From NCBI RefSeq assembly GCF_900113005.1, contig NZ_FONW01000001.1, positions 124,001 to 188,000 on the forward strand: a stretch of 64,000 nt of DNA, in the 5' to 3' direction. The position numbers and the translations under genes are program-made. Under the pieces are notes generated by a model. The model worked only from the letters and a program-made list of their open reading frames with translations. It did no database searches and had not been told where the DNA came from. The DNA is from Sunxiuqinia elliptica (lineage in GTDB: Bacteria > Bacteroidota > Bacteroidia > Bacteroidales > Prolixibacteraceae). This document shows, in pieces, positions 1-64,000 of the stretch (within the stretch, counting starts at the first letter, position 1; each line of letters begins with the position of its first letter).

Positions 1-282
1 CGCATGTTTCCCGGTCATTAGTACCGCACGGGAAGGAGAGCATACGGAAGACCCCGCATAAAAACTGGTAAATCGTACTCCTTGTTGAGCCAAACTATCC
101 AGTACCGGGGTTTTTATTTGTTGCTGCCCATAACTTCCCAGTTCTCCATAGCCCATATCATCAGCTAAAAGAAAAAGGATATTGGGCTTTTTATCTGGAA
201 CTTCCTGCTGTGCTTCACACGATAATACCAAAGGAGCTATACACAGCATTAAATTCAAACTTGAAAAATTCATTTTACTCAT
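1..282 (-). CDS. Type I sulfatase, N-terminal 94 codons (cut by window edge)
   Basis: Probable secreted or lipid-anchored sulfatase that removes sulfate esters from a glycan. The visible 94 residues begin with a hydrophobic leader ending in a lipobox-like LVLSC (Cys22). Then come the metal-binding stretch [19 protein letters not shown] (Asp41, Asp42) and the sulfatase signature [13 protein letters not shown]. Its Cys81 is the residue normally converted to formylglycine by a maturase. The alkaline-phosphatase-fold sulfatase family is clear; the exact substrate is not. The start is ATG at 282; a second ATG nine bases further in (Met4) is possible. It is the last visible gene of locus A, 93 bp after susD, with a strong stem-loop in the gap. 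The rest of the gene lies beyond the left edge. Confidence 0.93.
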
Positions 283-320
283 TGATTTTAGGTTTTCAAT
301 ACCACATGGATCACATCCAG

Positions 321-354
321 AAATATGCAAGGAGTATTGTCTCCTTGCATATTT
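321..354 (-). terminator. Stem-loop between susD and the sulfatase gene
   Basis: A perfect 14-bp inverted repeat (arms 321-334 and 341-354, loop 6 nt) sits between the susD stop and the sulfatase start. On the transcribed strand it is followed only by ATTTCTGG-type sequence, without a long U-run. An intra-operon attenuator or mRNA-stabilising hairpin is therefore as likely as a full terminator. Confidence 0.6.
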
Positions 355-375
355 TTAAGCATTCACTTTCAGTTA

Positions 376-1890
376 CTACCAACCAGTAGACTGTTCAAGA
401 AGTGGATTGTTTTGCACTTCCTTATTGGGAATTGGGAAGTATAAATGCTTTTCACTAAAGTTTTGAGCTCTAACTGGATCTTGCTTCTGAAGAGCTTCTT
501 CCAGCATCCCCCAACGACGGAGGTCATAAAAACGAACACCTTCTTTTGCAAACTCAATGTACTTTTGATGAATCAATTCTGCCTTAAGCGACTCTTTATC
601 CGTTCCTCCGGAATACTCAGCCAAGTTAGCTCGCTGCCTGATTTGATTGAGATAGCCAATGGCTTCATCGGCATTTCCGAGCTCCAGTTCAGCCTCTGCC
701 AAATTGCAAATAACATGTGCGTAGCGAATATAACGTTCATTTATCGCTGACATCGGATCCAATTCTTTTTCTCGCGTATAGGCATTTTGATACTTGGTAA
801 ACCAATACGAATCATGTTTTTCGGGAGCAAAAACCTCTGTAAACGGTTTTAGATAATACATACATCCGGGATAGTTCCATGCCACAGTCATTCGCGCACG
901 AATATCAAAATTTTCATCCAAGTCTTTTTCTTTCCAAAATTCATCCATCAAGACTTGAGTTGGTACCGCCTCAAACCAACCACCAACTTCAGCAGCAGCA
1001 TACTCTTTGGCAATGGTATTGGATTGTGTGGCATTTACATCTTCACCGTCACCCCATTTATTTGTACCACCCGACATATCAAATATAATTTCAAAAACGC
1101 TCTCTTTATTGTATTCATGCGCTTCATCAAAATTCCATCCATACTCAACCAATTCATAATCGTATGGAGCTTTAGTTAATGGTTCCAACTGCGTTTTTGC
1201 ATTGTCCCAATCATTCATTTCGATATAGATTTGACCAGCTAAGGCTTTCGCAGATCCTTTTGAAGGCTTACCTTTTGCAGAGGCAGCATCGGTAATCACA
1301 GGCAATAAGTCTTCTGCTTTCTTCAAATCAGCTAGTGCCTGAGCATAAACCTCTGATTGCGGTGATTTTGCCAAAGGAAAGGTGGTTGGGTCTTGCGAAG
1401 CTTCTAAACGAATAGGAACATCTTTAAACTCACGCGCCAAAATATGGTAGTAGAATCCTCTCAAGAAATAAGCTTCCCCCAAGATTTTATTCTTAAACTC
1501 TTGCGAAAATTCTTTCTCTTCTAATTTTTCTTCTATCAAGTTACATCGGTATATCCCTCTATAACATTGGCTAAACATGAAGGCCACCCATTTATTATCT
1601 GGATCATTTGTAAAACGACTAACCTGATAAATTCCGCCAATATCATTTCTAAATTCAATCTCGTCAGAACGTCCAATTCGCAACATCACACAACGAGTTC
1701 CTGTATATCCTCCCGCTAATCCACTCTTTGCTGACACATATGCAGAAATCAAAGCTTGTTCAAAATCGGTCTCTGTCTGAAAAAAGGTGTCTGTAGTTAT
1801 TTGATTTGGATTCGTAAGATCCAAGTTGTCCTCACATCCAGTAACCAAGATTACGACAATCATGGCCATTAGGTAAACTATATTCTTCAT
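376..1890 (-). CDS. SusD/RagB-family glycan-binding lipoprotein (locus A)
   Basis: Outer-membrane surface lipoprotein that binds an oligosaccharide and caps its partner SusC porin. The 504-residue protein starts MKNIVYLMAMIVVILVTGC, a lipoprotein signal peptide with the acylated Cys at residue 19. The SusD-type N-terminal region follows (DLTNPNQITTDTFF, then helical pairs including FLRGFYYHILAREF). The C-terminal RagB/SusD region carries the usual FAKEGVRFYDLRRWGM and a Pro-rich end (YFPIPNKEVQNNPLLEQ). The gene begins 12 bp after the susC stop, so the two are co-transcribed. Glycan specificity cannot be read from the sequence; the neighbouring sulfatase suggests a sulfated polymer. Confidence 0.95.
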   Translation of the reverse strand: MKNIVYLMAMIVVILVTGCEDNLDLTNPNQITTDTFFQTETDFEQALISAYVSAKSGLAGGYTGTRCVMLRIGRSDEIEFRNDIGGIYQVSRFTNDPDNKWVAFMFSQCYRGIYRCNLIEEKLEEKEFSQEFKNKILGEAYFLRGFYYHILAREFKDVPIRLEASQDPTTFPLAKSPQSEVYAQALADLKKAEDLLPVITDAASAKGKPSKGSAKALAGQIYIEMNDWDNAKTQLEPLTKAPYDYELVEYGWNFDEAHEYNKESVFEIIFDMSGGTNKWGDGEDVNATQSNTIAKEYAAAEVGGWFEAVPTQVLMDEFWKEKDLDENFDIRARMTVAWNYPGCMYYLKPFTEVFAPEKHDSYWFTKYQNAYTREKELDPMSAINERYIRYAHVICNLAEAELELGNADEAIGYLNQIRQRANLAEYSGGTDKESLKAELIHQKYIEFAKEGVRFYDLRRWGMLEEALQKQDPVRAQNFSEKHLYFPIPNKEVQNNPLLEQSTGW

Positions 1891-1902
1891 TTTCCAGTTT
1901 TT

Positions 1903-4900
1903 TTAATAAGTTACATTAATCCCAATCATATAGATTTTAGAGGCCGGATAGGCAAAATAATCGTTTCCTCTGGAGTATGAGTTAAACGAATTATAGTCAG
2001 GAGAAACTCCCTTGTATTTAGTAAAAGTAAAGGGGTTTTCGAGGCTAATATAAGTTCTGAATCTCGAGAATTTGTTTAAAAATCCTCTAGTTGGAAGATT
2101 ATATCCTAGTTGAATACTTCTGACACGTACATAGTCCCCCTTTTCAAGATAACGATCAGAGTTGGTCCGGTAGTTTCCATTGGGATCATCATATCGTAGG
2201 TAAGGCTGAGAGGCATCTTTGTTATTTTCTGTCCAATAATCTAAGGTTGATGACAAATAGTTGGTTCCGTTAACCACAGTTGTCAGGACATTTCGTGTAT
2301 CATTCAGTATTTTATTTCCAAATACCCCCTGAACATCCACCCGGAGATCAAAATCTTTATACGCAACATGATTATTCAATCCGAATGAGAATTTAGGAAA
2401 GGGACTTCCCATATAGATTCGATCATCATCACTAATAACACCATCATCATTGGCATCAATAAACTTAACATCGCCCGGGACTGCCTGAGGTTGAATTAAG
2501 CTACCCTCCTTACTGTGTGCATCAATAGCGACCTGATCCGGGAACAAACCATCTGTTGCCAGCAACCAAAATCCACCAATTGGATAATTTTCCAATGTTT
2601 TGGTTGTATAGCTACCTCGAAAAGATTGCCCCGAATTAATCACTTGATCTTCGGACACTAGCTTTTCAACATTATTCTTAATAAAGTTCCCGTTAAAACT
2701 CACCGAATAATTTAGATCATTAGTTATATCATCTCGCCATGAGATTGCAAACTCTAAACCTTTGTTGGAGATCTGCCCGATGTTTTGAATCGGATCATTG
2801 GTTCCTCCTGATGAATACGGAATTGGAACTGTCAGTAGAATATCGTCAGTGAGTTTATTGTATAAATCGACTGTTGTAGTCAGTTTCCCTCGAAAAGCAG
2901 TCAGGTCAAAGCCAACATTCATCATGCTGGTTTTTTCCCACTCAACGATAGGATTGACAAACTCTCTTGGAAAAGCTCCTTGATGTACACCACCATCTCC
3001 ATCTGCATAATTAATACCTGTTTTCACAGTTGACGTGTATTTATAATCACCAATCTCCTGGTTTCCAAGCTCACCATATCCGCCCCTGATTTTCAGAGCA
3101 TCAAGCCATTCAACATCGGATAAAAATTGCTCTTCGGCAATGTTGTAACCAACGGAGAAAGAAGGGAAATTTCCAACTCGTTTATCTTTAGCAAATTTTG
3201 ATGAAGCATCGCGTCTAAGAGTTGCTGTAAGCAATAGTTTATTTTTATAGGAATAAAATACCCTGGACAAAACAGAAGCTAAGGCACTTTCTACTGAGTT
3301 TCCTGTAACCATCCGGTCAAGTGTTGCAGCATCAAGCTCAAGCAAACCTGTAGGTAAAGTTGACCCGGAGCCAAACAAGTATCGGTATTTAGTGTTCTGA
3401 TAGGTGTAACCAACCAAAGCTGTTATTTTGTGATCGCCAAAAGTTTTATCAAAATTTAGCGTATTCTCTACCAAAAGACTCTGTGTCATCGGTTGGTTGC
3501 GAGAAACTGAGTTTTTTATCGAAGAGGCTTGCCCCATATCATATTTTCCACTGTAGGTCATGTTGTCTCTAACATTAACACTTGGAGTAACATCGATCTT
3601 ATATTTCAGCCCTTTAACGATTTCTGCCTGTGCCCATATCTTCGCATAAATATTCCAAGCATGACGATAGGCATCATAAATATAGGGATCGGTGGTTGCC
3701 AAAGGGTTCACCAGATTCATGGCATCACCATAATTACTTCCATAACCTCCCAGGTTGTTTTCATCATAAAGCGACATTGTTGGTAATGCCTGTAATACTG
3801 ATCCATAAAGGCCACCTCGAGGATATGAGGCAATTGAGGGCTTGGTATTTTCATAATTTAAAAGAATATTATTCCCTGCCGAGAACCAGCCTTTCTGGTA
3901 TGATGTTTTAAACTGTCCATTTACTCGTTCGTAATCAGTTCCTTTAATAATACCATCTTCTCCTAAATAACCTAAACCTGAATAATATTTAAAATTTTCC
4001 GTTCCTCCCGACAATGACAAGTTGTAGTTATGCCTAAAAGCAGGCCCCATCATTATATCTTGCCAATCATTATTTTCTTTTGATTCCAGGTCAGTCAACA
4101 TTTCCAACGGAGCCAAGCCTGAATTTGTCCGAGCCAGATTTACCACTTCAGCAACTCCATTGGCATCCAACAAATCCAAGTATTTGGCAGGAGTTGCAAT
4201 TCCCATGTTTGCTGAGAAATTAAATGTTGGAACACCTTTGGAGTTTTCTCCCGATTTGGTAGTAATAATTACCACTCCATTTGCAGCTCTTGAGCCATAA
4301 ATTGCAGAAGCCGAGGCATCTTTTAAAACGTTGATACTCTCAATATCATTCGGATTGATGAAATCCATACTTCCCATATAAATTCCATCAATGATGTATA
4401 GCGGAGATGAATTATTCAGTGTTCCGATCCCCCGAATCATAATGCGGCTTCCCGCTCCCGGAGCCCCACCTGAGGAGACAATTTCGACTCCTGCCATTTT
4501 TCCTTGCAACGCTTGTCCAATATTGGTATTACTTTGCGTACTGAGTTCCTCGGTTGAAACATTAGAGACAGACCCCGTTAAATCAGATTTCTTCTGAGTT
4601 CCATATCCAATGGCAACCACTTCCTCCAACCCAATACTTTCTTCTTCCATACTTAAGTTAATGATTACCTGTCCTCCAACAGAGACCTCCTGAGTTCGCA
4701 TTCCGACAAATGAAAACACAAGCACTCCATTAGCTGGAACATTTCCAATAGTATAGTTCCCATCAAAATCAGTAATTGTACCATTCGTGGTTCCTTGTTC
4801 AACAATGGTTACTCCTGGCAAGGGAGCCCCTGTATTATCGGTAACTTTTCCTGAAACACTAATTTTCTTTTGGGGAAGAAGCGACTGGCTATTCGAGATA

Positions 4901-5247
4901 ACAATATTCCGATCAATGATATGATACGTATATCTCTCATCCTTTAACACTTCTTTCATTACTTCATCAATGTTCGCATTTTTCAATTCAACTGAATACC
5001 GCTTATTTAAATCAATTTGATCTGATTTAAAAAAGAAGCCAAAATCAGACAAACGTTCAATCTCATCAAAAACTTGAATGATCGAAGCATCTTTCAGATT
5101 CAGATTCAATTTGGTACTTTGAGAGTATGTTCTGGCAGAAAGCGTCATTACTGACAGAAACAGAAATCCAATAACTAATTTCATAATCAATAAGCCTTTC
5201 ATAATTCCATATCTAAAAAGATATAGATCATGTTGTTTTTTCTTCAT
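1903..5247 (-). CDS. SusC-family TonB-dependent transducer with STN domain (locus A)
   Basis: Outer-membrane beta-barrel that imports an oligosaccharide using TonB energy and also signals. From the ATG at 5247 (1,114 aa) the order is: signal segment about 16-43; STN (secretin/TonB short N-terminal) domain about 48-118; carboxypeptidase-regulatory-like domain about 129-200 (DNTGAPLPGVTI, FDGNYTIGN); TonB box LEEVVAIGYG about 208-216; plug about 225-345 (SNVSTEELSTQ to NGVVIITTKSG); then the barrel ending in the aromatic-terminated strand IYMIGINVTY. The reading frame is open 23 codons further upstream, but Met24 of that frame gives the normal SusC leader. The STN domain fits control through the FecR and ECF sigma genes just upstream. 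Confidence 0.95.
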   Translation of the reverse strand: MKKKQHDLYLFRYGIMKGLLIMKLVIGFLFLSVMTLSARTYSQSTKLNLNLKDASIIQVFDEIERLSDFGFFFKSDQIDLNKRYSVELKNANIDEVMKEVLKDERYTYHIIDRNIVISNSQSLLPQKKISVSGKVTDNTGAPLPGVTIVEQGTTNGTITDFDGNYTIGNVPANGVLVFSFVGMRTQEVSVGGQVIINLSMEEESIGLEEVVAIGYGTQKKSDLTGSVSNVSTEELSTQSNTNIGQALQGKMAGVEIVSSGGAPGAGSRIMIRGIGTLNNSSPLYIIDGIYMGSMDFINPNDIESINVLKDASASAIYGSRAANGVVIITTKSGENSKGVPTFNFSANMGIATPAKYLDLLDANGVAEVVNLARTNSGLAPLEMLTDLESKENNDWQDIMMGPAFRHNYNLSLSGGTENFKYYSGLGYLGEDGIIKGTDYERVNGQFKTSYQKGWFSAGNNILLNYENTKPSIASYPRGGLYGSVLQALPTMSLYDENNLGGYGSNYGDAMNLVNPLATTDPYIYDAYRHAWNIYAKIWAQAEIVKGLKYKIDVTPSVNVRDNMTYSGKYDMGQASSIKNSVSRNQPMTQSLLVENTLNFDKTFGDHKITALVGYTYQNTKYRYLFGSGSTLPTGLLELDAATLDRMVTGNSVESALASVLSRVFYSYKNKLLLTATLRRDASSKFAKDKRVGNFPSFSVGYNIAEEQFLSDVEWLDALKIRGGYGELGNQEIGDYKYTSTVKTGINYADGDGGVHQGAFPREFVNPIVEWEKTSMMNVGFDLTAFRGKLTTTVDLYNKLTDDILLTVPIPYSSGGTNDPIQNIGQISNKGLEFAISWRDDITNDLNYSVSFNGNFIKNNVEKLVSEDQVINSGQSFRGSYTTKTLENYPIGGFWLLATDGLFPDQVAIDAHSKEGSLIQPQAVPGDVKFIDANDDGVISDDDRIYMGSPFPKFSFGLNNHVAYKDFDLRVDVQGVFGNKILNDTRNVLTTVVNGTNYLSSTLDYWTENNKDASQPYLRYDDPNGNYRTNSDRYLEKGDYVRVRSIQLGYNLPTRGFLNKFSRFRTYISLENPFTFTKYKGVSPDYNSFNSYSRGNDYFAYPASKIYMIGINVTY

Positions 5248-5319
5248 AAATTTGAGTGTTATTACATTAATAATGGGCCAGCGATCTACCATAATCTTTC
5301 TGGCCAAAAAATCCAATAG

Positions 5320-5343
5320 CCGGGGTGGTTGCAGCCTTCCCGG
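5320..5343. other. GC-rich stem-loop in the fecR-susC leader (locus A)
   Basis: CCGGG and CCCGG arms enclose a 14-nt loop that holds a further GG/CC pairing. On the transcribed (minus) strand a T6 run follows about nine bases later. It may reduce read-through between fecR and susC or fold in the susC leader. Locus B has a comparable hairpin at the same place. Confidence 0.4.
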
Positions 5344-5396
5344 TTTTTTTTTAGAATCTTACTTAATCTGTTTTCTTCTCATAGGCAATTTCATTT

Positions 5397-6386
5397 TTAA
5401 TAGATGATTACGAGGTCAGGCCCTCCTGGTTTTTCAATGATTTTAAAATTTAGATTAGTCGTTATTTTTAGCATTTTGAGCACATAATGAACTGTTGTTG
5501 ATCGTTTAATTTTCCCCGTGTAAATCTCCTCTCTGATCTCCTCATTATCAAATCTGAATTCTACATCGTACCAGTTCTCTAGTTCTTTACAAATACTTTC
5601 TAAACTCTTATTGTGGAAGACAAATTTACCTTCTCGCCAAGCCGCTATTGCTGACACATTGGCTTCTTCCAGCCTCAGCCTTGTACTTGATTGTTCGTAA
5701 ATAGCAATTTGCCCCGGGTTCAATGCCAGTAATGATCTTCCTGCCTCATCTCTCAACTCAACATTCCCCTCAATTAAGGTGGTCTCAATTTCCTGATTTC
5801 CCTTGTAAGCCTTTACGTTAAAGGTCGTTCCAAAGTCATAGATTCCGATATTACCGGCATAAACAACAAATGGGCTTTCCGCAACATGTTTCACGTCAAA
5901 AAGTGCCTCTCCTGATAGATACACTTTACGCTCACCTGTCTCTGGATTGCTTATGTAACGCAATTCAGTCGCAGAATTAAGCCAGATTGTTGTTCCTTCA
6001 TCCACCTCAATTTTTGCGACACTTCCTTTCTCTGCCTTATAAGTTTGTGATATAATATTAGCAGTTGTTGTATTCTGTCGGACATACAAGGTTCCTAGTA
6101 TACCAACCCCAAGTGCCAAAATAACAATAGCAGCATACCTGAATACTCGGTAAATATTCGTCCGTTGACTCTTCTTCTTATCGATATGCCTCCAGAGACT
6201 AGCCAATTCCTTCTTCTTATCAATATCATATTTCTTTTTTGAGACCTTCACCCAAAGGTTCTTCATTTCGTAATGCAATTCTTCTTTGGCTTGGCTTTTC
6301 TGCAATGTGTTGTAGTATTCCGACTTCTCGTCTTCTGTTGCAGTTCCAGATAATATTTTGGCAATAAGATTACTTTCCATTGTCAT
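5397..6386 (-). CDS. FecR-family anti-sigma factor (locus A)
   Basis: Inner-membrane anti-sigma regulator that should hold the adjacent ECF sigma factor until the SusC STN domain signals occupancy. The 329-residue protein has a cytoplasmic N-terminal region (1-80, charged and helical), one membrane helix about 82-101 (VFRYAAIVILALGVGILGTL), and a periplasmic FecR domain about 115-215 containing EVDEGTTIWLNSATELRY and GEALFDVKH. It ends in the DUF4974-type segment about 255-328 (FHNKSLESICKELENWYDVEF), an STN-like fold. It lies 75 bp after the sigma gene and 149 bp before susC. The start ATG at 6386 could alternatively be Met3. Confidence 0.93.
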   Translation of the reverse strand: MTMESNLIAKILSGTATEDEKSEYYNTLQKSQAKEELHYEMKNLWVKVSKKKYDIDKKKELASLWRHIDKKKSQRTNIYRVFRYAAIVILALGVGILGTLYVRQNTTTANIISQTYKAEKGSVAKIEVDEGTTIWLNSATELRYISNPETGERKVYLSGEALFDVKHVAESPFVVYAGNIGIYDFGTTFNVKAYKGNQEIETTLIEGNVELRDEAGRSLLALNPGQIAIYEQSSTRLRLEEANVSAIAAWREGKFVFHNKSLESICKELENWYDVEFRFDNEEIREEIYTGKIKRSTTVHYVLKMLKITTNLNFKIIEKPGGPDLVIIY

Positions 6387-6461
6387 TTAGTTTACCACTA
6401 AACAAACGACTTTAGAAATACCCTAATGGAAATTTCAATTTTTTTTAGGGCTCAATAAAAA

Positions 6462-7049
6462 TTACGATAATAGGGTCGTGATAACAGCAATCGTAGGGAG
6501 TAAATCTTTTAGGTCTGAACGAAGTAATTTTAATGCTTTGGTCAAATGAGCCTCCACTGTTTTAATCGATATATTTAGCTCATCAGCAATTTCTTTATTT
6601 TTCTTATCCTCAAACCGGCTCATCAAAAATACTTTTTGACAGTGTTCTGGAAGTCGTTGAATCGCCCTTTCAACCCTTTCCTTTAACTCCTCAAATTCCA
6701 TGTAGTCAGATCCCATCCGGCTTAGGGACTCATAGGCATAGTGCATCTCCATCCACTTTATTTTTTCATGTTCTTTGATTAGAAACTGGCGACGTTTCAA
6801 CACATTCAAACAATTATTCTTGGTAATCGTGAATAAGAAATTACGAATATTTGAATTGGGGGCTAAATCAGACCTGACTTCCCAAAGTTTAGTAAAAGAA
6901 TCCTGAACAATTTCCTTCACTTCTGCTTCATTGCACAAGTATTGATAACTTAGATGGTAAAGCATCTCGTAATATTGATCGAAAACAATATTGAAGACAG
7001 ACTTGTCTCCCTGACTCAAACGCATTATTATTTCACCAGATGTCACCAT
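6462..7049 (-). CDS. ECF RNA polymerase sigma factor, FecI-like (locus A)
   Basis: Alternative sigma factor of 195 aa, Bacteroidota sigma-70 family type. Region 2 spans about 20-90 (VFDQYYEMLYHLSYQYL, then EVKEIVQDSFTKLWEVR and IRNFLFTITKNNCLNVLKR). Region 4 spans about 120-178 (LPEHCQKVFLMSRFEDKKN, then IADELNISIKTVEAHLTKAL, a helix-turn-helix). It is the first gene of locus A, followed by its presumed anti-sigma factor, and should direct transcription of the susC-susD-sulfatase operon. The ATG at 7049 is used; another Met at residue 9 is possible. Its upstream region begins directly after the terminator of locus B. Confidence 0.94.
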   Translation of the reverse strand: MVTSGEIIMRLSQGDKSVFNIVFDQYYEMLYHLSYQYLCNEAEVKEIVQDSFTKLWEVRSDLAPNSNIRNFLFTITKNNCLNVLKRRQFLIKEHEKIKWMEMHYAYESLSRMGSDYMEFEELKERVERAIQRLPEHCQKVFLMSRFEDKKNKEIADELNISIKTVEAHLTKALKLLRSDLKDLLPTIAVITTLLS

Positions 7050-7157
7050 TTAAACATGAGAGTTAGGCGAATTTAAAAAAACCTTTGCACATCCCAACAA
7101 ACAACATCAAAACACCTAAAATATTTTTCAGACCAAAACAATACCGTATAAAAACTA

Positions 7158-7191
7158 CCAAAGCCATAATTACAAAGAATTATGGCTTTGG
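7158..7191 (-). terminator. Terminator downstream of susD of locus B
   Basis: A perfect 14-bp stem (arms 7158-7171 and 7178-7191, 6-nt loop). On the minus strand it is followed by TAGTTTTTATAC. It lies 25 bp beyond the susD stop and separates locus B from locus A. Confidence 0.75.
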
Positions 7192-7216
7192 CCTATTATT
7201 TAGAAACTAAAAAAGA

Positions 7217-8827
7217 TCAATCCCATCCTGGGTTTTGAGTCAGATTTTCATTTAAACCCAACTGGCTAATTGGCAATGGCCACAAGTAATGTTTTGCAGG
7301 ATCGAAAGTCCGCTTACTGGCTGGCTGAGCAATAATAATACTGTCAGCTGTCAGATTCAATGACTCTGGATTTACGTCCTCATATTCGCCGGCAAAAAGA
7401 CGTGCTCCATAAACCGTTTCAGGCATCACATCTTCTGCAATCTTCCAACGCATAATATCATCGTAACGGAAACCTTCCATAACCAACTCACAACGACGCT
7501 CGCGTCTGATTTCTTCCAACATATCCAATCCATTAGCCTGCACAAAAGCATTAGTCAGATGTGGCATTTCCACTCGGTCTCTCAACTTGTTTATTGAGAT
7601 ATTCAGATCGGTATCAGAAATTTCGCCATCCAACTCATAAGCTGCTTCGGCATAAATCAAAAGCACCTCTGCATAACGAATAAACATCCAATCGATATAA
7701 GACTTTTGAGTTTCCCATTCTGCTGCATAGGCATATTTCTTGAACAAGACACCGGACAAAGTTGAATAAATTGAAGGAGTCCAAGGGTTACCCGCACCTT
7801 TCAGGTCATCTCCTCTTTTAAGAATAACAGACAACAAACGTGGATCACGATTTTCAAATTCGGAAGCATATTCAGTCCAACCTTGGAACAAAGCTGACTT
7901 TTCAATTGGCAAACCATCCGTACACAAGTATGAATCGAGCAATTTACGCGTAGCACAAGCTTGTCCTTGTTCCAGATTTCGATTATTGAAATAAGCTACC
8001 GGATTGTCGTCTCCTGTTCCATACTCATGAGCCAAAATGGTTTCGTCACTACCTTCACCATCATACAAGAAAAGGCTGTTGTAGTTATCGTAACCATTTC
8101 CTTTAGCGGTGTACAATGCGTATTCACCACTTTCAATCACTGCTTTTGCTGCAGCTTTAGCTAGCTGCAAAAGTTCAGTTTCATACCCATAATTATGGTA
8201 TTTCGCACGAGTACCTTCATACAAAGCTACACGGGCTTTAAGAGCCAAAGCTGCCCCTTTAGTTACCCGTCCTTTTTGGCTTAATCCTGATTTAGCAGGG
8301 AGGTGAGTTACAGCAAAGTCAAGATCAGTGATTACCTGATCAATTACATCTTTTCTGGGTGCACGACTTCCATATAAACCTTCACTAGTAATATCCAATA
8401 CTTCTAATACCAAAGGAACATCACCATAAGCTTTTACCAATTGAAAATAGGCAAGTGCCCGGAAGAAACGCGCTTCCGATTCAAGTGTATTTGAAGCATT
8501 CAGCTCAACCTCTCCCAATTTCTCTATAATATTGTTGGCGCGTCGAATCACGATATATGAACCATTCCACGGACCAAAGTTTGAACTAGGCTGGTATGAA
8601 CCTTCGCTAATACTATTCGCGGAGTTTCCTACCTGGATATCACTCATGTTATCATCATTGAAGCGTCCCCAACCAGGAATTGAGGTATACAGCGCATTTA
8701 AAGCCTGCGTAAAATCGCCTTCTGTTTTCCAGAACACCGCATCCGACAAATCTCCCTCTGGATAACGGTCCAAGTCACATGAAAAACTTATCAAGGCAAC
8801 GAGTAAAAGAATAAGATATTTCTTCAT
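7217..8827 (-). CDS. SusD/RagB-family glycan-binding lipoprotein (locus B)
   Basis: Surface lipoprotein partner of the SusC encoded 28 bp upstream. The 536-residue protein has the lipoprotein signal MKKYLILLLVALISFSC with acylated Cys17. The SusD core follows (AVFWKTEGDFTQALNALYTS, SEARFFRALAYFQLVKAYGD). The C-terminal RagB segment contains EIRRERRCELVMEGFRYDDI and ends LTQNPGWD. It belongs to the longer SusD subclass seen in many polysaccharide loci. No hydrolase, lyase or sulfatase follows it before the terminator, so its ligand cannot be inferred from enzymes. Confidence 0.95.
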   Translation of the reverse strand: MKKYLILLLVALISFSCDLDRYPEGDLSDAVFWKTEGDFTQALNALYTSIPGWGRFNDDNMSDIQVGNSANSISEGSYQPSSNFGPWNGSYIVIRRANNIIEKLGEVELNASNTLESEARFFRALAYFQLVKAYGDVPLVLEVLDITSEGLYGSRAPRKDVIDQVITDLDFAVTHLPAKSGLSQKGRVTKGAALALKARVALYEGTRAKYHNYGYETELLQLAKAAAKAVIESGEYALYTAKGNGYDNYNSLFLYDGEGSDETILAHEYGTGDDNPVAYFNNRNLEQGQACATRKLLDSYLCTDGLPIEKSALFQGWTEYASEFENRDPRLLSVILKRGDDLKGAGNPWTPSIYSTLSGVLFKKYAYAAEWETQKSYIDWMFIRYAEVLLIYAEAAYELDGEISDTDLNISINKLRDRVEMPHLTNAFVQANGLDMLEEIRRERRCELVMEGFRYDDIMRWKIAEDVMPETVYGARLFAGEYEDVNPESLNLTADSIIIAQPASKRTFDPAKHYLWPLPISQLGLNENLTQNPGWD

Positions 8828-8855
8828 AATGTTTGTCTTTTTGATTTAGCTAAGA

Positions 8856-11800
8856 TTAGAATGTTAGATTTACCCCAAATGCAAATCCTCGAGTAAATGG
8901 ATAACGGTAACTACTTCCCTGTGGCATCTCAGGATCATAAATTTCAAGGGTTTTTGTTTTCTCCCAAAGATCTTGTCCTGTAAAATAAACACGCAACTTC
9001 TCAATTCCAGCCCGCATAGTAACTTTCTTGGGAATGGTATACCCCAACTGAATATTCTTTAAACGGATATAAGCACCATTCTGAACCCAGCGATCGCTAA
9101 CTTTATAGTTATGGAATCCACGTTCGTACAAACGAGGGAAATAAGCATCCCGGTTATCCGGGGTCCAGTAATCGCGATGAATAGTATATGGATTTACCCA
9201 GCTGTAAGCAAATGGCATCAGGTCCATATTATTTACATAGAAGTTACGTTTTCCTACTCCCTGAAAGAAAGCTGTGAAATCCCACCCTTTATAAGAAGCA
9301 TTGGCTGTAATACCGTAGTTATAACGAGGACTAGTATTACCCAAATAAACCAAGTCTCCATGATCTTCAATGGATTGACGCCCTGCATTGATTTTGTCAT
9401 CGTCATTCATGTTGACATATTTGACATCACCAACATCGGTCACACTACTTTGGAAAACATGATCTTCAACCTCTTCGGGAGTTTGAAAGAAACCGTCCGT
9501 TTTGTAGCCGTAGATTGAATTAATTGGCATGCCCTCAATCAACTTATTCATTCCCTCTTTAATTACATCCTTTCCATAGTAATCAACCAACTCATTTTCA
9601 CTATCTCCTAAGTTAAATGCAACGGAATAAGAAAAATCGTTGATCTTTTGTTTCCAGGTAGCTGACATTTCCCATCCCCAGGTTTTCAATTCTCCTGCGT
9701 TGAATGCCGGAACACTCACTCCGATTACCGAAGGATAAGTTACATTAACCAACATGTCCTTATTATACTTCACAAAATAATCTCCTGTTAAGTATAGCTT
9801 ATTGTCGAAAAAGCCTAAGTCAATACCAATATTGGATGTTTCAATAGTCTCCCAACTCTTCTCAGCTGAAGCTAAACGTCCTTGGTAAATATATTGGCTT
9901 TGTGCGCCATCCAGAATAAGTCCCTTGCTACTATTTAACATTGCAATGTAATCGTAGTTACCAAGCACATCACCATTTCCTAAGCGTCCCCATGATGCGC
10001 GAAGCTTGGCTTCGTTCATAAACGGAACATTAAACCAAGACTCTTGTGAGATACGCCATCCAAGAGAAAACGATGGAAAAATTTGATATCGATTCTCTTT
10101 TGCCAATTTAGAACTACCATCATACCGCACATTCGCTTCAAAAAGATATCGACTATCGTAATTGTAGGTCAAGCGCCCAAACACAGCCTGAAATGCATTC
10201 GATTGCATATTGTCACTAGCTTTATAGCTGCTGATATCGGCCCAGTCGAAACTGTACAAATTGTCATTAACCAATCCATTAGCCTGAGCATTCCAATAGG
10301 TGTAGTCATACTCTTCAAAAGAATAACCTGCTAACCCATGAAAGCTGTGTTTTCCAAAAGACTTGTCGTAATCAACCAGAAACTGGAAATCTTTCTTCAA
10401 TACTTCGGTATTACTTCTATAAACCTTATCGTTCTTATTATCCCATCCAATAATCGTTGAACCATCTGCACCAATAATAGGAGCCTTTTTCAAAAAGCTG
10501 AAAGTTCTATTCCAGTCGCTACGAAGACCTCCCAGAACTGTAAACTTCAATCCTTTTACCAGGTCTGTAACATACAAACGGCTATTCAACTGGTAACGAT
10601 CTTTTGTTACGTCTGTTGTTCCGGCAGTTAACTGAGCTGCAAAGCCTGTCATATCACCAAGTGGCGTATAAAGTGGATACAAACCACGAATCGTATAAAT
10701 CTTATACAAGTTAGAGTAGTTTCCTTCCATATTTCCATAAGAAGGTTGATCGTAGCTGTTGCGGTAGAATGAAGCATCTGTTTCCAGACGAACGTATTTG
10801 TTAATGTCCGATCCCAGGTTAATACGCATTGAATAGCGCTGGTTATCATCATTTCCAAACTTCAACAAGCCTTTCTTTTGGAAATAAGTAGTTGATATCC
10901 GGTAAGTCAGTTTTTCCTGTCCTCCGGAAATTGCGACGTTATGATTCTGTTGTGGCACGTTATCGTTAATCATCAAATCTACAAAGTTGTTATCACCATA
11001 CCACTTCCACGCATTCGGTTTGTTTGGGTCTGTTTCGTACCAGATATTAGGATCATTGATTTTTTCAATATCCTCAGGTTTCCAGTTGGCAGCCAGGCCG
11101 GCATTCTCTCTGGACAAGTTTTGCATTACTGCAATTTCTCCCATTGGAAGCGGTTCTGGCATTCGAGCAGGTTTGTTTATTGTATAAAGGCCATTATAGG
11201 TAACTGTTACTTTGCCTTTTGCCCCTTTTTTGGTAGTAATTAAAATAACACCTCCTGCAGAACGTGATCCGTAAATAGCAGCAGCAGCAGCGTCTTTCAA
11301 TACCGAAATTGACTCAATGTCTTCGGGCTGTACTCGGTCCAAACTTCCCGATACCCCATCAATTAAAACCAATACTGGCTGGTTGTTGATTGAAGTAGCT
11401 CCACGAATCTGGATTTTGAAGTCTTCCTGTCCTGGCAACCCACTTCCACGAGTAACGACTGCTCCAGGCACCGCACCTTGAAGTGCTTCGATGGTTGTAC
11501 TTGTTGGACGATTAGCCAATTCTTCAGCTTTTACAGTTGCTACAGATCCGGTTAAGTTCACTTTCTTTTGCACACCGTATCCAACAGCTACTACTTCTTC
11601 CAAACCAATACTCTCTTCTTCCATGCGAAGGTTGATGTTGTTTTGTCCTTCAACTGCAATCTCTTCTGTTTTCATTCCTACAAAAGAGAAAACCAAGGTG
11701 CCGTTGGCTGGAATATCTCCCAAGGTGTAGTTTCCGTCAAAATCGGTAATTGTACCATTGGTGGTTCCCTTTACAGCAACAGTAACTCCAGGTAGTGGAG

Positions 11801-12242
11801 ATCCGGTGTTATCCGTTACTGTTCCTTTAATCGTAATTTTTTGCTGAGCCAGTGCTTTCATCGCATCAGCACTAGCAGAGGTCAGAATAATCTGCCGTCC
11901 TTTTACTTTATAGTCAACTGCCGAGTTCTCAAACAATCGATCCAGAATTTTATCGACCGAAGTTTCGTTTATACTCAAGTTTACTTTCCTATCAACATCA
12001 ATTATCTTTTCTGAATAGAGAAAAAAGAAATCAGTTTTGTTTTCAACAGCTTCCAGTACCTCACGCACCGTTGCATCTTTAAGTTCTAATGATAGTTTAG
12101 TCGATTGGGAAAAGGAATTATTTCCTAAAGCTCCCAAAAATGTAAGCATAATTACACAAAGTGTCAGTTTCATTTTCAAAAAGGTTTTTCCCACCTCCGG
12201 AATAGTCAGTCCCAGAGGGTGATCCCATACTTTTTTTTTCAT
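8856..12242 (-). CDS. SusC-family TonB-dependent transducer with STN domain (locus B)
   Basis: Outer-membrane TonB-dependent importer of 1,128 aa. A signal segment lies at about 24-46. The STN domain is about 50-121 (LELKDATVREVLEAVENKTD). The carboxypeptidase-regulatory-like domain is about 135-207 (DNTGSPLPGVTV, FDGNYTLGD), the TonB box LEEVVAVGYG about 214-223, the plug about 230-350, and the barrel ends in FAFGVNLTF. Its regulatory-like domain is very similar to the one in the locus A SusC (the TTNGTITDFDGNYT core is identical), so the two are related paralogs, while the barrels differ. The STN domain and the upstream FecR/sigma pair indicate trans-envelope signalling. Start ATG at 12242. 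Confidence 0.95.
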   Translation of the reverse strand: MKKKVWDHPLGLTIPEVGKTFLKMKLTLCVIMLTFLGALGNNSFSQSTKLSLELKDATVREVLEAVENKTDFFFLYSEKIIDVDRKVNLSINETSVDKILDRLFENSAVDYKVKGRQIILTSASADAMKALAQQKITIKGTVTDNTGSPLPGVTVAVKGTTNGTITDFDGNYTLGDIPANGTLVFSFVGMKTEEIAVEGQNNINLRMEEESIGLEEVVAVGYGVQKKVNLTGSVATVKAEELANRPTSTTIEALQGAVPGAVVTRGSGLPGQEDFKIQIRGATSINNQPVLVLIDGVSGSLDRVQPEDIESISVLKDAAAAAIYGSRSAGGVILITTKKGAKGKVTVTYNGLYTINKPARMPEPLPMGEIAVMQNLSRENAGLAANWKPEDIEKINDPNIWYETDPNKPNAWKWYGDNNFVDLMINDNVPQQNHNVAISGGQEKLTYRISTTYFQKKGLLKFGNDDNQRYSMRINLGSDINKYVRLETDASFYRNSYDQPSYGNMEGNYSNLYKIYTIRGLYPLYTPLGDMTGFAAQLTAGTTDVTKDRYQLNSRLYVTDLVKGLKFTVLGGLRSDWNRTFSFLKKAPIIGADGSTIIGWDNKNDKVYRSNTEVLKKDFQFLVDYDKSFGKHSFHGLAGYSFEEYDYTYWNAQANGLVNDNLYSFDWADISSYKASDNMQSNAFQAVFGRLTYNYDSRYLFEANVRYDGSSKLAKENRYQIFPSFSLGWRISQESWFNVPFMNEAKLRASWGRLGNGDVLGNYDYIAMLNSSKGLILDGAQSQYIYQGRLASAEKSWETIETSNIGIDLGFFDNKLYLTGDYFVKYNKDMLVNVTYPSVIGVSVPAFNAGELKTWGWEMSATWKQKINDFSYSVAFNLGDSENELVDYYGKDVIKEGMNKLIEGMPINSIYGYKTDGFFQTPEEVEDHVFQSSVTDVGDVKYVNMNDDDKINAGRQSIEDHGDLVYLGNTSPRYNYGITANASYKGWDFTAFFQGVGKRNFYVNNMDLMPFAYSWVNPYTIHRDYWTPDNRDAYFPRLYERGFHNYKVSDRWVQNGAYIRLKNIQLGYTIPKKVTMRAGIEKLRVYFTGQDLWEKTKTLEIYDPEMPQGSSYRYPFTRGFAFGVNLTF

Positions 12243-12304
12243 ACTTTTGTTTTGATGTGGTTTGAAATGGTCAATCTATTATTGACTGTTTTAAATCTTA
12301 TAAG

Positions 12305-12330
12305 CAGGGAAATGTGCCAGCATTTTCCTG
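12305..12330. other. Stem-loop in the fecR-susC leader (locus B)
   Basis: Ten-base arms (12305-12314 and 12321-12330) pair with one mismatch around a 6-nt loop. A second short hairpin (GTCAAT/ATTGAC) lies about 30 bp closer to susC. The T-run follows on the plus strand, so it is not a terminator for the susC transcript; it is more likely a leader or mRNA-processing element. Confidence 0.35.
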
Positions 12331-12406
12331 TTTTTCAGTTAGTAACTTTTTTTATTAGCAGCTATCCATAGGCCATCTCTTCATTAATTAATTCATTGAT
12401 TTTTTA

Positions 12407-13462
12407 TTATTTCTTTTTGAAGCCGAATTGTACTTTTTGCTTTGAAAAGCTTCCGTCAGCCGCTCTTACCCCCGGAGTTACATGAAAACTCATGGGAAGT
12501 GGTTCTGTTAATAATTCGAGCACCTGAGGCAGTGTCTCATCTGTAAAAGTGGCTGTAACCGTTAGTTCTTTTACCAATTCATTACTCAGCTCAACATCAG
12601 CATTAAACCAGCGTCCAAGCTTTTGAGCCACAACAGGCATTGGATCATTCCGAAATATCAGAATACCATCTTTCCAGGAGGTATATTTTTCGATATCCTT
12701 CGACTCAACTGAATAGGAGTTACTATTCACATTAAACTTCAGGCATTCGTTAGGAGACATCGCTCTGATCTTTTGTGAATTTCGTCGATCATAAACAATC
12801 ACTCTCCCTTCAACAAGTGTTGCTTCCACGCGATCGTCTGCCTCGTAAGCATTAACATTGAAAACTGTTCCAGTTGCCTTAACATCTAACCGTTTTGTTC
12901 CTACAACAAAAGGAACTTTCGAATTATGGGCAACCTCAAAGTAAGCTTCCCCTTTCAAGAAAACACGTCGCGTATCCGACTCAAACCGATGCGGATAACG
13001 CAATTCGCTACCATGATTCAACCAAACCTTTGTTCCGTCGCCCAGTTCCAAATTAACTCGCGAACCTGCTGGGGCAATCACCTCCATATCGGGCTGGTTT
13101 GCTGCAAATTGGTCGGAGTAACGAATGGATGTATAAATCAATAGCGATAAAACAGGAAGCAAAAGCATGGCTGCAACCTTGGTGACTAAAGCTAACCATG
13201 GTTGTTTTTTTCTTTTAGGTAGTTCAATAACCTGACTCGACTTTTGCTCTAAATTAATTTGATGATGAATCTTGTCCAAGACTCGACTATAGCGTGCTTT
13301 CTCTTCAGGAATAGCCGTTTCATTCAGCTCGTCCCAGATTTCCCGAACCAAATTCTTAGCCGCCTCACTCTTTCCTTCATCCTTAATCCAAGCCAGAACC
13401 TCGTCGAATTCAGCCTCTGTACACGCCCCCTGTAAATACTTAAAAAATAACTCTTTGGTCAT
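12407..13462 (-). CDS. FecR-family anti-sigma factor (locus B)
   Basis: Inner-membrane anti-sigma factor of 351 aa. The N-terminal cytoplasmic helical region (MTKELFFKYLQGACTEAEFD to about residue 88) resembles the sigma-binding part of Bacteroidota FecR proteins. One membrane helix lies at about 90-111. The FecR domain is about 125-225 (VIAPAGSRVNLELGDGTKVW, GEAYFEVAH, LVEGRVIVYD). The C-terminal DUF4974-like region (FRNDPMPVVAQKLGRWFNAD) should contact the STN domain of SusC. The gap to the sigma gene is unusually long (256 bp), so fecR may have extra control of its own. Confidence 0.93.
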   Translation of the reverse strand: MTKELFFKYLQGACTEAEFDEVLAWIKDEGKSEAAKNLVREIWDELNETAIPEEKARYSRVLDKIHHQINLEQKSSQVIELPKRKKQPWLALVTKVAAMLLLPVLSLLIYTSIRYSDQFAANQPDMEVIAPAGSRVNLELGDGTKVWLNHGSELRYPHRFESDTRRVFLKGEAYFEVAHNSKVPFVVGTKRLDVKATGTVFNVNAYEADDRVEATLVEGRVIVYDRRNSQKIRAMSPNECLKFNVNSNSYSVESKDIEKYTSWKDGILIFRNDPMPVVAQKLGRWFNADVELSNELVKELTVTATFTDETLPQVLELLTEPLPMSFHVTPGVRAADGSFSKQKVQFGFKKK

Positions 13463-13687
13463 ATGCGATTATCTTAAAACCACCAACACGTTCTCTCCCT
13501 GTTAAGATCCTAATCAAGTGGGATCATCTTCGCCCTTATACTTCTTTAGATCTCTGTATTTCGCAATACGATTAAGTATTCAAACACCACTACTTCTTCC
13601 AGAAAAAAAAATTCATTCCCTCTAATTCTCATCATCATGCACAGCAACAAACACGACACAATCAGATGTAGCACAAGCAATTAAAAA

Positions 13688-13713
13688 ACAGAAAAAAGTA
13701 TATTTGTTTCTGT
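13688..13713 (-). terminator. Weak stem-loop directly after the locus B sigma gene
   Basis: ACAGAAA and TTTCTGT arms (13688-13694, 13707-13713) followed on the minus strand by TTTTTTAATT. The stem is short and AT-rich; it could attenuate transcription between the sigma gene and fecR. Confidence 0.35.
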
Positions 13714-13718
13714 CTTTT

Positions 13719-14315
13719 TTACGAAAAAAGGCAAATAAATAACAAACTTGTTAAGGTTGAATGATCGATGTGTTCTCGCAAAAAACGAAGTGCTTTCACC
13801 ATATGATTTTCCACAGTGTTTTTAGAAATTCCCAACTGTTTAGCAATCTCCGGATAGCTTAGTCCTTCTTCACGATGAAGCAAATAAACCTGACGTTGAC
13901 GCTCAGGCAATCTGGATATCAAGTTTTCAACCTGTTTATTGAGTTCATTAAATTCAAGTTCATTTGTGGAGGACGGAGCACTAATAACCACTGACATATT
14001 TTTGAGGTAGTCCAAATACTTAGCATTGTTCATCCGCTTTCGGATCAGATCAATGGAGTGATTATATGCAATGGTGAAGATGTAGGCATTTAATGACTGA
14101 TAGTTTTCCAATCGTCCACGATATTCCCATAGTTTGACAAAAACCTCTTGCATGATATCCTCAGCCTCCTGTTCATTTTTCAATATTTTCCGAATAAATG
14201 AAAACAGTTTATGACTGTATAATTCATAGATTTTGTCAAAGGCAAGCATATTACCGGCCTTCAAATCCAGTAAAAGTTCTTGTGTAATATTCTCCTTTAA
14301 AGCACTCAAAACCAA
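13719..14315 (-). CDS. ECF RNA polymerase sigma factor, FecI-like (locus B)
   Basis: About 198 aa. Region 2 contains AFDKIYELYSHKLFSFIRKI, EAEDIMQEVFVKLWEYR and LNAYIFTIAYNHSIDLIRKR. Region 4 contains LPERQRQVYLLHREEGLSY and IAKQLGISKNTVENHMVKAL. It heads locus B and presumably activates the susC-susD pair downstream. The start is unclear. An in-frame TAG lies six bases upstream of the TTG at 14315, and the first in-frame ATG is codon 23, which would remove the conserved LLLDLKAGN lead-in. A TTG start at 14315 or 14309 is therefore likely. Region 4 closely resembles that of the locus A sigma, but the rest differs. Confidence 0.92.
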   Translation of the reverse strand: MVLSALKENITQELLLDLKAGNMLAFDKIYELYSHKLFSFIRKILKNEQEAEDIMQEVFVKLWEYRGRLENYQSLNAYIFTIAYNHSIDLIRKRMNNAKYLDYLKNMSVVISAPSSTNELEFNELNKQVENLISRLPERQRQVYLLHREEGLSYPEIAKQLGISKNTVENHMVKALRFLREHIDHSTLTSLLFICLFS

Positions 14316-14992
14316 CTAAATCATTTTTACCAAAAGTCAAAAATACAAAAATTGTTCTTCAGATAACCAGATTCTTTTAGATCGATTTCTCTCCTTCAAA
14401 ACCTCTGAAAAAAGACTTAACGATAAACTCAATGCAATCGATTGAATTTCATTTTCATTCCCCTTCATGTCATTATCAAAAAAAACATGCGCCCAAGTCA
14501 GGTAAGAAACTAAAGATATGATACTTATCAGAATCTAATCTGAAAAAAATCGCGTTCTTATAAAAAAAAATAAAACATCATTCTTCTATTCCTATCTTCC
14601 TGACAATAGACATAATAATTTAAAATCAAAATCAAGTCTTTCCTAAAAAAAAACGTCAATACTAAAAATCGACTAATTTACCTTCTCCATTCTTAAACAC
14701 TGGAATACCAAACACTTCAAAACTCATTTTACAAAATTGAATATCACCCAAAAATTAACCTAACAAAAATCATCCTAACCATTGGCTTCAATAATCCGTA
14801 GAATTCTAAACATGAAACTCCAATAGACCAAAGGAAACTTAGAATCATGAAAAAAGAATATCAATGTCATCTTCTTAGAAATGGATCACCGCCGATCCAT
14901 CTGGCGCGATCAGCATCATCGTGTTTAACACGTATTTTGGATTGCTGCAAGCTTACAACATTATGGCATATTAACCTCAAAATAAGCATCCT
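14316..14992. other. AT-rich non-coding stretch upstream of the locus B sigma gene
   Basis: Almost 700 bases with no convincing conserved gene. It should contain the promoter of the leftward sigma gene and, at its right end, that of the rightward small gene at 14993. Visible structures are a GGATC/GATCC hairpin near 14883-14898, the odd palindrome CGTGTTTAACACG near 14920, and a tiny candidate ORF listed separately. I could not assign a promoter with confidence. Confidence 0.5.
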
Positions 14993-14996
14993 ATGA
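14847..14996 (+). CDS. Possible 49-codon leader ORF overlapping the next gene
   Basis: An ATG at 14847, preceded by an AAGGAAA run, opens 49 codons (MKKEYQCHLLRNG...) that stop in an ATGA overlap with the start of the 62-residue gene. It has no recognisable domain and an unusual composition (several Cys, Leu-rich end). The overlap could be translational coupling or chance. I rate it as a weak candidate only. Confidence 0.2.
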   Translation: MKKEYQCHLLRNGSPPIHLARSASSCLTRILDCCKLTTLWHINLKISIL

Positions 14997-15181
14997 AAAA
15001 GCGATTTAATATTTACAGCATGGGAGTTTTAGTATTAAAAGATGACACCTTAATAAAACTCAAAAAGAGCCTTAACAAAAAAGGAATCCAAAAAAAGATT
15101 GACGTACTTGACCAAAATGAGTTCTTTATTTACCATGATCCGGAAACAGGACGCCAATGGGAATACGAAAGGGTTATTTAG
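14993..15181 (+). CDS. Small hypothetical protein, 62 aa
   Basis: A basic protein (MKKRFNIYSMGVLVLKDD..., ending DPETGRQWEYERVI) with no signal peptide, membrane helix or family I recognise. The charged, Lys-rich middle and the WEYERVI end look like a small folded cytoplasmic protein. Support for a real gene: an ATG start, normal codon use, and a strong stem-loop terminator 36 bp beyond the stop. It stands alone between the sigma gene and a tRNA. Function unknown. Confidence 0.55.
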   Translation: MKKRFNIYSMGVLVLKDDTLIKLKKSLNKKGIQKKIDVLDQNEFFIYHDPETGRQWEYERVI

Positions 15182-15217
15182 ATCATCAGGCAAACACATC
15201 GATTACCGATAAATGAC

Positions 15218-15250
15218 AAAGCGTTGTATCTTTTTGGATACAACGCTTTT
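15218..15250 (+). terminator. Terminator after the 62-aa gene, facing the tRNA
   Basis: A perfect 13-bp stem (15218-15230 with 15237-15249, 6-nt loop), followed on the plus strand by TTTTGTTTT. It lies directly beyond the 3' end of the opposing tRNA gene, so it may stop transcription from both sides. Confidence 0.8.
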
Positions 15251-15254
15251 GTTT

Positions 15255-15331
<77 letters not shown>

Positions 15332-15428
15332 TAAAATATTTTAGATTCAATCTTACGATTTTTTTCGGATTGCAAGTTTACAACATTAGCTGAATATACA
15401 CAAGCAAAATTTAATATTTCTCTATTAT

Positions 15429-16085
15429 CTACGCCTCTTGTCCTGAGCTTGTTTCAGTCTTGGTTTCTTCGTCATGATCAAGCTTGCTGAATAGCCCTCG
15501 GTAAAACAACAGGATACTAAAAATACCAATGGTTATTGAGGAATCAGCAATGTTGAATACCGGACGGAAAAACAAGAATTCGTCTCCACCCCAGAATGGA
15601 AGCCAAGCAGGATAACGTCCGGAGAAAAGAGGAAAATACAACATATCGACTACCTTCCCATGCAGGAATGAGGAGTAACCTCCCTCTGCAGGAAACAACT
15701 GCGCCACCTGACCATAGCTTTCATTGAAAATAAGGCCATAAAAAGCGCTATCGATAATATTTCCAATAGCTCCGGCAAAAATCAAAGAAACGCATGCGAT
15801 AAAGCCCATGGGCACCTCTTTATTTTTAATCAGTTTTAGCAGGTACCATCCAATTCCGATGACTGCGACAATCCGGAATAAGCTTAGAAACATCTTTCCG
15901 TATTCTCCAGCAAACTCAATTCCAAAAGCCATTCCATTGTTTTCAACAAAATGGATTAGAAACCAATCTCCAAATACTGAAAATTCTTGTCCAAGATACA
16001 TATTGGTTTTAATCAGTATTTTAACAACCTGATCAACCAGGAGTACAAGAAAAACCAGAAGTACGGATTTCGTTAATCTAGACAT
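15429..16085 (-). CDS. lspA: Lipoprotein signal peptidase (signal peptidase II)
   Basis: Inner-membrane aspartyl protease that cleaves prolipoprotein signal peptides before the acylated cysteine; it would process the SusD and other lipoproteins encoded nearby. From ATG 16085 it has 218 aa and four hydrophobic helices. The two family motifs carrying the catalytic aspartates are GNIIDSAFYG and FNIADSSITIGI. The loop between the last helices is longer than in E. coli LspA (SYGQVAQLFPAEGGY), as in other Bacteroidota. The C-terminal tail (LDHDEETKTETSSGQEA) is hydrophilic. The open frame runs 17 codons further upstream into a terminator hairpin, so the Met before SRLTKSVLL is the start. Confidence 0.96.
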   Translation of the reverse strand: MSRLTKSVLLVFLVLLVDQVVKILIKTNMYLGQEFSVFGDWFLIHFVENNGMAFGIEFAGEYGKMFLSLFRIVAVIGIGWYLLKLIKNKEVPMGFIACVSLIFAGAIGNIIDSAFYGLIFNESYGQVAQLFPAEGGYSSFLHGKVVDMLYFPLFSGRYPAWLPFWGGDEFLFFRPVFNIADSSITIGIFSILLFYRGLFSKLDHDEETKTETSSGQEA

Positions 16086-16102
16086 GATCTTTGATTTTCT
16101 TA

Positions 16103-16140
16103 TAAAAAAATGATTGGAAGGTATTCTCACTCCCAATCAT
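16103..16140 (-). terminator. Rho-independent terminator after the dksA-like gene
   Basis: An 11-bp stem (16110-16120 with 16130-16140, one G-U pair, 9-nt loop) followed on the minus strand by T7. It is a textbook intrinsic terminator between the dksA-like gene and lspA, so lspA should have its own promoter or depend on read-through. Confidence 0.85.
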
Positions 16141-16164
16141 CTTTTATATCGTATTGCAAACTTT

Positions 16165-16542
16165 TTATTTTTGACTATTCTTTGCTTCAATGCTCAAAGT
16201 AGCATGCGGGACCGCCCGCAAACGCTCTTTAGCAATTAGCTTTCCGGTTTCGCGACAAATGCCGTACGTTTTATTCTCAATCCGTACTAAAGCTGCCTGA
16301 AGATGCTGAATGAACTTCAACTGCCGCTGGGCTAATTTTCCAGCTTCTTCTTTCGATAAAGTTGCTGCACCCTCCTCCAAGACTTTAAACGTTGGCGAAG
16401 TATCTTGTGTGTCATTACCATCGCTTTGCGTAATCGAATTCTTATAGATTTCGTAATCCGCCTTAGCCTTTTCAAGTTTGCCAAGAATCAGTTCCCTGAA
16501 TTCCACCAATTCTGCATCTGTATATCTCGTTTTGTCTGCCAT
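16165..16542 (-). CDS. DksA/TraR-family RNA polymerase-binding protein
   Basis: A 125-residue protein of the DksA/TraR family, which binds the RNA polymerase secondary channel and can work with ppGpp. A coiled-coil N-terminal half (ELVEFRELILGKLEKAKADY) leads to the C-terminal finger region IENKTYGICRETGKLIAKER, then LRAVPHATLSIEAKNSQK. Only one finger cysteine remains; the others are replaced (TATLC to HATLS), so zinc is unlikely to be bound. This is a common form in Bacteroidota. The start is the ATG at 16542 (MADKTRY); the frame is open ten codons further. It lies between ileS and lspA on the same strand and ends at a strong terminator. Confidence 0.93.
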   Translation of the reverse strand: MADKTRYTDAELVEFRELILGKLEKAKADYEIYKNSITQSDGNDTQDTSPTFKVLEEGAATLSKEEAGKLAQRQLKFIQHLQAALVRIENKTYGICRETGKLIAKERLRAVPHATLSIEAKNSQK

Positions 16543-16658
16543 AACCGAAAATTTTAGAGCAACCTGTTTCAAGGTTACGTGATCATCATTAGGACCCTAA
16601 ATTATAAAAATATTTTTAATTGTATAAGGTCTTAAAACATACGAAAACGGTTACTGGT

Positions 16659-19600
16659 TCAACTTATTTTTTGTAACTGAATAACTGCTTCAACCTCTTG
16701 GTCAATCTCGACCTTGCAAGCTGTTGCTATATCCAATTCATCGACCAACTCAAGACTTTCACCTAGTGTTTGATTACTAATGTAATCGCGGAAGTTCTCA
16801 ACTGCCTGATTGTAAAAGTCATGCTTCTCGATTTTTATATAAATACGATCAGTAACTTCGAAATTACTTTCCTTCCGAAGGTTTTGGATCTTGTTGATAA
16901 ACTCCCGGGCAATTCCCTCTTGTTTCAGGTCTTCACTCAAGTTAATATCCAACGCAATCGTCATTCCTCCTTCAGTAGCTACCAGCCATCCTGGAATATC
17001 CTCTGTCATTATCTCGACATCAGCTATGCTTAATTCAATGGTTTCTTCATTCAATTTTAACGCATAGGATTCAGCTTTTTCCAATTCAGCGATCTGCTCC
17101 TGACTAAACTGAGCCACCGCTCCGGCAATCTGCTTCATCATTTTTCCATACTTTGGTCCCAGTGTTTTGAAATTGGGCTTAATCTTCTTCTTGATGATTC
17201 CGGCAGTGTCTGTCAGGTATTCCACCTCTTTCACATTAACCTCTGAAAGAATAATGGACTCTACGGCTTCGAATTGGACTTTGAAATGCTCATTCAGCAC
17301 AGGAACCATAATTTTAGCCAGCGGCTGACGCACCTTAAGCTTTTCTTTTCGGCGTAAACCAAGAATCATCGAAGAAGCTTTTTGTGCAATCGCCATTTTT
17401 TCTTCCAAATCCTGATCAATCAATTGATCATCTGCAACTGGGAAGGTAGCTAAATGCACACTTTGATCAGGCTCCAAGCCTGTAAGTTTATTCAAATCAG
17501 TGTATAGCTGATCGGCATAAAACGGCGCAATTGGAGCTGCCAACTTAGCCACAGTTACCAAGCATGTGTATAGCGTTTGGTAAGCCGACACCTTATCCTG
17601 GTCATATTCGCCACCCCAGTAACGTTTCCGGCTCAAACGAACAAACCAGTTACTCAGGTTCTCGGTAACAAATTCGGAAATAGCACGCCCTGCACGAGTT
17701 GGCTCATATGTTTCCAGACTGTTACCCACTTCCTTCACCAATGAATTTAGCAAAGAAATAATCCAGCGATCAAGCTCAGGACGTTCACTAACCGGAATCT
17801 CAGCTTCCTGGTAACGGAATCCATCGATGTTCGCATACAAAGCAAAGAAACCATAGGTATTATATAAGGTACCAAAGAATTTCCGACGTACCTCGTCAAC
17901 GCCGGCAACATCAAACTTCAGATTATCCCAAGGCTGCGCATTGGTCAGCATGTACCAACGCAATGGATCTGAACCGTATTGCTCAATGGTTGCAAACGGA
18001 TCGACCGCATTACCTAGGCGTTTCGACATTTTGTTACCAGCTTTATCCAGTACCAATCCGTTCGAAATAATGTTCTTAAATGCAACTGATTCATCAATCA
18101 TGGTTGCAATAGCGTGTAGGGTAAAGAACCAGCCACGTGTTTGATCCACTCCTTCTGCAATAAAGTCAGCAGGGAATACATCTTTAAAAATGTCGCTGTT
18201 TTCGAATGGGAAGTGACGTTGCGCATATGGCATCGCCCCCGAGTCAAACCAAACATCGATCAAGTCTGGCTCACGGAACATTTTCTGTCCGTCCTCGCTC
18301 ACCAAAAAGATGTCGTCAACATACGGACGGTGTAAATCAATTTTATCGTAATTTTCTACGGTGTTATTTCCAGTTTCAAATCCTTCATAAGGATTTTTCT
18401 CCATCATACCCGCAGCAATTGCTTTTTCAATTTCCCGCATCAGCTCTTCAACCGAACCAATACATTTAGTTTGAGCACCATCTTCGGTACGCCAAATTGG
18501 AAGTGGCGTTCCCCAAAAACGAGAACGACTCAGGTTCCAGTCAACCAAGTTTTCCAACCAGTTGCCAAAGCGGCCAATTCCAGTTGATTTCGGTTTCCAG
18601 TTAATGGTGTTATTCAACGCAATCAGCTTGTCCTTTACAGCCGTTGTTTTAATAAACCAGCTATCCAATGGATAATACAACACTGGTTTATCAGTCCGCC
18701 AGCAATGTGGGTAACTGTGTTCGTGCTTCTCAATTTTGAAGGCTTTATCGTCCTTCTTCAACATCACGGCAATATCCACATCAACCGTTGAGTACGACTC
18801 GTCCAATAACTCGTCGTATTCATTTTTCACATAGCGGCCGCTAAACTCAGGATAAGTTTCCTGATTGACATTGGTTTTCACAAAGTCAGAAGACAAATCC
18901 TCAATCCGGAAAAAACGTCCTTTGCGATCGACCATGGGTTGATTTTTGCCTTCCAAATCCTCAACAAACAATGGAACAATCCCATTTTGTTTTGCTACCC
19001 GGTCATCATCAGCTCCAAAAGTTGGGGCAATGTGTACAATTCCGGTACCATCTTCGGTCGTTACAAAGTCGCCTGTGATCACGCGGAATGCATCGCCTTT
19101 AGGTTGTACCCAGTTGATCAGCTGCTCGTAGTTAACTCCGGCCAGCTCTTCTCCAGTGTACTCAGCCACCACCTCAAACGGAATCTTTTTATCTCCCGGC
19201 TTGTACTCGTCCATCGCCAGTTCAGCATGTTTTGGGTTGAAATGAGCATTCAACAAGTCTTTCGCCAAAACCATTGTTGCCGGAGCTCCGGTATAAGGGT
19301 TGAACGATTTAACCTTCACATAGGTAATTTTCGGTCCAACACAAAGTGCGGTATTCGAAGGCAGAGTCCAAGGAGTTGTCGTCCATGCTAAAAAGTAAAC
19401 AGGCGTATCTACTCCTTCAAACAGGAATTCAGATTTTTCATCGCGAACAACCTCAAACTGAGCCACTGCAGTCGTATCTTTTACATCGCGGTAACAGCCC
19501 GGTTGGTTTAGCTCGTGCGAACTCAATCCAGTTCCGGCAGCAGGTGAATACGGTTGAATGGTGTACCCTTTGTACAACAAGCCTTTGTCAAAAAGCTTGC

Positions 19601-20096
19601 GCAACAACCACCAAACCGTTTCGATATAACGGTTATCGTAAGTGATGTACGGATCATCCATATTCACCCAGTATCCCATTTGACGAGTTAGTTCTTCCCA
19701 CTCTTTGGTATACTTCATCACTTCGCGACGACAGGCAGCATTGTATTCCTCAACCGTAATTTTACCACCAATATCTTCTTTGGTAATGCCCAGCGATTTC
19801 TCTACACTAAGCTCAACAGGCAAACCATGAGTATCCCAACCAGCTTTCCGGTGAACCCGGAAACCTTTCATGGTTTTATACCGGCAAAAAGTATCTTTAA
19901 TAGCACGTGCCATTACGTGGTGAATTCCAGGCATTCCATTAGCCGAAGGAGGTCCTTCATAAAAAACAAAGGTTTCATTACCCTCTCGGGTACTTATACT
20001 TTGATGAAAAGTATCATCTTCTTCCCACTTTTTCAGAACATCCTTGTTCACCTGAGAAAGATCTAATTGCTTGTATACAGGGAATTTACCACTCAT
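16659..20096 (-). CDS. ileS: Isoleucyl-tRNA synthetase
   Basis: Class I aminoacyl-tRNA synthetase that charges tRNA-Ile. The 1,145-residue product has the HIGH-type motif GIHH at 57-60 within YEGPPSANGMPGIHHVMA, a CP1 editing insertion (about 200-420, including WTTTPWTLPSNTALCVGP and GTGIVHIAPTFGADD), and the KMSKR motif at 689-693 followed by LGNAVDP. The anticodon-binding domain contains ENLSNWFVRLSRKRYWGG. The long C-terminal extension is typical of the eukaryote-like form used by Bacteroidota. The start is ATG 20096 (MSGKFPVYKQLDLS); 13 further open codons upstream are not used. A possible tRNA-Ile2 gene lies 5 kb away. Confidence 0.98.
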   Translation of the reverse strand: MSGKFPVYKQLDLSQVNKDVLKKWEEDDTFHQSISTREGNETFVFYEGPPSANGMPGIHHVMARAIKDTFCRYKTMKGFRVHRKAGWDTHGLPVELSVEKSLGITKEDIGGKITVEEYNAACRREVMKYTKEWEELTRQMGYWVNMDDPYITYDNRYIETVWWLLRKLFDKGLLYKGYTIQPYSPAAGTGLSSHELNQPGCYRDVKDTTAVAQFEVVRDEKSEFLFEGVDTPVYFLAWTTTPWTLPSNTALCVGPKITYVKVKSFNPYTGAPATMVLAKDLLNAHFNPKHAELAMDEYKPGDKKIPFEVVAEYTGEELAGVNYEQLINWVQPKGDAFRVITGDFVTTEDGTGIVHIAPTFGADDDRVAKQNGIVPLFVEDLEGKNQPMVDRKGRFFRIEDLSSDFVKTNVNQETYPEFSGRYVKNEYDELLDESYSTVDVDIAVMLKKDDKAFKIEKHEHSYPHCWRTDKPVLYYPLDSWFIKTTAVKDKLIALNNTINWKPKSTGIGRFGNWLENLVDWNLSRSRFWGTPLPIWRTEDGAQTKCIGSVEELMREIEKAIAAGMMEKNPYEGFETGNNTVENYDKIDLHRPYVDDIFLVSEDGQKMFREPDLIDVWFDSGAMPYAQRHFPFENSDIFKDVFPADFIAEGVDQTRGWFFTLHAIATMIDESVAFKNIISNGLVLDKAGNKMSKRLGNAVDPFATIEQYGSDPLRWYMLTNAQPWDNLKFDVAGVDEVRRKFFGTLYNTYGFFALYANIDGFRYQEAEIPVSERPELDRWIISLLNSLVKEVGNSLETYEPTRAGRAISEFVTENLSNWFVRLSRKRYWGGEYDQDKVSAYQTLYTCLVTVAKLAAPIAPFYADQLYTDLNKLTGLEPDQSVHLATFPVADDQLIDQDLEEKMAIAQKASSMILGLRRKEKLKVRQPLAKIMVPVLNEHFKVQFEAVESIILSEVNVKEVEYLTDTAGIIKKKIKPNFKTLGPKYGKMMKQIAGAVAQFSQEQIAELEKAESYALKLNEETIELSIADVEIMTEDIPGWLVATEGGMTIALDINLSEDLKQEGIAREFINKIQNLRKESNFEVTDRIYIKIEKHDFYNQAVENFRDYISNQTLGESLELVDELDIATACKVEIDQEVEAVIQLQKIS

Positions 20097-20354
20097 TAGG
20101 TTCCTATTTTTTCGTTCTTTTTTAAGAAGGTACAAATATAGAAATTTTTTGGCATCGGGGGGCCTAGTTCTTGTTCTTTAAAGAATTACCCGATCTTCTC
20201 TTTTTTTGCACCCCTCATTTTTGTAAAAGAGCACCCGCAACCCAATCGTGTTTTAAAAAAAATGCCAATCTTTTTGAGAAATCATTCCAACTAATCCTAA
20301 AGTCCATTAATTTTAGAAGCTGCTAGCGCTTAACAAAACCCAAAAACTGCTTCA

Positions 20355-22196
20355 ATGAGATTTTACTTGTTGCTTATCGTTCTTCTTTTGTGCGTCTCTG
20401 TTTCTGCTCAGGAAACACAGCAAGACTCCATCAGAATGTATTTCAAACAAATAGAACGACTGATCGACAATAAGCAAGATTATCCTGAGATCTTTTCGGA
20501 ACCAGAACACTTGCTTCTTCAAAAAGCCAAAGCATCTGGTGTTGAAAAAGTTGAATTGCTCCTTCAGCTATATGTTTCGTACATGTACAAATCGATTGAA
20601 ACAGCCAAAAGCCTCAACGACGAAGCCTTACACCTTTCCCAAAGCATTGGTTTTAAGGATGGCGAGCTGAGAGCGAAATACAACCAAGCCTATCTTATTT
20701 TCATCAACGGTGGTTTTGATGAATCGATGAAAATAGTGATTAACACCGAGCAAGAGGCTGACAAACTAAGCTACCCGGAATCGTATGCCGACTTTAAAAC
20801 GCTAAAATCATATATCTACACAGAACGGGGCGAATACGATTTGGCGCTGGAAACCGGCCTCAAATTACTGGATGAAGCCGAAAAATCGACAAACAGTTAC
20901 CTACTAATGAAAGCCTGTTTCTCGCTGTCGCACTATTACTTGCGCATGGAGAGCTACTCGACTGCGCTTAGCTACTGTTTGCGTGGGCTAGAGCAAATTA
21001 TCAAGCTCAAAAAGTTCTATTATGTGTATCCTAAGATTGACGAGATTGCTCGCATGACTGCCAAGCTAAACAATACGCAAGGAGCACTCGAAGCTTACGA
21101 TTTTTTTTTGGAGGTTGAGCGAAAAGCCGGGCCCGCAGGAAGCTTCATTCAAAGTATTGTGTACATGAACATGGCTGATATTTACATGCACAACCAAAAT
21201 TTGGATAAGGCTCAAGAGTTTCTGGCAACTGCCCAGCAAATGAACTATGAGAATAAATACAAATTCCGTATTCCACGTGCATGGATCCTGCAAGCTGAGC
21301 TTTTTCTATTGAGCAAAGATACCACCAACGCCATTCATTGCTACGAGGAAAGCCTGGATGCAGCAGAAGCCATCGATGCATTTGATGTGGTGAAATCCAA
21401 CAGTTTTATTCTTGCCGAATTGTATAAACAACAAAAACAACCGGCCAAAGTCTACGAGTACACCAACCTTTACAATGCCATACGCGATTCGCTTTTCAAC
21501 AACGAGAAAGAACAAAAAATCATCATTTTGGAAACTCGTCGAAAAGTGAAGGAAGTGACCCAAATGAAAAAGATCCTGGAGCTTGAAAACGAGGCGCAAC
21601 GTAACAAACTTAAGCTCATTGCAATCATCCTTATTTTTATTAGCATGAGTGCCACAGGAATGACCTACTCCTACTTTAAAGTAAAGGCCAAAAATAAATT
21701 ACTGTACCGCCGGACCGTTGAACTGGCTGCCATGCAATCTGAAAAACCACTACTTAAAAAAACGGCACCACCAGTCAAAGAGGCTTCTCCAAGCAAAACG
21801 CAAGCCAGCAAAAAAAATCAAGCCATCGATGATGATTTGAAAGACATGATTCTTCACCGCTTGGATAAATTGGAACAGGACAACTTCTTTTTAAATCCCA
21901 ACTGCAACCTTCATGAGGTCGCAACACAGCTTAAAACCAACTCGAAATACCTTTCGCAGGTAATTAACCAGGAAAAAGAATCCAATTTCAACAACTACAT
22001 CAATGAACTCCGTATCAACTATCTGGTTGCAAAACTATGGAAAGAGCCTGAATTTAGAAGAAACAAGCTCAGTTACATGGCTATTTCAGTCGGGTTCAAT
22101 AACCTAAACACTTTTACCGCAGCTTTCAAAAAGCGACTTGGAATCGTGCCTTCCTACTTCATCAAAGAGTTAAACAAAGAATCCAATCCAGATTAG
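20355..22196 (+). CDS. Membrane-anchored TPR / AraC-type transcriptional regulator
   Basis: A 613-residue one-component regulator. A signal peptide (MRFYLLLIVLLLCVSVSAQ) is followed by a helical tetratricopeptide-repeat region, about 70-370, that should lie in the periplasm. A charged coiled coil (about 380-415) leads to a single membrane helix at about 419-440 and a low-complexity cytoplasmic linker (KKTAPPVKEASPSKTQ). The AraC-type double helix-turn-helix lies at about 495-608 (LHEVATQLKTNSKYLSQVIN, MAISVGFNNLNTFTAAFKKR). It lacks the beta-propeller and kinase domains of hybrid two-component regulators. It is the likely activator of the susC-susD-GH92 genes 350 bp downstream on the same strand, sensing a periplasmic oligosaccharide (inference). 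Confidence 0.9.
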   Translation: MRFYLLLIVLLLCVSVSAQETQQDSIRMYFKQIERLIDNKQDYPEIFSEPEHLLLQKAKASGVEKVELLLQLYVSYMYKSIETAKSLNDEALHLSQSIGFKDGELRAKYNQAYLIFINGGFDESMKIVINTEQEADKLSYPESYADFKTLKSYIYTERGEYDLALETGLKLLDEAEKSTNSYLLMKACFSLSHYYLRMESYSTALSYCLRGLEQIIKLKKFYYVYPKIDEIARMTAKLNNTQGALEAYDFFLEVERKAGPAGSFIQSIVYMNMADIYMHNQNLDKAQEFLATAQQMNYENKYKFRIPRAWILQAELFLLSKDTTNAIHCYEESLDAAEAIDAFDVVKSNSFILAELYKQQKQPAKVYEYTNLYNAIRDSLFNNEKEQKIIILETRRKVKEVTQMKKILELENEAQRNKLKLIAIILIFISMSATGMTYSYFKVKAKNKLLYRRTVELAAMQSEKPLLKKTAPPVKEASPSKTQASKKNQAIDDDLKDMILHRLDKLEQDNFFLNPNCNLHEVATQLKTNSKYLSQVINQEKESNFNNYINELRINYLVAKLWKEPEFRRNKLSYMAISVGFNNLNTFTAAFKKRLGIVPSYFIKELNKESNPD

Positions 22197-22548
22197 GTGC
22201 ACTTGATCAATTCACAGTCCCAAACTTCCTTGTTACAGTTAAAAATATCATCTCGACTTTTCCTTTAAAAAAGCACAAAAAATCGGCTCATTTTTACCAA
22301 AAAAAGTCTTTATAAGCCACTAATTATTCTCAAAAAGAAGAATATTTACGAATTACGCCATTGAGGAAAACCGGCAGTTTTAGACTCATTTTCATGCGTT
22401 AACGACCGTGATATTCCAAAATTCTTGAATTTTAGACCGCTTTCCAGACAAAAAAGAAGTAAAGCCATATATCCTGAATACCTTGATCAAGCATTTTTTA
22501 CCGAATGCACGTTTTTCATCCATTAACTATTTAAAACTAATCTAGCTT
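22197..22548. promoter_or_regulatory. Probable control region of the third glycan locus
   Basis: A 352-bp gap with no gene between the AraC-type regulator and susC. It holds AAAATTC-TT-GAATTTT (22418-22433), a small dyad. It also holds CTCATTTTTACCAAAA at 22287, which resembles CTCATTTTTGTAAAAG at about 20214 upstream of the regulator's own gene. Either could be an operator. I did not find a clear -7 TAnnTTTG element. Confidence 0.35.
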
Positions 22549-25500
22549 ATGAGAATTAAAATGAAGGATTTATTATCCTTGCTATGCCTGATGTTTTTTT
22601 CACACATCGTGCTAGCCCAATCGATCACTGTCTCAGGGAAAATAACGGACGTACAAGGCAGTCCGCTTCCTTCTGTTAGTGTAATCATCGAAGGAACCTA
22701 CGAGGGTGTTCAGTCTGATTTTGACGGAAACTACACCTTAAATGCCACCAAAGGACAAACCCTGATGTTTTCCTACATCGGAATGGAAACTCAGCGAGTT
22801 ATTGTTGGCGATAATCCAACCATCAATGTAACCATGGCCGATGCCTTAAGCGAATTGGAAGAAGTCGTTGTTACCGGTTATTCTAAACAATCGACCCGAA
22901 ATATCACAGGCTCGGTAACCATTGTAAAAAACGAAAACCTGGAAGCTGTCTCTCCCGTTAGCGTTGAGCAATCGCTGCAAGGACAAGCCTCGGGTGTTTT
23001 AGTTGGTTCTGAAGGTGGTCCTGGAGGATCAGCATTGGTTCGTATTCGTGGTTTTGGAACGGTTAACAACAACGATCCCCTCTATTTGATTGATGGTACT
23101 CCGACAACCTCTGGAATCAACAACCTAAACCCGGCCGATATTGAGTCTGTTCAGATTCTGAAAGACGCATCGTCAGCGGCAATATATGGTTTTAGAGCTG
23201 CCAACGGGGTAATTATTATTACCACCAAAGGAGGCAAATATGCCAGCAAATCAAAAATTACATTCTCCGGAAATACAGGAGTTGACTTCGTGTCCAAATC
23301 TGATTTCCCTGAATTTTTGACTCCACAAGAGATGGCTGATGTTATCTGGACCCGTTTTAAAAATGATGGCACAGATCCTTCTCATCCTCAGTTTGGCAAT
23401 GGTGCACAACCCGTATTGCCGACCTACCTAACACCAGCGGGAGCAAGCACTGCAGATGAATCAACCTACAACGCGTTGACCAATAAAATTACCAAAGCCA
23501 ATAAAGAAGGTACCGATTGGTTTGATGAGTATTTTAATCCTGCCTTAGTACAAGACTATAACCTGGGCATGTCAGGGGGAACTCAAACAGCCCGCTTCAA
23601 CATTGGCTTAGGCGTTTTGCAGCAAGACGGTGTGGCTTTAGAAACTTACTTCGACCGCTATACTTTCCGGGCCAACTCTGAATTTAAGGCTTCGGATAAA
23701 CTCCGTTTTGGGGAGTCGTTCAATCTTTCCTATTCTGAGCGTGTTTCAGCTGGCGGCAACCAGAATACTGGTGGTGATATTTCATTCATCTACCGTGCCG
23801 ACCCAATTCTACCTGTACACGACATTGCCGGGAACTATGCCGGAACCCAAAGTCCGGGACTTGGAAATGGGTATAACTCAGTAGCTGCAGCCAAGCGTAA
23901 CAAGGATGATGTAGCCCGTACTTCCAGAGCTTTAGGAAATGTTTATGCTGAAATGGATCTTCTGAAAGGCTTAACATTCAAATCCAATATTGGGTTGGAT
24001 TATGGAACCTACCATTTCTCAAACTTCCGAGGAATGAATCCAGAAGTATCAGAGCCCAACTCGGTAAACAAACTCGATGAAACGACCTGGTACAATTTAT
24101 CTTACACTTGGTTTAATACACTTAGTTACTCGGTTAGCCTGGATGACCACCATATCGACGCTTTGGCCGGTACGGAATTTTTCAAACATCAGACACGTAC
24201 ATTCAATGCTGCCCGTACCGATTTTTTCACAGAAGCTCTTGACTATCGCTACCTGGATGCAGGTACTGGTACCAGCACGAACTACGGCTACGGCGGCAAA
24301 CGTGCCTATTTCTCTGCTTTTGGAAAAATTGATTATAACTATGCTGACCGCTACTTGCTTTCATTCTCGATACGACGTGATGCAACCAGCCGTTTTGCTG
24401 AAGACAACCGCGTGGGGTACTTCCCTTCATACAGTGTCGCCTGGCGTCTTTCCAATGAAGAATTCATGAAAGGCTTATCTTTTATCACGGACCTGAAAAT
24501 TAAAGCAGGTTACGGAGAGCTTGGTAACGAAAGTATTCCTGAAGGAAGAGTATCCAACTTATATGGTAACGATATCAATACATCCAACTACGACATTGTT
24601 GGAAGTAACTCTTCTGCAACAGCCGGTTACAATTTACTCTCCATTGGAAACCAAAACTTGAAATGGGAAACCACCACAACTAAAAATATCGGTATTGATG
24701 GTATTCTTTTCGATAGCAAACTGAATTTCAGCTTCGAGTATTACAAGTCAGAAACTGTGGACATGTTGTTGCGTAGCGCTGGCGATATCACCCTGATTGG
24801 CCATGTAACTGCTCCATACGACAACTTAGGAAGTATGGAAAACAAAGGTTTCGATTTCTCAATTGGATACAACGGAACAATTGGGAACGAACTGAAATTC
24901 AATGCATCGACCAACGTTTCTGCATACAAAAACAAGGTGTTAACCTTAACGGATAATTCAGACTACTTCCTAAATGGTAATGCCGCCCGTGAAACGTATC
25001 CATCGCGTACGCAGGCAGGACACCCACTCGCTTCTTTCCATGGATTCATTATCGATGGTATCATTCAGAATGAAGCTGAACTGGATGCTGCTGCTGACTA
25101 CCTGGGAAAAGATGTTGGTACATTCAAATACCGCGACGTGGTTGAAGACGGTGTAATTAACGATGATGACCGAACTTACATTGGCAATCCTCATCCTGAT
25201 TTCACTTATGGTATTAATTTGAACATGGAGTACAAGCAGTTTGACTTTGCGGTGATGTTCCAGGGAAGCCAAGGGAATGACATTTACAACTTCACCCGCT
25301 TCTTTACTGATTACAACAGTTTCCCAGGAGCCAAAAGCTATCGCTACAAAAACTCATGGACCTCCAGTAATCCGGGAGCAACTTTACCAAAGCTGACCAA
25401 CAATCCGGCACAACACTACTCGAGTGCCAGTACTGATTATATTGAAGATGGCTCATACCTGAGATTGAAAAACATTCAATTTGGATACAATTTTCCTAAA

Positions 25501-25707
25501 GCAGTCACTTCAAAACTCAACATCGGTTCGTTGCGCCTGTTCGTTCAAGCCAAAAACCTCATTACCTGGACCAACTACTCGGGTCTTGACCCAGAGATCA
25601 ACCTGCAACGATACGGAGGTGATGATGTGAACCTGGACATCGGTATTGACCGTGGTGCGTACCCTGTTGCAAAGTCTATTCTTTTTGGTGTTAACCTAAC
25701 GCTCTAA
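22549..25707 (+). CDS. SusC-family TonB-dependent importer without STN domain
   Basis: Outer-membrane importer of 1,052 aa. The signal peptide is about 1-24. The carboxypeptidase-regulatory-like domain follows directly at 25-97 (GSPLPSVSVIIEGTYEG, FDGNYTLN). The TonB box LEEVVVTGY is about 103-111. The plug contains LYLIDGTPTTSGINNLNPAD and NGVIIITTKGG. The barrel ends in ILFGVNLTL. Unlike the two SusC proteins of loci A and B it has no STN domain, matching control by an AraC-type regulator instead of sigma/FecR. SusD and a GH92 mannosidase follow, so the cargo is probably a mannose-containing oligosaccharide. Confidence 0.95.
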   Translation: MRIKMKDLLSLLCLMFFSHIVLAQSITVSGKITDVQGSPLPSVSVIIEGTYEGVQSDFDGNYTLNATKGQTLMFSYIGMETQRVIVGDNPTINVTMADALSELEEVVVTGYSKQSTRNITGSVTIVKNENLEAVSPVSVEQSLQGQASGVLVGSEGGPGGSALVRIRGFGTVNNNDPLYLIDGTPTTSGINNLNPADIESVQILKDASSAAIYGFRAANGVIIITTKGGKYASKSKITFSGNTGVDFVSKSDFPEFLTPQEMADVIWTRFKNDGTDPSHPQFGNGAQPVLPTYLTPAGASTADESTYNALTNKITKANKEGTDWFDEYFNPALVQDYNLGMSGGTQTARFNIGLGVLQQDGVALETYFDRYTFRANSEFKASDKLRFGESFNLSYSERVSAGGNQNTGGDISFIYRADPILPVHDIAGNYAGTQSPGLGNGYNSVAAAKRNKDDVARTSRALGNVYAEMDLLKGLTFKSNIGLDYGTYHFSNFRGMNPEVSEPNSVNKLDETTWYNLSYTWFNTLSYSVSLDDHHIDALAGTEFFKHQTRTFNAARTDFFTEALDYRYLDAGTGTSTNYGYGGKRAYFSAFGKIDYNYADRYLLSFSIRRDATSRFAEDNRVGYFPSYSVAWRLSNEEFMKGLSFITDLKIKAGYGELGNESIPEGRVSNLYGNDINTSNYDIVGSNSSATAGYNLLSIGNQNLKWETTTTKNIGIDGILFDSKLNFSFEYYKSETVDMLLRSAGDITLIGHVTAPYDNLGSMENKGFDFSIGYNGTIGNELKFNASTNVSAYKNKVLTLTDNSDYFLNGNAARETYPSRTQAGHPLASFHGFIIDGIIQNEAELDAAADYLGKDVGTFKYRDVVEDGVINDDDRTYIGNPHPDFTYGINLNMEYKQFDFAVMFQGSQGNDIYNFTRFFTDYNSFPGAKSYRYKNSWTSSNPGATLPKLTNNPAQHYSSASTDYIEDGSYLRLKNIQFGYNFPKAVTSKLNIGSLRLFVQAKNLITWTNYSGLDPEINLQRYGGDDVNLDIGIDRGAYPVAKSILFGVNLTL

Positions 25708-25763
25708 GCCGGTTTGACAACCATTACATGAATTATGAATGAATTTCTAAAAAATTGAAACGA

Positions 25764-27443
25764 ATGAAGAAAACAATCATATCATCGCTATTTGCCTTAT
25801 TGGTGTTGGCAGCATGCGAAAACAAACTGGACATCAATCCCCAGGGAAGTTTGACCGAAGGGGTTATTGAGATCAATGAAACCTGGGTTGGACAACAGCT
25901 CATCAGCGCCTATGCCATGCTAGACGGAAACCCCGGCTACTTCTGGGCTCCCGCCTCAAACTGGACGTTGGGCGATGTAGCTTCTGATGATTTTTACAAA
26001 GGAACAACCATTTCGGACCAGCCACCACTCAACGAAATTGAGCGCTATGCCCCCAACACCACGAATATTTACCTGATCCGGAAATGGCAGGCCATTTATG
26101 AAGGCATTTACCGTTGTAACCAAACACTGAATTCCATCAGTATGGCTATTGAAAACGGTGTTGAAGAGAGTAAGCTAAAACCATTAGGTGCTGAAGCTCG
26201 TTTCCTCCGTGGGCATTATCATCTGGAAGCCAAGAAAATCTGGAACAACATTCCTTATATTTCTGAAACAACAGTTGAAGCAGTTCCAAACGATGTTGAT
26301 GTGTGGCCAAATATTGAGGACGATTTGAAATATGCCGTTGACAACCTGCCTGATACTCAAGATGACGCTGGTCGTCCGACTTCTTGGGTTGCCAAAGCAT
26401 ACTTAGCCAAAGCACACATGTTCCAAAATGACCTTGATGCTGCCGGTCCAATCTTGGATGATGTCATCAACAATGGTCCATTTAGCCTGGTAACCAACTA
26501 CCATGATAATTTCAATGGCGAGAAAGATAATAATTCAGAGTCTGTCTTCGCTGTACAAAACTCGGTGAACGATGGTGGCGATGGCTACATTAACGGAAAC
26601 CGTGGAAACCGTTTGAATCACCCGTATGCAGCTGATGCTCCTGGTGGTGGTTGCTGCGGATTCTTCCAACCTAGTCAAAACCTGGTTAACGCCTACAAAA
26701 CCGACGAAAACGGCTTGCCTTACCTGGACACATTCAACGATGAAGATGTTAAAAGTGACCAAGGCGTTCCATCCGATCAGGCATTTGCTCCTTACGAAGG
26801 AACACTGGATCCACGTTTGGACTGGACAGTTGGCCGTAGAGGTATTGAATACTTAGGCTGGGGACCAATGCCAGGCATGCGCTGGGTACGTGATCAAGCC
26901 AATGGAGGCCCATACGTAGCTAAGAAACACGAAGTTTTGAAATCGCAGGAAGGAACAATTTCAGCAGCAGGATTGCCTCAGTACAACGCCATCAACACCC
27001 CGTTGATTCGCTACTCGGATGTTCTTTTATGGAGAGCCGAAGTACATGTTGAAAACGACCAACTGCCTCAAGCAATGGAACTGGTCAATCAAGTGAGAAG
27101 AAGAGCTGCAAATCCTAATGGCTTTGTTATGAATGCCGATGGCACACCAGCTGCCAACTACTTCATCAAAGAATACACTGAATTTCCTTCAAAAGAATAT
27201 GCCGAAAAAGCCGTCCGCTTTGAACGCCGACTTGAGCTGGCATCCGAAGGACATCGCTTTTTCGACCTGGTACGTTGGGGAATTGCTGAATCGGTACTTA
27301 ACGCTTATGTCTCAGCAGAGCAAGACCAACGGGTATACCTGAAAGGAGCCACTTTTGTAAGTGGTACCAATAGCTATTACCCCATTCCATTGGAAGCTAT
27401 CAATACTTCAAGAGGAGTCTTGAAACAAAACCCTGGCTACTAA
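25764..27443 (+). CDS. SusD/RagB-family glycan-binding lipoprotein (mannan locus)
   Basis: Surface lipoprotein partner of the upstream SusC (56-bp gap). From ATG 25764 it has 559 aa and the lipoprotein signal MKKTIISSLFALLVLAAC with acylated Cys18. SusD-type helices follow (GAEARFLRGHYHLEAKKIW, RPTSWVAKAYLAKAHMFQ). The C-terminal RagB region contains FERRLELASEGHRFFDLVRW and the end NTSRGVLKQNPGY. An upstream in-frame TTG is not used. The GGGCC insertion near residue 295 (PGGGCCGF) is unusual and may form a local metal or disulfide feature. A stem-loop follows the stop. Confidence 0.95.
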   Translation: MKKTIISSLFALLVLAACENKLDINPQGSLTEGVIEINETWVGQQLISAYAMLDGNPGYFWAPASNWTLGDVASDDFYKGTTISDQPPLNEIERYAPNTTNIYLIRKWQAIYEGIYRCNQTLNSISMAIENGVEESKLKPLGAEARFLRGHYHLEAKKIWNNIPYISETTVEAVPNDVDVWPNIEDDLKYAVDNLPDTQDDAGRPTSWVAKAYLAKAHMFQNDLDAAGPILDDVINNGPFSLVTNYHDNFNGEKDNNSESVFAVQNSVNDGGDGYINGNRGNRLNHPYAADAPGGGCCGFFQPSQNLVNAYKTDENGLPYLDTFNDEDVKSDQGVPSDQAFAPYEGTLDPRLDWTVGRRGIEYLGWGPMPGMRWVRDQANGGPYVAKKHEVLKSQEGTISAAGLPQYNAINTPLIRYSDVLLWRAEVHVENDQLPQAMELVNQVRRRAANPNGFVMNADGTPAANYFIKEYTEFPSKEYAEKAVRFERRLELASEGHRFFDLVRWGIAESVLNAYVSAEQDQRVYLKGATFVSGTNSYYPIPLEAINTSRGVLKQNPGY

Positions 27444-27471
27444 AATGGTTAAATAATTAGTTTTAAAAAAA

Positions 27472-27501
27472 GGAGGCAATACCTTAAAAAGTATTGCCTC
27501 C
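27472..27501 (+). terminator. Stem-loop between susD and the GH92 gene
   Basis: A perfect 11-bp stem (27472-27482 with 27491-27501, 8-nt loop) 28 bp after the susD stop. It has only a weak AATTT tail, so partial termination or mRNA stabilisation is more likely than a full stop. It is placed like the hairpin after susD in locus A. Confidence 0.6.
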
Positions 27502-27583
27502 AATTTAAGTAAGTTAATACAACAACAAACTCGCTCTTAACAAACAAGCTATTCATTATCCACCCGAGGTATCAATTATTACT

Positions 27584-29938
27584 ATGAAATCATTAATTCG
27601 AAAAACATTTTTCTTCGCGTTGGCTTCACTCCTTGTTTTGTTCGCCTGTCACTCCAATCAGCAAGCTGAAAAATCAACAACAACAGATCATTCCAAAAAC
27701 CTGATTCAGTTTGTCAACCCCTTTGTCGGAACAAAAAACATGGGACACACATTTCCCGGAGCAGCCGCTCCATTTGGAATGGTTCAACTAAGCCCGGAGA
27801 CCAATCAAGAGCCATTCAACAAGGATGGACGCTACAACCCCGACACTTACGCCTATTGTTCCGGCTACCAATATGCTGATTCAACGATCTTTGGATTTAG
27901 CCATACCCATTTTAGTGGAACTGGTCATTCTGATTTAGGCGATTTTTTGATTATGCCGACCACCGGAGCCCTTCAACTGGAGCCCGGAAAAGCCGGCCAA
28001 GCCCAAAGTGGCTTTCACTCCAGCTTTTCGCACGACAATGAAGAGGCTGAACCTGGCTATTACCAAGTAAAGCTGGATGATTACAACATCCATGCGGAGC
28101 TCACGGCTAGCGAACGGGTTGGTTTTCATCAATACACGTTCCCCGAAGCAGAGCAGGCACACATCATTCTCGATCTTGTTTCGAACATCTACAATCACGA
28201 AAACAAAAACGTGTGGACTTTCGTCCGGGTTGAAAATGACTCCACCGTAACCGGATTCCGCCAGACCAATGGGTGGGCACGCACCCGAACCGTATTTTTT
28301 GCCATGCAGTTTTCAAAAGCTTTCAGCTCTTATGGCCATAAAAAATACGATGACGTAACCTACAATGGCTTCTACAAGCGATTTGACGAGTCTGAGAATT
28401 TCCCAGAAATGGCCGGAAAAAATATTCGGGCTTACTTCAACTTCGCCACCCAAGCCGACGAAAAAATCAAAATCAAATTTGCGTTGTCAGCAGTAAGCAC
28501 GCAGGGAGCATTAAAAAATCTGGCGGCGGAAATTCCTCACTGGGATTTTGACCAAACCAAGCAAGAAACACAGGCTAAGTGGAACCACGAACTGGCCAAA
28601 ATCGATGCGAAAATGCCAACTCCCGAGCAACAGGAGACATTCTACACCGCCATGTACCACACCATGCTCAACCCCGTGGTGTACGAAGATGTGGATGGCC
28701 AATACCGCGGACTTGATCAGAACATTTATCAATCTGAAGGATTTACCAATTACACGATTTTTTCGTTGTGGGATACCTACCGTGCGTTGCATCCACTGTT
28801 TAACCTAACACAACCGGCACGCAACAACGATATGATTAAGTCGATGCTGGCTCATCATGACCAGAGTGTCCATAAAATGCTTCCCATTTGGAGCCACTAT
28901 TCCAACGAAAACTGGTGCATGATTGGCTACCATTCCGTTACGGTACTTGCCGATGCGATTGCCAAGGGAACAACTGATGTTGATTTGAAGAGGGCTCTGA
29001 AAGCCTGCCAAAATACTGCAACGGTCCCCTACTATGATGGACTTGACAGCTACCTGAAGCTTGGCTACGTTTCAAACGAAGCCAGTGCCTACTCGGTATC
29101 CAATACGCTGGAATATGCTTATGACGACTGGTGTATTGCCCAAATTGCCCACGAAGCCGGTGATCAGGAAGCCTACCAAGCCTACCTGAAACGCTCCGAG
29201 AATTACGAAAATGTTTTTGATGCCAAATCAAACTATATGCGCCCTCGGCTAACCAATGGTGATTGGCGACAAAATTTCAATCCGCTGGATACGCACGGCC
29301 AAGGTTTTATTGAAGGGAATGCCTGGAACTACGGGCTTTATGTCCCGCACAACATCGATCACATGATCAGCCTGATGGGCGATAAGGACGAATTTACCGA
29401 TCATTTGGATCGCATTTTCACCACCGAAATTGAAGATAAATACATTGAGCAAAACGAGGATATCACCCGCGATGGAATTATTGGCAACTATGTACATGGC
29501 AACGAACCAGGACATCATATTCCTTACCTGTACAATTGGACCAATTCCCCTTGGAAAACACAGGAACGCGTGCGGATGATTATGGACACCATGTACAGCA
29601 ACGCCAAGGATGGCCTGTGTGGTAATGATGATGCTGGACAGATGAGTGCCTGGTACATCTTCAGTGCTTTGGGTTTCTATCCAGTTCTGCCGGGTTCTGC
29701 CGACTATTCCATAGGAAGTCCATTGGTGCAGGAAGCAAGCATTCATTTAGACAATAGGCAAACCTTCACCGTTAAGGCAATCAATCAAAATCCAGAGCAT
29801 ATTTACATTCAGAAAGTAGAACTGAATGGCGAAGTACTGAACTTCCCAACCATTTCCCATCAGGATATTATGAAAGGAGGAACACTAACTTTTTACATGG
29901 GAAGTGCTCCAAACAAAACCTGGGGAATACGTAATTAA
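27584..29938 (+). CDS. GH92 family exo-alpha-mannosidase (lipoprotein)
   Basis: A glycoside hydrolase of family 92, calcium-dependent enzymes that remove alpha-linked mannose with inversion. The 784-residue protein has a lipoprotein signal ending LVLFAC (Cys22). The N-terminal beta-sandwich motif is VNPFVGTKNMGHTFPGAAAP, followed by FSHTHFSGTGHSDLGD. The helical catalytic domain contains LWDTYRALHPLF, the acid-bearing GNEPGHH (Glu641), and GLCGNDDAGQMSAWY (Asp682-Asp683, the expected base region). It ends with a typical C-terminal sandwich. It is the only enzyme of this locus in view and sets the inferred substrate as alpha-mannan or N-glycan mannose; the exact linkage cannot be told. Confidence 0.96.
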   Translation: MKSLIRKTFFFALASLLVLFACHSNQQAEKSTTTDHSKNLIQFVNPFVGTKNMGHTFPGAAAPFGMVQLSPETNQEPFNKDGRYNPDTYAYCSGYQYADSTIFGFSHTHFSGTGHSDLGDFLIMPTTGALQLEPGKAGQAQSGFHSSFSHDNEEAEPGYYQVKLDDYNIHAELTASERVGFHQYTFPEAEQAHIILDLVSNIYNHENKNVWTFVRVENDSTVTGFRQTNGWARTRTVFFAMQFSKAFSSYGHKKYDDVTYNGFYKRFDESENFPEMAGKNIRAYFNFATQADEKIKIKFALSAVSTQGALKNLAAEIPHWDFDQTKQETQAKWNHELAKIDAKMPTPEQQETFYTAMYHTMLNPVVYEDVDGQYRGLDQNIYQSEGFTNYTIFSLWDTYRALHPLFNLTQPARNNDMIKSMLAHHDQSVHKMLPIWSHYSNENWCMIGYHSVTVLADAIAKGTTDVDLKRALKACQNTATVPYYDGLDSYLKLGYVSNEASAYSVSNTLEYAYDDWCIAQIAHEAGDQEAYQAYLKRSENYENVFDAKSNYMRPRLTNGDWRQNFNPLDTHGQGFIEGNAWNYGLYVPHNIDHMISLMGDKDEFTDHLDRIFTTEIEDKYIEQNEDITRDGIIGNYVHGNEPGHHIPYLYNWTNSPWKTQERVRMIMDTMYSNAKDGLCGNDDAGQMSAWYIFSALGFYPVLPGSADYSIGSPLVQEASIHLDNRQTFTVKAINQNPEHIYIQKVELNGEVLNFPTISHQDIMKGGTLTFYMGSAPNKTWGIRN

Positions 29939-29947
29939 GCAGCAATC

Positions 29948-29984
29948 AATCAAACTGTAGCCAACAAATAGCTACAGTTTGATT
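29948..29984. terminator. Bidirectional stem-loop between convergent genes
   Basis: A perfect 14-bp inverted repeat (29948-29961 with 29971-29984, 9-nt loop) directly after the GH92 stop and downstream of the leftward permease array. There is no strong T-run on either side, but the stem and position suit a shared terminator. Confidence 0.65.
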
Positions 29985-30085
29985 ACTCCTAAACAGGAAA
30001 ATACCTTAATCGAAAGGCTCATCTAACCTAAGCGATTTATATATCAGAAAGCCTCCATCTCATCCGATGGCCTTTGACGTATTCC

Positions 30086-32500
30086 TCATTCATACCTCAA
30101 GGCCTCAACCGGATTGCGGGTGGCGGCTTTCCAACTTTGCCAGGCAATCGTAAGCATAGCAATTCCAAGTGTTAAAGCTCCTCCCAGCAGGTAAACCCAC
30201 CAGCTAATTTCAGTTCGAAAAGCATAATTCAGCAACCAGCTTTTCATTGCAAATACCGATATTGGAACTGCAATCACAATCGCAATGAGCAGTAAGGTGA
30301 CAATCTCTTTAGAGAATAGAAAAACAACATGTCCGACCTGAGCTCCAAGCACTTTACGAACACCAACTTCCTTCACTTTTTTCGAGGCAGTGAAAGTTGC
30401 CAAAGCCCACAAGCCCAACATTGAAATGAAGAATGCCAAGCCCGTAAAAACGCTTACAATTCGCCCAAAACGACGATCGGTTTTATATTGCTGATCAAAA
30501 AATTGATCCAAAAAGAAATAATCGAAACTAGATTCTGGGAAATAGGAATTCCAGCGTTGCTCCAACAAACTCAAAATGGCATCGTAATCCTTTCCAGCTG
30601 TTTTAACAGCTATAAACCGGGGACCAATCCAACCAATCCGGCCATTCATTAAAAAGATAATTGGCGTGTGGGCATTACTCAAGCCCCGTTGATGCCAGTT
30701 CTTGACAACTCCTATAATTTCAGCAGGTTCAGCTTCTCCTTCCAACATCACACGCTGCCCAATGGCTTCATCAGGTTTCACAAATCCGAAGGAAGCCAAA
30801 GCAGCTTCATTGAGCAGGATATTCTGCTGGTCGTTTCCAAAACCGCGCTGAAAAGAACGGCCTGCTGCCAACTCAAAATCAAAGGTTTCAACAAAATGAT
30901 CATCCACCGTCAGCATTTCAAACAAGCGATGCTGCGTTTCGTCTCCCTGCAATCGGTTCGACGCAAAATAAGCCACTTCCATACCCGGCACCGAACCCGC
31001 GACAGTCGCCGATTGGATGTTATTCTCCTGCTTCAGGTTGTCGGCAAACATGGCTACTTTTTGCCCCAGCTCATCGCGACTAACCGGATACTTTAACACA
31101 ATGGTCTGATTGATGTCCACGCCCAAGTCCTGTTCCTGCATAAAACGTACTTGCTTATACACGATAAACGTTCCGCAAATCAAAAACAAGGAAGCCGCAA
31201 ACTGAAAAACCACCAGTATCTGACGAGTGGTTCCTGCTGAGCCTGAATTAAAATAGTTTCCTTTAAGAATGACAGCTGGTTTCACACGGGTCATCACAAA
31301 TGCCGGATAGAACCCCGAAGCAACAATTCCTAAAAGCAACATCAATATAGTTGATATCCAGAAGCGAGGCTCCTTCAGGATAAATAAACCAACAGATTCT
31401 CCTATCAGCTGATTAAACAAGGGGCGTAAGGCCAAAACCAAAATGGCCGCCAATAAAATGGCTAGCAGGTTAACAATCCACGACTCAGTCATGTACTGCC
31501 GAATCAGTTGCAATCGGAACGCCCCGGAAACTTTACGCACTCCCACATCTTTTGCCCGCTCCATCGATCGGGCTGTCGTTAGATTCACGTAGTTAATCCA
31601 AGCTGTCAGCAAAATAACAATTGCAATGATCACGAGTGTTACCAATGCACGTTGGTTTCCTTTCGTTTCCCGCTCATATTGTTTTTGAGGATTCAAACGA
31701 ATATCACTCAAGGGGACAAGCGATACCCCCCACTTTTTGTTTTTCAGGGCATCACCCGTTTTATATTTTTCGGCCATCTGGGGAAAAGCAGCTTCAAGAT
31801 CTGCTGGATTTTTCCCTGGGGATAGTTCCACATAGGTGTAGGCTTCATGGATGTACCAATACTCACGCATCCAATCGGGCAAGGAAGTGTACGATATCAG
31901 GTAGTTATAACGAATGTGCGAGTTCTGTGGAAAGTTTTCAACTACCCCCGTTACTTCATACCCTTGAAAAGAAGAGCCTGAAGCAAAAGTCAATATTTTT
32001 CCAATTGGATTTTCGTCCTTGAAAAAACGGTGAGCAACATCGCGGGTAATAACAACCGTATTGGGTCGTTCCAATTGCGAAGCCACATCGCCCTCAAGCA
32101 ACTGAAAATCGAACACCGAGAAAAAAGAAGGTCCGGTGTAGGCAATCCCTGTTTCCCGACTCCGCTTTTCCTGGTAAGAAACCACCTGCTCCATATTATG
32201 CACGCCGATACGCACATAGTCCTCAACGCCTGTCATCTCATTTTGAATGGCACTTCCATAACCAAATGAACTGGTTGCCCAATCATCCGTTAACACATCC
32301 CCCTCATAAAACTGACTTTCCACACGGTAAATTCGATCGCGTTTGCTGTGCATGCCATCAAAGCTGTACTCAAAGCTCACATAATTCAAAATGAGCACAG
32401 CAACCGCTAATCCAATTGCCAATCCAAATAAATTAATAATGGAAAAAAGTTTGTTCTTAGCCTGGTTACGGAAGGCTATTTTCCAGTAATGCTGAAACAT
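30086..32500 (-). CDS. FtsX/MacB-type ABC permease, last of the array (P1)
   Basis: An inner-membrane permease, 804 aa, with two complete FtsX halves in one chain. TM1 is about 20-42 (LFGLAIGLAVAVLILNY), then a first periplasmic domain to about 280, three helices, TM5 near 425-447, a second periplasmic domain, and three final helices. The coupling motifs that should touch the ATPase are KDVGVRKVSGA (half 1) and KEVGVRKVLGA (half 2, at 710). There is no ATP-binding domain, so it must borrow an ATPase; the only one nearby is encoded at 57050-57748. Its C-terminal 95 residues differ from the common block of the array except for the last 18 (WQSWKAATRNPVEALRYE). It is the promoter-distal gene, 50 bp after P2. 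Confidence 0.9.
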   Translation of the reverse strand: MFQHYWKIAFRNQAKNKLFSIINLFGLAIGLAVAVLILNYVSFEYSFDGMHSKRDRIYRVESQFYEGDVLTDDWATSSFGYGSAIQNEMTGVEDYVRIGVHNMEQVVSYQEKRSRETGIAYTGPSFFSVFDFQLLEGDVASQLERPNTVVITRDVAHRFFKDENPIGKILTFASGSSFQGYEVTGVVENFPQNSHIRYNYLISYTSLPDWMREYWYIHEAYTYVELSPGKNPADLEAAFPQMAEKYKTGDALKNKKWGVSLVPLSDIRLNPQKQYERETKGNQRALVTLVIIAIVILLTAWINYVNLTTARSMERAKDVGVRKVSGAFRLQLIRQYMTESWIVNLLAILLAAILVLALRPLFNQLIGESVGLFILKEPRFWISTILMLLLGIVASGFYPAFVMTRVKPAVILKGNYFNSGSAGTTRQILVVFQFAASLFLICGTFIVYKQVRFMQEQDLGVDINQTIVLKYPVSRDELGQKVAMFADNLKQENNIQSATVAGSVPGMEVAYFASNRLQGDETQHRLFEMLTVDDHFVETFDFELAAGRSFQRGFGNDQQNILLNEAALASFGFVKPDEAIGQRVMLEGEAEPAEIIGVVKNWHQRGLSNAHTPIIFLMNGRIGWIGPRFIAVKTAGKDYDAILSLLEQRWNSYFPESSFDYFFLDQFFDQQYKTDRRFGRIVSVFTGLAFFISMLGLWALATFTASKKVKEVGVRKVLGAQVGHVVFLFSKEIVTLLLIAIVIAVPISVFAMKSWLLNYAFRTEISWWVYLLGGALTLGIAMLTIAWQSWKAATRNPVEALRYE

Positions 32501-32550
32501 AATTTCTAATTTCGTAGTGTATACTATTTTAATGTTTATTCTTTGTTTTA

Positions 32551-34944
32551 TTATTCATATCGCAACGCTTCAACAGGATTCCTCGTGGCTGCCTTCCACG
32601 ACTGAAACGAAACCGTTAGCAAAGCTATCCCCAAGGCCAGCAATCCGGCCAAGGCAAATATCCACCAGCTTAAGCTGGTTTTGTAGGCGAAATTCTCCAA
32701 CCATTTATTCATCGCATACCAAGCAACCGGACAGGCAATCACAAAAGCAATAGCTACCCATTTGACAAAGTCTTTATTAAGCATCGTAAGGATTTCGGAA
32801 ATCTTGGCCCCATTGACTTTGCGGATGCCGATTTCTTTGGTGCGCTGCTGCGAAATAAATAATGCCAATGCACTAATTCCTATGATGCTAATCAGTATGC
32901 TGATGCTTGAAAAGGCAAAAAGAATGCGGACAAGAGTGGTTTCAGCTTTATATTGCTGTGCAACTTTCTCATCCATAAAAAAGTAATCCATTTCTTGGTT
33001 GGGGAAATACTCGCTCCATACCCTTTTTATGGCATCCATTCCAGCATGCAACCCCCCTTCATTTAAGCGTATATGTGCAAAACGAGCACGGTTTCTCGCT
33101 TCATCCAAGCTAAAAACAAAATCACCAATGGTTTCATGTGCCGAGTTGTAATTGAAATCTTCAACAACTCCAATAATTTTTATAGCCCGATAATATGCTT
33201 CCCAACGTTTCATAGGTTGCGTTTGCAAATATGAATTAAGTTCTTCTATACTACTGTGTTTCTCCATTAAACGTTTGTATAAATGGTTGTTTATAACCAT
33301 TCCCCGAATAGTATCGGCAGTGGGATTTATCCAGTTTTCAATCAATTTAATGTTCATGGTTTTAAGGTAATCGTAGTTGGCAGCAACCAATTCTGCGGTT
33401 CCTTCAATACCAAAACCTTCGAGTTCCAATTTTTGTGTCGGATATCCGAAGTACTGATATGCCATACCAACTTCGGTCACCTGACTTTGATTTTTAAGCT
33501 CTTTTGTAAAAGTACCTGAATCCTTTCTTAGGTCTTTCATATGTAGAACAACTATATTTTCCTTATCAAAGCCTAAGGGTTTATTTAATACGAAGTCAAT
33601 TTGTTTGTTTACCAAGAAAGTTCCTGATGCCAATACAACTACAATAGCAACCTGACCGACCAAAAGGCTTTTTAGCAAATAGCTTCCCGAGAAATTGTTC
33701 CGTTGGGCAAGAATATCAATCGTGGAATTTCTACGTAAAAAGAACACAGCAACAAAAAGGGCTGTTACTGTTAGAGACACACCAATAACCGCTAGGATAC
33801 TCCAGTAAATAGCCGGTTCGTTGAAAAATATTTTAAACTCTATGTCAAACAATTGATTAACAAAGGGGTTCGCACTTTGAACAAATAACAAGGAAATACC
33901 AATTGACAGCACACATACGATCAATGCTTCGGTTAATACCTGCCTGATAATTTGCCACTGGTTAGCCCCAATGGACTTTTTTAATCCCAGCTCTTTTGAG
34001 CGCTTTATGAGCTTGGCTACAGTGAGATTGGTAAAATTTAACAACGAAACCAGCAGAATAATAAAGGACACAATTATAAATAGTGAGATGTTTATTTTGC
34101 TCGAACTTTCGCGCAACTCGAAACGAAAATCTGATTTCAGATGGATGTCGTCCAATGGAAACAAGGAAAAATCCCATTCTTTGGGGCCACCTTCCTGTTT
34201 TAAAGAACTCTTATCCCAAAAAGCTGCGATCCTTTTGGCGACCAATTCGGGAGATGCACCTTTTTGAAGTTTAAAGTAATGGTAAGCCCATAGCCTTTTT
34301 AAGTTAGGAATTGTTTTTTCAAAGGACCTTTGCATATTACCTTTTTGCGATGCCAGCAATTCGTATTTTAAATGTGTTTTGGAATGGGCATTTTTTACAA
34401 TTCCACGAATTTCATAATCGCCAATATCATTTTTGTATTGCCCGGCTTCAAATTTGATGATTTGACCAACCGGATTTAGGCTTCCATAGTGTCTACGAGC
34501 AAAATCTTCTGAAATGAAAACGGTATTTGGTTGCTCCAATTCAGATAGGTCACCTACTTTCGATTTAACTTCAAACATTTCAATAAAAGCATCATTAACC
34601 CATAAAATATCGTTTTGATAAAACGAGTCGTCATCTATTTTTATGGTTCCAACAGGACAATGTACAAATTGGGTCGCCAGTTCCACCTCCGGAATTTCTG
34701 ACGAAGCGGAATGAACAATCCCTAAACTACGTGCCCATGGTGAATCTTTGCTTATTCCAGCAGTTGAAATTACCCTGTAAATATTTTCATGTCCCGCAAT
34801 ATGCTTGTCAAAACTTTTCTCATTTGAAACATAGATAAATAGAATGAAAAATGATGAAATGCCAATTACCAAGCCAAAAACATTAACTAGCAGAAAAGCT
34901 CTGTCTTTTAAAAGTCGGCGAATGGTTATTCTGAAGTTATACAT
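32551..34944 (-). CDS. FtsX/MacB-type ABC permease (P2)
   Basis: 797 aa, double-FtsX type. The N-terminus MYNFRITIRRLLKDRAFLL leads into TM1 (about 18-38). The half-1 coupling motif is KELGLKKSIGA and the half-2 motif KEIGIRKVNGA starts at 703. From there to the end it carries the near-constant 95-residue block of the array and is 91 of 95 identical to P3 there. The first periplasmic domain (SDFARRHYGSLNPVGQIIKF region) is quite different from its neighbours. It lies 24 bp after P3. It may move a lipid-like or lipoprotein cargo or remodel the envelope, but no substrate can be inferred. Confidence 0.9.
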   Translation of the reverse strand: MYNFRITIRRLLKDRAFLLVNVFGLVIGISSFFILFIYVSNEKSFDKHIAGHENIYRVISTAGISKDSPWARSLGIVHSASSEIPEVELATQFVHCPVGTIKIDDDSFYQNDILWVNDAFIEMFEVKSKVGDLSELEQPNTVFISEDFARRHYGSLNPVGQIIKFEAGQYKNDIGDYEIRGIVKNAHSKTHLKYELLASQKGNMQRSFEKTIPNLKRLWAYHYFKLQKGASPELVAKRIAAFWDKSSLKQEGGPKEWDFSLFPLDDIHLKSDFRFELRESSSKINISLFIIVSFIILLVSLLNFTNLTVAKLIKRSKELGLKKSIGANQWQIIRQVLTEALIVCVLSIGISLLFVQSANPFVNQLFDIEFKIFFNEPAIYWSILAVIGVSLTVTALFVAVFFLRRNSTIDILAQRNNFSGSYLLKSLLVGQVAIVVVLASGTFLVNKQIDFVLNKPLGFDKENIVVLHMKDLRKDSGTFTKELKNQSQVTEVGMAYQYFGYPTQKLELEGFGIEGTAELVAANYDYLKTMNIKLIENWINPTADTIRGMVINNHLYKRLMEKHSSIEELNSYLQTQPMKRWEAYYRAIKIIGVVEDFNYNSAHETIGDFVFSLDEARNRARFAHIRLNEGGLHAGMDAIKRVWSEYFPNQEMDYFFMDEKVAQQYKAETTLVRILFAFSSISILISIIGISALALFISQQRTKEIGIRKVNGAKISEILTMLNKDFVKWVAIAFVIACPVAWYAMNKWLENFAYKTSLSWWIFALAGLLALGIALLTVSFQSWKAATRNPVEALRYE

Positions 34945-34968
34945 GGTTTAATGTGCTTATAGGTTGTT

Positions 34969-37398
34969 TTATTCATACCGCAAGGCTTCAACCGGATTCC
35001 TAGTGGCTGCCTTCCACGACTGAAACGAAACCGTTAGCAAAGCTATGCCCAAAGCCAGCAAACCAGCCAAGGCAAATATCCACCAGCTTAAGGTGGTTTT
35101 GTAGGCGAAGTTTTCGAGCCATTTATTCATCGCATACCAAGCAATCGGACAGGCAATCACAAAAGCAATAGCGACCCACTTGATAAAGTCTTTGTTGAGC
35201 ATCGTAAGGATTTCGAAAATCTTGGCCCCATTGACTTTGCGGATGCCAATTTCCTTAACGCGGGCAGAAGCGATTAACCAGGAAATCGTAAAAAGATTGA
35301 TCACACTTATAAAAATCGCCACCAAAATAAATAAGCGAAATATCTTAATCAGCTCATTTTCTTTCTGAAACTGCTTGTTGTAATGATCTTCCACAACTAA
35401 AAACTCAAACGGATAATTGGGAAAAGTGACTTGAAACTTATCCTGAATAAATGGGATCACCGATGCATAATTGCTCGTTGCCAACTTCAATGAATAATTT
35501 CCCCAGAGCATGTTCTTCGTCCAATCAATCAACACAATGGGTTCATGCTTTTCTTTTGTGCTTGAGAAATCAACATTCTCGGTCACTCCAATGATCTGTA
35601 CATCAAAGTCCTGCATTCCACTTTCATCCTTCATGTTCAGAACCCGACCAATCGCATCGGTAGGATTTTCGAAGCCCAGAACAGATAAACAAGCGCGGTT
35701 AACAATGCAAGCATTCTTCCCTTCGGCATTGCCCGAAAAAATGAAATTCGTTCCGGCCAGCAACTTCATCTTATAATTTTCAATGTAATTGCTATCCACC
35801 ACCATGATGGCTGCTTTCCCCTCCTTTTGGCTCTCCACTTCCTTGAAATTAAAATTATACGCAGGAAGATCTCCCGGAATTTTATTTGAAATCGAAATCC
35901 CAAGAATCGCATGATGACTCAAAAGGTCATGTTCAAATGCATTCAAATTGGAAACCAATCCAGATGTTCTTCTAAGGTTTTGTGGCACCTTAACAACAAG
36001 TGTATTTTCAATATCCAGCCCTTTATCCTTTTCAAGCATGTAATTCAGCTGCTTATTCATTCCCACAATTCCCACAACAATAGCGATGATGATCACAAAC
36101 TGCCCCACCACGACCAGTTGTCGGTAAGAAATACCGTTCCCAATCGGCTTATACTTCAAGGTCATCAGCTCAAGAGCTGAAAACTGATTAATCAGCCAAG
36201 CAGGCAATGCTCCGTTAATCAGCACACTTAATAACAAAATTCCAAACAATCCACTCAAGAATAAGGGTTCCCTGAAAACAGGCTCCAGCAACATGTTAAA
36301 CTCATTGCGTAGCAAAGGCGAAAGTGCCGAAACAGCAGCAAGAGCAATAAGCAAGGCTAACAAGTGGATCACCAAAGACTCCGCAAGCGAAGCCCATACC
36401 ATTCCCAAAGACGTGGCTCCATTAATTTTTTTTACACCAGTATATTTGGCTGAATGAATTAAGCGCGAAAATGAAAACTGAATGTAGTTGAAGCCGGAGG
36501 CGACAAGAATCAACACTCCAACCAGAAAAATAAGGAAAACATATTCAGCTTTAGAATTATGCTGTAGCTCATCCTTTAAATCCGAATGAAGATGAATTTC
36601 ATTCAGTGCTTGCAAATGATACTCGTGTCTTACTTTTGTTTTTTCAAATGCAATCTCTTTGTTCGCTGCAACCAAACGATTAATCCCCGATTCAATATCA
36701 CGAACTTCGGCCTTCTCGTTCAATCGCAGGTAAGTATAAAATCCAACCTCACCCCACTGTGCTTTCGCCGGAGGGGGTAAATGCATGTCGTCGTGAAAAG
36801 AAAGCAACACCTCTGCCTTAAAATGCGCCTGACTGGGAATATCCTGAAAAACGCCGTCGATGGTATATTCATAGCCCGGATATTTAAACAATTGCTGACC
36901 GACAGGATCAGATGATCCAAAATATTTTTTAGCGGTACTTTCTGAAATAATTGCTGTGTATGGGCGTGTTAAAACCTGCGATTTATCCCCCTGTAATAGC
37001 GCGATGGAAAAAACATCCAAAAAACCGGGAGATGCATGATAGATCTGAGGATTCGAGAAAATCTCTTCGCCGATTTTATACTGCGGATTGCTCGCTTTTG
37101 TTATAAAGCCCGCTGCAACTACCCCCGGATAGCTCTCCTTTACCGAAGCTGCTACCCCTCGCTCACATTCCGGAACAGAAAGGCTTAACTCGTTCCCACT
37201 GTACACATCTGTGGTAACCCGATAAATGTTCTTATTATCCGGAAAAACACGATCAAAACCATGTTCGTAAAATGCATAGGCTGCAACCAGGACAAAAGTA
37301 ATTATCCCAATACAGACAGAGGAAAGCAAAAACAAAGTATGCTTTCTTTCTCGAAGCAGATTTCTGAAGGCCATTCGCAAGTAGTAGTTCATAATCAT
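34969..37398 (-). CDS. FtsX/MacB-type ABC permease (P3)
   Basis: 809 aa, or 807 if translation begins at Met3, which fits the conserved MNYYLRMAFRNLLRERKH start better. The half-1 coupling motif is KYTGVKKINGA (the usual acidic residue after Lys is missing). Half 2 is KEIGIRKVNGAKIFEIL at 715, beginning the common C-terminal block. The first periplasmic domain contains STAKKYFGSSDPVGQQLF, the typical MacB-like PCD signature. It lies 8 bp after P4 and 24 bp before P2, so it is certainly part of one transcript with them. Confidence 0.9.
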   Translation of the reverse strand: MIMNYYLRMAFRNLLRERKHTLFLLSSVCIGIITFVLVAAYAFYEHGFDRVFPDNKNIYRVTTDVYSGNELSLSVPECERGVAASVKESYPGVVAAGFITKASNPQYKIGEEIFSNPQIYHASPGFLDVFSIALLQGDKSQVLTRPYTAIISESTAKKYFGSSDPVGQQLFKYPGYEYTIDGVFQDIPSQAHFKAEVLLSFHDDMHLPPPAKAQWGEVGFYTYLRLNEKAEVRDIESGINRLVAANKEIAFEKTKVRHEYHLQALNEIHLHSDLKDELQHNSKAEYVFLIFLVGVLILVASGFNYIQFSFSRLIHSAKYTGVKKINGATSLGMVWASLAESLVIHLLALLIALAAVSALSPLLRNEFNMLLEPVFREPLFLSGLFGILLLSVLINGALPAWLINQFSALELMTLKYKPIGNGISYRQLVVVGQFVIIIAIVVGIVGMNKQLNYMLEKDKGLDIENTLVVKVPQNLRRTSGLVSNLNAFEHDLLSHHAILGISISNKIPGDLPAYNFNFKEVESQKEGKAAIMVVDSNYIENYKMKLLAGTNFIFSGNAEGKNACIVNRACLSVLGFENPTDAIGRVLNMKDESGMQDFDVQIIGVTENVDFSSTKEKHEPIVLIDWTKNMLWGNYSLKLATSNYASVIPFIQDKFQVTFPNYPFEFLVVEDHYNKQFQKENELIKIFRLFILVAIFISVINLFTISWLIASARVKEIGIRKVNGAKIFEILTMLNKDFIKWVAIAFVIACPIAWYAMNKWLENFAYKTTLSWWIFALAGLLALGIALLTVSFQSWKAATRNPVEALRYE

Positions 37399-37406
37399 GT
37401 CTTTAA

Positions 37407-39749
37407 TTATTCATACCTCAGTGCCTCCACCGGGTTACGCGTGGCCGCCCGCCAGCTTTGCCAACTAACCGTTAGCAGGGCAATTCCCAAGGCCAGGAAT
37501 CCAGCCAAAGCAAAGATCCACCAGCTTAAGGTGGTTTTGTAGGCAAAGTTTTCAAGCCACCTGGTCATAGCATAATATGCAATTGGCGTGGCGATTATAA
37601 AAGCAATCACCACCCACTTGACAAAGTCTTTGTTGAGCATGGCGAGTATTTCAGTTACTTTGGCACCGTTTACTTTTCGAACACCGATTTCTTTGATACG
37701 TCGTTCCATTACAAAAAGCGACAGGCCTACTAAGCCCAAAATTGCAATGGATATAGCCAGCACCATAAAACAGGTGAATATCGTTTTAGTATATTTTTCC
37801 GATTGGTACAATCGCTCAAACCGCTCATCAATAAACTGGTAAGAAAATGGAGAACCGGATAAGTCGAAATCCTGCCACGTGCTTTTAATAAACCCAATTG
37901 TATTAGACAGGTTCGCTGGATTTATTCGTATTGAGAGGCGGTTATAGCTCGGAGCATCCTTGTACAGGATGATCGGGAATACGGCATTGTGCAACGATTC
38001 GTAATTGAAGTTTTCCAACACACCAACGATTCTCCCTTTTTCATTTCCATATTCAACAAACTGCCCGATTGCTGCTTCAGGCGACTCCCATCCAATTTTT
38101 TCCACAGCCGCGCGGTTAACCAAGTATTCCTTCTCTTCTTTTGTTTTACTGCTGATATTATTCCCGGCAATCAATTTCATTTCGTAGGTAGGAACAAAAT
38201 ATTCGTCAGCCCGAATATTGGCCACTCGAAAACCAAGCGGTTCCATTTTTCCATTGTTGGAAGCTTTCATCCCATTACTATCAGCAAGACGTTGCGATGG
38301 TACTCTCTTAGAGCCTGATACCTCAAGGATTGTTGGATTTTTAATTAGCTGATCCCGAAGTACCTTCAATTTTTCAATATGATTGGGCGATGCACTCACG
38401 GTAATCACATTTTCCTGGTTAAGCCCAAGATTCTTTGTCTGCAAATAGTCTAATTGTTTATTCACTGTCAGGAATGACATAATCAGGGCTATTGAAACAA
38501 AAAACTGAAAAATCACCATCCCGTTCCGAAACGACATTTTGCTATTTGTAGAACTGTTCTTTTTACTCGACAGCAATATGTTGGCCGGGTACACTCCTGA
38601 TATCAATCCAATAAAAATTGACAGGATGAAAAATAGAGCGATCATATTGAGGTTTTGACCAACTGAAAATGCCAAGTTGCTGTTAAAAAGATCAGCGAGA
38701 TAAGGAATGGCCACACGAACAATGAGTAGCGCAACAATTAACGATACAATGCAGAACAAAACCGATTCGAGCATGAGTAAAGACAAGATGCGTTTACCTG
38801 TTGCCCCAATCACTTTTTTAATCTGAATTTCTTTAATGCGTTTGGTATAAATAGCCGTATTCAGGTTAATGTAGTTGATGCTTCCCAAAAGCAGAATTAA
38901 CAGTGCGATCGATAACAATACATAAATACTTGAACGACTTCCATACCAGTTAAAATGGATATCCGCCAGTTTTTCCATCCTGATTTTTGTCCAACTGGTT
39001 CCGTTGTCAAATTGTTTGTTGATGAATTCATCGAGGCGGGAGTCCAACTGCTGAGGTTTATTCCTCATCAATGCAAATGTTTCGTAATTATTGCTGCCCC
39101 AATCCTTTAACTCACTTTCACCAACGGCATTTGCATAGGTAGAAAAAGAGATAAAGATTTCAGGTCGGAAATGGTTATTTTGCCCCCAGTCTTTGAATAC
39201 TCCGGTAACTTTTAGATTATAGCTAGTTCCATTCTCATCGAAAAACTCCATTGCTTCACCAACAGCATATTCCTTATTAAAATACTTATTAGCAATCGTT
39301 GCAGAGATAACAGCAGTCAATGGTTCGTTTAACAAATTGTCTTCGGCAGAAAGCCCTTCGAATGAGAAAATATTCAGAATATCTGGCTCAGCAAAACAAA
39401 CATCTGGTTCGGTAACTTTTTGATCGTTCATTCGAAAAAGCATGCCGGCATGAGATACCCGCGCGATATTTTCAATCTCCGAAAACTCGTCTTTCAGCAG
39501 TGGTGCAATGGGAGGAGCGACATAAGGCAAATGAAGATTTTCAGTTCCATTGTTATCGTAAAAATACCGATGAACGCGATAAATCTGCTCAGCATTTTTG
39601 TGAAACTTGTCGTAACTCAATTCATTCTTAATCCAAAGGCCAATAAAAACAACACAAACAAACCCAATGACCAATCCTGTAAAATTTATGGAGGTGTACA
39701 AAGGGTTTCGTTTAATAAAGCGGAGAATATTTGTACGTAATTTTTTCAT
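37407..39749 (-). CDS. FtsX/MacB-type ABC permease (P4)
   Basis: 780 aa. The basic start MKKLRTNILRFIKRNPLYTS precedes TM1 (about 22-42). Coupling motifs are KEIQIKKVIGA and, at 686, KEIGVRKVNGA. Its C-terminal block is the version with TPIAYYAMTRWLENFAYKTT and a WQSWRA ending, closest to P5. The membrane helix LILLLGSINYINLNTAIY in half 1 is strongly conserved with the other members, while the periplasmic parts are not. A 114-bp gap separates it from P5; I found no good promoter there. Confidence 0.9.
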   Translation of the reverse strand: MKKLRTNILRFIKRNPLYTSINFTGLVIGFVCVVFIGLWIKNELSYDKFHKNAEQIYRVHRYFYDNNGTENLHLPYVAPPIAPLLKDEFSEIENIARVSHAGMLFRMNDQKVTEPDVCFAEPDILNIFSFEGLSAEDNLLNEPLTAVISATIANKYFNKEYAVGEAMEFFDENGTSYNLKVTGVFKDWGQNNHFRPEIFISFSTYANAVGESELKDWGSNNYETFALMRNKPQQLDSRLDEFINKQFDNGTSWTKIRMEKLADIHFNWYGSRSSIYVLLSIALLILLLGSINYINLNTAIYTKRIKEIQIKKVIGATGKRILSLLMLESVLFCIVSLIVALLIVRVAIPYLADLFNSNLAFSVGQNLNMIALFFILSIFIGLISGVYPANILLSSKKNSSTNSKMSFRNGMVIFQFFVSIALIMSFLTVNKQLDYLQTKNLGLNQENVITVSASPNHIEKLKVLRDQLIKNPTILEVSGSKRVPSQRLADSNGMKASNNGKMEPLGFRVANIRADEYFVPTYEMKLIAGNNISSKTKEEKEYLVNRAAVEKIGWESPEAAIGQFVEYGNEKGRIVGVLENFNYESLHNAVFPIILYKDAPSYNRLSIRINPANLSNTIGFIKSTWQDFDLSGSPFSYQFIDERFERLYQSEKYTKTIFTCFMVLAISIAILGLVGLSLFVMERRIKEIGVRKVNGAKVTEILAMLNKDFVKWVVIAFIIATPIAYYAMTRWLENFAYKTTLSWWIFALAGFLALGIALLTVSWQSWRAATRNPVEALRYE

Positions 39750-39863
39750 TTTTCAACCTTTTTTTATCTATACTCTTTATCAGAATTGAATGTTTCTTGA
39801 TCTGCAATTACTCAATCACTTAGCAAGAAACAAGCTTCTCTATCAAGTCTCAGCAATGCTTAA

Positions 39864-42254
39864 TTATTCATACCGCAACGCTTCCACCGGGTTTCGGGTA
39901 GCTGCACGCCAGCTCTGCCAACTAACGGTTAATAGTGCAATCCCCAAGGCGAGTAAACCAGCCAAGGCAAATATCCACCAGCTTAAACTGGTTTTGTAGG
40001 CGAAGTTCTCCAGCCATTTAGTCATGGCATAGTATGCAATGGGTGTTGAAATAAGAAAAGCCACCATTACCCACCGAACAAAATCTTTGTTGAGCATCGT
40101 CAGTATTTCGCCGACTTTGGCTCCGTTGACTTTGCGAATACCGATTTCTTTGGTTCTTTGCCGACTAATTAGAAGCGAAAGACCAAACAAGCCCAAACTC
40201 CCAATCAGAATAGCAACGCCTGCCAGCAAACCAATAATTTTTGAAAACCGAATCTCGGCTTCATAAATTTGATTCAGAATATCATCGGTAAAATCGAAAT
40301 CAAAAGCCGTTGTTCCTCCCGTAGTTTTCCAAGCATCTTCTAAAAAGGCAATGGTCTTGCTAATATTTTTAGTTTTAATCCGAACCGCAATTTCGCGACA
40401 CATTTGGGGATTAATCCCAATAAGCATAGGCGTGACAGCTTCACGCACCGAATACATGTTAAAATCTTTTACAACGCCAACTACCGGACCAAAAGCCGTT
40501 TGCTCTCCAATAATCTCTGTTAAGCCGAGTGTTTCAATAGCTTGTTCGTTTACCAAAACCCCCGTTGCATTCTTTTCCTTGTCAAAATCGTTTCCCAGGA
40601 TCAGCTGCATTCCCATGGTTTCGGCAAAGCCATAATCGACAAACAGGCCATTCACTTTCACCAATTGGTTCGGCTCATCCACTTTGGGAATTGACAAAAA
40701 CATTTTGCCTTTATGCGGCGGAATCCAAAGGGCCCCACTCACTTTAACAACGCTCGGACTTTTCAGGATTTCCTCCTTAAATAACGCGTAATTATGATCG
40801 CCCAGAGGAATGCGAACCAAACCTTCTTTTTCAATCCCTAAATCTTTATTAAAAGCATAATGCACTTGCTTTTTAGAAAGAAACATCACTGCAATTAAAA
40901 CCATAAAAACGGATAGCTGAAAAACCACCATGGCCTTCCGAACCCGATGCTTATTGTTGGCATTCGCATACTTTCCTTTCAATGTTTCTGTAAGCCTGAA
41001 AGAAGTAATTTTCAATGCAACCAATACCCCTGACAGGACTCCTGTTCCAACCGCAACCAAAAGCAAGATTGAAAGACTTAGCAACAACTGATCAGTGATA
41101 ACCAAGACGTATGATTTTCCCAACATCTGGCTAATCAACGGCAAGCTTAACTGGCAAGCCAGAAGCGAAAAAGGCAAGGCAATCAACACCATCAAAACGG
41201 ACTCGGTAACCAATTGGCCCACCAACTTCCCCCTGGAGGCTCCGCAAACTTTTCGTACTGCTAAAGCTTTGGTTTGCATCAGGGCTTGAGCCGAAGAAAG
41301 ATTGAGGTAATTGACACAGGCAACGGCTAAAATCAGAATCCCGATACCAACTAAGGTCAATAACATGGAACGGTTTCCCTTATCTCCAGCATTGTTATCA
41401 ACGATTTGGCCAGATTCAAAATAAATATTGGTTAAAGCCTGCAGTGAAAAGTTTAGCTGGTTGTCTTCGCTGGAATACTGTTCTCCCAGCTCACGCAACT
41501 TCGCCTCAACCGATGTAGGGTCCACTGCTTTATTCAACAGCAAATAAGTGGTGAAAAACAAACCATTCTCCCAAGACTCCCGCATCTCCTGAATCTCAGG
41601 AACCTCACCTGTCGAAATTAAGGTCTGTTTCAAATTTTCCAAACCAAACTCAGGACTGGCCACCAGACTGGCCTTAATGGTCGAATTCGGTGCAAAATCT
41701 TCAAAAACAGCAACAACCTCCATGTTGCGCTCTGCTCCATCTTTCCGAACGGTGAGCATCTCACCCACTGGATTTTGAGTTCCAAAATACTTGCTCGCTG
41801 CTTCCTGACTAATGACAAGCTTATTTTTAGAATGATCAAAACCGGAAAGTTCCCCATGAATCAACTCCACACCAAACATGTTAAAAAAGGCAGCTTCGGT
41901 GCAAAGTAGGCTATTTTCAGGAAGGTATTCCTCCTCTGCTTTTACCTCCAGATGATGAACAGTATACTGGTGAACGAAAGCCTCAACCTCGGCAAACTGC
42001 TCAAAGGCTGTTGAGCCCAGAACAAAAGGCGTATTGGCCCACTGATTATCGTCATCTTCGTTGTAGTTAATCACCCGAAAGATTTGATTCCGGTTAGCGA
42101 ACGACTGGTTATAGGACAACTCATTCAACACAAAAACCAGCACAACAGCAACAATTCCAAGCCCCAAAGTCAACCCAGTCAAATTGATGAATGTGTTGGT
42201 TTTGTCCGAACCAAAATGGCGAAAAGCAGTTTTCAAATTATTGCTGATAGTCAT
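39864..42254 (-). CDS. FtsX/MacB-type ABC permease (P5)
   Basis: 796 aa. It starts MTISNNLKTAFRHFGSDKTN and has TM1 at about 22-43. The half-1 coupling motif is altered to KALAVRKVCGA, lacking the KE(I/V)G core, while half 2 is the standard KEIGIRKVNGA at 702 in the common block. The first periplasmic domain has the PCD signature EAASKYFGTQNPVGEMLTV. The last 40 bases of coding DNA match those of P6 almost exactly. It follows P6 after 66 bp. Confidence 0.9.
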   Translation of the reverse strand: MTISNNLKTAFRHFGSDKTNTFINLTGLTLGLGIVAVVLVFVLNELSYNQSFANRNQIFRVINYNEDDDNQWANTPFVLGSTAFEQFAEVEAFVHQYTVHHLEVKAEEEYLPENSLLCTEAAFFNMFGVELIHGELSGFDHSKNKLVISQEAASKYFGTQNPVGEMLTVRKDGAERNMEVVAVFEDFAPNSTIKASLVASPEFGLENLKQTLISTGEVPEIQEMRESWENGLFFTTYLLLNKAVDPTSVEAKLRELGEQYSSEDNQLNFSLQALTNIYFESGQIVDNNAGDKGNRSMLLTLVGIGILILAVACVNYLNLSSAQALMQTKALAVRKVCGASRGKLVGQLVTESVLMVLIALPFSLLACQLSLPLISQMLGKSYVLVITDQLLLSLSILLLVAVGTGVLSGVLVALKITSFRLTETLKGKYANANNKHRVRKAMVVFQLSVFMVLIAVMFLSKKQVHYAFNKDLGIEKEGLVRIPLGDHNYALFKEEILKSPSVVKVSGALWIPPHKGKMFLSIPKVDEPNQLVKVNGLFVDYGFAETMGMQLILGNDFDKEKNATGVLVNEQAIETLGLTEIIGEQTAFGPVVGVVKDFNMYSVREAVTPMLIGINPQMCREIAVRIKTKNISKTIAFLEDAWKTTGGTTAFDFDFTDDILNQIYEAEIRFSKIIGLLAGVAILIGSLGLFGLSLLISRQRTKEIGIRKVNGAKVGEILTMLNKDFVRWVMVAFLISTPIAYYAMTKWLENFAYKTSLSWWIFALAGLLALGIALLTVSWQSWRAATRNPVEALRYE

Positions 42255-42320
42255 TGCGTTAAGTTTTTAGCGTTTTATACATCGTTAGTCCGTTCTAATT
42301 CATATTCCAAGAATATCTTT

Positions 42321-44714
42321 CTACTCATACCGCAGTGCCTCCACCGGGTTTCGGGTAGCGGCACGCCAGCTCTGCCAACTTACTGTTAGCAATGCAATTC
42401 CCAGAGCCAAAACCCCAGCCAGAGCAAAAATCCACCAACTTAAACTAGTTTTATATGCAAAATTTTCGAGCCATTTACTCATGGCATAATAGGCGATGGG
42501 ACAAGCAATCACAAAAGCAATAGCCACCCACTTGACAAAATCTCTGTTCAGCAAAGCAAGGATTTCTGAGATTTTGGCACCATTCACTTTGCGAATACCA
42601 ATTTCTTTGGTACGATGTTGAATTGTGAATACAATCATCCCTAAAATTCCAAGAATAGAAAGAAGAATCGCAATACCAGACAACACAGAGATTGTTTTTG
42701 CAGTATTTATTTCAGCCTGATAGTTGGAGCTTATTCGCGCATCCATAAATTGCATACTAAAAGGATATTCAGGTGCAATTTGGCTCCATACACTTTTCAT
42801 ACTGGCAACTGCCTGAGAGTAGTCTCCCTCATGTAATCGTATGACAATATTATGATGCCCCCAGTCTCGAATATAATACATAATTGGCTTGGCACTTTCT
42901 TTCAATGTAAAATACTGCATATCCTCAATGACTCCAATAATCTCCAACTCTCCATTCGGAGTAAACGCGTTATTTAAGCCCGCAAGTTTCTCGCCAACCG
43001 GGTTTTCAAGTCTCAGCAAATCAACGGCTGATTGATTGATCACAATCTTATCCCTTTTGTCCAGCTCAATCTTTTCATCAAAGTTCCTGCCTGTAATAAA
43101 CCGTGCACCTACCGCTTCTAAGAAGTCATGGTCAACAACTATTTGAGCTATATTTTGATTTTCACTAACGTCTTGCCCTGGCAATCTAACCGGAGAGTAA
43201 TTATTAATGTAACCTGCGGGAGCATTCTGCGTAACTCCAACAGCATCAACAAGTGGCAGTTTTTCAATCTCTCCTTTAAAGCGATCATACCTTTGATTCA
43301 TATTTTCGCTATAAGGATTTGTTACAACTAACACATTTTCCTTATCAAAGCCAGTCTTAGTTTCAAGAACAAGTTGCAATTGACTACTAACCACGACAAC
43401 TGCCACAATTAAGAATGTTGCAATACCCAATTGAAAAACAACAAAAGCTCCGCGAACTTTTTGCTGCTGTTTTATCCCTTTTCGTTTTAATATCCCAACT
43501 TGACTTTTTATGGCCTCAGAAGGTTTAAATGAATTAAAAAACAGAATCGGATAAGCAGTAGACAAAAGAGCTGAGACTAAAATCAGAGGTGTAAGAAAAC
43601 CAAACAAGGAAAAACCAAGTTCCATTGATTTTCCGGTCATTATATTGACATAGGGTAAGACCAGAGCTGTTATGCACAACGAAAGAAGTAGCGAAATAAT
43701 TAGCAAAACCAAAGTTTCGAATCCTTGCTCAACGCCCAAAATAAATCGCGATGCCCCATTAACTCTCCGAATTCCGGTTTCCTTTATCTTTTTCCGGTAA
43801 TTTGCGGTTAACGTATTGATATAATTGGTCGTGGCAATTGTCCAAATAAGGAAAGCAATAAACACAACTCCAATAACCACTTTATAATCTCCTTTTATCG
43901 CATTGTCCCATAATGTTCCAGCCGACCTTAAGTGGATATCAGCCAGCGGCTCTAAATACATTTGAAATTTAAGATCTTCATCGGCAATTTTATGACCTTT
44001 TGCAAAAAGCTCAGTGAGCTGATTTTCAATCCCATCAAAATCTCCGTCACCCGGAATCAGGAAATAGTAATTAAATGCAGTCATATACCACTTCGTTAGC
44101 AAGTTATTATTTAGCACTTTATAACTTGAAACCGAAGCCAGCATGTTCATTCTAAAATGCGACTGTTCTGGCAAATCCTTTACGATCCCTGTTATGGTAA
44201 AATCATGGTTATCCAGATGAATCAGCCTCCCCATCGCATCTTGGTCTCCAAAATATTTTCGTGCGATCGATTCTGATAAAATCATACTCAAAGGAGCTTG
44301 CAATGCCTCCTCTGGATCTCCTACTAAAAACTCAAAATCAAGTATTTTTAGAATTTCTGGGTCTCCGAATAATATATTGGTCTCGATAAAAGGTTCATTA
44401 TTTACTGAAATGTATCTCTCGCCAGTTCCCAATTGCAGCCGCGCATATTTTTCAATTCCTGTCACCGAGCCAAGATTATCATTATACACTCCGGGAAAGG
44501 AACAATTGACCATATTACTCCCATCAATTGCCCGGACATTTAACCGATAGGTTTGCTCAAAATTGGCATTGTACTTATCAAACTGCATTTCATCAGTTGC
44601 AAGTAAGTATACCAGAACCGCACAACAAAAGGCTATTGAAAAGCTTACAACTGAAAAAACTGTAGATAATCGATCTTTTATCAAGTTTCTGATTAGTATC
44701 CGTATTTTAAACAT
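42321..44714 (-). CDS. FtsX/MacB-type ABC permease (P6)
   Basis: 797 aa. MFKIRILIRNLIKDRLSTVF leads to TM1 (about 20-43, VSFSIAFCCAVLVYLL). Coupling motifs are KETGIRRVNGA in half 1 and KEIGIRKVNGA in half 2 (703). By eye the body of the gene is more AT-rich than its 3' end, where the common block begins. The block carries the variant LALLNRDFVKW and AGVLALG. PCD signature: SIARKYFGDQDAMGRLIHL. It is 43 bp downstream of P7. Confidence 0.9.
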   Translation of the reverse strand: MFKIRILIRNLIKDRLSTVFSVVSFSIAFCCAVLVYLLATDEMQFDKYNANFEQTYRLNVRAIDGSNMVNCSFPGVYNDNLGSVTGIEKYARLQLGTGERYISVNNEPFIETNILFGDPEILKILDFEFLVGDPEEALQAPLSMILSESIARKYFGDQDAMGRLIHLDNHDFTITGIVKDLPEQSHFRMNMLASVSSYKVLNNNLLTKWYMTAFNYYFLIPGDGDFDGIENQLTELFAKGHKIADEDLKFQMYLEPLADIHLRSAGTLWDNAIKGDYKVVIGVVFIAFLIWTIATTNYINTLTANYRKKIKETGIRRVNGASRFILGVEQGFETLVLLIISLLLSLCITALVLPYVNIMTGKSMELGFSLFGFLTPLILVSALLSTAYPILFFNSFKPSEAIKSQVGILKRKGIKQQQKVRGAFVVFQLGIATFLIVAVVVVSSQLQLVLETKTGFDKENVLVVTNPYSENMNQRYDRFKGEIEKLPLVDAVGVTQNAPAGYINNYSPVRLPGQDVSENQNIAQIVVDHDFLEAVGARFITGRNFDEKIELDKRDKIVINQSAVDLLRLENPVGEKLAGLNNAFTPNGELEIIGVIEDMQYFTLKESAKPIMYYIRDWGHHNIVIRLHEGDYSQAVASMKSVWSQIAPEYPFSMQFMDARISSNYQAEINTAKTISVLSGIAILLSILGILGMIVFTIQHRTKEIGIRKVNGAKISEILALLNRDFVKWVAIAFVIACPIAYYAMSKWLENFAYKTSLSWWIFALAGVLALGIALLTVSWQSWRAATRNPVEALRYE

Positions 44715-44757
44715 ACCTATTCTTTATTTTCACTTCATTAAATATGAAATTCTCTTA

Positions 44758-47082
44758 TTATTCATACCGCAAGGCCTCCACGGGATTCCGGGTAGCGGCA
44801 CGCCAGCTCTGCCAAAGCACGGTAATCACCGCAATCGACACAGCAATTAATCCTGAGACCAGAAATACCCAAACCGTAATTTGAGTGCGGAACGCATAGC
44901 CCTCAAGCCAGCGATTCATCACCATCCAAGTAATTGGTGACGCGACAAGTCCGGCCAAGCAGCCCGAAATCAGGAATGGCTTAACAAAGCGTCCTACAAT
45001 GGACGGGACACTCTCTCCCAGACACTTTCGAATTCCAATTTCTTTAATTTTTTGCTCGGTAAGAAATAGCACCAAGCCCAAAAGTCCCAAGCAAAGGACA
45101 ATGACAGTGAATACGGAGAAAATACCCACCAACTTGCCAAGTACAATTTCCGATTTTAATTGCCGGTTGTACTCATCGTCCAAAAAGGCATAATCAACCG
45201 GAAAGGCAGGTTCAATTTTTTCACATGCTACAATTATATTATCGATTGTCTCTTTGACATCGGTCGTCGCAACTTTCAATACCAAGTAATTTTGAGACCA
45301 CGATTCTCCCAAGCTAATTGCCATTGGTTCGACCGATTCGGATAACTCGTTAAAATGCATGTCATTCATCACTCCCAGAATGGGATATTCGGTTCCATAG
45401 CCACTCAAGGTTCTGCCAACGAAAGAATCCCAGCCTATCATCCTGGCAAATGTCTTATTGATTACAATTCCCTGTCGTTGTTCGCGGAGGTAATCTCCTT
45501 CAGCCATTGTAGCGCCGAATGTTTCCAGCATGTGCTCATCTGTCCGCCAGTTGGTCACCAAGGGTTTAAACATCGGATCCTTCCCTTCCCAGCTCCAGCC
45601 TTCTCCGTTGTTCCCAATTGAGTTGGGTAAGTTCGAAACCACTGAGCCAGACAAAACGCCCGAAGATCGCTTCAGTTCTTCACGTAAAGTTTCAGCATGC
45701 TTCCCGAGTTTTCCCTGAAGCTTGACATAGAGCAACTGGTCTTTTTCAAACCCCAGCTCCATCTGCTGCATATACTCCGTTTGCTTCCCAATAATCAAGG
45801 TCGAAGACAATAGCACAATCGAAACGGCAAACATCATTACCACCATCGAGTTGCGGAAAATTCCCCGGCCTTTTGTCGTTTGGTAGTTTGAGCTCAATGT
45901 TTGAATGGGAGAAAATGAAGAGAGAAAAAATGCGGGATAGCTTCCAGCCAAAAATACTGTAAGCACATAAACTCCAACAAGAATGCTGATCGGAATCCAG
46001 GCAAAGAGCGTTGAAAGATCGATATGCTTTCCGATGGTGTTGTTAAACAAAGGAAGCCCTACAATTGCCAACAACAAAGCCAATACAAAAGCCAGAGCTC
46101 CAATAATAGCAACCTCGGAATAAATGATTCGAACCACATTCCAGCGCGAGGCTCCGATTGTTTTTCGCAGACCGGTTTCCTTAGCCTGTTTCGAAGACTT
46201 GGCAGTTGCCAGGTTGATAAAATTGAGGATCGCCGAAACAAGTACCAGAATGGCAATTATTCCAAAAATTCGGATGTTCCGAATATGATTTCGTTCATAC
46301 AAATAGCCATCTTTAAACAGATAAGCCCGCAGGAAATTGGTCGATTCAGGCATTTCTTGCTGAATGCGATTGGTCACCGATGAAGCAACGGCCTCAAATG
46401 CTTCCGGACGGTTCAGCAAGCCAAAAGTTCGAAAGCTGTTATTATACCAGGTTGATAAATAATTGTCGTTGGAATAATACATCCTCAAATGCTCCAGAGG
46501 AATCACCATATCGAAATCAATGGTTGAATGCGACGGAATATCCTGAATTACGCCCGAAACCATCAAGTCCAGCTTATTATTCAATTGCAAGATCTCACCA
46601 ACAGGATTCGATTTCCCAAAATAACGCTGAGCAGCTGATTCCGTCAAAATCACCTGGTTTTCAGCATCACCAGAGTTCGATCCGCCGTGTATAAATGGGA
46701 AAGAGAAAATGTCGAATAGCGAATAGTCAGCAAAGGCAACTCCTTCCATAAACCGTTTCGAGCCTGAAGTAACCAACATCTCACTGTAAGCCGGAATATA
46801 CCGACAAGTCTTTTCCACTTCAGGTATCTCAGCCTCAATGGCTGTTGAAACAGCCGGCGGACAACCACCAAAAGTAATTTTTTCTGGCCCTCCTTCCAGG
46901 TAAGCGTGTACCACAAAAATACGATCCAAATTGGCATGAAAGCGGTCATGGCGAACTTCGTCTGCAATCCACAAAAAGATATACATCACACACACCAAAC
47001 CAACCACCAATGCTGCAATTCCCAATGAATTAGAAGCCTTGTTCTTTTTTAATTTTCGGAGAGTAAATAGAATATTTTTCAT
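44758..47082 (-). CDS. FtsX/MacB-type ABC permease (P7), first gene after the internal gap
   Basis: 774 aa, the shortest member. MKNILFTLRKLKKNKASNSL precedes TM1 (about 20-41). Coupling motifs are KETGLRKTIGA and KEIGIRKCLGE (680). The C-terminal helices are unlike the common block (VKPFLISGCLAGLVASPITW), yet the last 15 residues and about 26 bases of DNA are identical to P6, so sequence sharing starts abruptly near the end. The 239-bp gap upstream holds a candidate sigma-54 promoter and regulator-binding motif, so P7 probably heads a second transcript (P7 to P1). Confidence 0.9.
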   Translation of the reverse strand: MKNILFTLRKLKKNKASNSLGIAALVVGLVCVMYIFLWIADEVRHDRFHANLDRIFVVHAYLEGGPEKITFGGCPPAVSTAIEAEIPEVEKTCRYIPAYSEMLVTSGSKRFMEGVAFADYSLFDIFSFPFIHGGSNSGDAENQVILTESAAQRYFGKSNPVGEILQLNNKLDLMVSGVIQDIPSHSTIDFDMVIPLEHLRMYYSNDNYLSTWYNNSFRTFGLLNRPEAFEAVASSVTNRIQQEMPESTNFLRAYLFKDGYLYERNHIRNIRIFGIIAILVLVSAILNFINLATAKSSKQAKETGLRKTIGASRWNVVRIIYSEVAIIGALAFVLALLLAIVGLPLFNNTIGKHIDLSTLFAWIPISILVGVYVLTVFLAGSYPAFFLSSFSPIQTLSSNYQTTKGRGIFRNSMVVMMFAVSIVLLSSTLIIGKQTEYMQQMELGFEKDQLLYVKLQGKLGKHAETLREELKRSSGVLSGSVVSNLPNSIGNNGEGWSWEGKDPMFKPLVTNWRTDEHMLETFGATMAEGDYLREQRQGIVINKTFARMIGWDSFVGRTLSGYGTEYPILGVMNDMHFNELSESVEPMAISLGESWSQNYLVLKVATTDVKETIDNIIVACEKIEPAFPVDYAFLDDEYNRQLKSEIVLGKLVGIFSVFTVIVLCLGLLGLVLFLTEQKIKEIGIRKCLGESVPSIVGRFVKPFLISGCLAGLVASPITWMVMNRWLEGYAFRTQITVWVFLVSGLIAVSIAVITVLWQSWRAATRNPVEALRYE

Positions 47083-47134
47083 TTATTAACGAGTACTTAT
47101 CAAACTTGGTATTTTATATCATCCACCTTTACTA

Positions 47135-47151
47135 GTCAAACACGATGCCTT
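47135..47151 (-). promoter_or_regulatory. Candidate sigma-54 promoter upstream of P7
   Basis: On the minus strand AGGCAT-CGTGT-TTGAC: the -24 GG is present, spacing to -12 is right, and the -12 element is TTGA instead of TTGC. The predicted start is near 47124, about 42 bases before P7. It shares GGCATCGT with the candidate upstream of tolC. A second match, GGGCAT-TTGTT-TTGCG at 47263-47279, has a perfect -12 but lies on the far side of the binding motif. Confidence 0.4.
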
Positions 47152-47169
47152 ACTCCTAAGCACAAAACA

Positions 47170-47211
47170 ATTAGACACTTAGAAAAAATACACAAAATTC
47201 AGGTGTCTAAT
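47170..47211. repeat. Inverted repeat in the P8-P7 gap
   Basis: Nine-base perfect arms ATTAGACAC (47170-47178) and GTGTCTAAT (47203-47211) separated by 24 AT-rich bases. It lies between the putative activator site and the sigma-54-like promoter. It could be a second protein-binding site or a weak terminator for transcripts from P8. Confidence 0.4.
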
Positions 47212-47214
47212 ATT

Positions 47215-47243
47215 TTGACAGAATGTGTACAATTTCTTGTCAG
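47215..47243. promoter_or_regulatory. Candidate enhancer (activator site) for the P7 promoter
   Basis: Two copies of YTGACA-N5/6-TGTACA overlap head to head and share the central palindrome TGTACA (47226-47231). The centre is about 105 bp upstream of the predicted P7 start, a usual distance for an NtrC-type enhancer. The same element occurs twice upstream of the response-regulator gene at 61.2 kb. Confidence 0.4.
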
Positions 47244-47321
47244 CTGCTACTCCCAGGCATGGCGCAAAACAAATGCCCCTCCAACTCTTGCCCTCTTTAG
47301 CTCGCAACGCAAAAAACTACG

Positions 47322-49700
47322 CTACTCATACCGCAAGGCTTCCACCGGGTTTCGGGTCGCTGCTTTCCACGATTGAAACGAAACGGTTAGCAGTGCAATA
47401 CCCAACGCCAGCAGCCCGGCCAGCGCAAATACCCACCAGCTTAAGGTGGTTTTGTAAGCAAAGTTTTCGAGCCATTTATTCATGGCATAATAAGCAATGG
47501 GGCAAGCTAGCACAAAGGCAATCGCCACCCATTTGACAAAATCTTTATTCAGCATTGAAAGTATTTCAGAAACTTTCGCTCCGTTGACTTTGCGGATGCC
47601 GATTTCTTTGGTGCGTTGTTCCATCACAAAATAGGTCAGCCCCACCAGCCCCAAGCACGATAGCAGGAGCGAAATAATTGTTGTATAGGATAAGATTTTC
47701 TGAAACTGCCGATCTTTCTGATACAGGCTTTCCCATTTTTGGTCAAGGAATTGATACTCCATCGGAAAATCGGGAGAAAACCGGTTCCAAGCCATCTTCA
47801 CTCGATCTATCGCCTGATCAAAATTCGCAGAAGTCGGCGCATTCATTTTAAGATACAGAACTTCATCACAATCCTGAGAGCACATGTAGCCAGCCGCTCG
47901 AACCGGCACGTGAAGCGACTCAAAATTGAAGTCGGAGACAATTCCGACAATACGGCCATGCTCAGGCTTCGAGCTAGCCATTTTAGCCGTTTCAATAGTT
48001 TCGATTTGAAATGCTCGTTTAGCCGTCTGGTTAAAAATAAACTCCTGTTTGCCATTTGAATTTTGATTGAAGCCGCTTCCTTCCAGAATCTCAATTCCGA
48101 AAAACTCAAAGAAGTTAGGGACGACAGACAGTTTCGAAAAGTTGACCTCACTTGTCTCTCCATCTTTCTCCATCCTCCGTCCCCAATTTTGAGCATTATC
48201 AACTAATACACTCTCCGAGAACGTATAATCAGTCACTTCAGGAATTTGCGCCAGCTCACTTTTAAAAGCCTCAATGTGCTCATAGAGCGCATCATTCAGA
48301 TTCGCATAGATGATGCTTTCCTTATCAAAGCCCAAATCCTGGTCCTCCAAATGCTGACTCTGCTTCCGAATCGTCACAATGGATGTCATCAAAGCAATGG
48401 TCACCACAAACTGAAAAACGAGTAATCCGTTACGCGAAAAGCTCCTACTTCGTTTCTCCTCCTGTTTTCGCAGCAAAAAAGAAGGAACCCTCCGACTCAA
48501 CAACACTCCCGGAAGCAAGCCAGTGCTTACAAGCATCAGCGCCACCACCGCAAGCAACATCAAAATATACTTTAATGAGATAAAGCCAGCTAATGAATAA
48601 GATGATGATGTCAAGCTGTTAAAAACCGGAAGAATAACTGCAGTTAGCAAAAGCGATAACCCAACAGCCAATCCAAGCTGGATCAATGATTCCGCAGTTA
48701 CCAACTGGACGATTTTGGAGAAACTGCTTCCCATCATTTTGAAGATTCCGATATTTTTGTTCCACTTTTCGCGTTGAGCAGTAACCATATTCACATAGTT
48801 GATGCAAGCCAAAAGCAACACCAGCAAGCCGGTAATCCCAATGATTGCTAACGTCAGGCGATTGCCATGCCGCAAAAAACGCAACTCGTGAAGGTCAAAA
48901 TAAACATCAGAGAAAGGGAATAATCCAAACTTGATATCCTCTTTCATATCAGCAGGAACCTTGTCTAGTGGAATGGTTTTTAGTTTGGCTAAAACGCCCT
49001 CATAAGAAGCGTGGTTATTGAGCCGGGCAAAGCCTTGATAGTTCTGCGATCCCCAATGCTTCATGTTGCTGACATACCATCCGATTTTATAATTGGTTTG
49101 AAAAGAAAGGACAGCTTCAAAGTTCCAGGACGACTCCTGAGGCAGATCTTTGATGACAGCCGTTACTTCCAACTCTTCACCCTGTAAATAAGTTGCATCG
49201 TAGGTTACAGTTTTTCCAACCGGATTTTCATCCCCAAAAAGCTTACGGGACAAAGATTGCGTAATAACCAATTTATTGGATGTATTTAAGCCTTCCACCG
49301 GATCTCCCCAAACAGCCTCAAAAGGAAAAACACGAAAAAAACATGAGTCGGCAGTAAGTAAGCGCTCAAGCTTAAACTTTTGTTGCCCTTCTTTTAAAAA
49401 GACTTGGGGCGACCAATCTACTGAGCAATAAGTTATTTTATCAACTTCCGGGATCTCTTCCTTAATCAGATTAACCATGTTCTGGGAAAGATGAACACCC
49501 GAATCATCCCCATTGGTTACACAGTAGATATTGTCAATTTCAGAAATAAAACGATCGGTACTTTTTTCCTTCATCACAAAAGAAAAAATCAACATGCTTG
49601 TGGTTAAACCAACCGTTAAGCCCACAATGTTAAGTAGAGAAACGACTTTGTTTTTCTTTAAATTTCGGAAAGCTAATTTTAAACTTTTGGATAGCGCCAT
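47322..49700 (-). CDS. FtsX/MacB-type ABC permease (P8)
   Basis: 792 aa. MALSKSLKLAFRNLKKNKVV leads to TM1 (about 21-43). The half-1 coupling motif is degenerate (KNIGIFKMMGS) while half 2 is KEIGIRKVNGA at 698 in the common block (variant LSMLNKDF and AFVLACPIAYY). The PCD signature is SLSRKLFGDENPVGKTVTY. It is the last gene of the first permease group (11 bp after P9), and is followed by the 239-bp regulatory gap. Confidence 0.9.
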   Translation of the reverse strand: MALSKSLKLAFRNLKKNKVVSLLNIVGLTVGLTTSMLIFSFVMKEKSTDRFISEIDNIYCVTNGDDSGVHLSQNMVNLIKEEIPEVDKITYCSVDWSPQVFLKEGQQKFKLERLLTADSCFFRVFPFEAVWGDPVEGLNTSNKLVITQSLSRKLFGDENPVGKTVTYDATYLQGEELEVTAVIKDLPQESSWNFEAVLSFQTNYKIGWYVSNMKHWGSQNYQGFARLNNHASYEGVLAKLKTIPLDKVPADMKEDIKFGLFPFSDVYFDLHELRFLRHGNRLTLAIIGITGLLVLLLACINYVNMVTAQREKWNKNIGIFKMMGSSFSKIVQLVTAESLIQLGLAVGLSLLLTAVILPVFNSLTSSSYSLAGFISLKYILMLLAVVALMLVSTGLLPGVLLSRRVPSFLLRKQEEKRSRSFSRNGLLVFQFVVTIALMTSIVTIRKQSQHLEDQDLGFDKESIIYANLNDALYEHIEAFKSELAQIPEVTDYTFSESVLVDNAQNWGRRMEKDGETSEVNFSKLSVVPNFFEFFGIEILEGSGFNQNSNGKQEFIFNQTAKRAFQIETIETAKMASSKPEHGRIVGIVSDFNFESLHVPVRAAGYMCSQDCDEVLYLKMNAPTSANFDQAIDRVKMAWNRFSPDFPMEYQFLDQKWESLYQKDRQFQKILSYTTIISLLLSCLGLVGLTYFVMEQRTKEIGIRKVNGAKVSEILSMLNKDFVKWVAIAFVLACPIAYYAMNKWLENFAYKTTLSWWVFALAGLLALGIALLTVSFQSWKAATRNPVEALRYE

Positions 49701-49711
49701 AGTTCATGTTT

Positions 49712-52111
49712 TTATTCGTATCGCAAGGCTTCAATCGGATTACGGTTTGCAATCCGGGTATAGTTAACAGCAGCAATCAGTGCTATCAGCATCAAAAAGA
49801 ATAAGCTACAACCAGCAAATATTCCCCAGTGGAGATCAATTTTCGAGGCAAAATTTTGCATCCATCGTCCGGTGATAATCCAAGCGCCAGACAAGCCAAT
49901 TAAAACTGCCGGAATGGCAATATACTCTAAATCTGTGATGAAGGCCTGCAAGATATCCGATAGGTTGGCTCCACTAATCCGTCGAATTGCCAGCTCTTTG
50001 CGACGACGGTTGCCCTCGTTGGCCGTATAGCCTAACAAGCCAATCACGGTGATGAGCAAGATGATAAAATTCCCCGCCATCATTGCATTCCGGAAACCTT
50101 TCTCCGAGAGGTAGCTTTTTTGTTGTTCGTCTTGTAAACTCTTAATTACAGCATCCTGATGAGGCAATACCCGGTTAAAAACGGCAGCCATCTTTGCAGG
50201 CAATCCGGCCTCTGCACTCGGGTGTGCCTTGACCAAAATATTAAACGAAAAGGATGGGTTGTTGACCATTCTCTCAGCAAACTTCTCCTCTGACATATAA
50301 AAGAAGACAGCCGGTCTGGTGTCTGGCGAAGCCATCGAACGGATAATAAAGTCATCAAAAACACCACGAATCGTTGTTGAACCATGCTCCGTTACTCCCA
50401 GCTCTTTCCCAAGCACGCCATCGGTCCAGCCATTGTTCATCAGCAACATTTCCGCGCCTTTATCGCTAATCAGCAAATCGTGGCTAACAGCAGTTTCTTC
50501 AGAGAAATTTTGACCACGAATCACCGGAATATCAAGAATTGAAAGGTAATTTTCATCAATAAAATAGAAGTCCGCTACATTAAACAATTCCCGTTCGCCA
50601 TCGGGCGAAAGGACATTATTTCCCGAAGCTCCATCGGTTGGAACTCCATCACCCATGCCAACAAGCTCAATCTCTGGCATTGATCGCAATTCATGCAGCA
50701 CAGCCGAAAGCTTACGTCCATCCATACCACTGGTTGATCCATAATAAACTCCTTCGGTTCGGTAACCATGATCGGCATCTTTCATTTTATCGTATTGCAA
50801 GGACACAATTACCAGAACAGTCAGGATGAACGACGCTCCAATGAACTGCAGCGAAAGCAATGCCAATTTCCATTTATTTCTTTTTTGACGATAGTCGCGA
50901 AAAGCTGTAGCCACTGGAATTCGCGAAAAGAACTTGCCTGGCAAATAGCTAATCAACACTACCAAGGCCGTTATCACGCCCAACAAGGGCCAAATTACCG
51001 TAGGATTGAGAACTGAAACCAATTGGTGATCCAACTGCGTCTCTGCCAATGGCCTTAACAACAGAATAATGAGGGCCGCACCAGTCAACGAAATCAAAAA
51101 CAAAAGAAAGGTCTCGGTAAAGATCATTCGCAGTAAATTTTGCGACAATGCACCACATGTTTTATGAATGGCTGAAGTTTTTGCCCGATTTACCAAAGCG
51201 CTTAAAGTCAGCAAAATATAATTCATCATCGATACGAACAGGACAGCCGCCGCAATGATGCTCAAAACCAAGATCATATCCTTCACATTCGCCACATGAA
51301 TTTTGGTTATGGGCTCAAAAGAATATTTTAAAACAAAGCCCTGCTGAGTTTCTTCCAACGCTTCAATATCCTGGTGCTTCTCCTGCATTTTACGCACTGC
51401 AGGGGCCAGGCTTTTCGGATCAACGCCCGGCTCAAGCTTTACACAGGCATAATACCGATCGTTTCCCAACCAGTTTTCTCGTCCATCCCACATAAACTCA
51501 TCAATGGAAACCATCGACACCAGAACATCATAATTGTAGTTCGTATTTTCAGGCAGCGCTTCAAATACGCCGGCAATCGTTACTTTTTTTCCGGGATACT
51601 CCTTCAACTCAATTACTTTTCCAACAACATCGCCTCCCATATCTTCAGCCACCTCGCTAGACACCATGCAACTCATTGGGGACTTGAGCGCTTCTTCGGC
51701 ATTTCCTTGAAGTACCGGCCTCGGCAGGACGTCAAATAAATATTCATCGGCTAAAGAAAAGCTAGCCTTGTAACGCTTAAAGTCATCCGTATAAAAGATG
51801 GATGAGCCCAGTGGATTTAAACGTGTTGCAAGCTCAACTCCAGGCACTTCAGCTTTTAATCCCGGAGCAATCGCACCACTAACCCGGGAGTAATTGCGCA
51901 ACTGATCTGACGACTTATCAACTTTAAAATTTTCGTGGACAACATAAATTCGATCTGCATCAGGATAAAAGCTATCATAGCTGTAGAAATAAAACACCTC
52001 TGCCAAAAGCAACAAACTAAAGGACAAGCCCATAGCCAGTGAAACAATTCGTGTTACCGTATGCTCTCCCTTTCGAAACAATCTTCGAAAGGCAATTTTT
52101 AATGAATTCAT
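49712..52111 (-). CDS. FtsX/MacB-type ABC permease (P9), most divergent member
   Basis: 799 aa. MNSLKIAFRRLFRKGEHTVT precedes TM1 (about 22-44, rich in aromatic residues: LAEVFYFYSYDSFY). Both coupling motifs are altered: KTSAIHKTCGA in half 1 and KELAIRRISGA in half 2 (705). The C-terminal 95 residues share little with the common block, and even the end reads TRIANRNPIEALRYE. The second periplasmic domain has MSEEKFAERMVNNPSFSFNI. It may be an ancestral or specialised subunit. It lies 44 bp after P10 and 11 bp before P8. Confidence 0.9.
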   Translation of the reverse strand: MNSLKIAFRRLFRKGEHTVTRIVSLAMGLSFSLLLLAEVFYFYSYDSFYPDADRIYVVHENFKVDKSSDQLRNYSRVSGAIAPGLKAEVPGVELATRLNPLGSSIFYTDDFKRYKASFSLADEYLFDVLPRPVLQGNAEEALKSPMSCMVSSEVAEDMGGDVVGKVIELKEYPGKKVTIAGVFEALPENTNYNYDVLVSMVSIDEFMWDGRENWLGNDRYYACVKLEPGVDPKSLAPAVRKMQEKHQDIEALEETQQGFVLKYSFEPITKIHVANVKDMILVLSIIAAAVLFVSMMNYILLTLSALVNRAKTSAIHKTCGALSQNLLRMIFTETFLLFLISLTGAALIILLLRPLAETQLDHQLVSVLNPTVIWPLLGVITALVVLISYLPGKFFSRIPVATAFRDYRQKRNKWKLALLSLQFIGASFILTVLVIVSLQYDKMKDADHGYRTEGVYYGSTSGMDGRKLSAVLHELRSMPEIELVGMGDGVPTDGASGNNVLSPDGERELFNVADFYFIDENYLSILDIPVIRGQNFSEETAVSHDLLISDKGAEMLLMNNGWTDGVLGKELGVTEHGSTTIRGVFDDFIIRSMASPDTRPAVFFYMSEEKFAERMVNNPSFSFNILVKAHPSAEAGLPAKMAAVFNRVLPHQDAVIKSLQDEQQKSYLSEKGFRNAMMAGNFIILLITVIGLLGYTANEGNRRRKELAIRRISGANLSDILQAFITDLEYIAIPAVLIGLSGAWIITGRWMQNFASKIDLHWGIFAGCSLFFLMLIALIAAVNYTRIANRNPIEALRYE

Positions 52112-52155
52112 ATATCTAATTTTTTTCTCTAATTCTCTTCTTCATCGAATTCCAA

Positions 52156-54525
52156 CTACTCGTATCGAAGTGCGTCTATCGGGTTTCTGGTAGCTGCTTT
52201 AATGGTTTGGTAACTTGTACTAACCAATACTATGAGCAACAAAAGCCCCGTTCCCATCACAAAAATCCAGGGTTGTGCGGGTAGCTTATTTGCACTTGGA
52301 AGCGACGTATATACCAGCCAGGCACTTGGAAAAGCAACCAACATGGCCAGCAACAACAAGAGGTAGTATTCGCGATTCAGCAGATGGAATATTCCCAAGG
52401 GGGAACTGCCATTGATTTTCCGGATTCCGATTTCTTTGGTTCGCCGTGCAACAACAAAAGCCACCAAGCCAAACATTCCGACTACGGCCAGTAAAATATT
52501 CAAGACCGTAAAAAACAAAAGCGTCTTGTTCACCGAATGGTATATCTTGAAGCTGTATTCACTATTAAAAGCGGAAGGAAAATCCTTAACCTCAAATGGA
52601 TCATTGGGAAATGCCATTTTCAACTCATTAGTAATGATATTTCTTGCATGAACAGCTCCATCCTCTCGAACACGAAAAGCAAACACCCAGTTCCCCTCAA
52701 TTTCATTCGGGGCAAGTATCAAAACACTTGGCTCAACCGGGTTGTGCATATCGTGATAAATAAAGTCTTCCACCACGCCTACAATCGTAAGCTGGTTATC
52801 GTTAACTCGTTTGCCAATAGGATCGTCCCAGCCGAAACACTTCGCAGCAGCCTCGTTTATGACACAACTTTTCCCCACATCTCCGGAAAAAGCAGTCGCA
52901 AAGTTCCGCCCTGCAGTCAGATTGGTATTTAGCAAAGTAAAATAGTTGTAGCTTACGGTATTGAAGCGGCAAGTAACTTTCTCATTCGGGTCGCCCCCCT
53001 CCCAATTGGTCATTCCCCCTCCTTGATTAACAAACGGAAAGTTCTTGGACATGGCTACGTCAACAATTTCCGGATGCTGTAAAAGCCGATCGCGCAACTG
53101 ATAAAAATCAACACGATTCCCGGATGCATTCAGCTCGGAGTAAAGCAAGCCATCGCGTTGAAACCCCAAGTCTTTATTGGCAACATACCTGATTTGCATG
53201 GAAAAAGAGGCCGTTAACACAATCAGGAAGAGTGAAATAGCAAACTGGAAAGTCACCAACGCCTTTTTCAGGCTAAAAGTATCTCGCTGTTTATTTAGAA
53301 AATTCCCTTTAAAGAGTGTCGTGATTTTACTGGCTGCCATAAACTTGGCGGGGTAAACGCCCGACAGCAATCCCACACAAACAGCTAAAAGCAGCAGTGA
53401 CAAAACAAACTTCCAATCGGTAATCAAACTGAATGTGATTTGTTTATCGACAACACTATTGAAAAGTGGCAACAAAAATGCCGTTGCCACGAGTCCCATT
53501 ACCAATGCGACAACACAAACACCCACAGTCTCGCTTAAGAATTGGAGCACTAACTGCCACCGACGACTACCAATTACTTTTTTTACAGCAACCTCTTTGC
53601 CCCTCATCGAAGCTTGTGCCAACGATAGATTGACGTAGTTAAAACCGGACATGATCAGAATAAATACACCAATCAATCCAAATAGCTTAAGAATAATCAG
53701 GTAATCGTTGCTATCATTAAAATTCAGGTAAACCTTTGAAAGCGGACATAATTGCATCTCACCAAATTTGAGGTTCTCATAAGCGGCAAAAAGATGCTGG
53801 ATCTTAGCTTCTGCGTTCTTGGCTTCAACACCACTTTCCAACAAGGTGTACACCATACAGTCCTTGGCCCAGAACGATGATCGATCAACCCCTGCCAATG
53901 GTTTTAAGCTTGAAAATGAAATGATATACGAAGGACGTAAACTGCTGTTGAAAGGTAAATCCCGATAAACTCCGGTCACCGTCAAGGGATGTTTGTTCTC
54001 CAACAAAACAAATTCGCCAATCACATTCGTTTTATTAAATAACTTTTGTGCAAGCGTTTCCGACAATACCACCGAATAGGGTTGAGCAAGCGCATGTTGT
54101 TGTTCGCCCCCAACAAAACTAAAGGAGAACACATCAAAAAAGCAGGTGTCAGCATAAATTCCTTTCACATCGTGCACCTGGTGTTCTGCATCAGTTCCCA
54201 AAAAGGTTGATCCAGCCTCGTTAATCACAGTCACTTTCTCAAATTCCGGAAACTGGCGCTCAATCATCTGAGCAGTAACAGGTCGGTTGTGAGGCGAAAT
54301 GTTATTTCCACTAGTGGGATGGATAGCATTGGTATTTCGAATTTGAACCCGGTAAATCCGATCATATTTCTCATGACTTTTATCCCAGTTCATCTCATAA
54401 CGGATAAACAGAGCAATCAACGCAAAAGCCGTAAAACCAACCGTTAGTCCCACCAGGTTAGTGATGGAATACACCTTGGTTTTCTTTAGCTTACGGATAG
54501 ATAGTTTGAAAAATATTGAGTTCAT
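52156..54525 (-). CDS. FtsX/MacB-type ABC permease (P10)
   Basis: 789 aa. MNSIFFKLSIRKLKKTKVYS leads to TM1 (about 21-43). Coupling motifs are KEVAVKKVIGS and KEIGIRKINGS (697). The C-terminal helices differ from the common block and the segment is two residues shorter, with an unusual Pro/Ala-rich loop (YTSLPSANKLPAQPW) where the others have WLENFAYKT; it ends KAATRNPIDALRYE. PCD signature: TLAQKLFNKTNVIGEFVLL. Gaps are 29 bp to P11 and 44 bp to P9. Confidence 0.9.
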   Translation of the reverse strand: MNSIFFKLSIRKLKKTKVYSITNLVGLTVGFTAFALIALFIRYEMNWDKSHEKYDRIYRVQIRNTNAIHPTSGNNISPHNRPVTAQMIERQFPEFEKVTVINEAGSTFLGTDAEHQVHDVKGIYADTCFFDVFSFSFVGGEQQHALAQPYSVVLSETLAQKLFNKTNVIGEFVLLENKHPLTVTGVYRDLPFNSSLRPSYIISFSSLKPLAGVDRSSFWAKDCMVYTLLESGVEAKNAEAKIQHLFAAYENLKFGEMQLCPLSKVYLNFNDSNDYLIILKLFGLIGVFILIMSGFNYVNLSLAQASMRGKEVAVKKVIGSRRWQLVLQFLSETVGVCVVALVMGLVATAFLLPLFNSVVDKQITFSLITDWKFVLSLLLLAVCVGLLSGVYPAKFMAASKITTLFKGNFLNKQRDTFSLKKALVTFQFAISLFLIVLTASFSMQIRYVANKDLGFQRDGLLYSELNASGNRVDFYQLRDRLLQHPEIVDVAMSKNFPFVNQGGGMTNWEGGDPNEKVTCRFNTVSYNYFTLLNTNLTAGRNFATAFSGDVGKSCVINEAAAKCFGWDDPIGKRVNDNQLTIVGVVEDFIYHDMHNPVEPSVLILAPNEIEGNWVFAFRVREDGAVHARNIITNELKMAFPNDPFEVKDFPSAFNSEYSFKIYHSVNKTLLFFTVLNILLAVVGMFGLVAFVVARRTKEIGIRKINGSSPLGIFHLLNREYYLLLLLAMLVAFPSAWLVYTSLPSANKLPAQPWIFVMGTGLLLLIVLVSTSYQTIKAATRNPIDALRYE

Positions 54526-54554
54526 TTTATTCTTGTTTTCATTTTAGTTGAGGC

Positions 54555-56948
54555 TCATTCATACCTCAATGCTTCCACTGGATTTCGTGTAGCCGCTTTC
54601 CAGCTTTGCCAGCTAACCGTTAGCAGCGCAATGGCCAAAGCCAGCAAACCGGCCAAGGCAAAGATCCACCAACTCAGGGTGGTTTTATAAGCAAAGTTTT
54701 CAAGCCATTTACTCATGGCGTAATAAGCAATGGGACAAGCAATCACGAAAGCAATAGCCACCCATTTTACAAAGTCTTTGTTGAGCATCGTAAGGATTTC
54801 GGAAATTTTGGCCCCATTGACTTTGCGGACACCGATTTCTTTAATTCTGCTGCGCGTATCATAAAGCGAAATGGCAAACAAGCCAATTGACGAAATCAGG
54901 AAAGCAATGCATGTAAAAATCATGTAGATCTCACTAAGTCGTTTTTCCTTCCGGTACATAGCCTCAATATTGTCGGCTAAAAAAGCATATTCGAATGTTT
55001 CTCCCGGATTAAGCTCATCAAATAATTTCTGTACAAACTGGATCCCCTCTTTCGCAGTTTCTTCTTCAAACCGAATCATAAAGTTGGCTTCGACATCTTC
55101 AAAATACATCATAACCAAAGGGCGCGGTTTTACCGATAAATGTTCGGAATTAAAATCCTTTACAACCCCAAGTATTTCAAAACCGGCATTCTGATCATCC
55201 GAACGGGACCAGTACTTATTTAAAACTCTTGCTGAAGAAATATCCTTAATCCCCCAATACTTCTTCGCAGCCTCATTAATCACAACTTTATTCTCCCGCT
55301 GCTTATCTTTCTCCTTCTCAAAAAAACGACCTTCCACAAGTCGTAAGTCAAGAGTTTCCATATAATCCGGTGTCAATGCAAGAAAGTTGGCAGAAGTGTA
55401 ATCTCTCGTATCTCCCTGTAATTTCCATGGCATTACATGCGTGTTGATTGGCGAATTTCCTTGAGTAAAAGACTTTATAGCACTGCTGGTTGATAGTTCA
55501 TTTACAACATATTGAAAATTTTTCTGAGCTTCTTCCCGCTGTACTGCCCAGTCCTCCTTGTTTGTTGGGAAAGGCTGCTCTCGAAAAAGCCTGGTCGTAA
55601 TAATATTTGCAGAATGAAATCCAAGATCTTTATTCAACATTAAATGAAGTTGCTTTACCACAACAATGGAAGCTACCAGTAAAATCAAAGAAAGTGAAAA
55701 CTGAATCGTAGCCACCACATTTCTTCCTGCCAGTTTATTCCCTGATAAGACTTGATTCTTTAAGCTTTTTGCTAACGAGATTCTCAGAAAAACCACCGAA
55801 GGATAAATCATAGAAGCCAGAACAACTGCAACCAAAATAGCTAGGTTTAGCAAAAGTACCTGCCAAAAATCTGGATTCAGTTCAACTCCTACAATCCGAT
55901 TAAAATGAGGAAGTACCAAAAGAAACGTTACCGAAATCATCACTGCAGATGATAAAATAAGCATGCCCAACTCAGTCAATTTTTGATAAAAAATATGTTT
56001 TTGGCTTGCTCCTGAAATTTTATTGATTCCAATATTTTTGACAGATGAGTTAATACTTATGATCTGCAAATTTGAAAAGTTAAGCAATGTTATTACAAAG
56101 ATTATTGCAGTGATGACTAGTAAGATAGAGATGTTCTTTGGATTACCATGTTTTGGAAAAAGCCCATTGAACGACGCCCCTGAGTTGTCGTTGTATATCT
56201 TGTCAAAAGCCATTACATCCATCCGGCTATTTTTAAACTGAGGATGTTGATGTCCTAGGTTCTTTATTTGCTCTACAAAACCGGTTTTATCGAAACCGTC
56301 GTCAACCAAAATAAAGTTACCTCCCGATCGATTAAATGAAGCGGAATGCTCCGGCAGAATAAAGTCGAAATTTAGAGAGCTATTGACAGGAGGAGTTTCG
56401 ACAATTCCTTTCACCGTATAATTTTGCTGCACTCTTCCTGACAGCTTAACAGTCTTCCCCATGGGATTTTCACTACCAAAGAAGCGTTTTACAAGCCTCT
56501 CGGTAAAAACGACAGCATCTGGTTCTTTCAAAACAGCACTTTGATCTCCTACTTTTAGTTTAAAATCAAAAACGTCCAAAAAAGTACTGTCAGCTACAAT
56601 TCCTTCTGGAGAAATCGACCTCTCATCGTATTTAAAAAGAAGCTCCCCTTGGGCAAACTTCTTTACGCTAGCCAAATTTTCAATTCCAGGATAATCTCTA
56701 TAGTTAAAACCAAAAAACGAATTCGCATCAATTGCATCCAACTGGCTTTCTGGCGATTGTTGAATTATCAAAAGAAAGATGTCCTTTTCCCGCTTGTGAA
56801 AGTTATCCATTGACAATTCGTTATGGATATAAGTATACAGCAACGAAATACAGAGTGCGCTTAGTAATATCGTCACTAAACTACCCGCAAAAACCAGCCT
56901 ATTTGATTTGAAGTTTCTGAAAGTATATTTTAGATAGTATCTTACCAT
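54555..56948 (-). CDS. FtsX/MacB-type ABC permease, first of the array (P11)
   Basis: 797 aa from ATG 56948 (MVRYYLKYTFRNFKSNRLVF). TM1 is about 21-43. Coupling motifs are KNIGINKISGA and KEIGVRKVNGA (703), the latter beginning the common C-terminal block. The open frame continues 19 codons upstream through SATRNLVEALRYAKKN, but that part is the relic tail of another permease and not a genuine N-terminus. It is the first permease after the ATPase gene (101-bp gap holding the relic). PCD signature: RLVKRFFGSENPMGKTVKL. Confidence 0.9.
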   Translation of the reverse strand: MVRYYLKYTFRNFKSNRLVFAGSLVTILLSALCISLLYTYIHNELSMDNFHKREKDIFLLIIQQSPESQLDAIDANSFFGFNYRDYPGIENLASVKKFAQGELLFKYDERSISPEGIVADSTFLDVFDFKLKVGDQSAVLKEPDAVVFTERLVKRFFGSENPMGKTVKLSGRVQQNYTVKGIVETPPVNSSLNFDFILPEHSASFNRSGGNFILVDDGFDKTGFVEQIKNLGHQHPQFKNSRMDVMAFDKIYNDNSGASFNGLFPKHGNPKNISILLVITAIIFVITLLNFSNLQIISINSSVKNIGINKISGASQKHIFYQKLTELGMLILSSAVMISVTFLLVLPHFNRIVGVELNPDFWQVLLLNLAILVAVVLASMIYPSVVFLRISLAKSLKNQVLSGNKLAGRNVVATIQFSLSLILLVASIVVVKQLHLMLNKDLGFHSANIITTRLFREQPFPTNKEDWAVQREEAQKNFQYVVNELSTSSAIKSFTQGNSPINTHVMPWKLQGDTRDYTSANFLALTPDYMETLDLRLVEGRFFEKEKDKQRENKVVINEAAKKYWGIKDISSARVLNKYWSRSDDQNAGFEILGVVKDFNSEHLSVKPRPLVMMYFEDVEANFMIRFEEETAKEGIQFVQKLFDELNPGETFEYAFLADNIEAMYRKEKRLSEIYMIFTCIAFLISSIGLFAISLYDTRSRIKEIGVRKVNGAKISEILTMLNKDFVKWVAIAFVIACPIAYYAMSKWLENFAYKTTLSWWIFALAGLLALAIALLTVSWQSWKAATRNPVEALRYE

Positions 56949-56963
56949 AATTTCATTTTTTTT

Positions 56964-57049
56964 CGCATACCTCAACGCCTCTACCAGGTTTCGTGTAGCC
57001 GACACCGGCCTACGAGCAGCATCGCAAGCCCTAAAGCCAAAACACCTGG
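56964..57049 (-). pseudogene. Relic 3' end of a twelfth permease
   Basis: Between the ATPase stop and P11, the minus strand reads PGVLALGLAMLLVG in one frame. After a small deletion it reads SATRNLVEALRYA in another, then runs into KKN. These match AGVLALGIALLTVS and AATRNPVEALRYE of the intact permeases. The block in between (the WQSWR part) is lost with a frameshift, and the stop codon is gone. This is the remnant of a deleted permease gene. Confidence 0.8.
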
Positions 57050-57748
57050 CTACAACAAGACCTCGCCCAGTTGCTTTTTCACTTCCTCGGTAATAATCTG
57101 TCCATCAAATAGATTAACCACCCGGTGAGCAAATTCGGAGTCGTGCAACGAGTGGGTAACCATCACAATGGTAGTTCCTTCACGATTCAACTCGGTAAGC
57201 AGGTTCATCACTTCCAATCCGTTTTTCGAATCCAGGTTACCGGTAGGCTCATCCGCTAGAATTAGTTTTGGATTAGCCACGACAGCACGAGCAATGGCAA
57301 CACGCTGCTGCTGACCTCCAGAAAGCTGTTGCGGGAAGTGCTTCCGTCGGTGACTGATTTTCATGCGCTCCAGCACTCGTTCAACCATGGCTTTACGCTC
57401 GCTTGCTTTCAGTTTCAGGTAAATTAGAGGTAATTCAACGTTTTCATACACGTTCAACTCATCAATCAGGTTAAAGCTTTGAAACACAAAACCGATGTTT
57501 CCCTTCCGAAGTTGGGTCCGGTTACGTTCTTTCAACTGGCCAACCTCCTGCCCATCAAAAAAGTAATCGCCACCACTTGGATTATCCAGCAAGCCGATAA
57601 TATTCAGCAAGGTGGACTTTCCACATCCTGAAGGCCCCATAATAGCCACAAACTCACCTTTCTTTACATGCAGGTTGACATGGTTCAGCGCACTGGTTTC
57701 AATCTCCTCGGTGCGAAAAATTTTGGTTAGATCTACTGTTTTTATCAT
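57050..57748 (-). CDS. ABC transporter ATPase, LolD/MacB type
   Basis: A 232-residue cytoplasmic ATPase that should power the FtsX-type permeases. Walker A GPSGCGKST at 38-46, Q-loop Gln90 in GFVFQSFNL, signature LSGGQ at 142-146, Walker B LILADE at 162-167, and switch His in VTHS. The pattern is that of the LolD/MacB/FtsE group. From ATG 57748 the start MIKTVDLTKIFRTEEIETSA is family-normal; the open frame upstream runs through a CT/GA-rich repeat and is not used. It is the only ATPase gene in the window, placed between the four-helix-bundle gene and eleven permeases. Its tail is short (ends GEVLL). Confidence 0.96.
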   Translation of the reverse strand: MIKTVDLTKIFRTEEIETSALNHVNLHVKKGEFVAIMGPSGCGKSTLLNIIGLLDNPSGGDYFFDGQEVGQLKERNRTQLRKGNIGFVFQSFNLIDELNVYENVELPLIYLKLKASERKAMVERVLERMKISHRRKHFPQQLSGGQQQRVAIARAVVANPKLILADEPTGNLDSKNGLEVMNLLTELNREGTTIVMVTHSLHDSEFAHRVVNLFDGQIITEEVKKQLGEVLL

Positions 57749-57761
57749 AGTTGTATTAGCA

Positions 57762-57790
57762 TAGAGCAGAGCGCATGGGGCAAAGAGTAA
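57762..57790 (-). repeat. CT-rich intergenic repeat, copy A
   Basis: On the minus strand it reads CTCTTTGCCCCATGCGCTCT followed by GCTCTATGC. It lies in the short leader 14 bases before the ATPase start. It matches copy B (58256 on) in the opposite orientation across the four-helix-bundle gene, and copy C (59665 on) more loosely. Confidence 0.55.
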
Positions 57791-57814
57791 AAACATCAGC
57801 CCAAAAACTCTTAC

Positions 57815-58177
57815 TCAGTTTCTTAAAATTGATTTTCTAAAATTCGTTATTTTTCTACTTAAAGAGTCTAAATCGTTTAACACCTGATTCAATTGCTCTT
57901 CATCCAAAAACTGACGTCTGAAAGCAACATATGCGATATTGGCTGTCTCAAAAACAGAACGTCGTGCCATATTCAAAAAGTTAGCAAAGTCCTTCGCGGA
58001 AAAAGAGCCAGAACCTTCAGCAATATTATTAGAAATACTCAATGATGCAGCTCTTAGCTGTTCAGCTACTCTATAATTTCTTGCATCTCCCATCTCTTCT
58101 GCCAAATCAAAAAGCTGATCATTTAATGTAATCGCCTCCTTCCAAATATCTAAATCCATAAATCTAAAATGTGCCAT
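57815..58177 (-). CDS. Four-helix-bundle protein of the S23/avd-like family
   Basis: A 120-residue all-helical protein: FRFMDLDIWKEAITLNDQLF, RVAEQLRAASLSISNNIAEG, SFSAKDFANFLNMARRSVFE and LDEEQLNQVLNDLDSLSRKI. This is the family (TIGR02436-like) found as proteins from 23S rRNA intervening sequences, as avd of diversity-generating retroelements, and as stand-alone genes in Bacteroidota. It probably assembles into a homo-pentameric barrel and may bind nucleic acid. There is no reverse transcriptase or template repeat here, so it is not part of a retroelement. It sits inside the export operon between adaptor and ATPase genes and is bracketed by CT-rich repeats of opposite orientation, suggesting later insertion. 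Confidence 0.9.
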   Translation of the reverse strand: MAHFRFMDLDIWKEAITLNDQLFDLAEEMGDARNYRVAEQLRAASLSISNNIAEGSGSFSAKDFANFLNMARRSVFETANIAYVAFRRQFLDEEQLNQVLNDLDSLSRKITNFRKSILRN

Positions 58178-58249
58178 AATTAAAACTTTAAGTGTTCATT
58201 CAATTTATGAATTTTAGTTTGATTCTCATTTGTTAAACCAGCAACAGCC

Positions 58250-58291
58250 CCCCTTTGCTCTTTGCCCTATGCACTCTGCACTCTGCACTCC
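58250..58291 (+). repeat. CT-rich intergenic repeat, copy B
   Basis: Plus-strand CTTTGCTCTTTGCCCTATGC followed by three CACTCTG units. It lies just after the adaptor gene stop and upstream of the four-helix-bundle gene. It shares CTCTTTGCCC(T/C)ATGC(A/G)CTCTGC(A/T)CT with copy A. Confidence 0.55.
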
Positions 58292-58292
58292 G

Positions 58293-59549
58293 CTATTTAA
58301 AGACAATCTTATCGTTATCGCCAAAAAGCTCGTAGCTGGAAGTGATTACTTTTTCACCGGGCTCAAGGCCTTCCAGGACTTCGTAATATTGCGGGTTTTG
58401 CTTGCCAATGCGAATGGGGCGCTTCACTGCTTCAGTTCCGGCTTCATTCAACACAAAGACCCACTGCCCACCGGTGCTTTGAAAGAAGCCTCCACGAGGC
58501 AGCAACAAGGCTTTTTCGGCCTGTCCCAATTCCAACTTAATGTGGTAGGTCTGACCCGCCCGAATGTTGTCCGGCTTTTGCCCATCAAACAACAGATCGA
58601 TTTCAAACTGCCCTTCCCGAACCTCGGGATACACTTTTTTGACATTCAGCTGAAAGTTGGTTCCACTGCGATCGAAAGCAGCCGCCAAATCGCGTCTTAC
58701 CCGGTCAATGTAATGCTCATCAATGCGGGCCTTCACTTTGTAATTGTCCAGCACATGAATCAAGCCGATGCGCTGTCCCTGCCCAATTGACTGCCCAATT
58801 TCGGCATCCAACATGCCCAACTGACCATCAACCGGAGCTTTCACATTCAGGTTGTCCAACCGTTCGCGCACCAACTTCAACATCTGTCTCATTTTTTTGA
58901 GGTCAATTTCCAGCGTATTCATCGATGTTACCCGAATCAGAGAATCATTCTTTGCTTTTAATTTATTGATTTCCAGCAATCGGGTTTCAAAATCGAAATC
59001 TTCCTGTGCCTGTAAAAAATCTTCCTGTGAGATCAACTCATCATGAAACAGCTTGGTATATTGCTCAAAATGACGCTTTTTACGAATAAGTCGGTATTCA
59101 TTCTCAAGAATATTGCGTCGCGACTGAATCAACTCGGTCTCAAAGCTAATCTTGGTATTCCGCAGGTAATTCTCTTTCTCAGCCAATGAAGCTTCGCTAT
59201 TCATGATGGTTTGATAAAGTTGGCTGTTTTCAAGCTTTAGAATAATGTCGCCCTTCTCCACCATCGAGCCTTCTTCAATCAAGCGCTCTTCAACCCGGCC
59301 TCCCTCAATCGCATCGAGGTAAATGGTGGTAATTGGTTCAACCTGCCCAATAATGGTGATGTAGTCGTTAAACTGACCATCCACGACCGAGCTGATACTT
59401 AATTTATCTTGCTCAGCCCGAAAGACAGACTGATGGTCACCAAATGCAATTTGGTACACCAAAAACAGGAATCCCAGTATCCCTCCTGCCAGGTAAAAGT
59501 GCCAGCGTTTCAGCCCTTTTTTCTTCTCTATTACTTTATCCATCGCCAT
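58293..59549 (-). CDS. Periplasmic adaptor (membrane fusion) protein, HlyD/MacA type
   Basis: Links the inner-membrane permease to the TolC channel. 418 aa. The N-terminal cytoplasmic stub MAMDKVIEKKKGLKRWH is followed by one membrane helix at about 18-37. A lipoyl-like half motif (about 70-108, GQVEPITTIYLDAIEGGRVE) leads to a long coiled-coil hairpin (about 110-225, ENEYRLIRKKRHFEQYTKLF). The second lipoyl half is DGQLGMLDAEIGQSIGQGQR; beta-barrel and membrane-proximal domains end GEKVITSSYELFGDNDKIVF. It follows tolC on the same strand (164-bp gap with repeats). Together with the ATPase and a permease it would make a MacAB-TolC-like machine. Confidence 0.95.
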   Translation of the reverse strand: MAMDKVIEKKKGLKRWHFYLAGGILGFLFLVYQIAFGDHQSVFRAEQDKLSISSVVDGQFNDYITIIGQVEPITTIYLDAIEGGRVEERLIEEGSMVEKGDIILKLENSQLYQTIMNSEASLAEKENYLRNTKISFETELIQSRRNILENEYRLIRKKRHFEQYTKLFHDELISQEDFLQAQEDFDFETRLLEINKLKAKNDSLIRVTSMNTLEIDLKKMRQMLKLVRERLDNLNVKAPVDGQLGMLDAEIGQSIGQGQRIGLIHVLDNYKVKARIDEHYIDRVRRDLAAAFDRSGTNFQLNVKKVYPEVREGQFEIDLLFDGQKPDNIRAGQTYHIKLELGQAEKALLLPRGGFFQSTGGQWVFVLNEAGTEAVKRPIRIGKQNPQYYEVLEGLEPGEKVITSSYELFGDNDKIVFK

Positions 59550-59619
59550 AGCTAAAATTTTATTTCAAGTTTTTTAATTCCAGTTTTCCTTTTCACTCCA
59601 AGTCCTTGACAAAAATCAT

Positions 59620-59637
59620 CCCCGATAGCTATCGGGG
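59620..59637. repeat. 18-bp perfect palindrome
   Basis: CCCCGATAGCTATCGGGG, self-complementary over its full length, in the tolC-adaptor gap beside CT-rich repeat copy C. It looks like a dispersed intergenic palindrome, not a gene-specific operator. Confidence 0.5.
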
Positions 59638-59664
59638 CGCTTTCCGTTTTCCCGTCTCCCGTTT

Positions 59665-59707
59665 CCGTTCTCCTCTTGCCTCTTTACCCTCTGCTCTCTG
59701 CCCATTG
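59665..59707 (+). repeat. CT-rich intergenic repeat, copy C
   Basis: A pyrimidine-rich plus-strand run with CTCTTTACCCTCTGC and CTCTCTGCCC, ending in CATTGC. It is related to copies A and B but more degraded. It lies between the tolC stop and the adaptor start. Confidence 0.45.
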
Positions 59708-59713
59708 CAATCA

Positions 59714-61063
59714 TTATTCTTCCCAAAAGCGAACGCCTTTGTAGAAGTCTACAACCCGTGCTTTAATTGCCCACTGCAGGCTCGCCAGCAGTCGATTACT
59801 CTGCGCTTCGCCCAGACGATTTTTCACAGCCAGCAGCTCAATCACATCGATCAGCCCTTCATCATATTTTCGCTGGGCAACTTGAAAAGCCAGATCATCT
59901 GCCTCAACCTGCTTGCCAGTCTGCACAAATTCACGAAAAAGCGCTTGCAACTCCCTGCTGTTATTTAGCAACTCGTAATATACTGTTTGCCGGTATCTAT
60001 CCACCTGAATCTGCGCCTGCTCTTCGGCCAACTTTGCTTTCCGATATTGACTACGAATCTGGTTTTTAGCAAATACTGGAATTGAGATAGAAGCCCCAAC
60101 ATATTGACTCATGTTGTTATCCAATTGGGTTTTAAACGCAATTGTCTTCCCGTTATCATCCCGATAGGTTTCGTAATAGCCGGTACTGATTGATGCATTT
60201 AACTGAACAGTCGGAAAAAACTGACCACGAATAACTGCAGCCTCCTTTGCCGAAGCCTGCAAACGAGCCTCAGCCATCTTTACAAAAGGCGACTGAGTTA
60301 CAAACGAAGCAAAGAGGGAGTCGTTAGCCAGCAGCATACTGCTTACCAGCTCCGGCTCCTCCGCTTCTATTTGCATTTGTGTCAGCTCTCCTGCAGGCAG
60401 ATTCATTAACTGTCCCAGCCTTAGGCGTGCTTCTTGTTTTTTGTTTTCAGACTGAATGAGGTTCAGCTTCTCCTTTTCGTAAGTGGCCTGAATTTCGGCA
60501 AGATCAGTTCTCGCTTTCAAGCCTGTTTCTATCAATGCTTCTGTTTTCTTCAAGTTGATTTCAGACAAGCGCAATTGCTCCTTCGCAATTTCAATTAACC
60601 CGTTGTAGTAGGTTACATCGTAATACGCCATCAATATTTTAAAAGCCAGGTCATCCTGGTTGTTAATCGTTTCCCACTGAGCTGCTTCGCGCCTAAAACG
60701 AGAATACGCAATTTGGTTTTGCTGAATGAATCCACGAAATAAAGTCAAACTGGAATTCAGACTATTGGAGTTATTGAACAGCTCGGTATTAACAATATCG
60801 TTGGTGCTGGGATCGACCGATCGCCCAAAGTTTAAGCCTGCTGATGAAGAAGCAGAAACAGAAGGAAGTAAGTTTAGTTTAGATTGAAGCTGATCAATCT
60901 TTGCGGCTTCTTCTCCCAACTTCAGGTCGTACTGATCCAGGTTGTTTTGCAAGGCATAGTCAATACATTCATTTAAATTCCAGGTTTCTTGCGCCCCCAA
61001 AGGAAATCCAATTCCAAGGAGCAGAAACAATAGTAGTCCGTTTTTAATGGTCAATCTTCTCAT
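59714..61063 (-). CDS. TolC-like outer-membrane efflux protein
   Basis: Outer-membrane channel of 449 aa. The signal peptide is about 1-24 (LLLFLLLGIGFPLGAQ). Two OEP repeats follow: the first begins WNLNECIDYALQNNLDQYDL and has the typical SVSASSSAGLNFGRSVDPST barrel segment. The second begins near FVTQSPFVKMAEARLQASAK with the VQLNASISTGYYETYRDDN barrel segment. The long periplasmic helices are rich in Gln and Glu. It is the first gene of the leftward export operon and is divergent from the regulator genes. A sigma-54-like promoter lies about 85-100 bases upstream. Confidence 0.95.
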   Translation of the reverse strand: MRRLTIKNGLLLFLLLGIGFPLGAQETWNLNECIDYALQNNLDQYDLKLGEEAAKIDQLQSKLNLLPSVSASSSAGLNFGRSVDPSTNDIVNTELFNNSNSLNSSLTLFRGFIQQNQIAYSRFRREAAQWETINNQDDLAFKILMAYYDVTYYNGLIEIAKEQLRLSEINLKKTEALIETGLKARTDLAEIQATYEKEKLNLIQSENKKQEARLRLGQLMNLPAGELTQMQIEAEEPELVSSMLLANDSLFASFVTQSPFVKMAEARLQASAKEAAVIRGQFFPTVQLNASISTGYYETYRDDNGKTIAFKTQLDNNMSQYVGASISIPVFAKNQIRSQYRKAKLAEEQAQIQVDRYRQTVYYELLNNSRELQALFREFVQTGKQVEADDLAFQVAQRKYDEGLIDVIELLAVKNRLGEAQSNRLLASLQWAIKARVVDFYKGVRFWEE

Positions 61064-61146
61064 TCGTATCTAACATCATTTTACATTCACGACACAGATT
61101 CTTTTGATCATTTCCAGATCTCAAATCCCAAACACAACGAGTCAAT

Positions 61147-61163
61147 AACCATTACGATGCCAA
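61147..61163 (-). promoter_or_regulatory. Candidate sigma-54 promoter upstream of the tolC operon
   Basis: Minus strand TTGGCAT-CGTAA-TGGTT: a good -24 element (TGGCA) with correct spacing to a weaker -12 (TGGT for TTGC). The predicted start is near 61136, 73 bases before the tolC ATG. It shares GGCATCGT with the candidate before P7. The divergent gene encodes a sigma-54 activator. Confidence 0.4.
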
Positions 61164-61226
61164 AACACTAACAATCTCATTTAGAAGCTACTTAATTCAA
61201 ACTGCACTCATAACCTGTAAAATATA

Positions 61227-61267
61227 TTGACAAAAGAATGTAAAAATATTTGACACATTATTGTACA
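61227..61267. promoter_or_regulatory. Candidate enhancer / autoregulatory site in the tolC-regulator gap
   Basis: Two tandem elements, TTGACA-AAAGAA-TGTAAA (61227-61244) and TTGACA-CATTAT-TGTACA (61250-61267), start 23 bp apart. They are centred about 100 and 120 bp upstream of the predicted tolC start and 30-75 bp before the regulator gene. Each is an imperfect dyad TGACA-N6-TGTMA, as expected for a dimeric NtrC-type activator. Confidence 0.4.
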
Positions 61268-61299
61268 TCCATTGCCGATCTTCTAATTTTAAACAAAAA

Positions 61300-62667
61300 A
61301 TGCCTAAAGGGAATATCCTGATCGTTGATGATAACAAAAGCGTATTGAGTGCGTTGGAAATTTTATTGATGCCCGAATTTGATCGGGTTCATTGTTTGTC
61401 AAATCCCAACCTGATCACGACCGAGTTGCGCAAAAATTCGTACCAACTGGTTTTGCTTGATATGAATTTCAAAGCTGGCGTAAATACAGGTAACGAGGGA
61501 ATTTTTTGGCTAAACCAAATCAAGGAGAACCATCCGGAAATTTCAGTGGTGTTAATTACGGCATATGGCGATGTTGAACTGGCGGTAAAAGCCTTAAAGC
61601 TAGGGGCAACTGATTTTATATTGAAACCCTGGGACAATACCAAACTGCTGGCCACTATCCGTTCTGCCATCCAGCTAAGCCTATCGCGTGAAGAGGTTAA
61701 ACACCTTCGCCTAAAAGAAAAAGAACTCAAAAAGGTTATCAACCGCGACGAAAAATTCATTATCGGCTCGTCGCCCGAGCTGATGCACATTTTGAAAATC
61801 GTTCGGAAAGTAGCCAAAACCGATACCAACATTCTGATTACCGGAGAAAACGGCACCGGAAAAGAGCTCATCGCTCGGGAAATTCACCGTCTGTCGATGC
61901 GGAAAGAAGAAATGCTCGTTGGAGTTGATATGGGGGCTGTTAGCGAATCGCTATTCGAAAGTGAACTGTTTGGCCATGTAAAAGGAGCCTTTACAGATGC
62001 CCGCGAAAACCGGGCTGGTAAATTTGAAGTGGCCAATAAAGGCACCCTTTTTCTCGACGAAATAGGCAACCTTTCCTTCCACCTACAAGCCAAACTTCTG
62101 GCAGCCATCCAAAACCGGGAAGTTACCCGCATCGGCTCCAACCAGCCTGTTCCTGTGGACATCCGTTTGGTTTGTGCCACCAATAAAAAACTGCCCGAGC
62201 TGGTTGAAAAAGGACTTTTCCGTGAAGACCTGCTTTACCGGATTAACACCATTCAAATAGAAGTTCCCCCCTTGCGCGATCGTGGAAATGACATCCTGGT
62301 TCTGGCGGATTTCTTTCTGAAAAAATACGCCTACAAATACGATAAAACAGCTTTAAAGCTGAACAACCAAGCTCAGGATAAACTGCTGAAATACCACTGG
62401 CCGGGAAACATTCGGGAGTTGGAGCACAGCATTGAGAAAGCAGTTATTTTAAGTGAAAACAATATTCTGAAAGCTGATGACTTTTTTCTAAGGCCGGTTA
62501 CCGGACACAAAACCGATCCGGATTGCCTTCGATTAGAAGAAATGGAAAAGCGGCTGATTCAAACGGCTCTGGATAAAAACCCCGGAAACGTAAGCGCAGC
62601 AGCCGACCAACTCGGGATTACGCGCCAAACACTTTACAACAAAATGAAAAAATTCAGAATCGGATGA
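61300..62667 (+). CDS. NtrC-family sigma-54-dependent response regulator
   Basis: A 455-residue activator. The receiver domain (1-120) has acidic pocket Asp10-Asp11, phospho-acceptor Asp54 (LVLLDMNF), Thr87 and Lys109 (ILKPWD). The AAA+ domain (about 145-380) has Walker A GENGTGKE, the sigma-54 contact loop in the variant form GAFTDA (usual GAFTGA), Walker B LFLDEIGNL and the arginine finger region VRLVCATNKKLPELVEKGLF, written VDIRLV at its start. A Fis-type helix-turn-helix ends the protein (GNVSAAADQLGITRQTLYNK). The start is ATG 61300; an upstream TTG in frame is not used. A possible -33/-7 pair (ATTG at 61260, TAATTTTA at 61284) would give a nearly leaderless transcript. It is divergent from tolC and overlaps the kinase gene by ATGA. 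Confidence 0.96.
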   Translation: MPKGNILIVDDNKSVLSALEILLMPEFDRVHCLSNPNLITTELRKNSYQLVLLDMNFKAGVNTGNEGIFWLNQIKENHPEISVVLITAYGDVELAVKALKLGATDFILKPWDNTKLLATIRSAIQLSLSREEVKHLRLKEKELKKVINRDEKFIIGSSPELMHILKIVRKVAKTDTNILITGENGTGKELIAREIHRLSMRKEEMLVGVDMGAVSESLFESELFGHVKGAFTDARENRAGKFEVANKGTLFLDEIGNLSFHLQAKLLAAIQNREVTRIGSNQPVPVDIRLVCATNKKLPELVEKGLFREDLLYRINTIQIEVPPLRDRGNDILVLADFFLKKYAYKYDKTALKLNNQAQDKLLKYHWPGNIRELEHSIEKAVILSENNILKADDFFLRPVTGHKTDPDCLRLEEMEKRLIQTALDKNPGNVSAAADQLGITRQTLYNKMKKFRIG

Positions 62668-64000
62668 GCCACTCTTTCCTTTTCAACATTATCAGCCGGC
62701 TCATTCTTATTGTAGCCACTTCGGTCGGCATTGGATGGGCGTTCACCTCGGAACAGCATGCATTTGCCGGTATCGGACTCTGCCTGCTTCTCGTGATCTT
62801 AATCAGCAACCTCATTCAATACCAAAACCGGGTCAATGAGCGCATCAGCTATTTTTTTGAGGCCGTTAAAAACGAAGACTTTAGCTTGGCATTTCCTTCA
62901 CATAAAAACGACCGAATCATTCAAGAGCTCAACCAACACCTGGCCGAGGTAAATGAGCAGATACAACGCATTCAACTAACGCAACACCAGCAGGAACAAT
63001 ATTTCAGGGCACTGATTGAACATGTAGGTACCGGCATCCTAACGTATGACGATCGGGGCTTTGTCATTCATGCCAACCGATCGTTAAAAAACCTGTTTGG
63101 GCTGGAGCAATTTACCCATCTTCAGCAACTCGAAAAAGTAGATCACCAACTCGCTCAGCTGCTTCCTCAAATCCATCAGCACGGACAACGGCTTGTTACT
63201 TTTAACGGCAAGCAGGGCAAAGTGAATATCTCCATCAAGTCAAGCACCTTCAAAAACAAAGAGAAAAACCTGGTTTTGCTTTCGGTACAGGACATTAACC
63301 GAGAGCTGGATGAAAAAGAGCTGGACTCCTGGATGCGCTTGATCCGGGTGCTAACTCACGAAATTATGAACTCCATTGCACCGGTTACCTCACTTTCAGA
63401 GAGCTTGAGTAGCTACTTTCAAAAAGAAGGCCAGCCGATTGCTCCCGAACAAATCAATGAAAAAATTATCGGCACCACCATTCGTGGACTCGATATCATC
63501 AAGGAACAAGGGCGAGGATTAATTTCTTTTGTTGAATCGTACCGCAAACTCACACGGCTTCCCAATCCAAACAAACAGCCCATTGAAGTAGATGGCCTGT
63601 TGCAAAAAATGCACCTGTTGTATAAAGCTCAAAATCAGGATGACAAAATCCACTTGGAGGTAAACACAACCTCAAATGATTTGATTATTCATGCTGATGA
63701 AAAAATGATCAACCAAGTCTTGCTAAACTTAGTTAAAAACTCGAGGGAAGCACTTGCTGAAACGGAATCTGGAAAGATCGAGATGTTGGCAGGACGCAAT
63801 AAGAAAGGACAAATCGAGATTTGTGTCAAAGACAATGGCCCCGGGATTCCAGCTGAGCTTTTGGATGAGATTTTTGTGCCATTTTTCACCACCCGCGAAA
63901 ACGGAAATGGGATCGGACTCAGCCTGTCCCGGCAAATATTAAGGCTGCACGGAGGCAGCCTTAATGTACGGTCAGTTCCCAATAAGGAAACTGTATTTTG
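62664..64000 (+). CDS. Sensor histidine kinase, partial (right edge)
   Basis: Partner kinase of the upstream regulator; 445 codons visible, the end lies outside the window. The start ATG at 62664 overlaps the regulator stop. Two membrane helices (about 7-27 and 34-52) are separated by only about six residues (TSEQHA), so there is no periplasmic sensor domain. A linker coiled coil (about 80-105) and a PAS-like domain (about 106-210, FRALIEHVGTGILTYDDRGF) follow. The H-box is LTHEIMNS with His232, the N-box NLVKNSREAL with Asn355 and Asn359, G1 DNGPGIP at 390-396, then FFTTRENGNGIGLSLSRQI. The type is that of NtrB/NtrY-like kinases paired with sigma-54 regulators. Confidence 0.95.
   Translation, partial: MSHSFLFNIISRLILIVATSVGIGWAFTSEQHAFAGIGLCLLLVILISNLIQYQNRVNERISYFFEAVKNEDFSLAFPSHKNDRIIQELNQHLAEVNEQIQRIQLTQHQQEQYFRALIEHVGTGILTYDDRGFVIHANRSLKNLFGLEQFTHLQQLEKVDHQLAQLLPQIHQHGQRLVTFNGKQGKVNISIKSSTFKNKEKNLVLLSVQDINRELDEKELDSWMRLIRVLTHEIMNSIAPVTSLSESLSSYFQKEGQPIAPEQINEKIIGTTIRGLDIIKEQGRGLISFVESYRKLTRLPNPNKQPIEVDGLLQKMHLLYKAQNQDDKIHLEVNTTSNDLIIHADEKMINQVLLNLVKNSREALAETESGKIEMLAGRNKKGQIEICVKDNGPGIPAELLDEIFVPFFTTRENGNGIGLSLSRQILRLHGGSLNVRSVPNKETVF

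Follow-up and report, generated by a model that had tools for sequence, protein, structure and literature searches.

A near-identical C-terminal tail in seven of eleven double-FtsX permeases encoded behind one ATPase gene in Sunxiuqinia elliptica

Introduction

In the strict form of MacAB-TolC the ATPase is fused to a four-helix permease, and the darobactin exporter DarBCD, in its known form, has one permease. In the YbbAP pair of E. coli a double permease made as a single chain works with an ATPase encoded separately, and the pair has, to our knowledge, neither an adaptor nor a TolC nor an array. The ADOP family of duplicated permeases includes “acidobacterial orphan” in its name. The sharing of an ATPase is documented for MsmX, a multitask ATPase of which one serves several type I sugar importers, according to the part of the account drawn on here (PMC7658222). 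For MacB-type exporters, our searches of the open-access literature turned up neither a shared ATPase nor an array of constant-tail permeases.

The locus considered here lies in a stretch of 64,000 nt from Sunxiuqinia elliptica (Bacteroidota; NZ_FONW01000001.1, positions 124,001–188,000), referred to below as the window. What is new is the near-identical tail in seven of eleven otherwise divergent permeases; multi-permease arrays themselves are common in relatives.

Layout of the array

Eleven consecutive ORFs of 774–816 aa lie on the reverse strand (30086–57005), and all of them pass the curated Pfam cut-offs for MacB_PCD and FtsX, with two FtsX stretches in each. Together with the 248-aa ORF of the ATPase (A1) and the genes for the adaptor and TolC (Table 1), this confirms a preliminary description in which eleven successive double-FtsX permeases follow a single ATPase, a single adaptor and a single TolC; a chance or mis-annotated array is ruled out by the same ORF listing and domains. 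The ATPase is single as far as the array is concerned but perhaps not for the system, as a related second ATPase (A2) lies 99 kb from the array. The end coordinate of the region in the preliminary description, 57748, corresponds to the probable ATG start of A1, because the alignments of many homologues do not begin until about residue 14–17 of the ORF. Permease 1 probably starts at 56948, since the N-terminus of its longest ORF resembles, by eye, a decayed permease tail. Body-less tail fragments occur. An ORF for a four-helix bundle is found between the adaptor and A1; such genes number 6–14 per genome in seven of eight genomes, and given these copy numbers no role was built on it.

Table 1. 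Features of the array region (positions within the window).
Feature	Position	Strand	Remark
Permease 11, divergent tail	30086..32500	-	
Permease 10, constant tail	32551..34944	-	structure predicted
Constant tail, permease 10	32551..32838	-	
Permease 9, constant tail	34969..37398	-	likely conversion partner of neighbour permease 10
Constant tail, permease 9	34969..35256	-	
Permease 8, constant tail	37407..39749	-	
Constant tail, permease 8	37407..37694	-	
Permease 7, constant tail	39864..42254	-	
Constant tail, permease 7	39864..40151	-	
Permease 6, constant tail	42321..44714	-	
Constant tail, permease 6	42321..42608	-	
Permease 5, divergent tail	44758..47082	-	
Permease 4, constant tail	47322..49700	-	
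Constant tail, permease 4	47322..47609	-	
Permease 3, divergent tail	49712..52111	-	
Permease 2, divergent tail	52156..54525	-	
Permease 1, double FtsX, constant tail	54555..57005	-	likely start 56948
Constant tail, permease 1	54555..54842	-	last 95 codons and stop
Decayed permease-tail remnant between A1 and permease 1	56967..57046	-	limits approximate, by eye from translation
ATPase A1, ABC_tran, LolD/MacB-NBD type	57050..57796	-	likely true start 57748
HlyD/RND-type periplasmic adaptor	58293..59549	-	
TolC-type outer membrane factor (OEP match)	59714..61063	-	
Sigma-54-interacting response regulator	61261..62667	+	divergent from TolC
PAS-containing histidine kinase	62664..63998	+	continues beyond window end

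Several permeases behind one A1-type ATPase are common in relatives of the same family, and the array of the window is not unique. The preliminary description had set it against a norm of one permease per system; a survey of permease number per ATPase found multi-permease arrays to be common, one of them being that of genome G073, with 37 permeases of at least 700 aa in one array with one ATPase (100 kb read). An order-wide search found the ATPase in 74 of 149 genomes. A recent simple tandem duplication is ruled out as the origin of the eleven permeases, which are 19–34% identical over their full length, and the closest relative of a body is seldom encoded by the same genome (12 of 143 bodies, compared with 45 of 143 tails).

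The constant tail

The last 95 residues are 84–96% identical in permeases 1, 4, 6, 7, 8, 9 and 10, and they are replaced by divergent sequence in the other four (2, 3, 5 and 11). Mean amino acid identity among the seven is 0.889 (0.84–0.96) in the tail vs. 0.225 in the equivalent stretch of the first half, which rules out general conservation of the FtsX fold as the cause of the likeness. By region, identity is 0.17–0.41 up to residue 701 and 0.79–1.00 from residue 702 onward.

In the predicted structure of permease 10 (mean pLDDT 88.9, pTM 0.89), the boundary between the variable and the constant part coincides with a helix at 702–710, which is followed by helices 715–749 and 760–786 and by the helix in which the chain ends, 790–796. 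The equivalents of the first and the last of these in MacB, the major and the minor coupling helix, touch the ATPase, as stated in the part of PMC5985334 drawn on here. The modelled tail matches the motor-coupling module of the second half, made of a coupling helix, two membrane helices and a C-terminal coupling helix. The four permeases with divergent tails could dock differently.

One ATPase for many permeases

Across 140 genomes, with kinship ignored, A1 was found in 91 and constant tails in 93; 85 have both and 41 have neither. The exceptions, at the cut-offs used, are six of the 91 A1 genomes without a tail and eight of the 93 tail genomes without A1, two of these eight being listed as at least 98% complete. 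Within the stretches read, some clusters of constant-tail permeases stand apart from any recognised ATPase. In G141, a single contig, such a cluster holds seven permeases, six of them with the constant tail, and no ATPase was recognised within the 40 kb fetched; the best A1 match (80%) lies millions of bases from the cluster, next to permeases that lack the constant tail, and an ATPase of 59% identity is found about 0.46 Mb from the cluster. Nor was an ATPase recognised in the stretch read around the constant-tail cluster of G140. The near-identical coupling module, the co-occurrence with A1 and the clusters in which no ATPase was recognised thus lend indirect support, for the seven constant-tail permeases, to the earlier suggestion of a shared motor. 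It should be added that, were every permease to have an ATPase of its own, distinct from the others but similar to them, one would likewise expect the coupling residues to be conserved.

The second ATPase

The preliminary description named dedicated ATPase genes elsewhere as evidence against a shared motor, and A2 fits that case in part. In the clade of permease 11 (support 1.0), A2 neighbours the members in 7 of 7 other genomes, with neighbours counted among recognised permease, ATPase, adaptor and TolC genes only, so this clade may own its motor. However, A2 also adjoins constant-tail permeases in other arrays, e.g., in G024, G004 and G008, and it may therefore supply the system as a whole with a second motor subunit. 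A division of labour in which A2 is the dedicated motor of a few permeases, permease 11 among them, and A1 runs the rest, would agree with the neighbourhoods of this clade and with the divergent tail of permease 11; we find it doubtful, given the constant-tail neighbours of A2 and its presence in genomes such as G016 and G018, where none of the permeases read belongs to that clade.

A motor made as an A1/A2 heterodimer, in which the two halves of every asymmetric permease are driven by A1 and A2, respectively, would draw on several observations. A2 is present in 74 of the 140 genomes, 72 of these also have A1 and all 72 have tails, and in most of 24 A2-bearing regions it lies among the array permeases. 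In the genome of the window, no permease match was found in the 19 kb surrounding A2. The Asp of the A2 D-loop is replaced in 24 of 24 cases, by His (22) or Gln (2), and a Leu follows the signature in all 24, whereas A1 keeps Asp and Arg at those positions in 107 of 107 (some genomes are present twice). Such a pairing would also suit the asymmetry of the permeases themselves. It is rendered unlikely by the 19 of 91 A1 genomes that are without A2 at the cut-off, since 13 of them have tails (six constant tails in G001 and five in G095) and A1 may thus suffice. We take A2 to belong to the system, where it probably works together with A1 or alongside it, on permease 11 if not on others.

Regulation and sensing

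A divergent sigma-54 regulator stands beside 14 of the 18 TolC genes examined, that of the window included, and this adjacent two-component system probably controls expression of the array. In the gaps between TolC and the regulator, a −24/−12-like element (at least 9 of 13) pointing to TolC is found in 10 of 14 gaps of relatives; the mean best score over the 14 gaps, which count at least one genome twice (L049 and G023a), is 7.57, compared with 2.98 in 100 single-base shuffles (highest 4.50). An element with both invariant pairs was not found in this gap in the window or in G018, and a search of the window for TGGCAC-N5-TTGC with one mismatch gave a single match, away from TolC, with 4.21 expected by chance.

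The same neighbourhood has another reading, in which the permeases are not exporters of the cell's own products but BceAB-like sensors or detoxifiers of envelope-active compounds that signal to the adjacent two-component system. The recurrent sigma-54 regulator would fit, as would the sigma-54 enrichment reported for COG0577 permeases in Bacteroidia in the part of PMC12316311 drawn on here, and the fold of permease 10 resembles BceB among others (8s5g, Z 21.7, 335 aligned). The adaptor and TolC, on the other hand, argue for a trans-envelope duct, and the kinase matches PAS and HATPase models; we consider the sensor role improbable. As for cargo, an ORF with MacB-core and FtsX domains on a clone of gut DNA has been linked to salt tolerance in E. 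coli, in the part of PMC5780487 drawn on here, and it is too remote for an assignment.

Gene conversion and selection

The history of the tails was studied with 250 permeases. Those below 740 aa were excluded from the neighbour, conversion and clade comparisons, and those below 700 aa from a comparison of 190 permeases of other loci; permeases cut by a locus end were excluded as well, except in the comparison of the permease 11 clade (length filter only), and pairs that offered too few aligned sites were left aside. Fourfold-site identity of the tails is 0.407 within genomes (1298 pairs) vs. 0.354 between genomes (17107 pairs), the pairs being non-independent, and it reaches 0.453 for adjacent genes (150 pairs); the bodies give 0.299 vs. 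0.289. The tail excess is larger than the body excess in 18 of 19 genomes; G005, G009, G012, G024, G105 and G107 show little or no signal. In 13 orthologous pairs with bodies averaging 94% identity, the tail falls below the body, both in amino acids (0.920 vs. 0.944) and at fourfold sites (0.617 vs. 0.750); in ortholog pairs with bodies less than 70% identical, the fourfold sites of the tail are not below those of the body (0.356 vs. 0.350; 0.360 vs. 0.316). For 36 permeases, the body tree is rejected by the tail data (p-AU 2.3e-6) and the tail tree by the body data (4e-7). Among the 190 permeases of other Bacteroidota loci the tail excess varies; it is strong in L086 (Labilibaculum) and small or absent in many Bacteroides loci.

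Between genomes the tails keep about 82% amino acid identity, though at fourfold sites they come close to the background set by the bodies (0.354 vs. 0.289), and therefore selection holds the tail residues. The alignments thus point to gene conversion of the tails within genomes together with purifying selection. That constant tails merely result from recombination among the genes of an array and say nothing of a shared motor would agree with a conversion signal strongest between neighbours and with tail fragments lacking bodies, but is very unlikely in view of this selection, of a constant-tail boundary that sits at the coupling helix, and of the co-occurrence of tails with A1.

A proposed mechanism and its meaning

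Gene content, the split into constant and variable parts, the conversion signal, the co-occurrence and the clusters without a neighbouring ATPase are all visible in the sequences. The reading we favour, and hold to be rather probable, is that many alternative permeases rely on a single ATPase, docked through the constant tail, and on a single adaptor and a single TolC, with A2 also in the system. Because two FtsX halves are fused in every permease, one chain with two ATPase copies could be an engine complete in itself. Both periplasmic domains and the first half vary, perhaps with the cargo to be exported through this TolC, and the last 95 residues, with their major coupling helix, two membrane helices and minor C-terminal coupling helix, would grip the shared ATPase. 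Purifying selection and gene conversion among array members would keep the tails uniform while bodies are gained, lost and diversified, and the asymmetric A2 would join A1 or work at its side, for permease 11 if not for others.

A bolder version, which we offer as speculative and rather unlikely, would make the constant 3' tails a universal dock for an A1/A2 heterodimer and at the same time a recombination platform that captures, duplicates and deletes variable bodies, giving a single genome tens of exchangeable exporters with one engine and one duct.

If the shared motor is real, pairing one permease with one ATPase miscounts the exporters of Bacteroidota, and orphan permeases with a common motor could be recognised simply from the sequence of the constant tail. 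Motor specificity could be tested directly by swapping the 95 residues of the tail. The arrays would also be a bacterial case of concerted evolution limited to one protein module.

Comparison with known systems

MsmX systems resemble the array in having one ATPase for several transporters; they differ in that the partners are importers of another ABC type, and no constant-tail array is described in the part of PMC7658222 used here. Among NCBIfam models, those of DarBCD (NF038008, NF038010 and NF038007) are the best for A1 and the adaptor, at scores far below the equivalog cut-offs (ATPase 283.2 vs. 375; adaptor 174 vs. 450). For each of the seven permeases scanned (of 11), the best model is ADOP (TIGR03434), at up to 304.8 bits vs. 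a subfamily cut-off of 622.3, and the DarBCD model comes second, at no more than 154 vs. 700.

YbbAP shares with the array the single-chain double permease and the separate ATPase, the fold being shown for permease 10 only; its structure, 9ge7, is the best full-length fold match of that model (Z 23.7, rmsd 10.1, 661 aligned), at 11–13% identity over the match. The model has a MacB/YbbP-type fold, and it matches MacB 5nik with Z 17.4, rmsd 7.4 and 371 aligned. A1 falls in the LolD/MacB group, its closest solved relatives being 5xu1, MJ0796, MacB, PsdA and LolD.

With MacAB-TolC the array has in common the MacB_PCD and FtsX domains, a HlyD-type adaptor and a TolC encoded alongside, and sequence matches to the solved MacB structures 5lil, 5nik and 5gko. 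FtsX with a periplasmic MacB-like core, by which type VII is recognised, was found in 11 of 11 permeases. On these sequence grounds we read the array as a variant of the type VII (MacB/FtsX superfamily) tripartite ABC exporters which, unlike MacAB-TolC in its strict form, has a separate ATPase and permeases that are fused FtsX pairs, with up to tens of them in an array for each ATPase gene.

The permease array and its surroundings

The preliminary description had placed eleven consecutive double-FtsX permeases behind a single ATPase (A1), adaptor and TolC, and this array is real, as borne out by the open reading frames and the Pfam domain matches. Every one of the eleven permeases, numbered here from the ATPase side, matches MacB_PCD and, in two places, FtsX above the Pfam cut-offs, and their pairwise identity is 19–34%. 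Genes for a sigma-54 response regulator and a PAS histidine kinase are divergent from the TolC, adaptor, A1 and permease genes. The 239-base gap inside the array might be a candidate site of an internal promoter. Homologues of the four-helix-bundle reading frame occur in the equivalent adaptor–ATPase gap at 13 further distinct loci, and genes of this type are also common elsewhere in the genomes of relatives.

Coordinates of the array, its neighbours and the second ATPase
Feature	Coordinates	Strand	Position or basis
Two SusD/TonB-receptor pairs with an ECF sigma factor gene and a FecR-type gene ahead of each	376-14315	-	
GH92 glycoside hydrolase gene	27584-29938	+	After a TonB-receptor/SusD pair; convergent with the last permease
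Eleven permease ORFs, 774-816 aa	30086-57005	-	ORF listing
Widest intra-array gap, 239 bases	47083-47321		Between permeases 4 and 5
ATPase A1	57050-57796	-	Upstream of permeases in transcription direction
Four-helix-bundle ORF, Pfam 23S_rRNA_IVP (PF05635)	57815-58177	-	Between adaptor and ATPase
GAGTGCA short repeats	58270-58292	-	Immediately 3' of adaptor gene
HlyD-type adaptor	58293-59549	-	Upstream of permeases in transcription direction
TolC-type protein	59714-61063	-	Upstream of permeases in transcription direction
ATPase A2	C10:280888-281571		99 kb away

A constant C-terminal tail

The last 95 residues of permeases 1, 4, 6, 7, 8, 9 and 10 are 84–96% identical (mean 0.889), and the corresponding first-half segment in the same seven proteins has an identity of 0.225. 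Regional identity among them stays at 0.17–0.41 through residue 701 and is 0.79–1.00 from 702 to the end. The extreme C-terminus, R-N-P-[VI]-[ED]-A-L-R-Y-E, is nearly invariant in all eleven permeases. In the predicted structure of permease 10 (mean pLDDT 88.9, pTM 0.89), the tail forms helices at residues 702-710, 715-749, 760-786 and 790-796. A passage in PMC5985334 describes the MacB ATPase as contacted by a major coupling helix, between TM2 and TM3, and a minor, C-terminal one. Because the modelled helix positions match these two coupling helices, the constant tail is, by position, the predicted coupling module of the second half, which would presumably contact the ATPase.

Across the coupling-helix boundary, nucleotide identity goes from 26–60% in the ten codons before it to 73–100% in the next ten (ten chosen pairs). 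The conversion test used 250 permeases from relatives, in non-independent pairs with bodies (the rest of the permease) below 35% and tails at least 70% identical; fourfold-site identity of the tails was 0.407 within genomes (1298 pairs) versus 0.354 between genomes (17107 pairs), and that of the bodies in the same pair sets 0.299 versus 0.289. For adjacent genes the tail value was 0.453 (150 pairs). Again from non-independent pairs, 18 of the 19 genomes (all but G024) had a tail excess exceeding that of the body, although in G005, G009, G012, G105 and G107 it was slight. In 13 orthologous pairs with bodies averaging 94% identity, tails fell below bodies both in amino acids (0.920 versus 0.944) and at fourfold sites (0.617 versus 0.750). 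The fourfold values were 0.492 versus 0.563 for bodies of 80–90% and 0.380 versus 0.437 for 70–80%, and below 70% the gap was gone or reversed (0.356 versus 0.350; 0.360 versus 0.316). Among 36 constant-tail permeases of the window's genus, the body tree was rejected by the tail data and the tail tree by the body data. Between genomes, the tails keep an amino-acid identity of 0.816 with fourfold sites near the body background, so purifying selection acts on them in addition to concerted evolution.

The regions scanned gave 305 tail matches, of which 20 fell outside the ends of recognised permeases; some of these 20 were inside broken permeases and two were within 5 bases of an ATPase gene. In the window, inspection by eye points to a decayed tail remnant between A1 and permease 1. 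Array permeases split into two reading frames were seen at L131-L132 in genome G107 (495 + 282 aa) and at locus L047 (548 + 217 aa); these are possibly decaying members or assembly errors.

Distribution among relatives

The window array is typical of a widespread Bacteroidota system. With cut-offs of E <= 1e-100 for A1 and E <= 1e-38 for tails, and with kinship ignored, A1 was found in 91 and tails in 93 of 140 family genomes (both in 85, A1 only in 6, tails only in 8, neither in 41). With less stringent cut-offs, an initial set of 41 relatives gave A1 in 25, tails in 24 and both in 23. Genomes having both carry a median of 6 tails and a maximum of at least 36. Among the loci of the 80 best ATPase matches in named genomes, 59 had at least two permeases when those truncated by the locus end were included, and 52 of these 59 had exactly one ATPase.

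The single contig of G073 (L121-L125) bears 37 permeases of at least 700 aa in a single same-strand array, and the 100 kb read contains just one ATPase, adaptor and TolC each; 30 of the 37 have a tail at least 70% identical to that of permease 10. Three further permeases lie near 6.84 Mb in this genome. The stretches read hold 20 permeases each in G105 and G107, and 17 each in G016 and G018. G105 (L145) and G107 (L146) each have a further A1-type ATPase apart from the array, with 85% identity to the window's and a single permease alongside.

Some constant-tail clusters lie in stretches where no ATPase was recognised. In G141 (one contig), no ATPase was recognised in the 40 kb fetched around a cluster of seven permeases, six of them constant-tail. 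The best A1 match there (80%) lies 3.1 Mb along the contig from the cluster, or about 2.0 Mb in the opposite direction should the contig be circular, and adjoins permeases that lack the constant tail; an ATPase with 59% identity is about 0.46 Mb from the cluster. In G140, constant-tail permeases number 16 on one contig stretch and 4 on another, neither with an ATPase, and the A1 of this genome is on a third contig.

A second ATPase

After A1 itself, the closest ATPase in the window's genome is A2, with 50% identity to A1. The 19 kb fetched around A2 gave no permease match; genes with RecO, PorZ and DNA-alkylation-repair domains are among those next to it. A2 sits inside the permease array or at its end in many relatives. 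It occurs in 74 of the 140 genomes, 72 of which also have A1, and all 72 of those have tails; 19 of the 91 A1 genomes have no A2 at the cut-off, and 13 of these carry tails. Of 24 A2 sequences, 22 have His and 2 have Gln in place of the D-loop Asp, and all 24 have Leu after the signature; A1 has the D-loop Asp and an Arg after the signature in 107 of 107 (some genomes are present twice). Permease 11 falls in a clade of eight (support 1.0); counting recognised genes, each of the other seven members has A2 as a neighbour. Permease 11 may therefore use A2, and a pairing of A2 with A1 may also serve other permeases. The proposal that interchangeable permeases share one motor gains indirect support from sequence, the constant coupling tail being the strongest evidence, and its single ATPase gives way to a system in which A2 probably takes part.

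FtsX genes adjoin further related ATPases on contigs C15 (46 kb), C23 and C21 of the window's genome, and those on C12, C6 and C15 (328 kb) had no permease-profile match in the 8 kb fetched.

Regulation

Eighteen TolC genes had 2.5 kb or more of upstream sequence, at least one genome being present twice; a divergent sigma-54 regulator lies within 600 bp of 14 of them. Ten of the 14 regulator–TolC gaps contain a -24/-12-like element directed at TolC; no element with both invariant pairs is present in that of the window itself. A passage in PMC12316311 reports sigma-54 enrichment, from motif scans, for COG0577 permeases in Bacteroidia.

Relation to known systems

For the seven of eleven permeases scanned, the ADOP and Dar exporter models were the top NCBIfam matches, all under cut-off. 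Sequence-profile ranking put 3is6, a P. gingivalis permease domain, first and the MacB structures next. By fold comparison, the full-length match was to YbbP (Z 23.7, rmsd 10.1, 661 aligned), followed by BceB, 3is6, MacB, FtsX and others.
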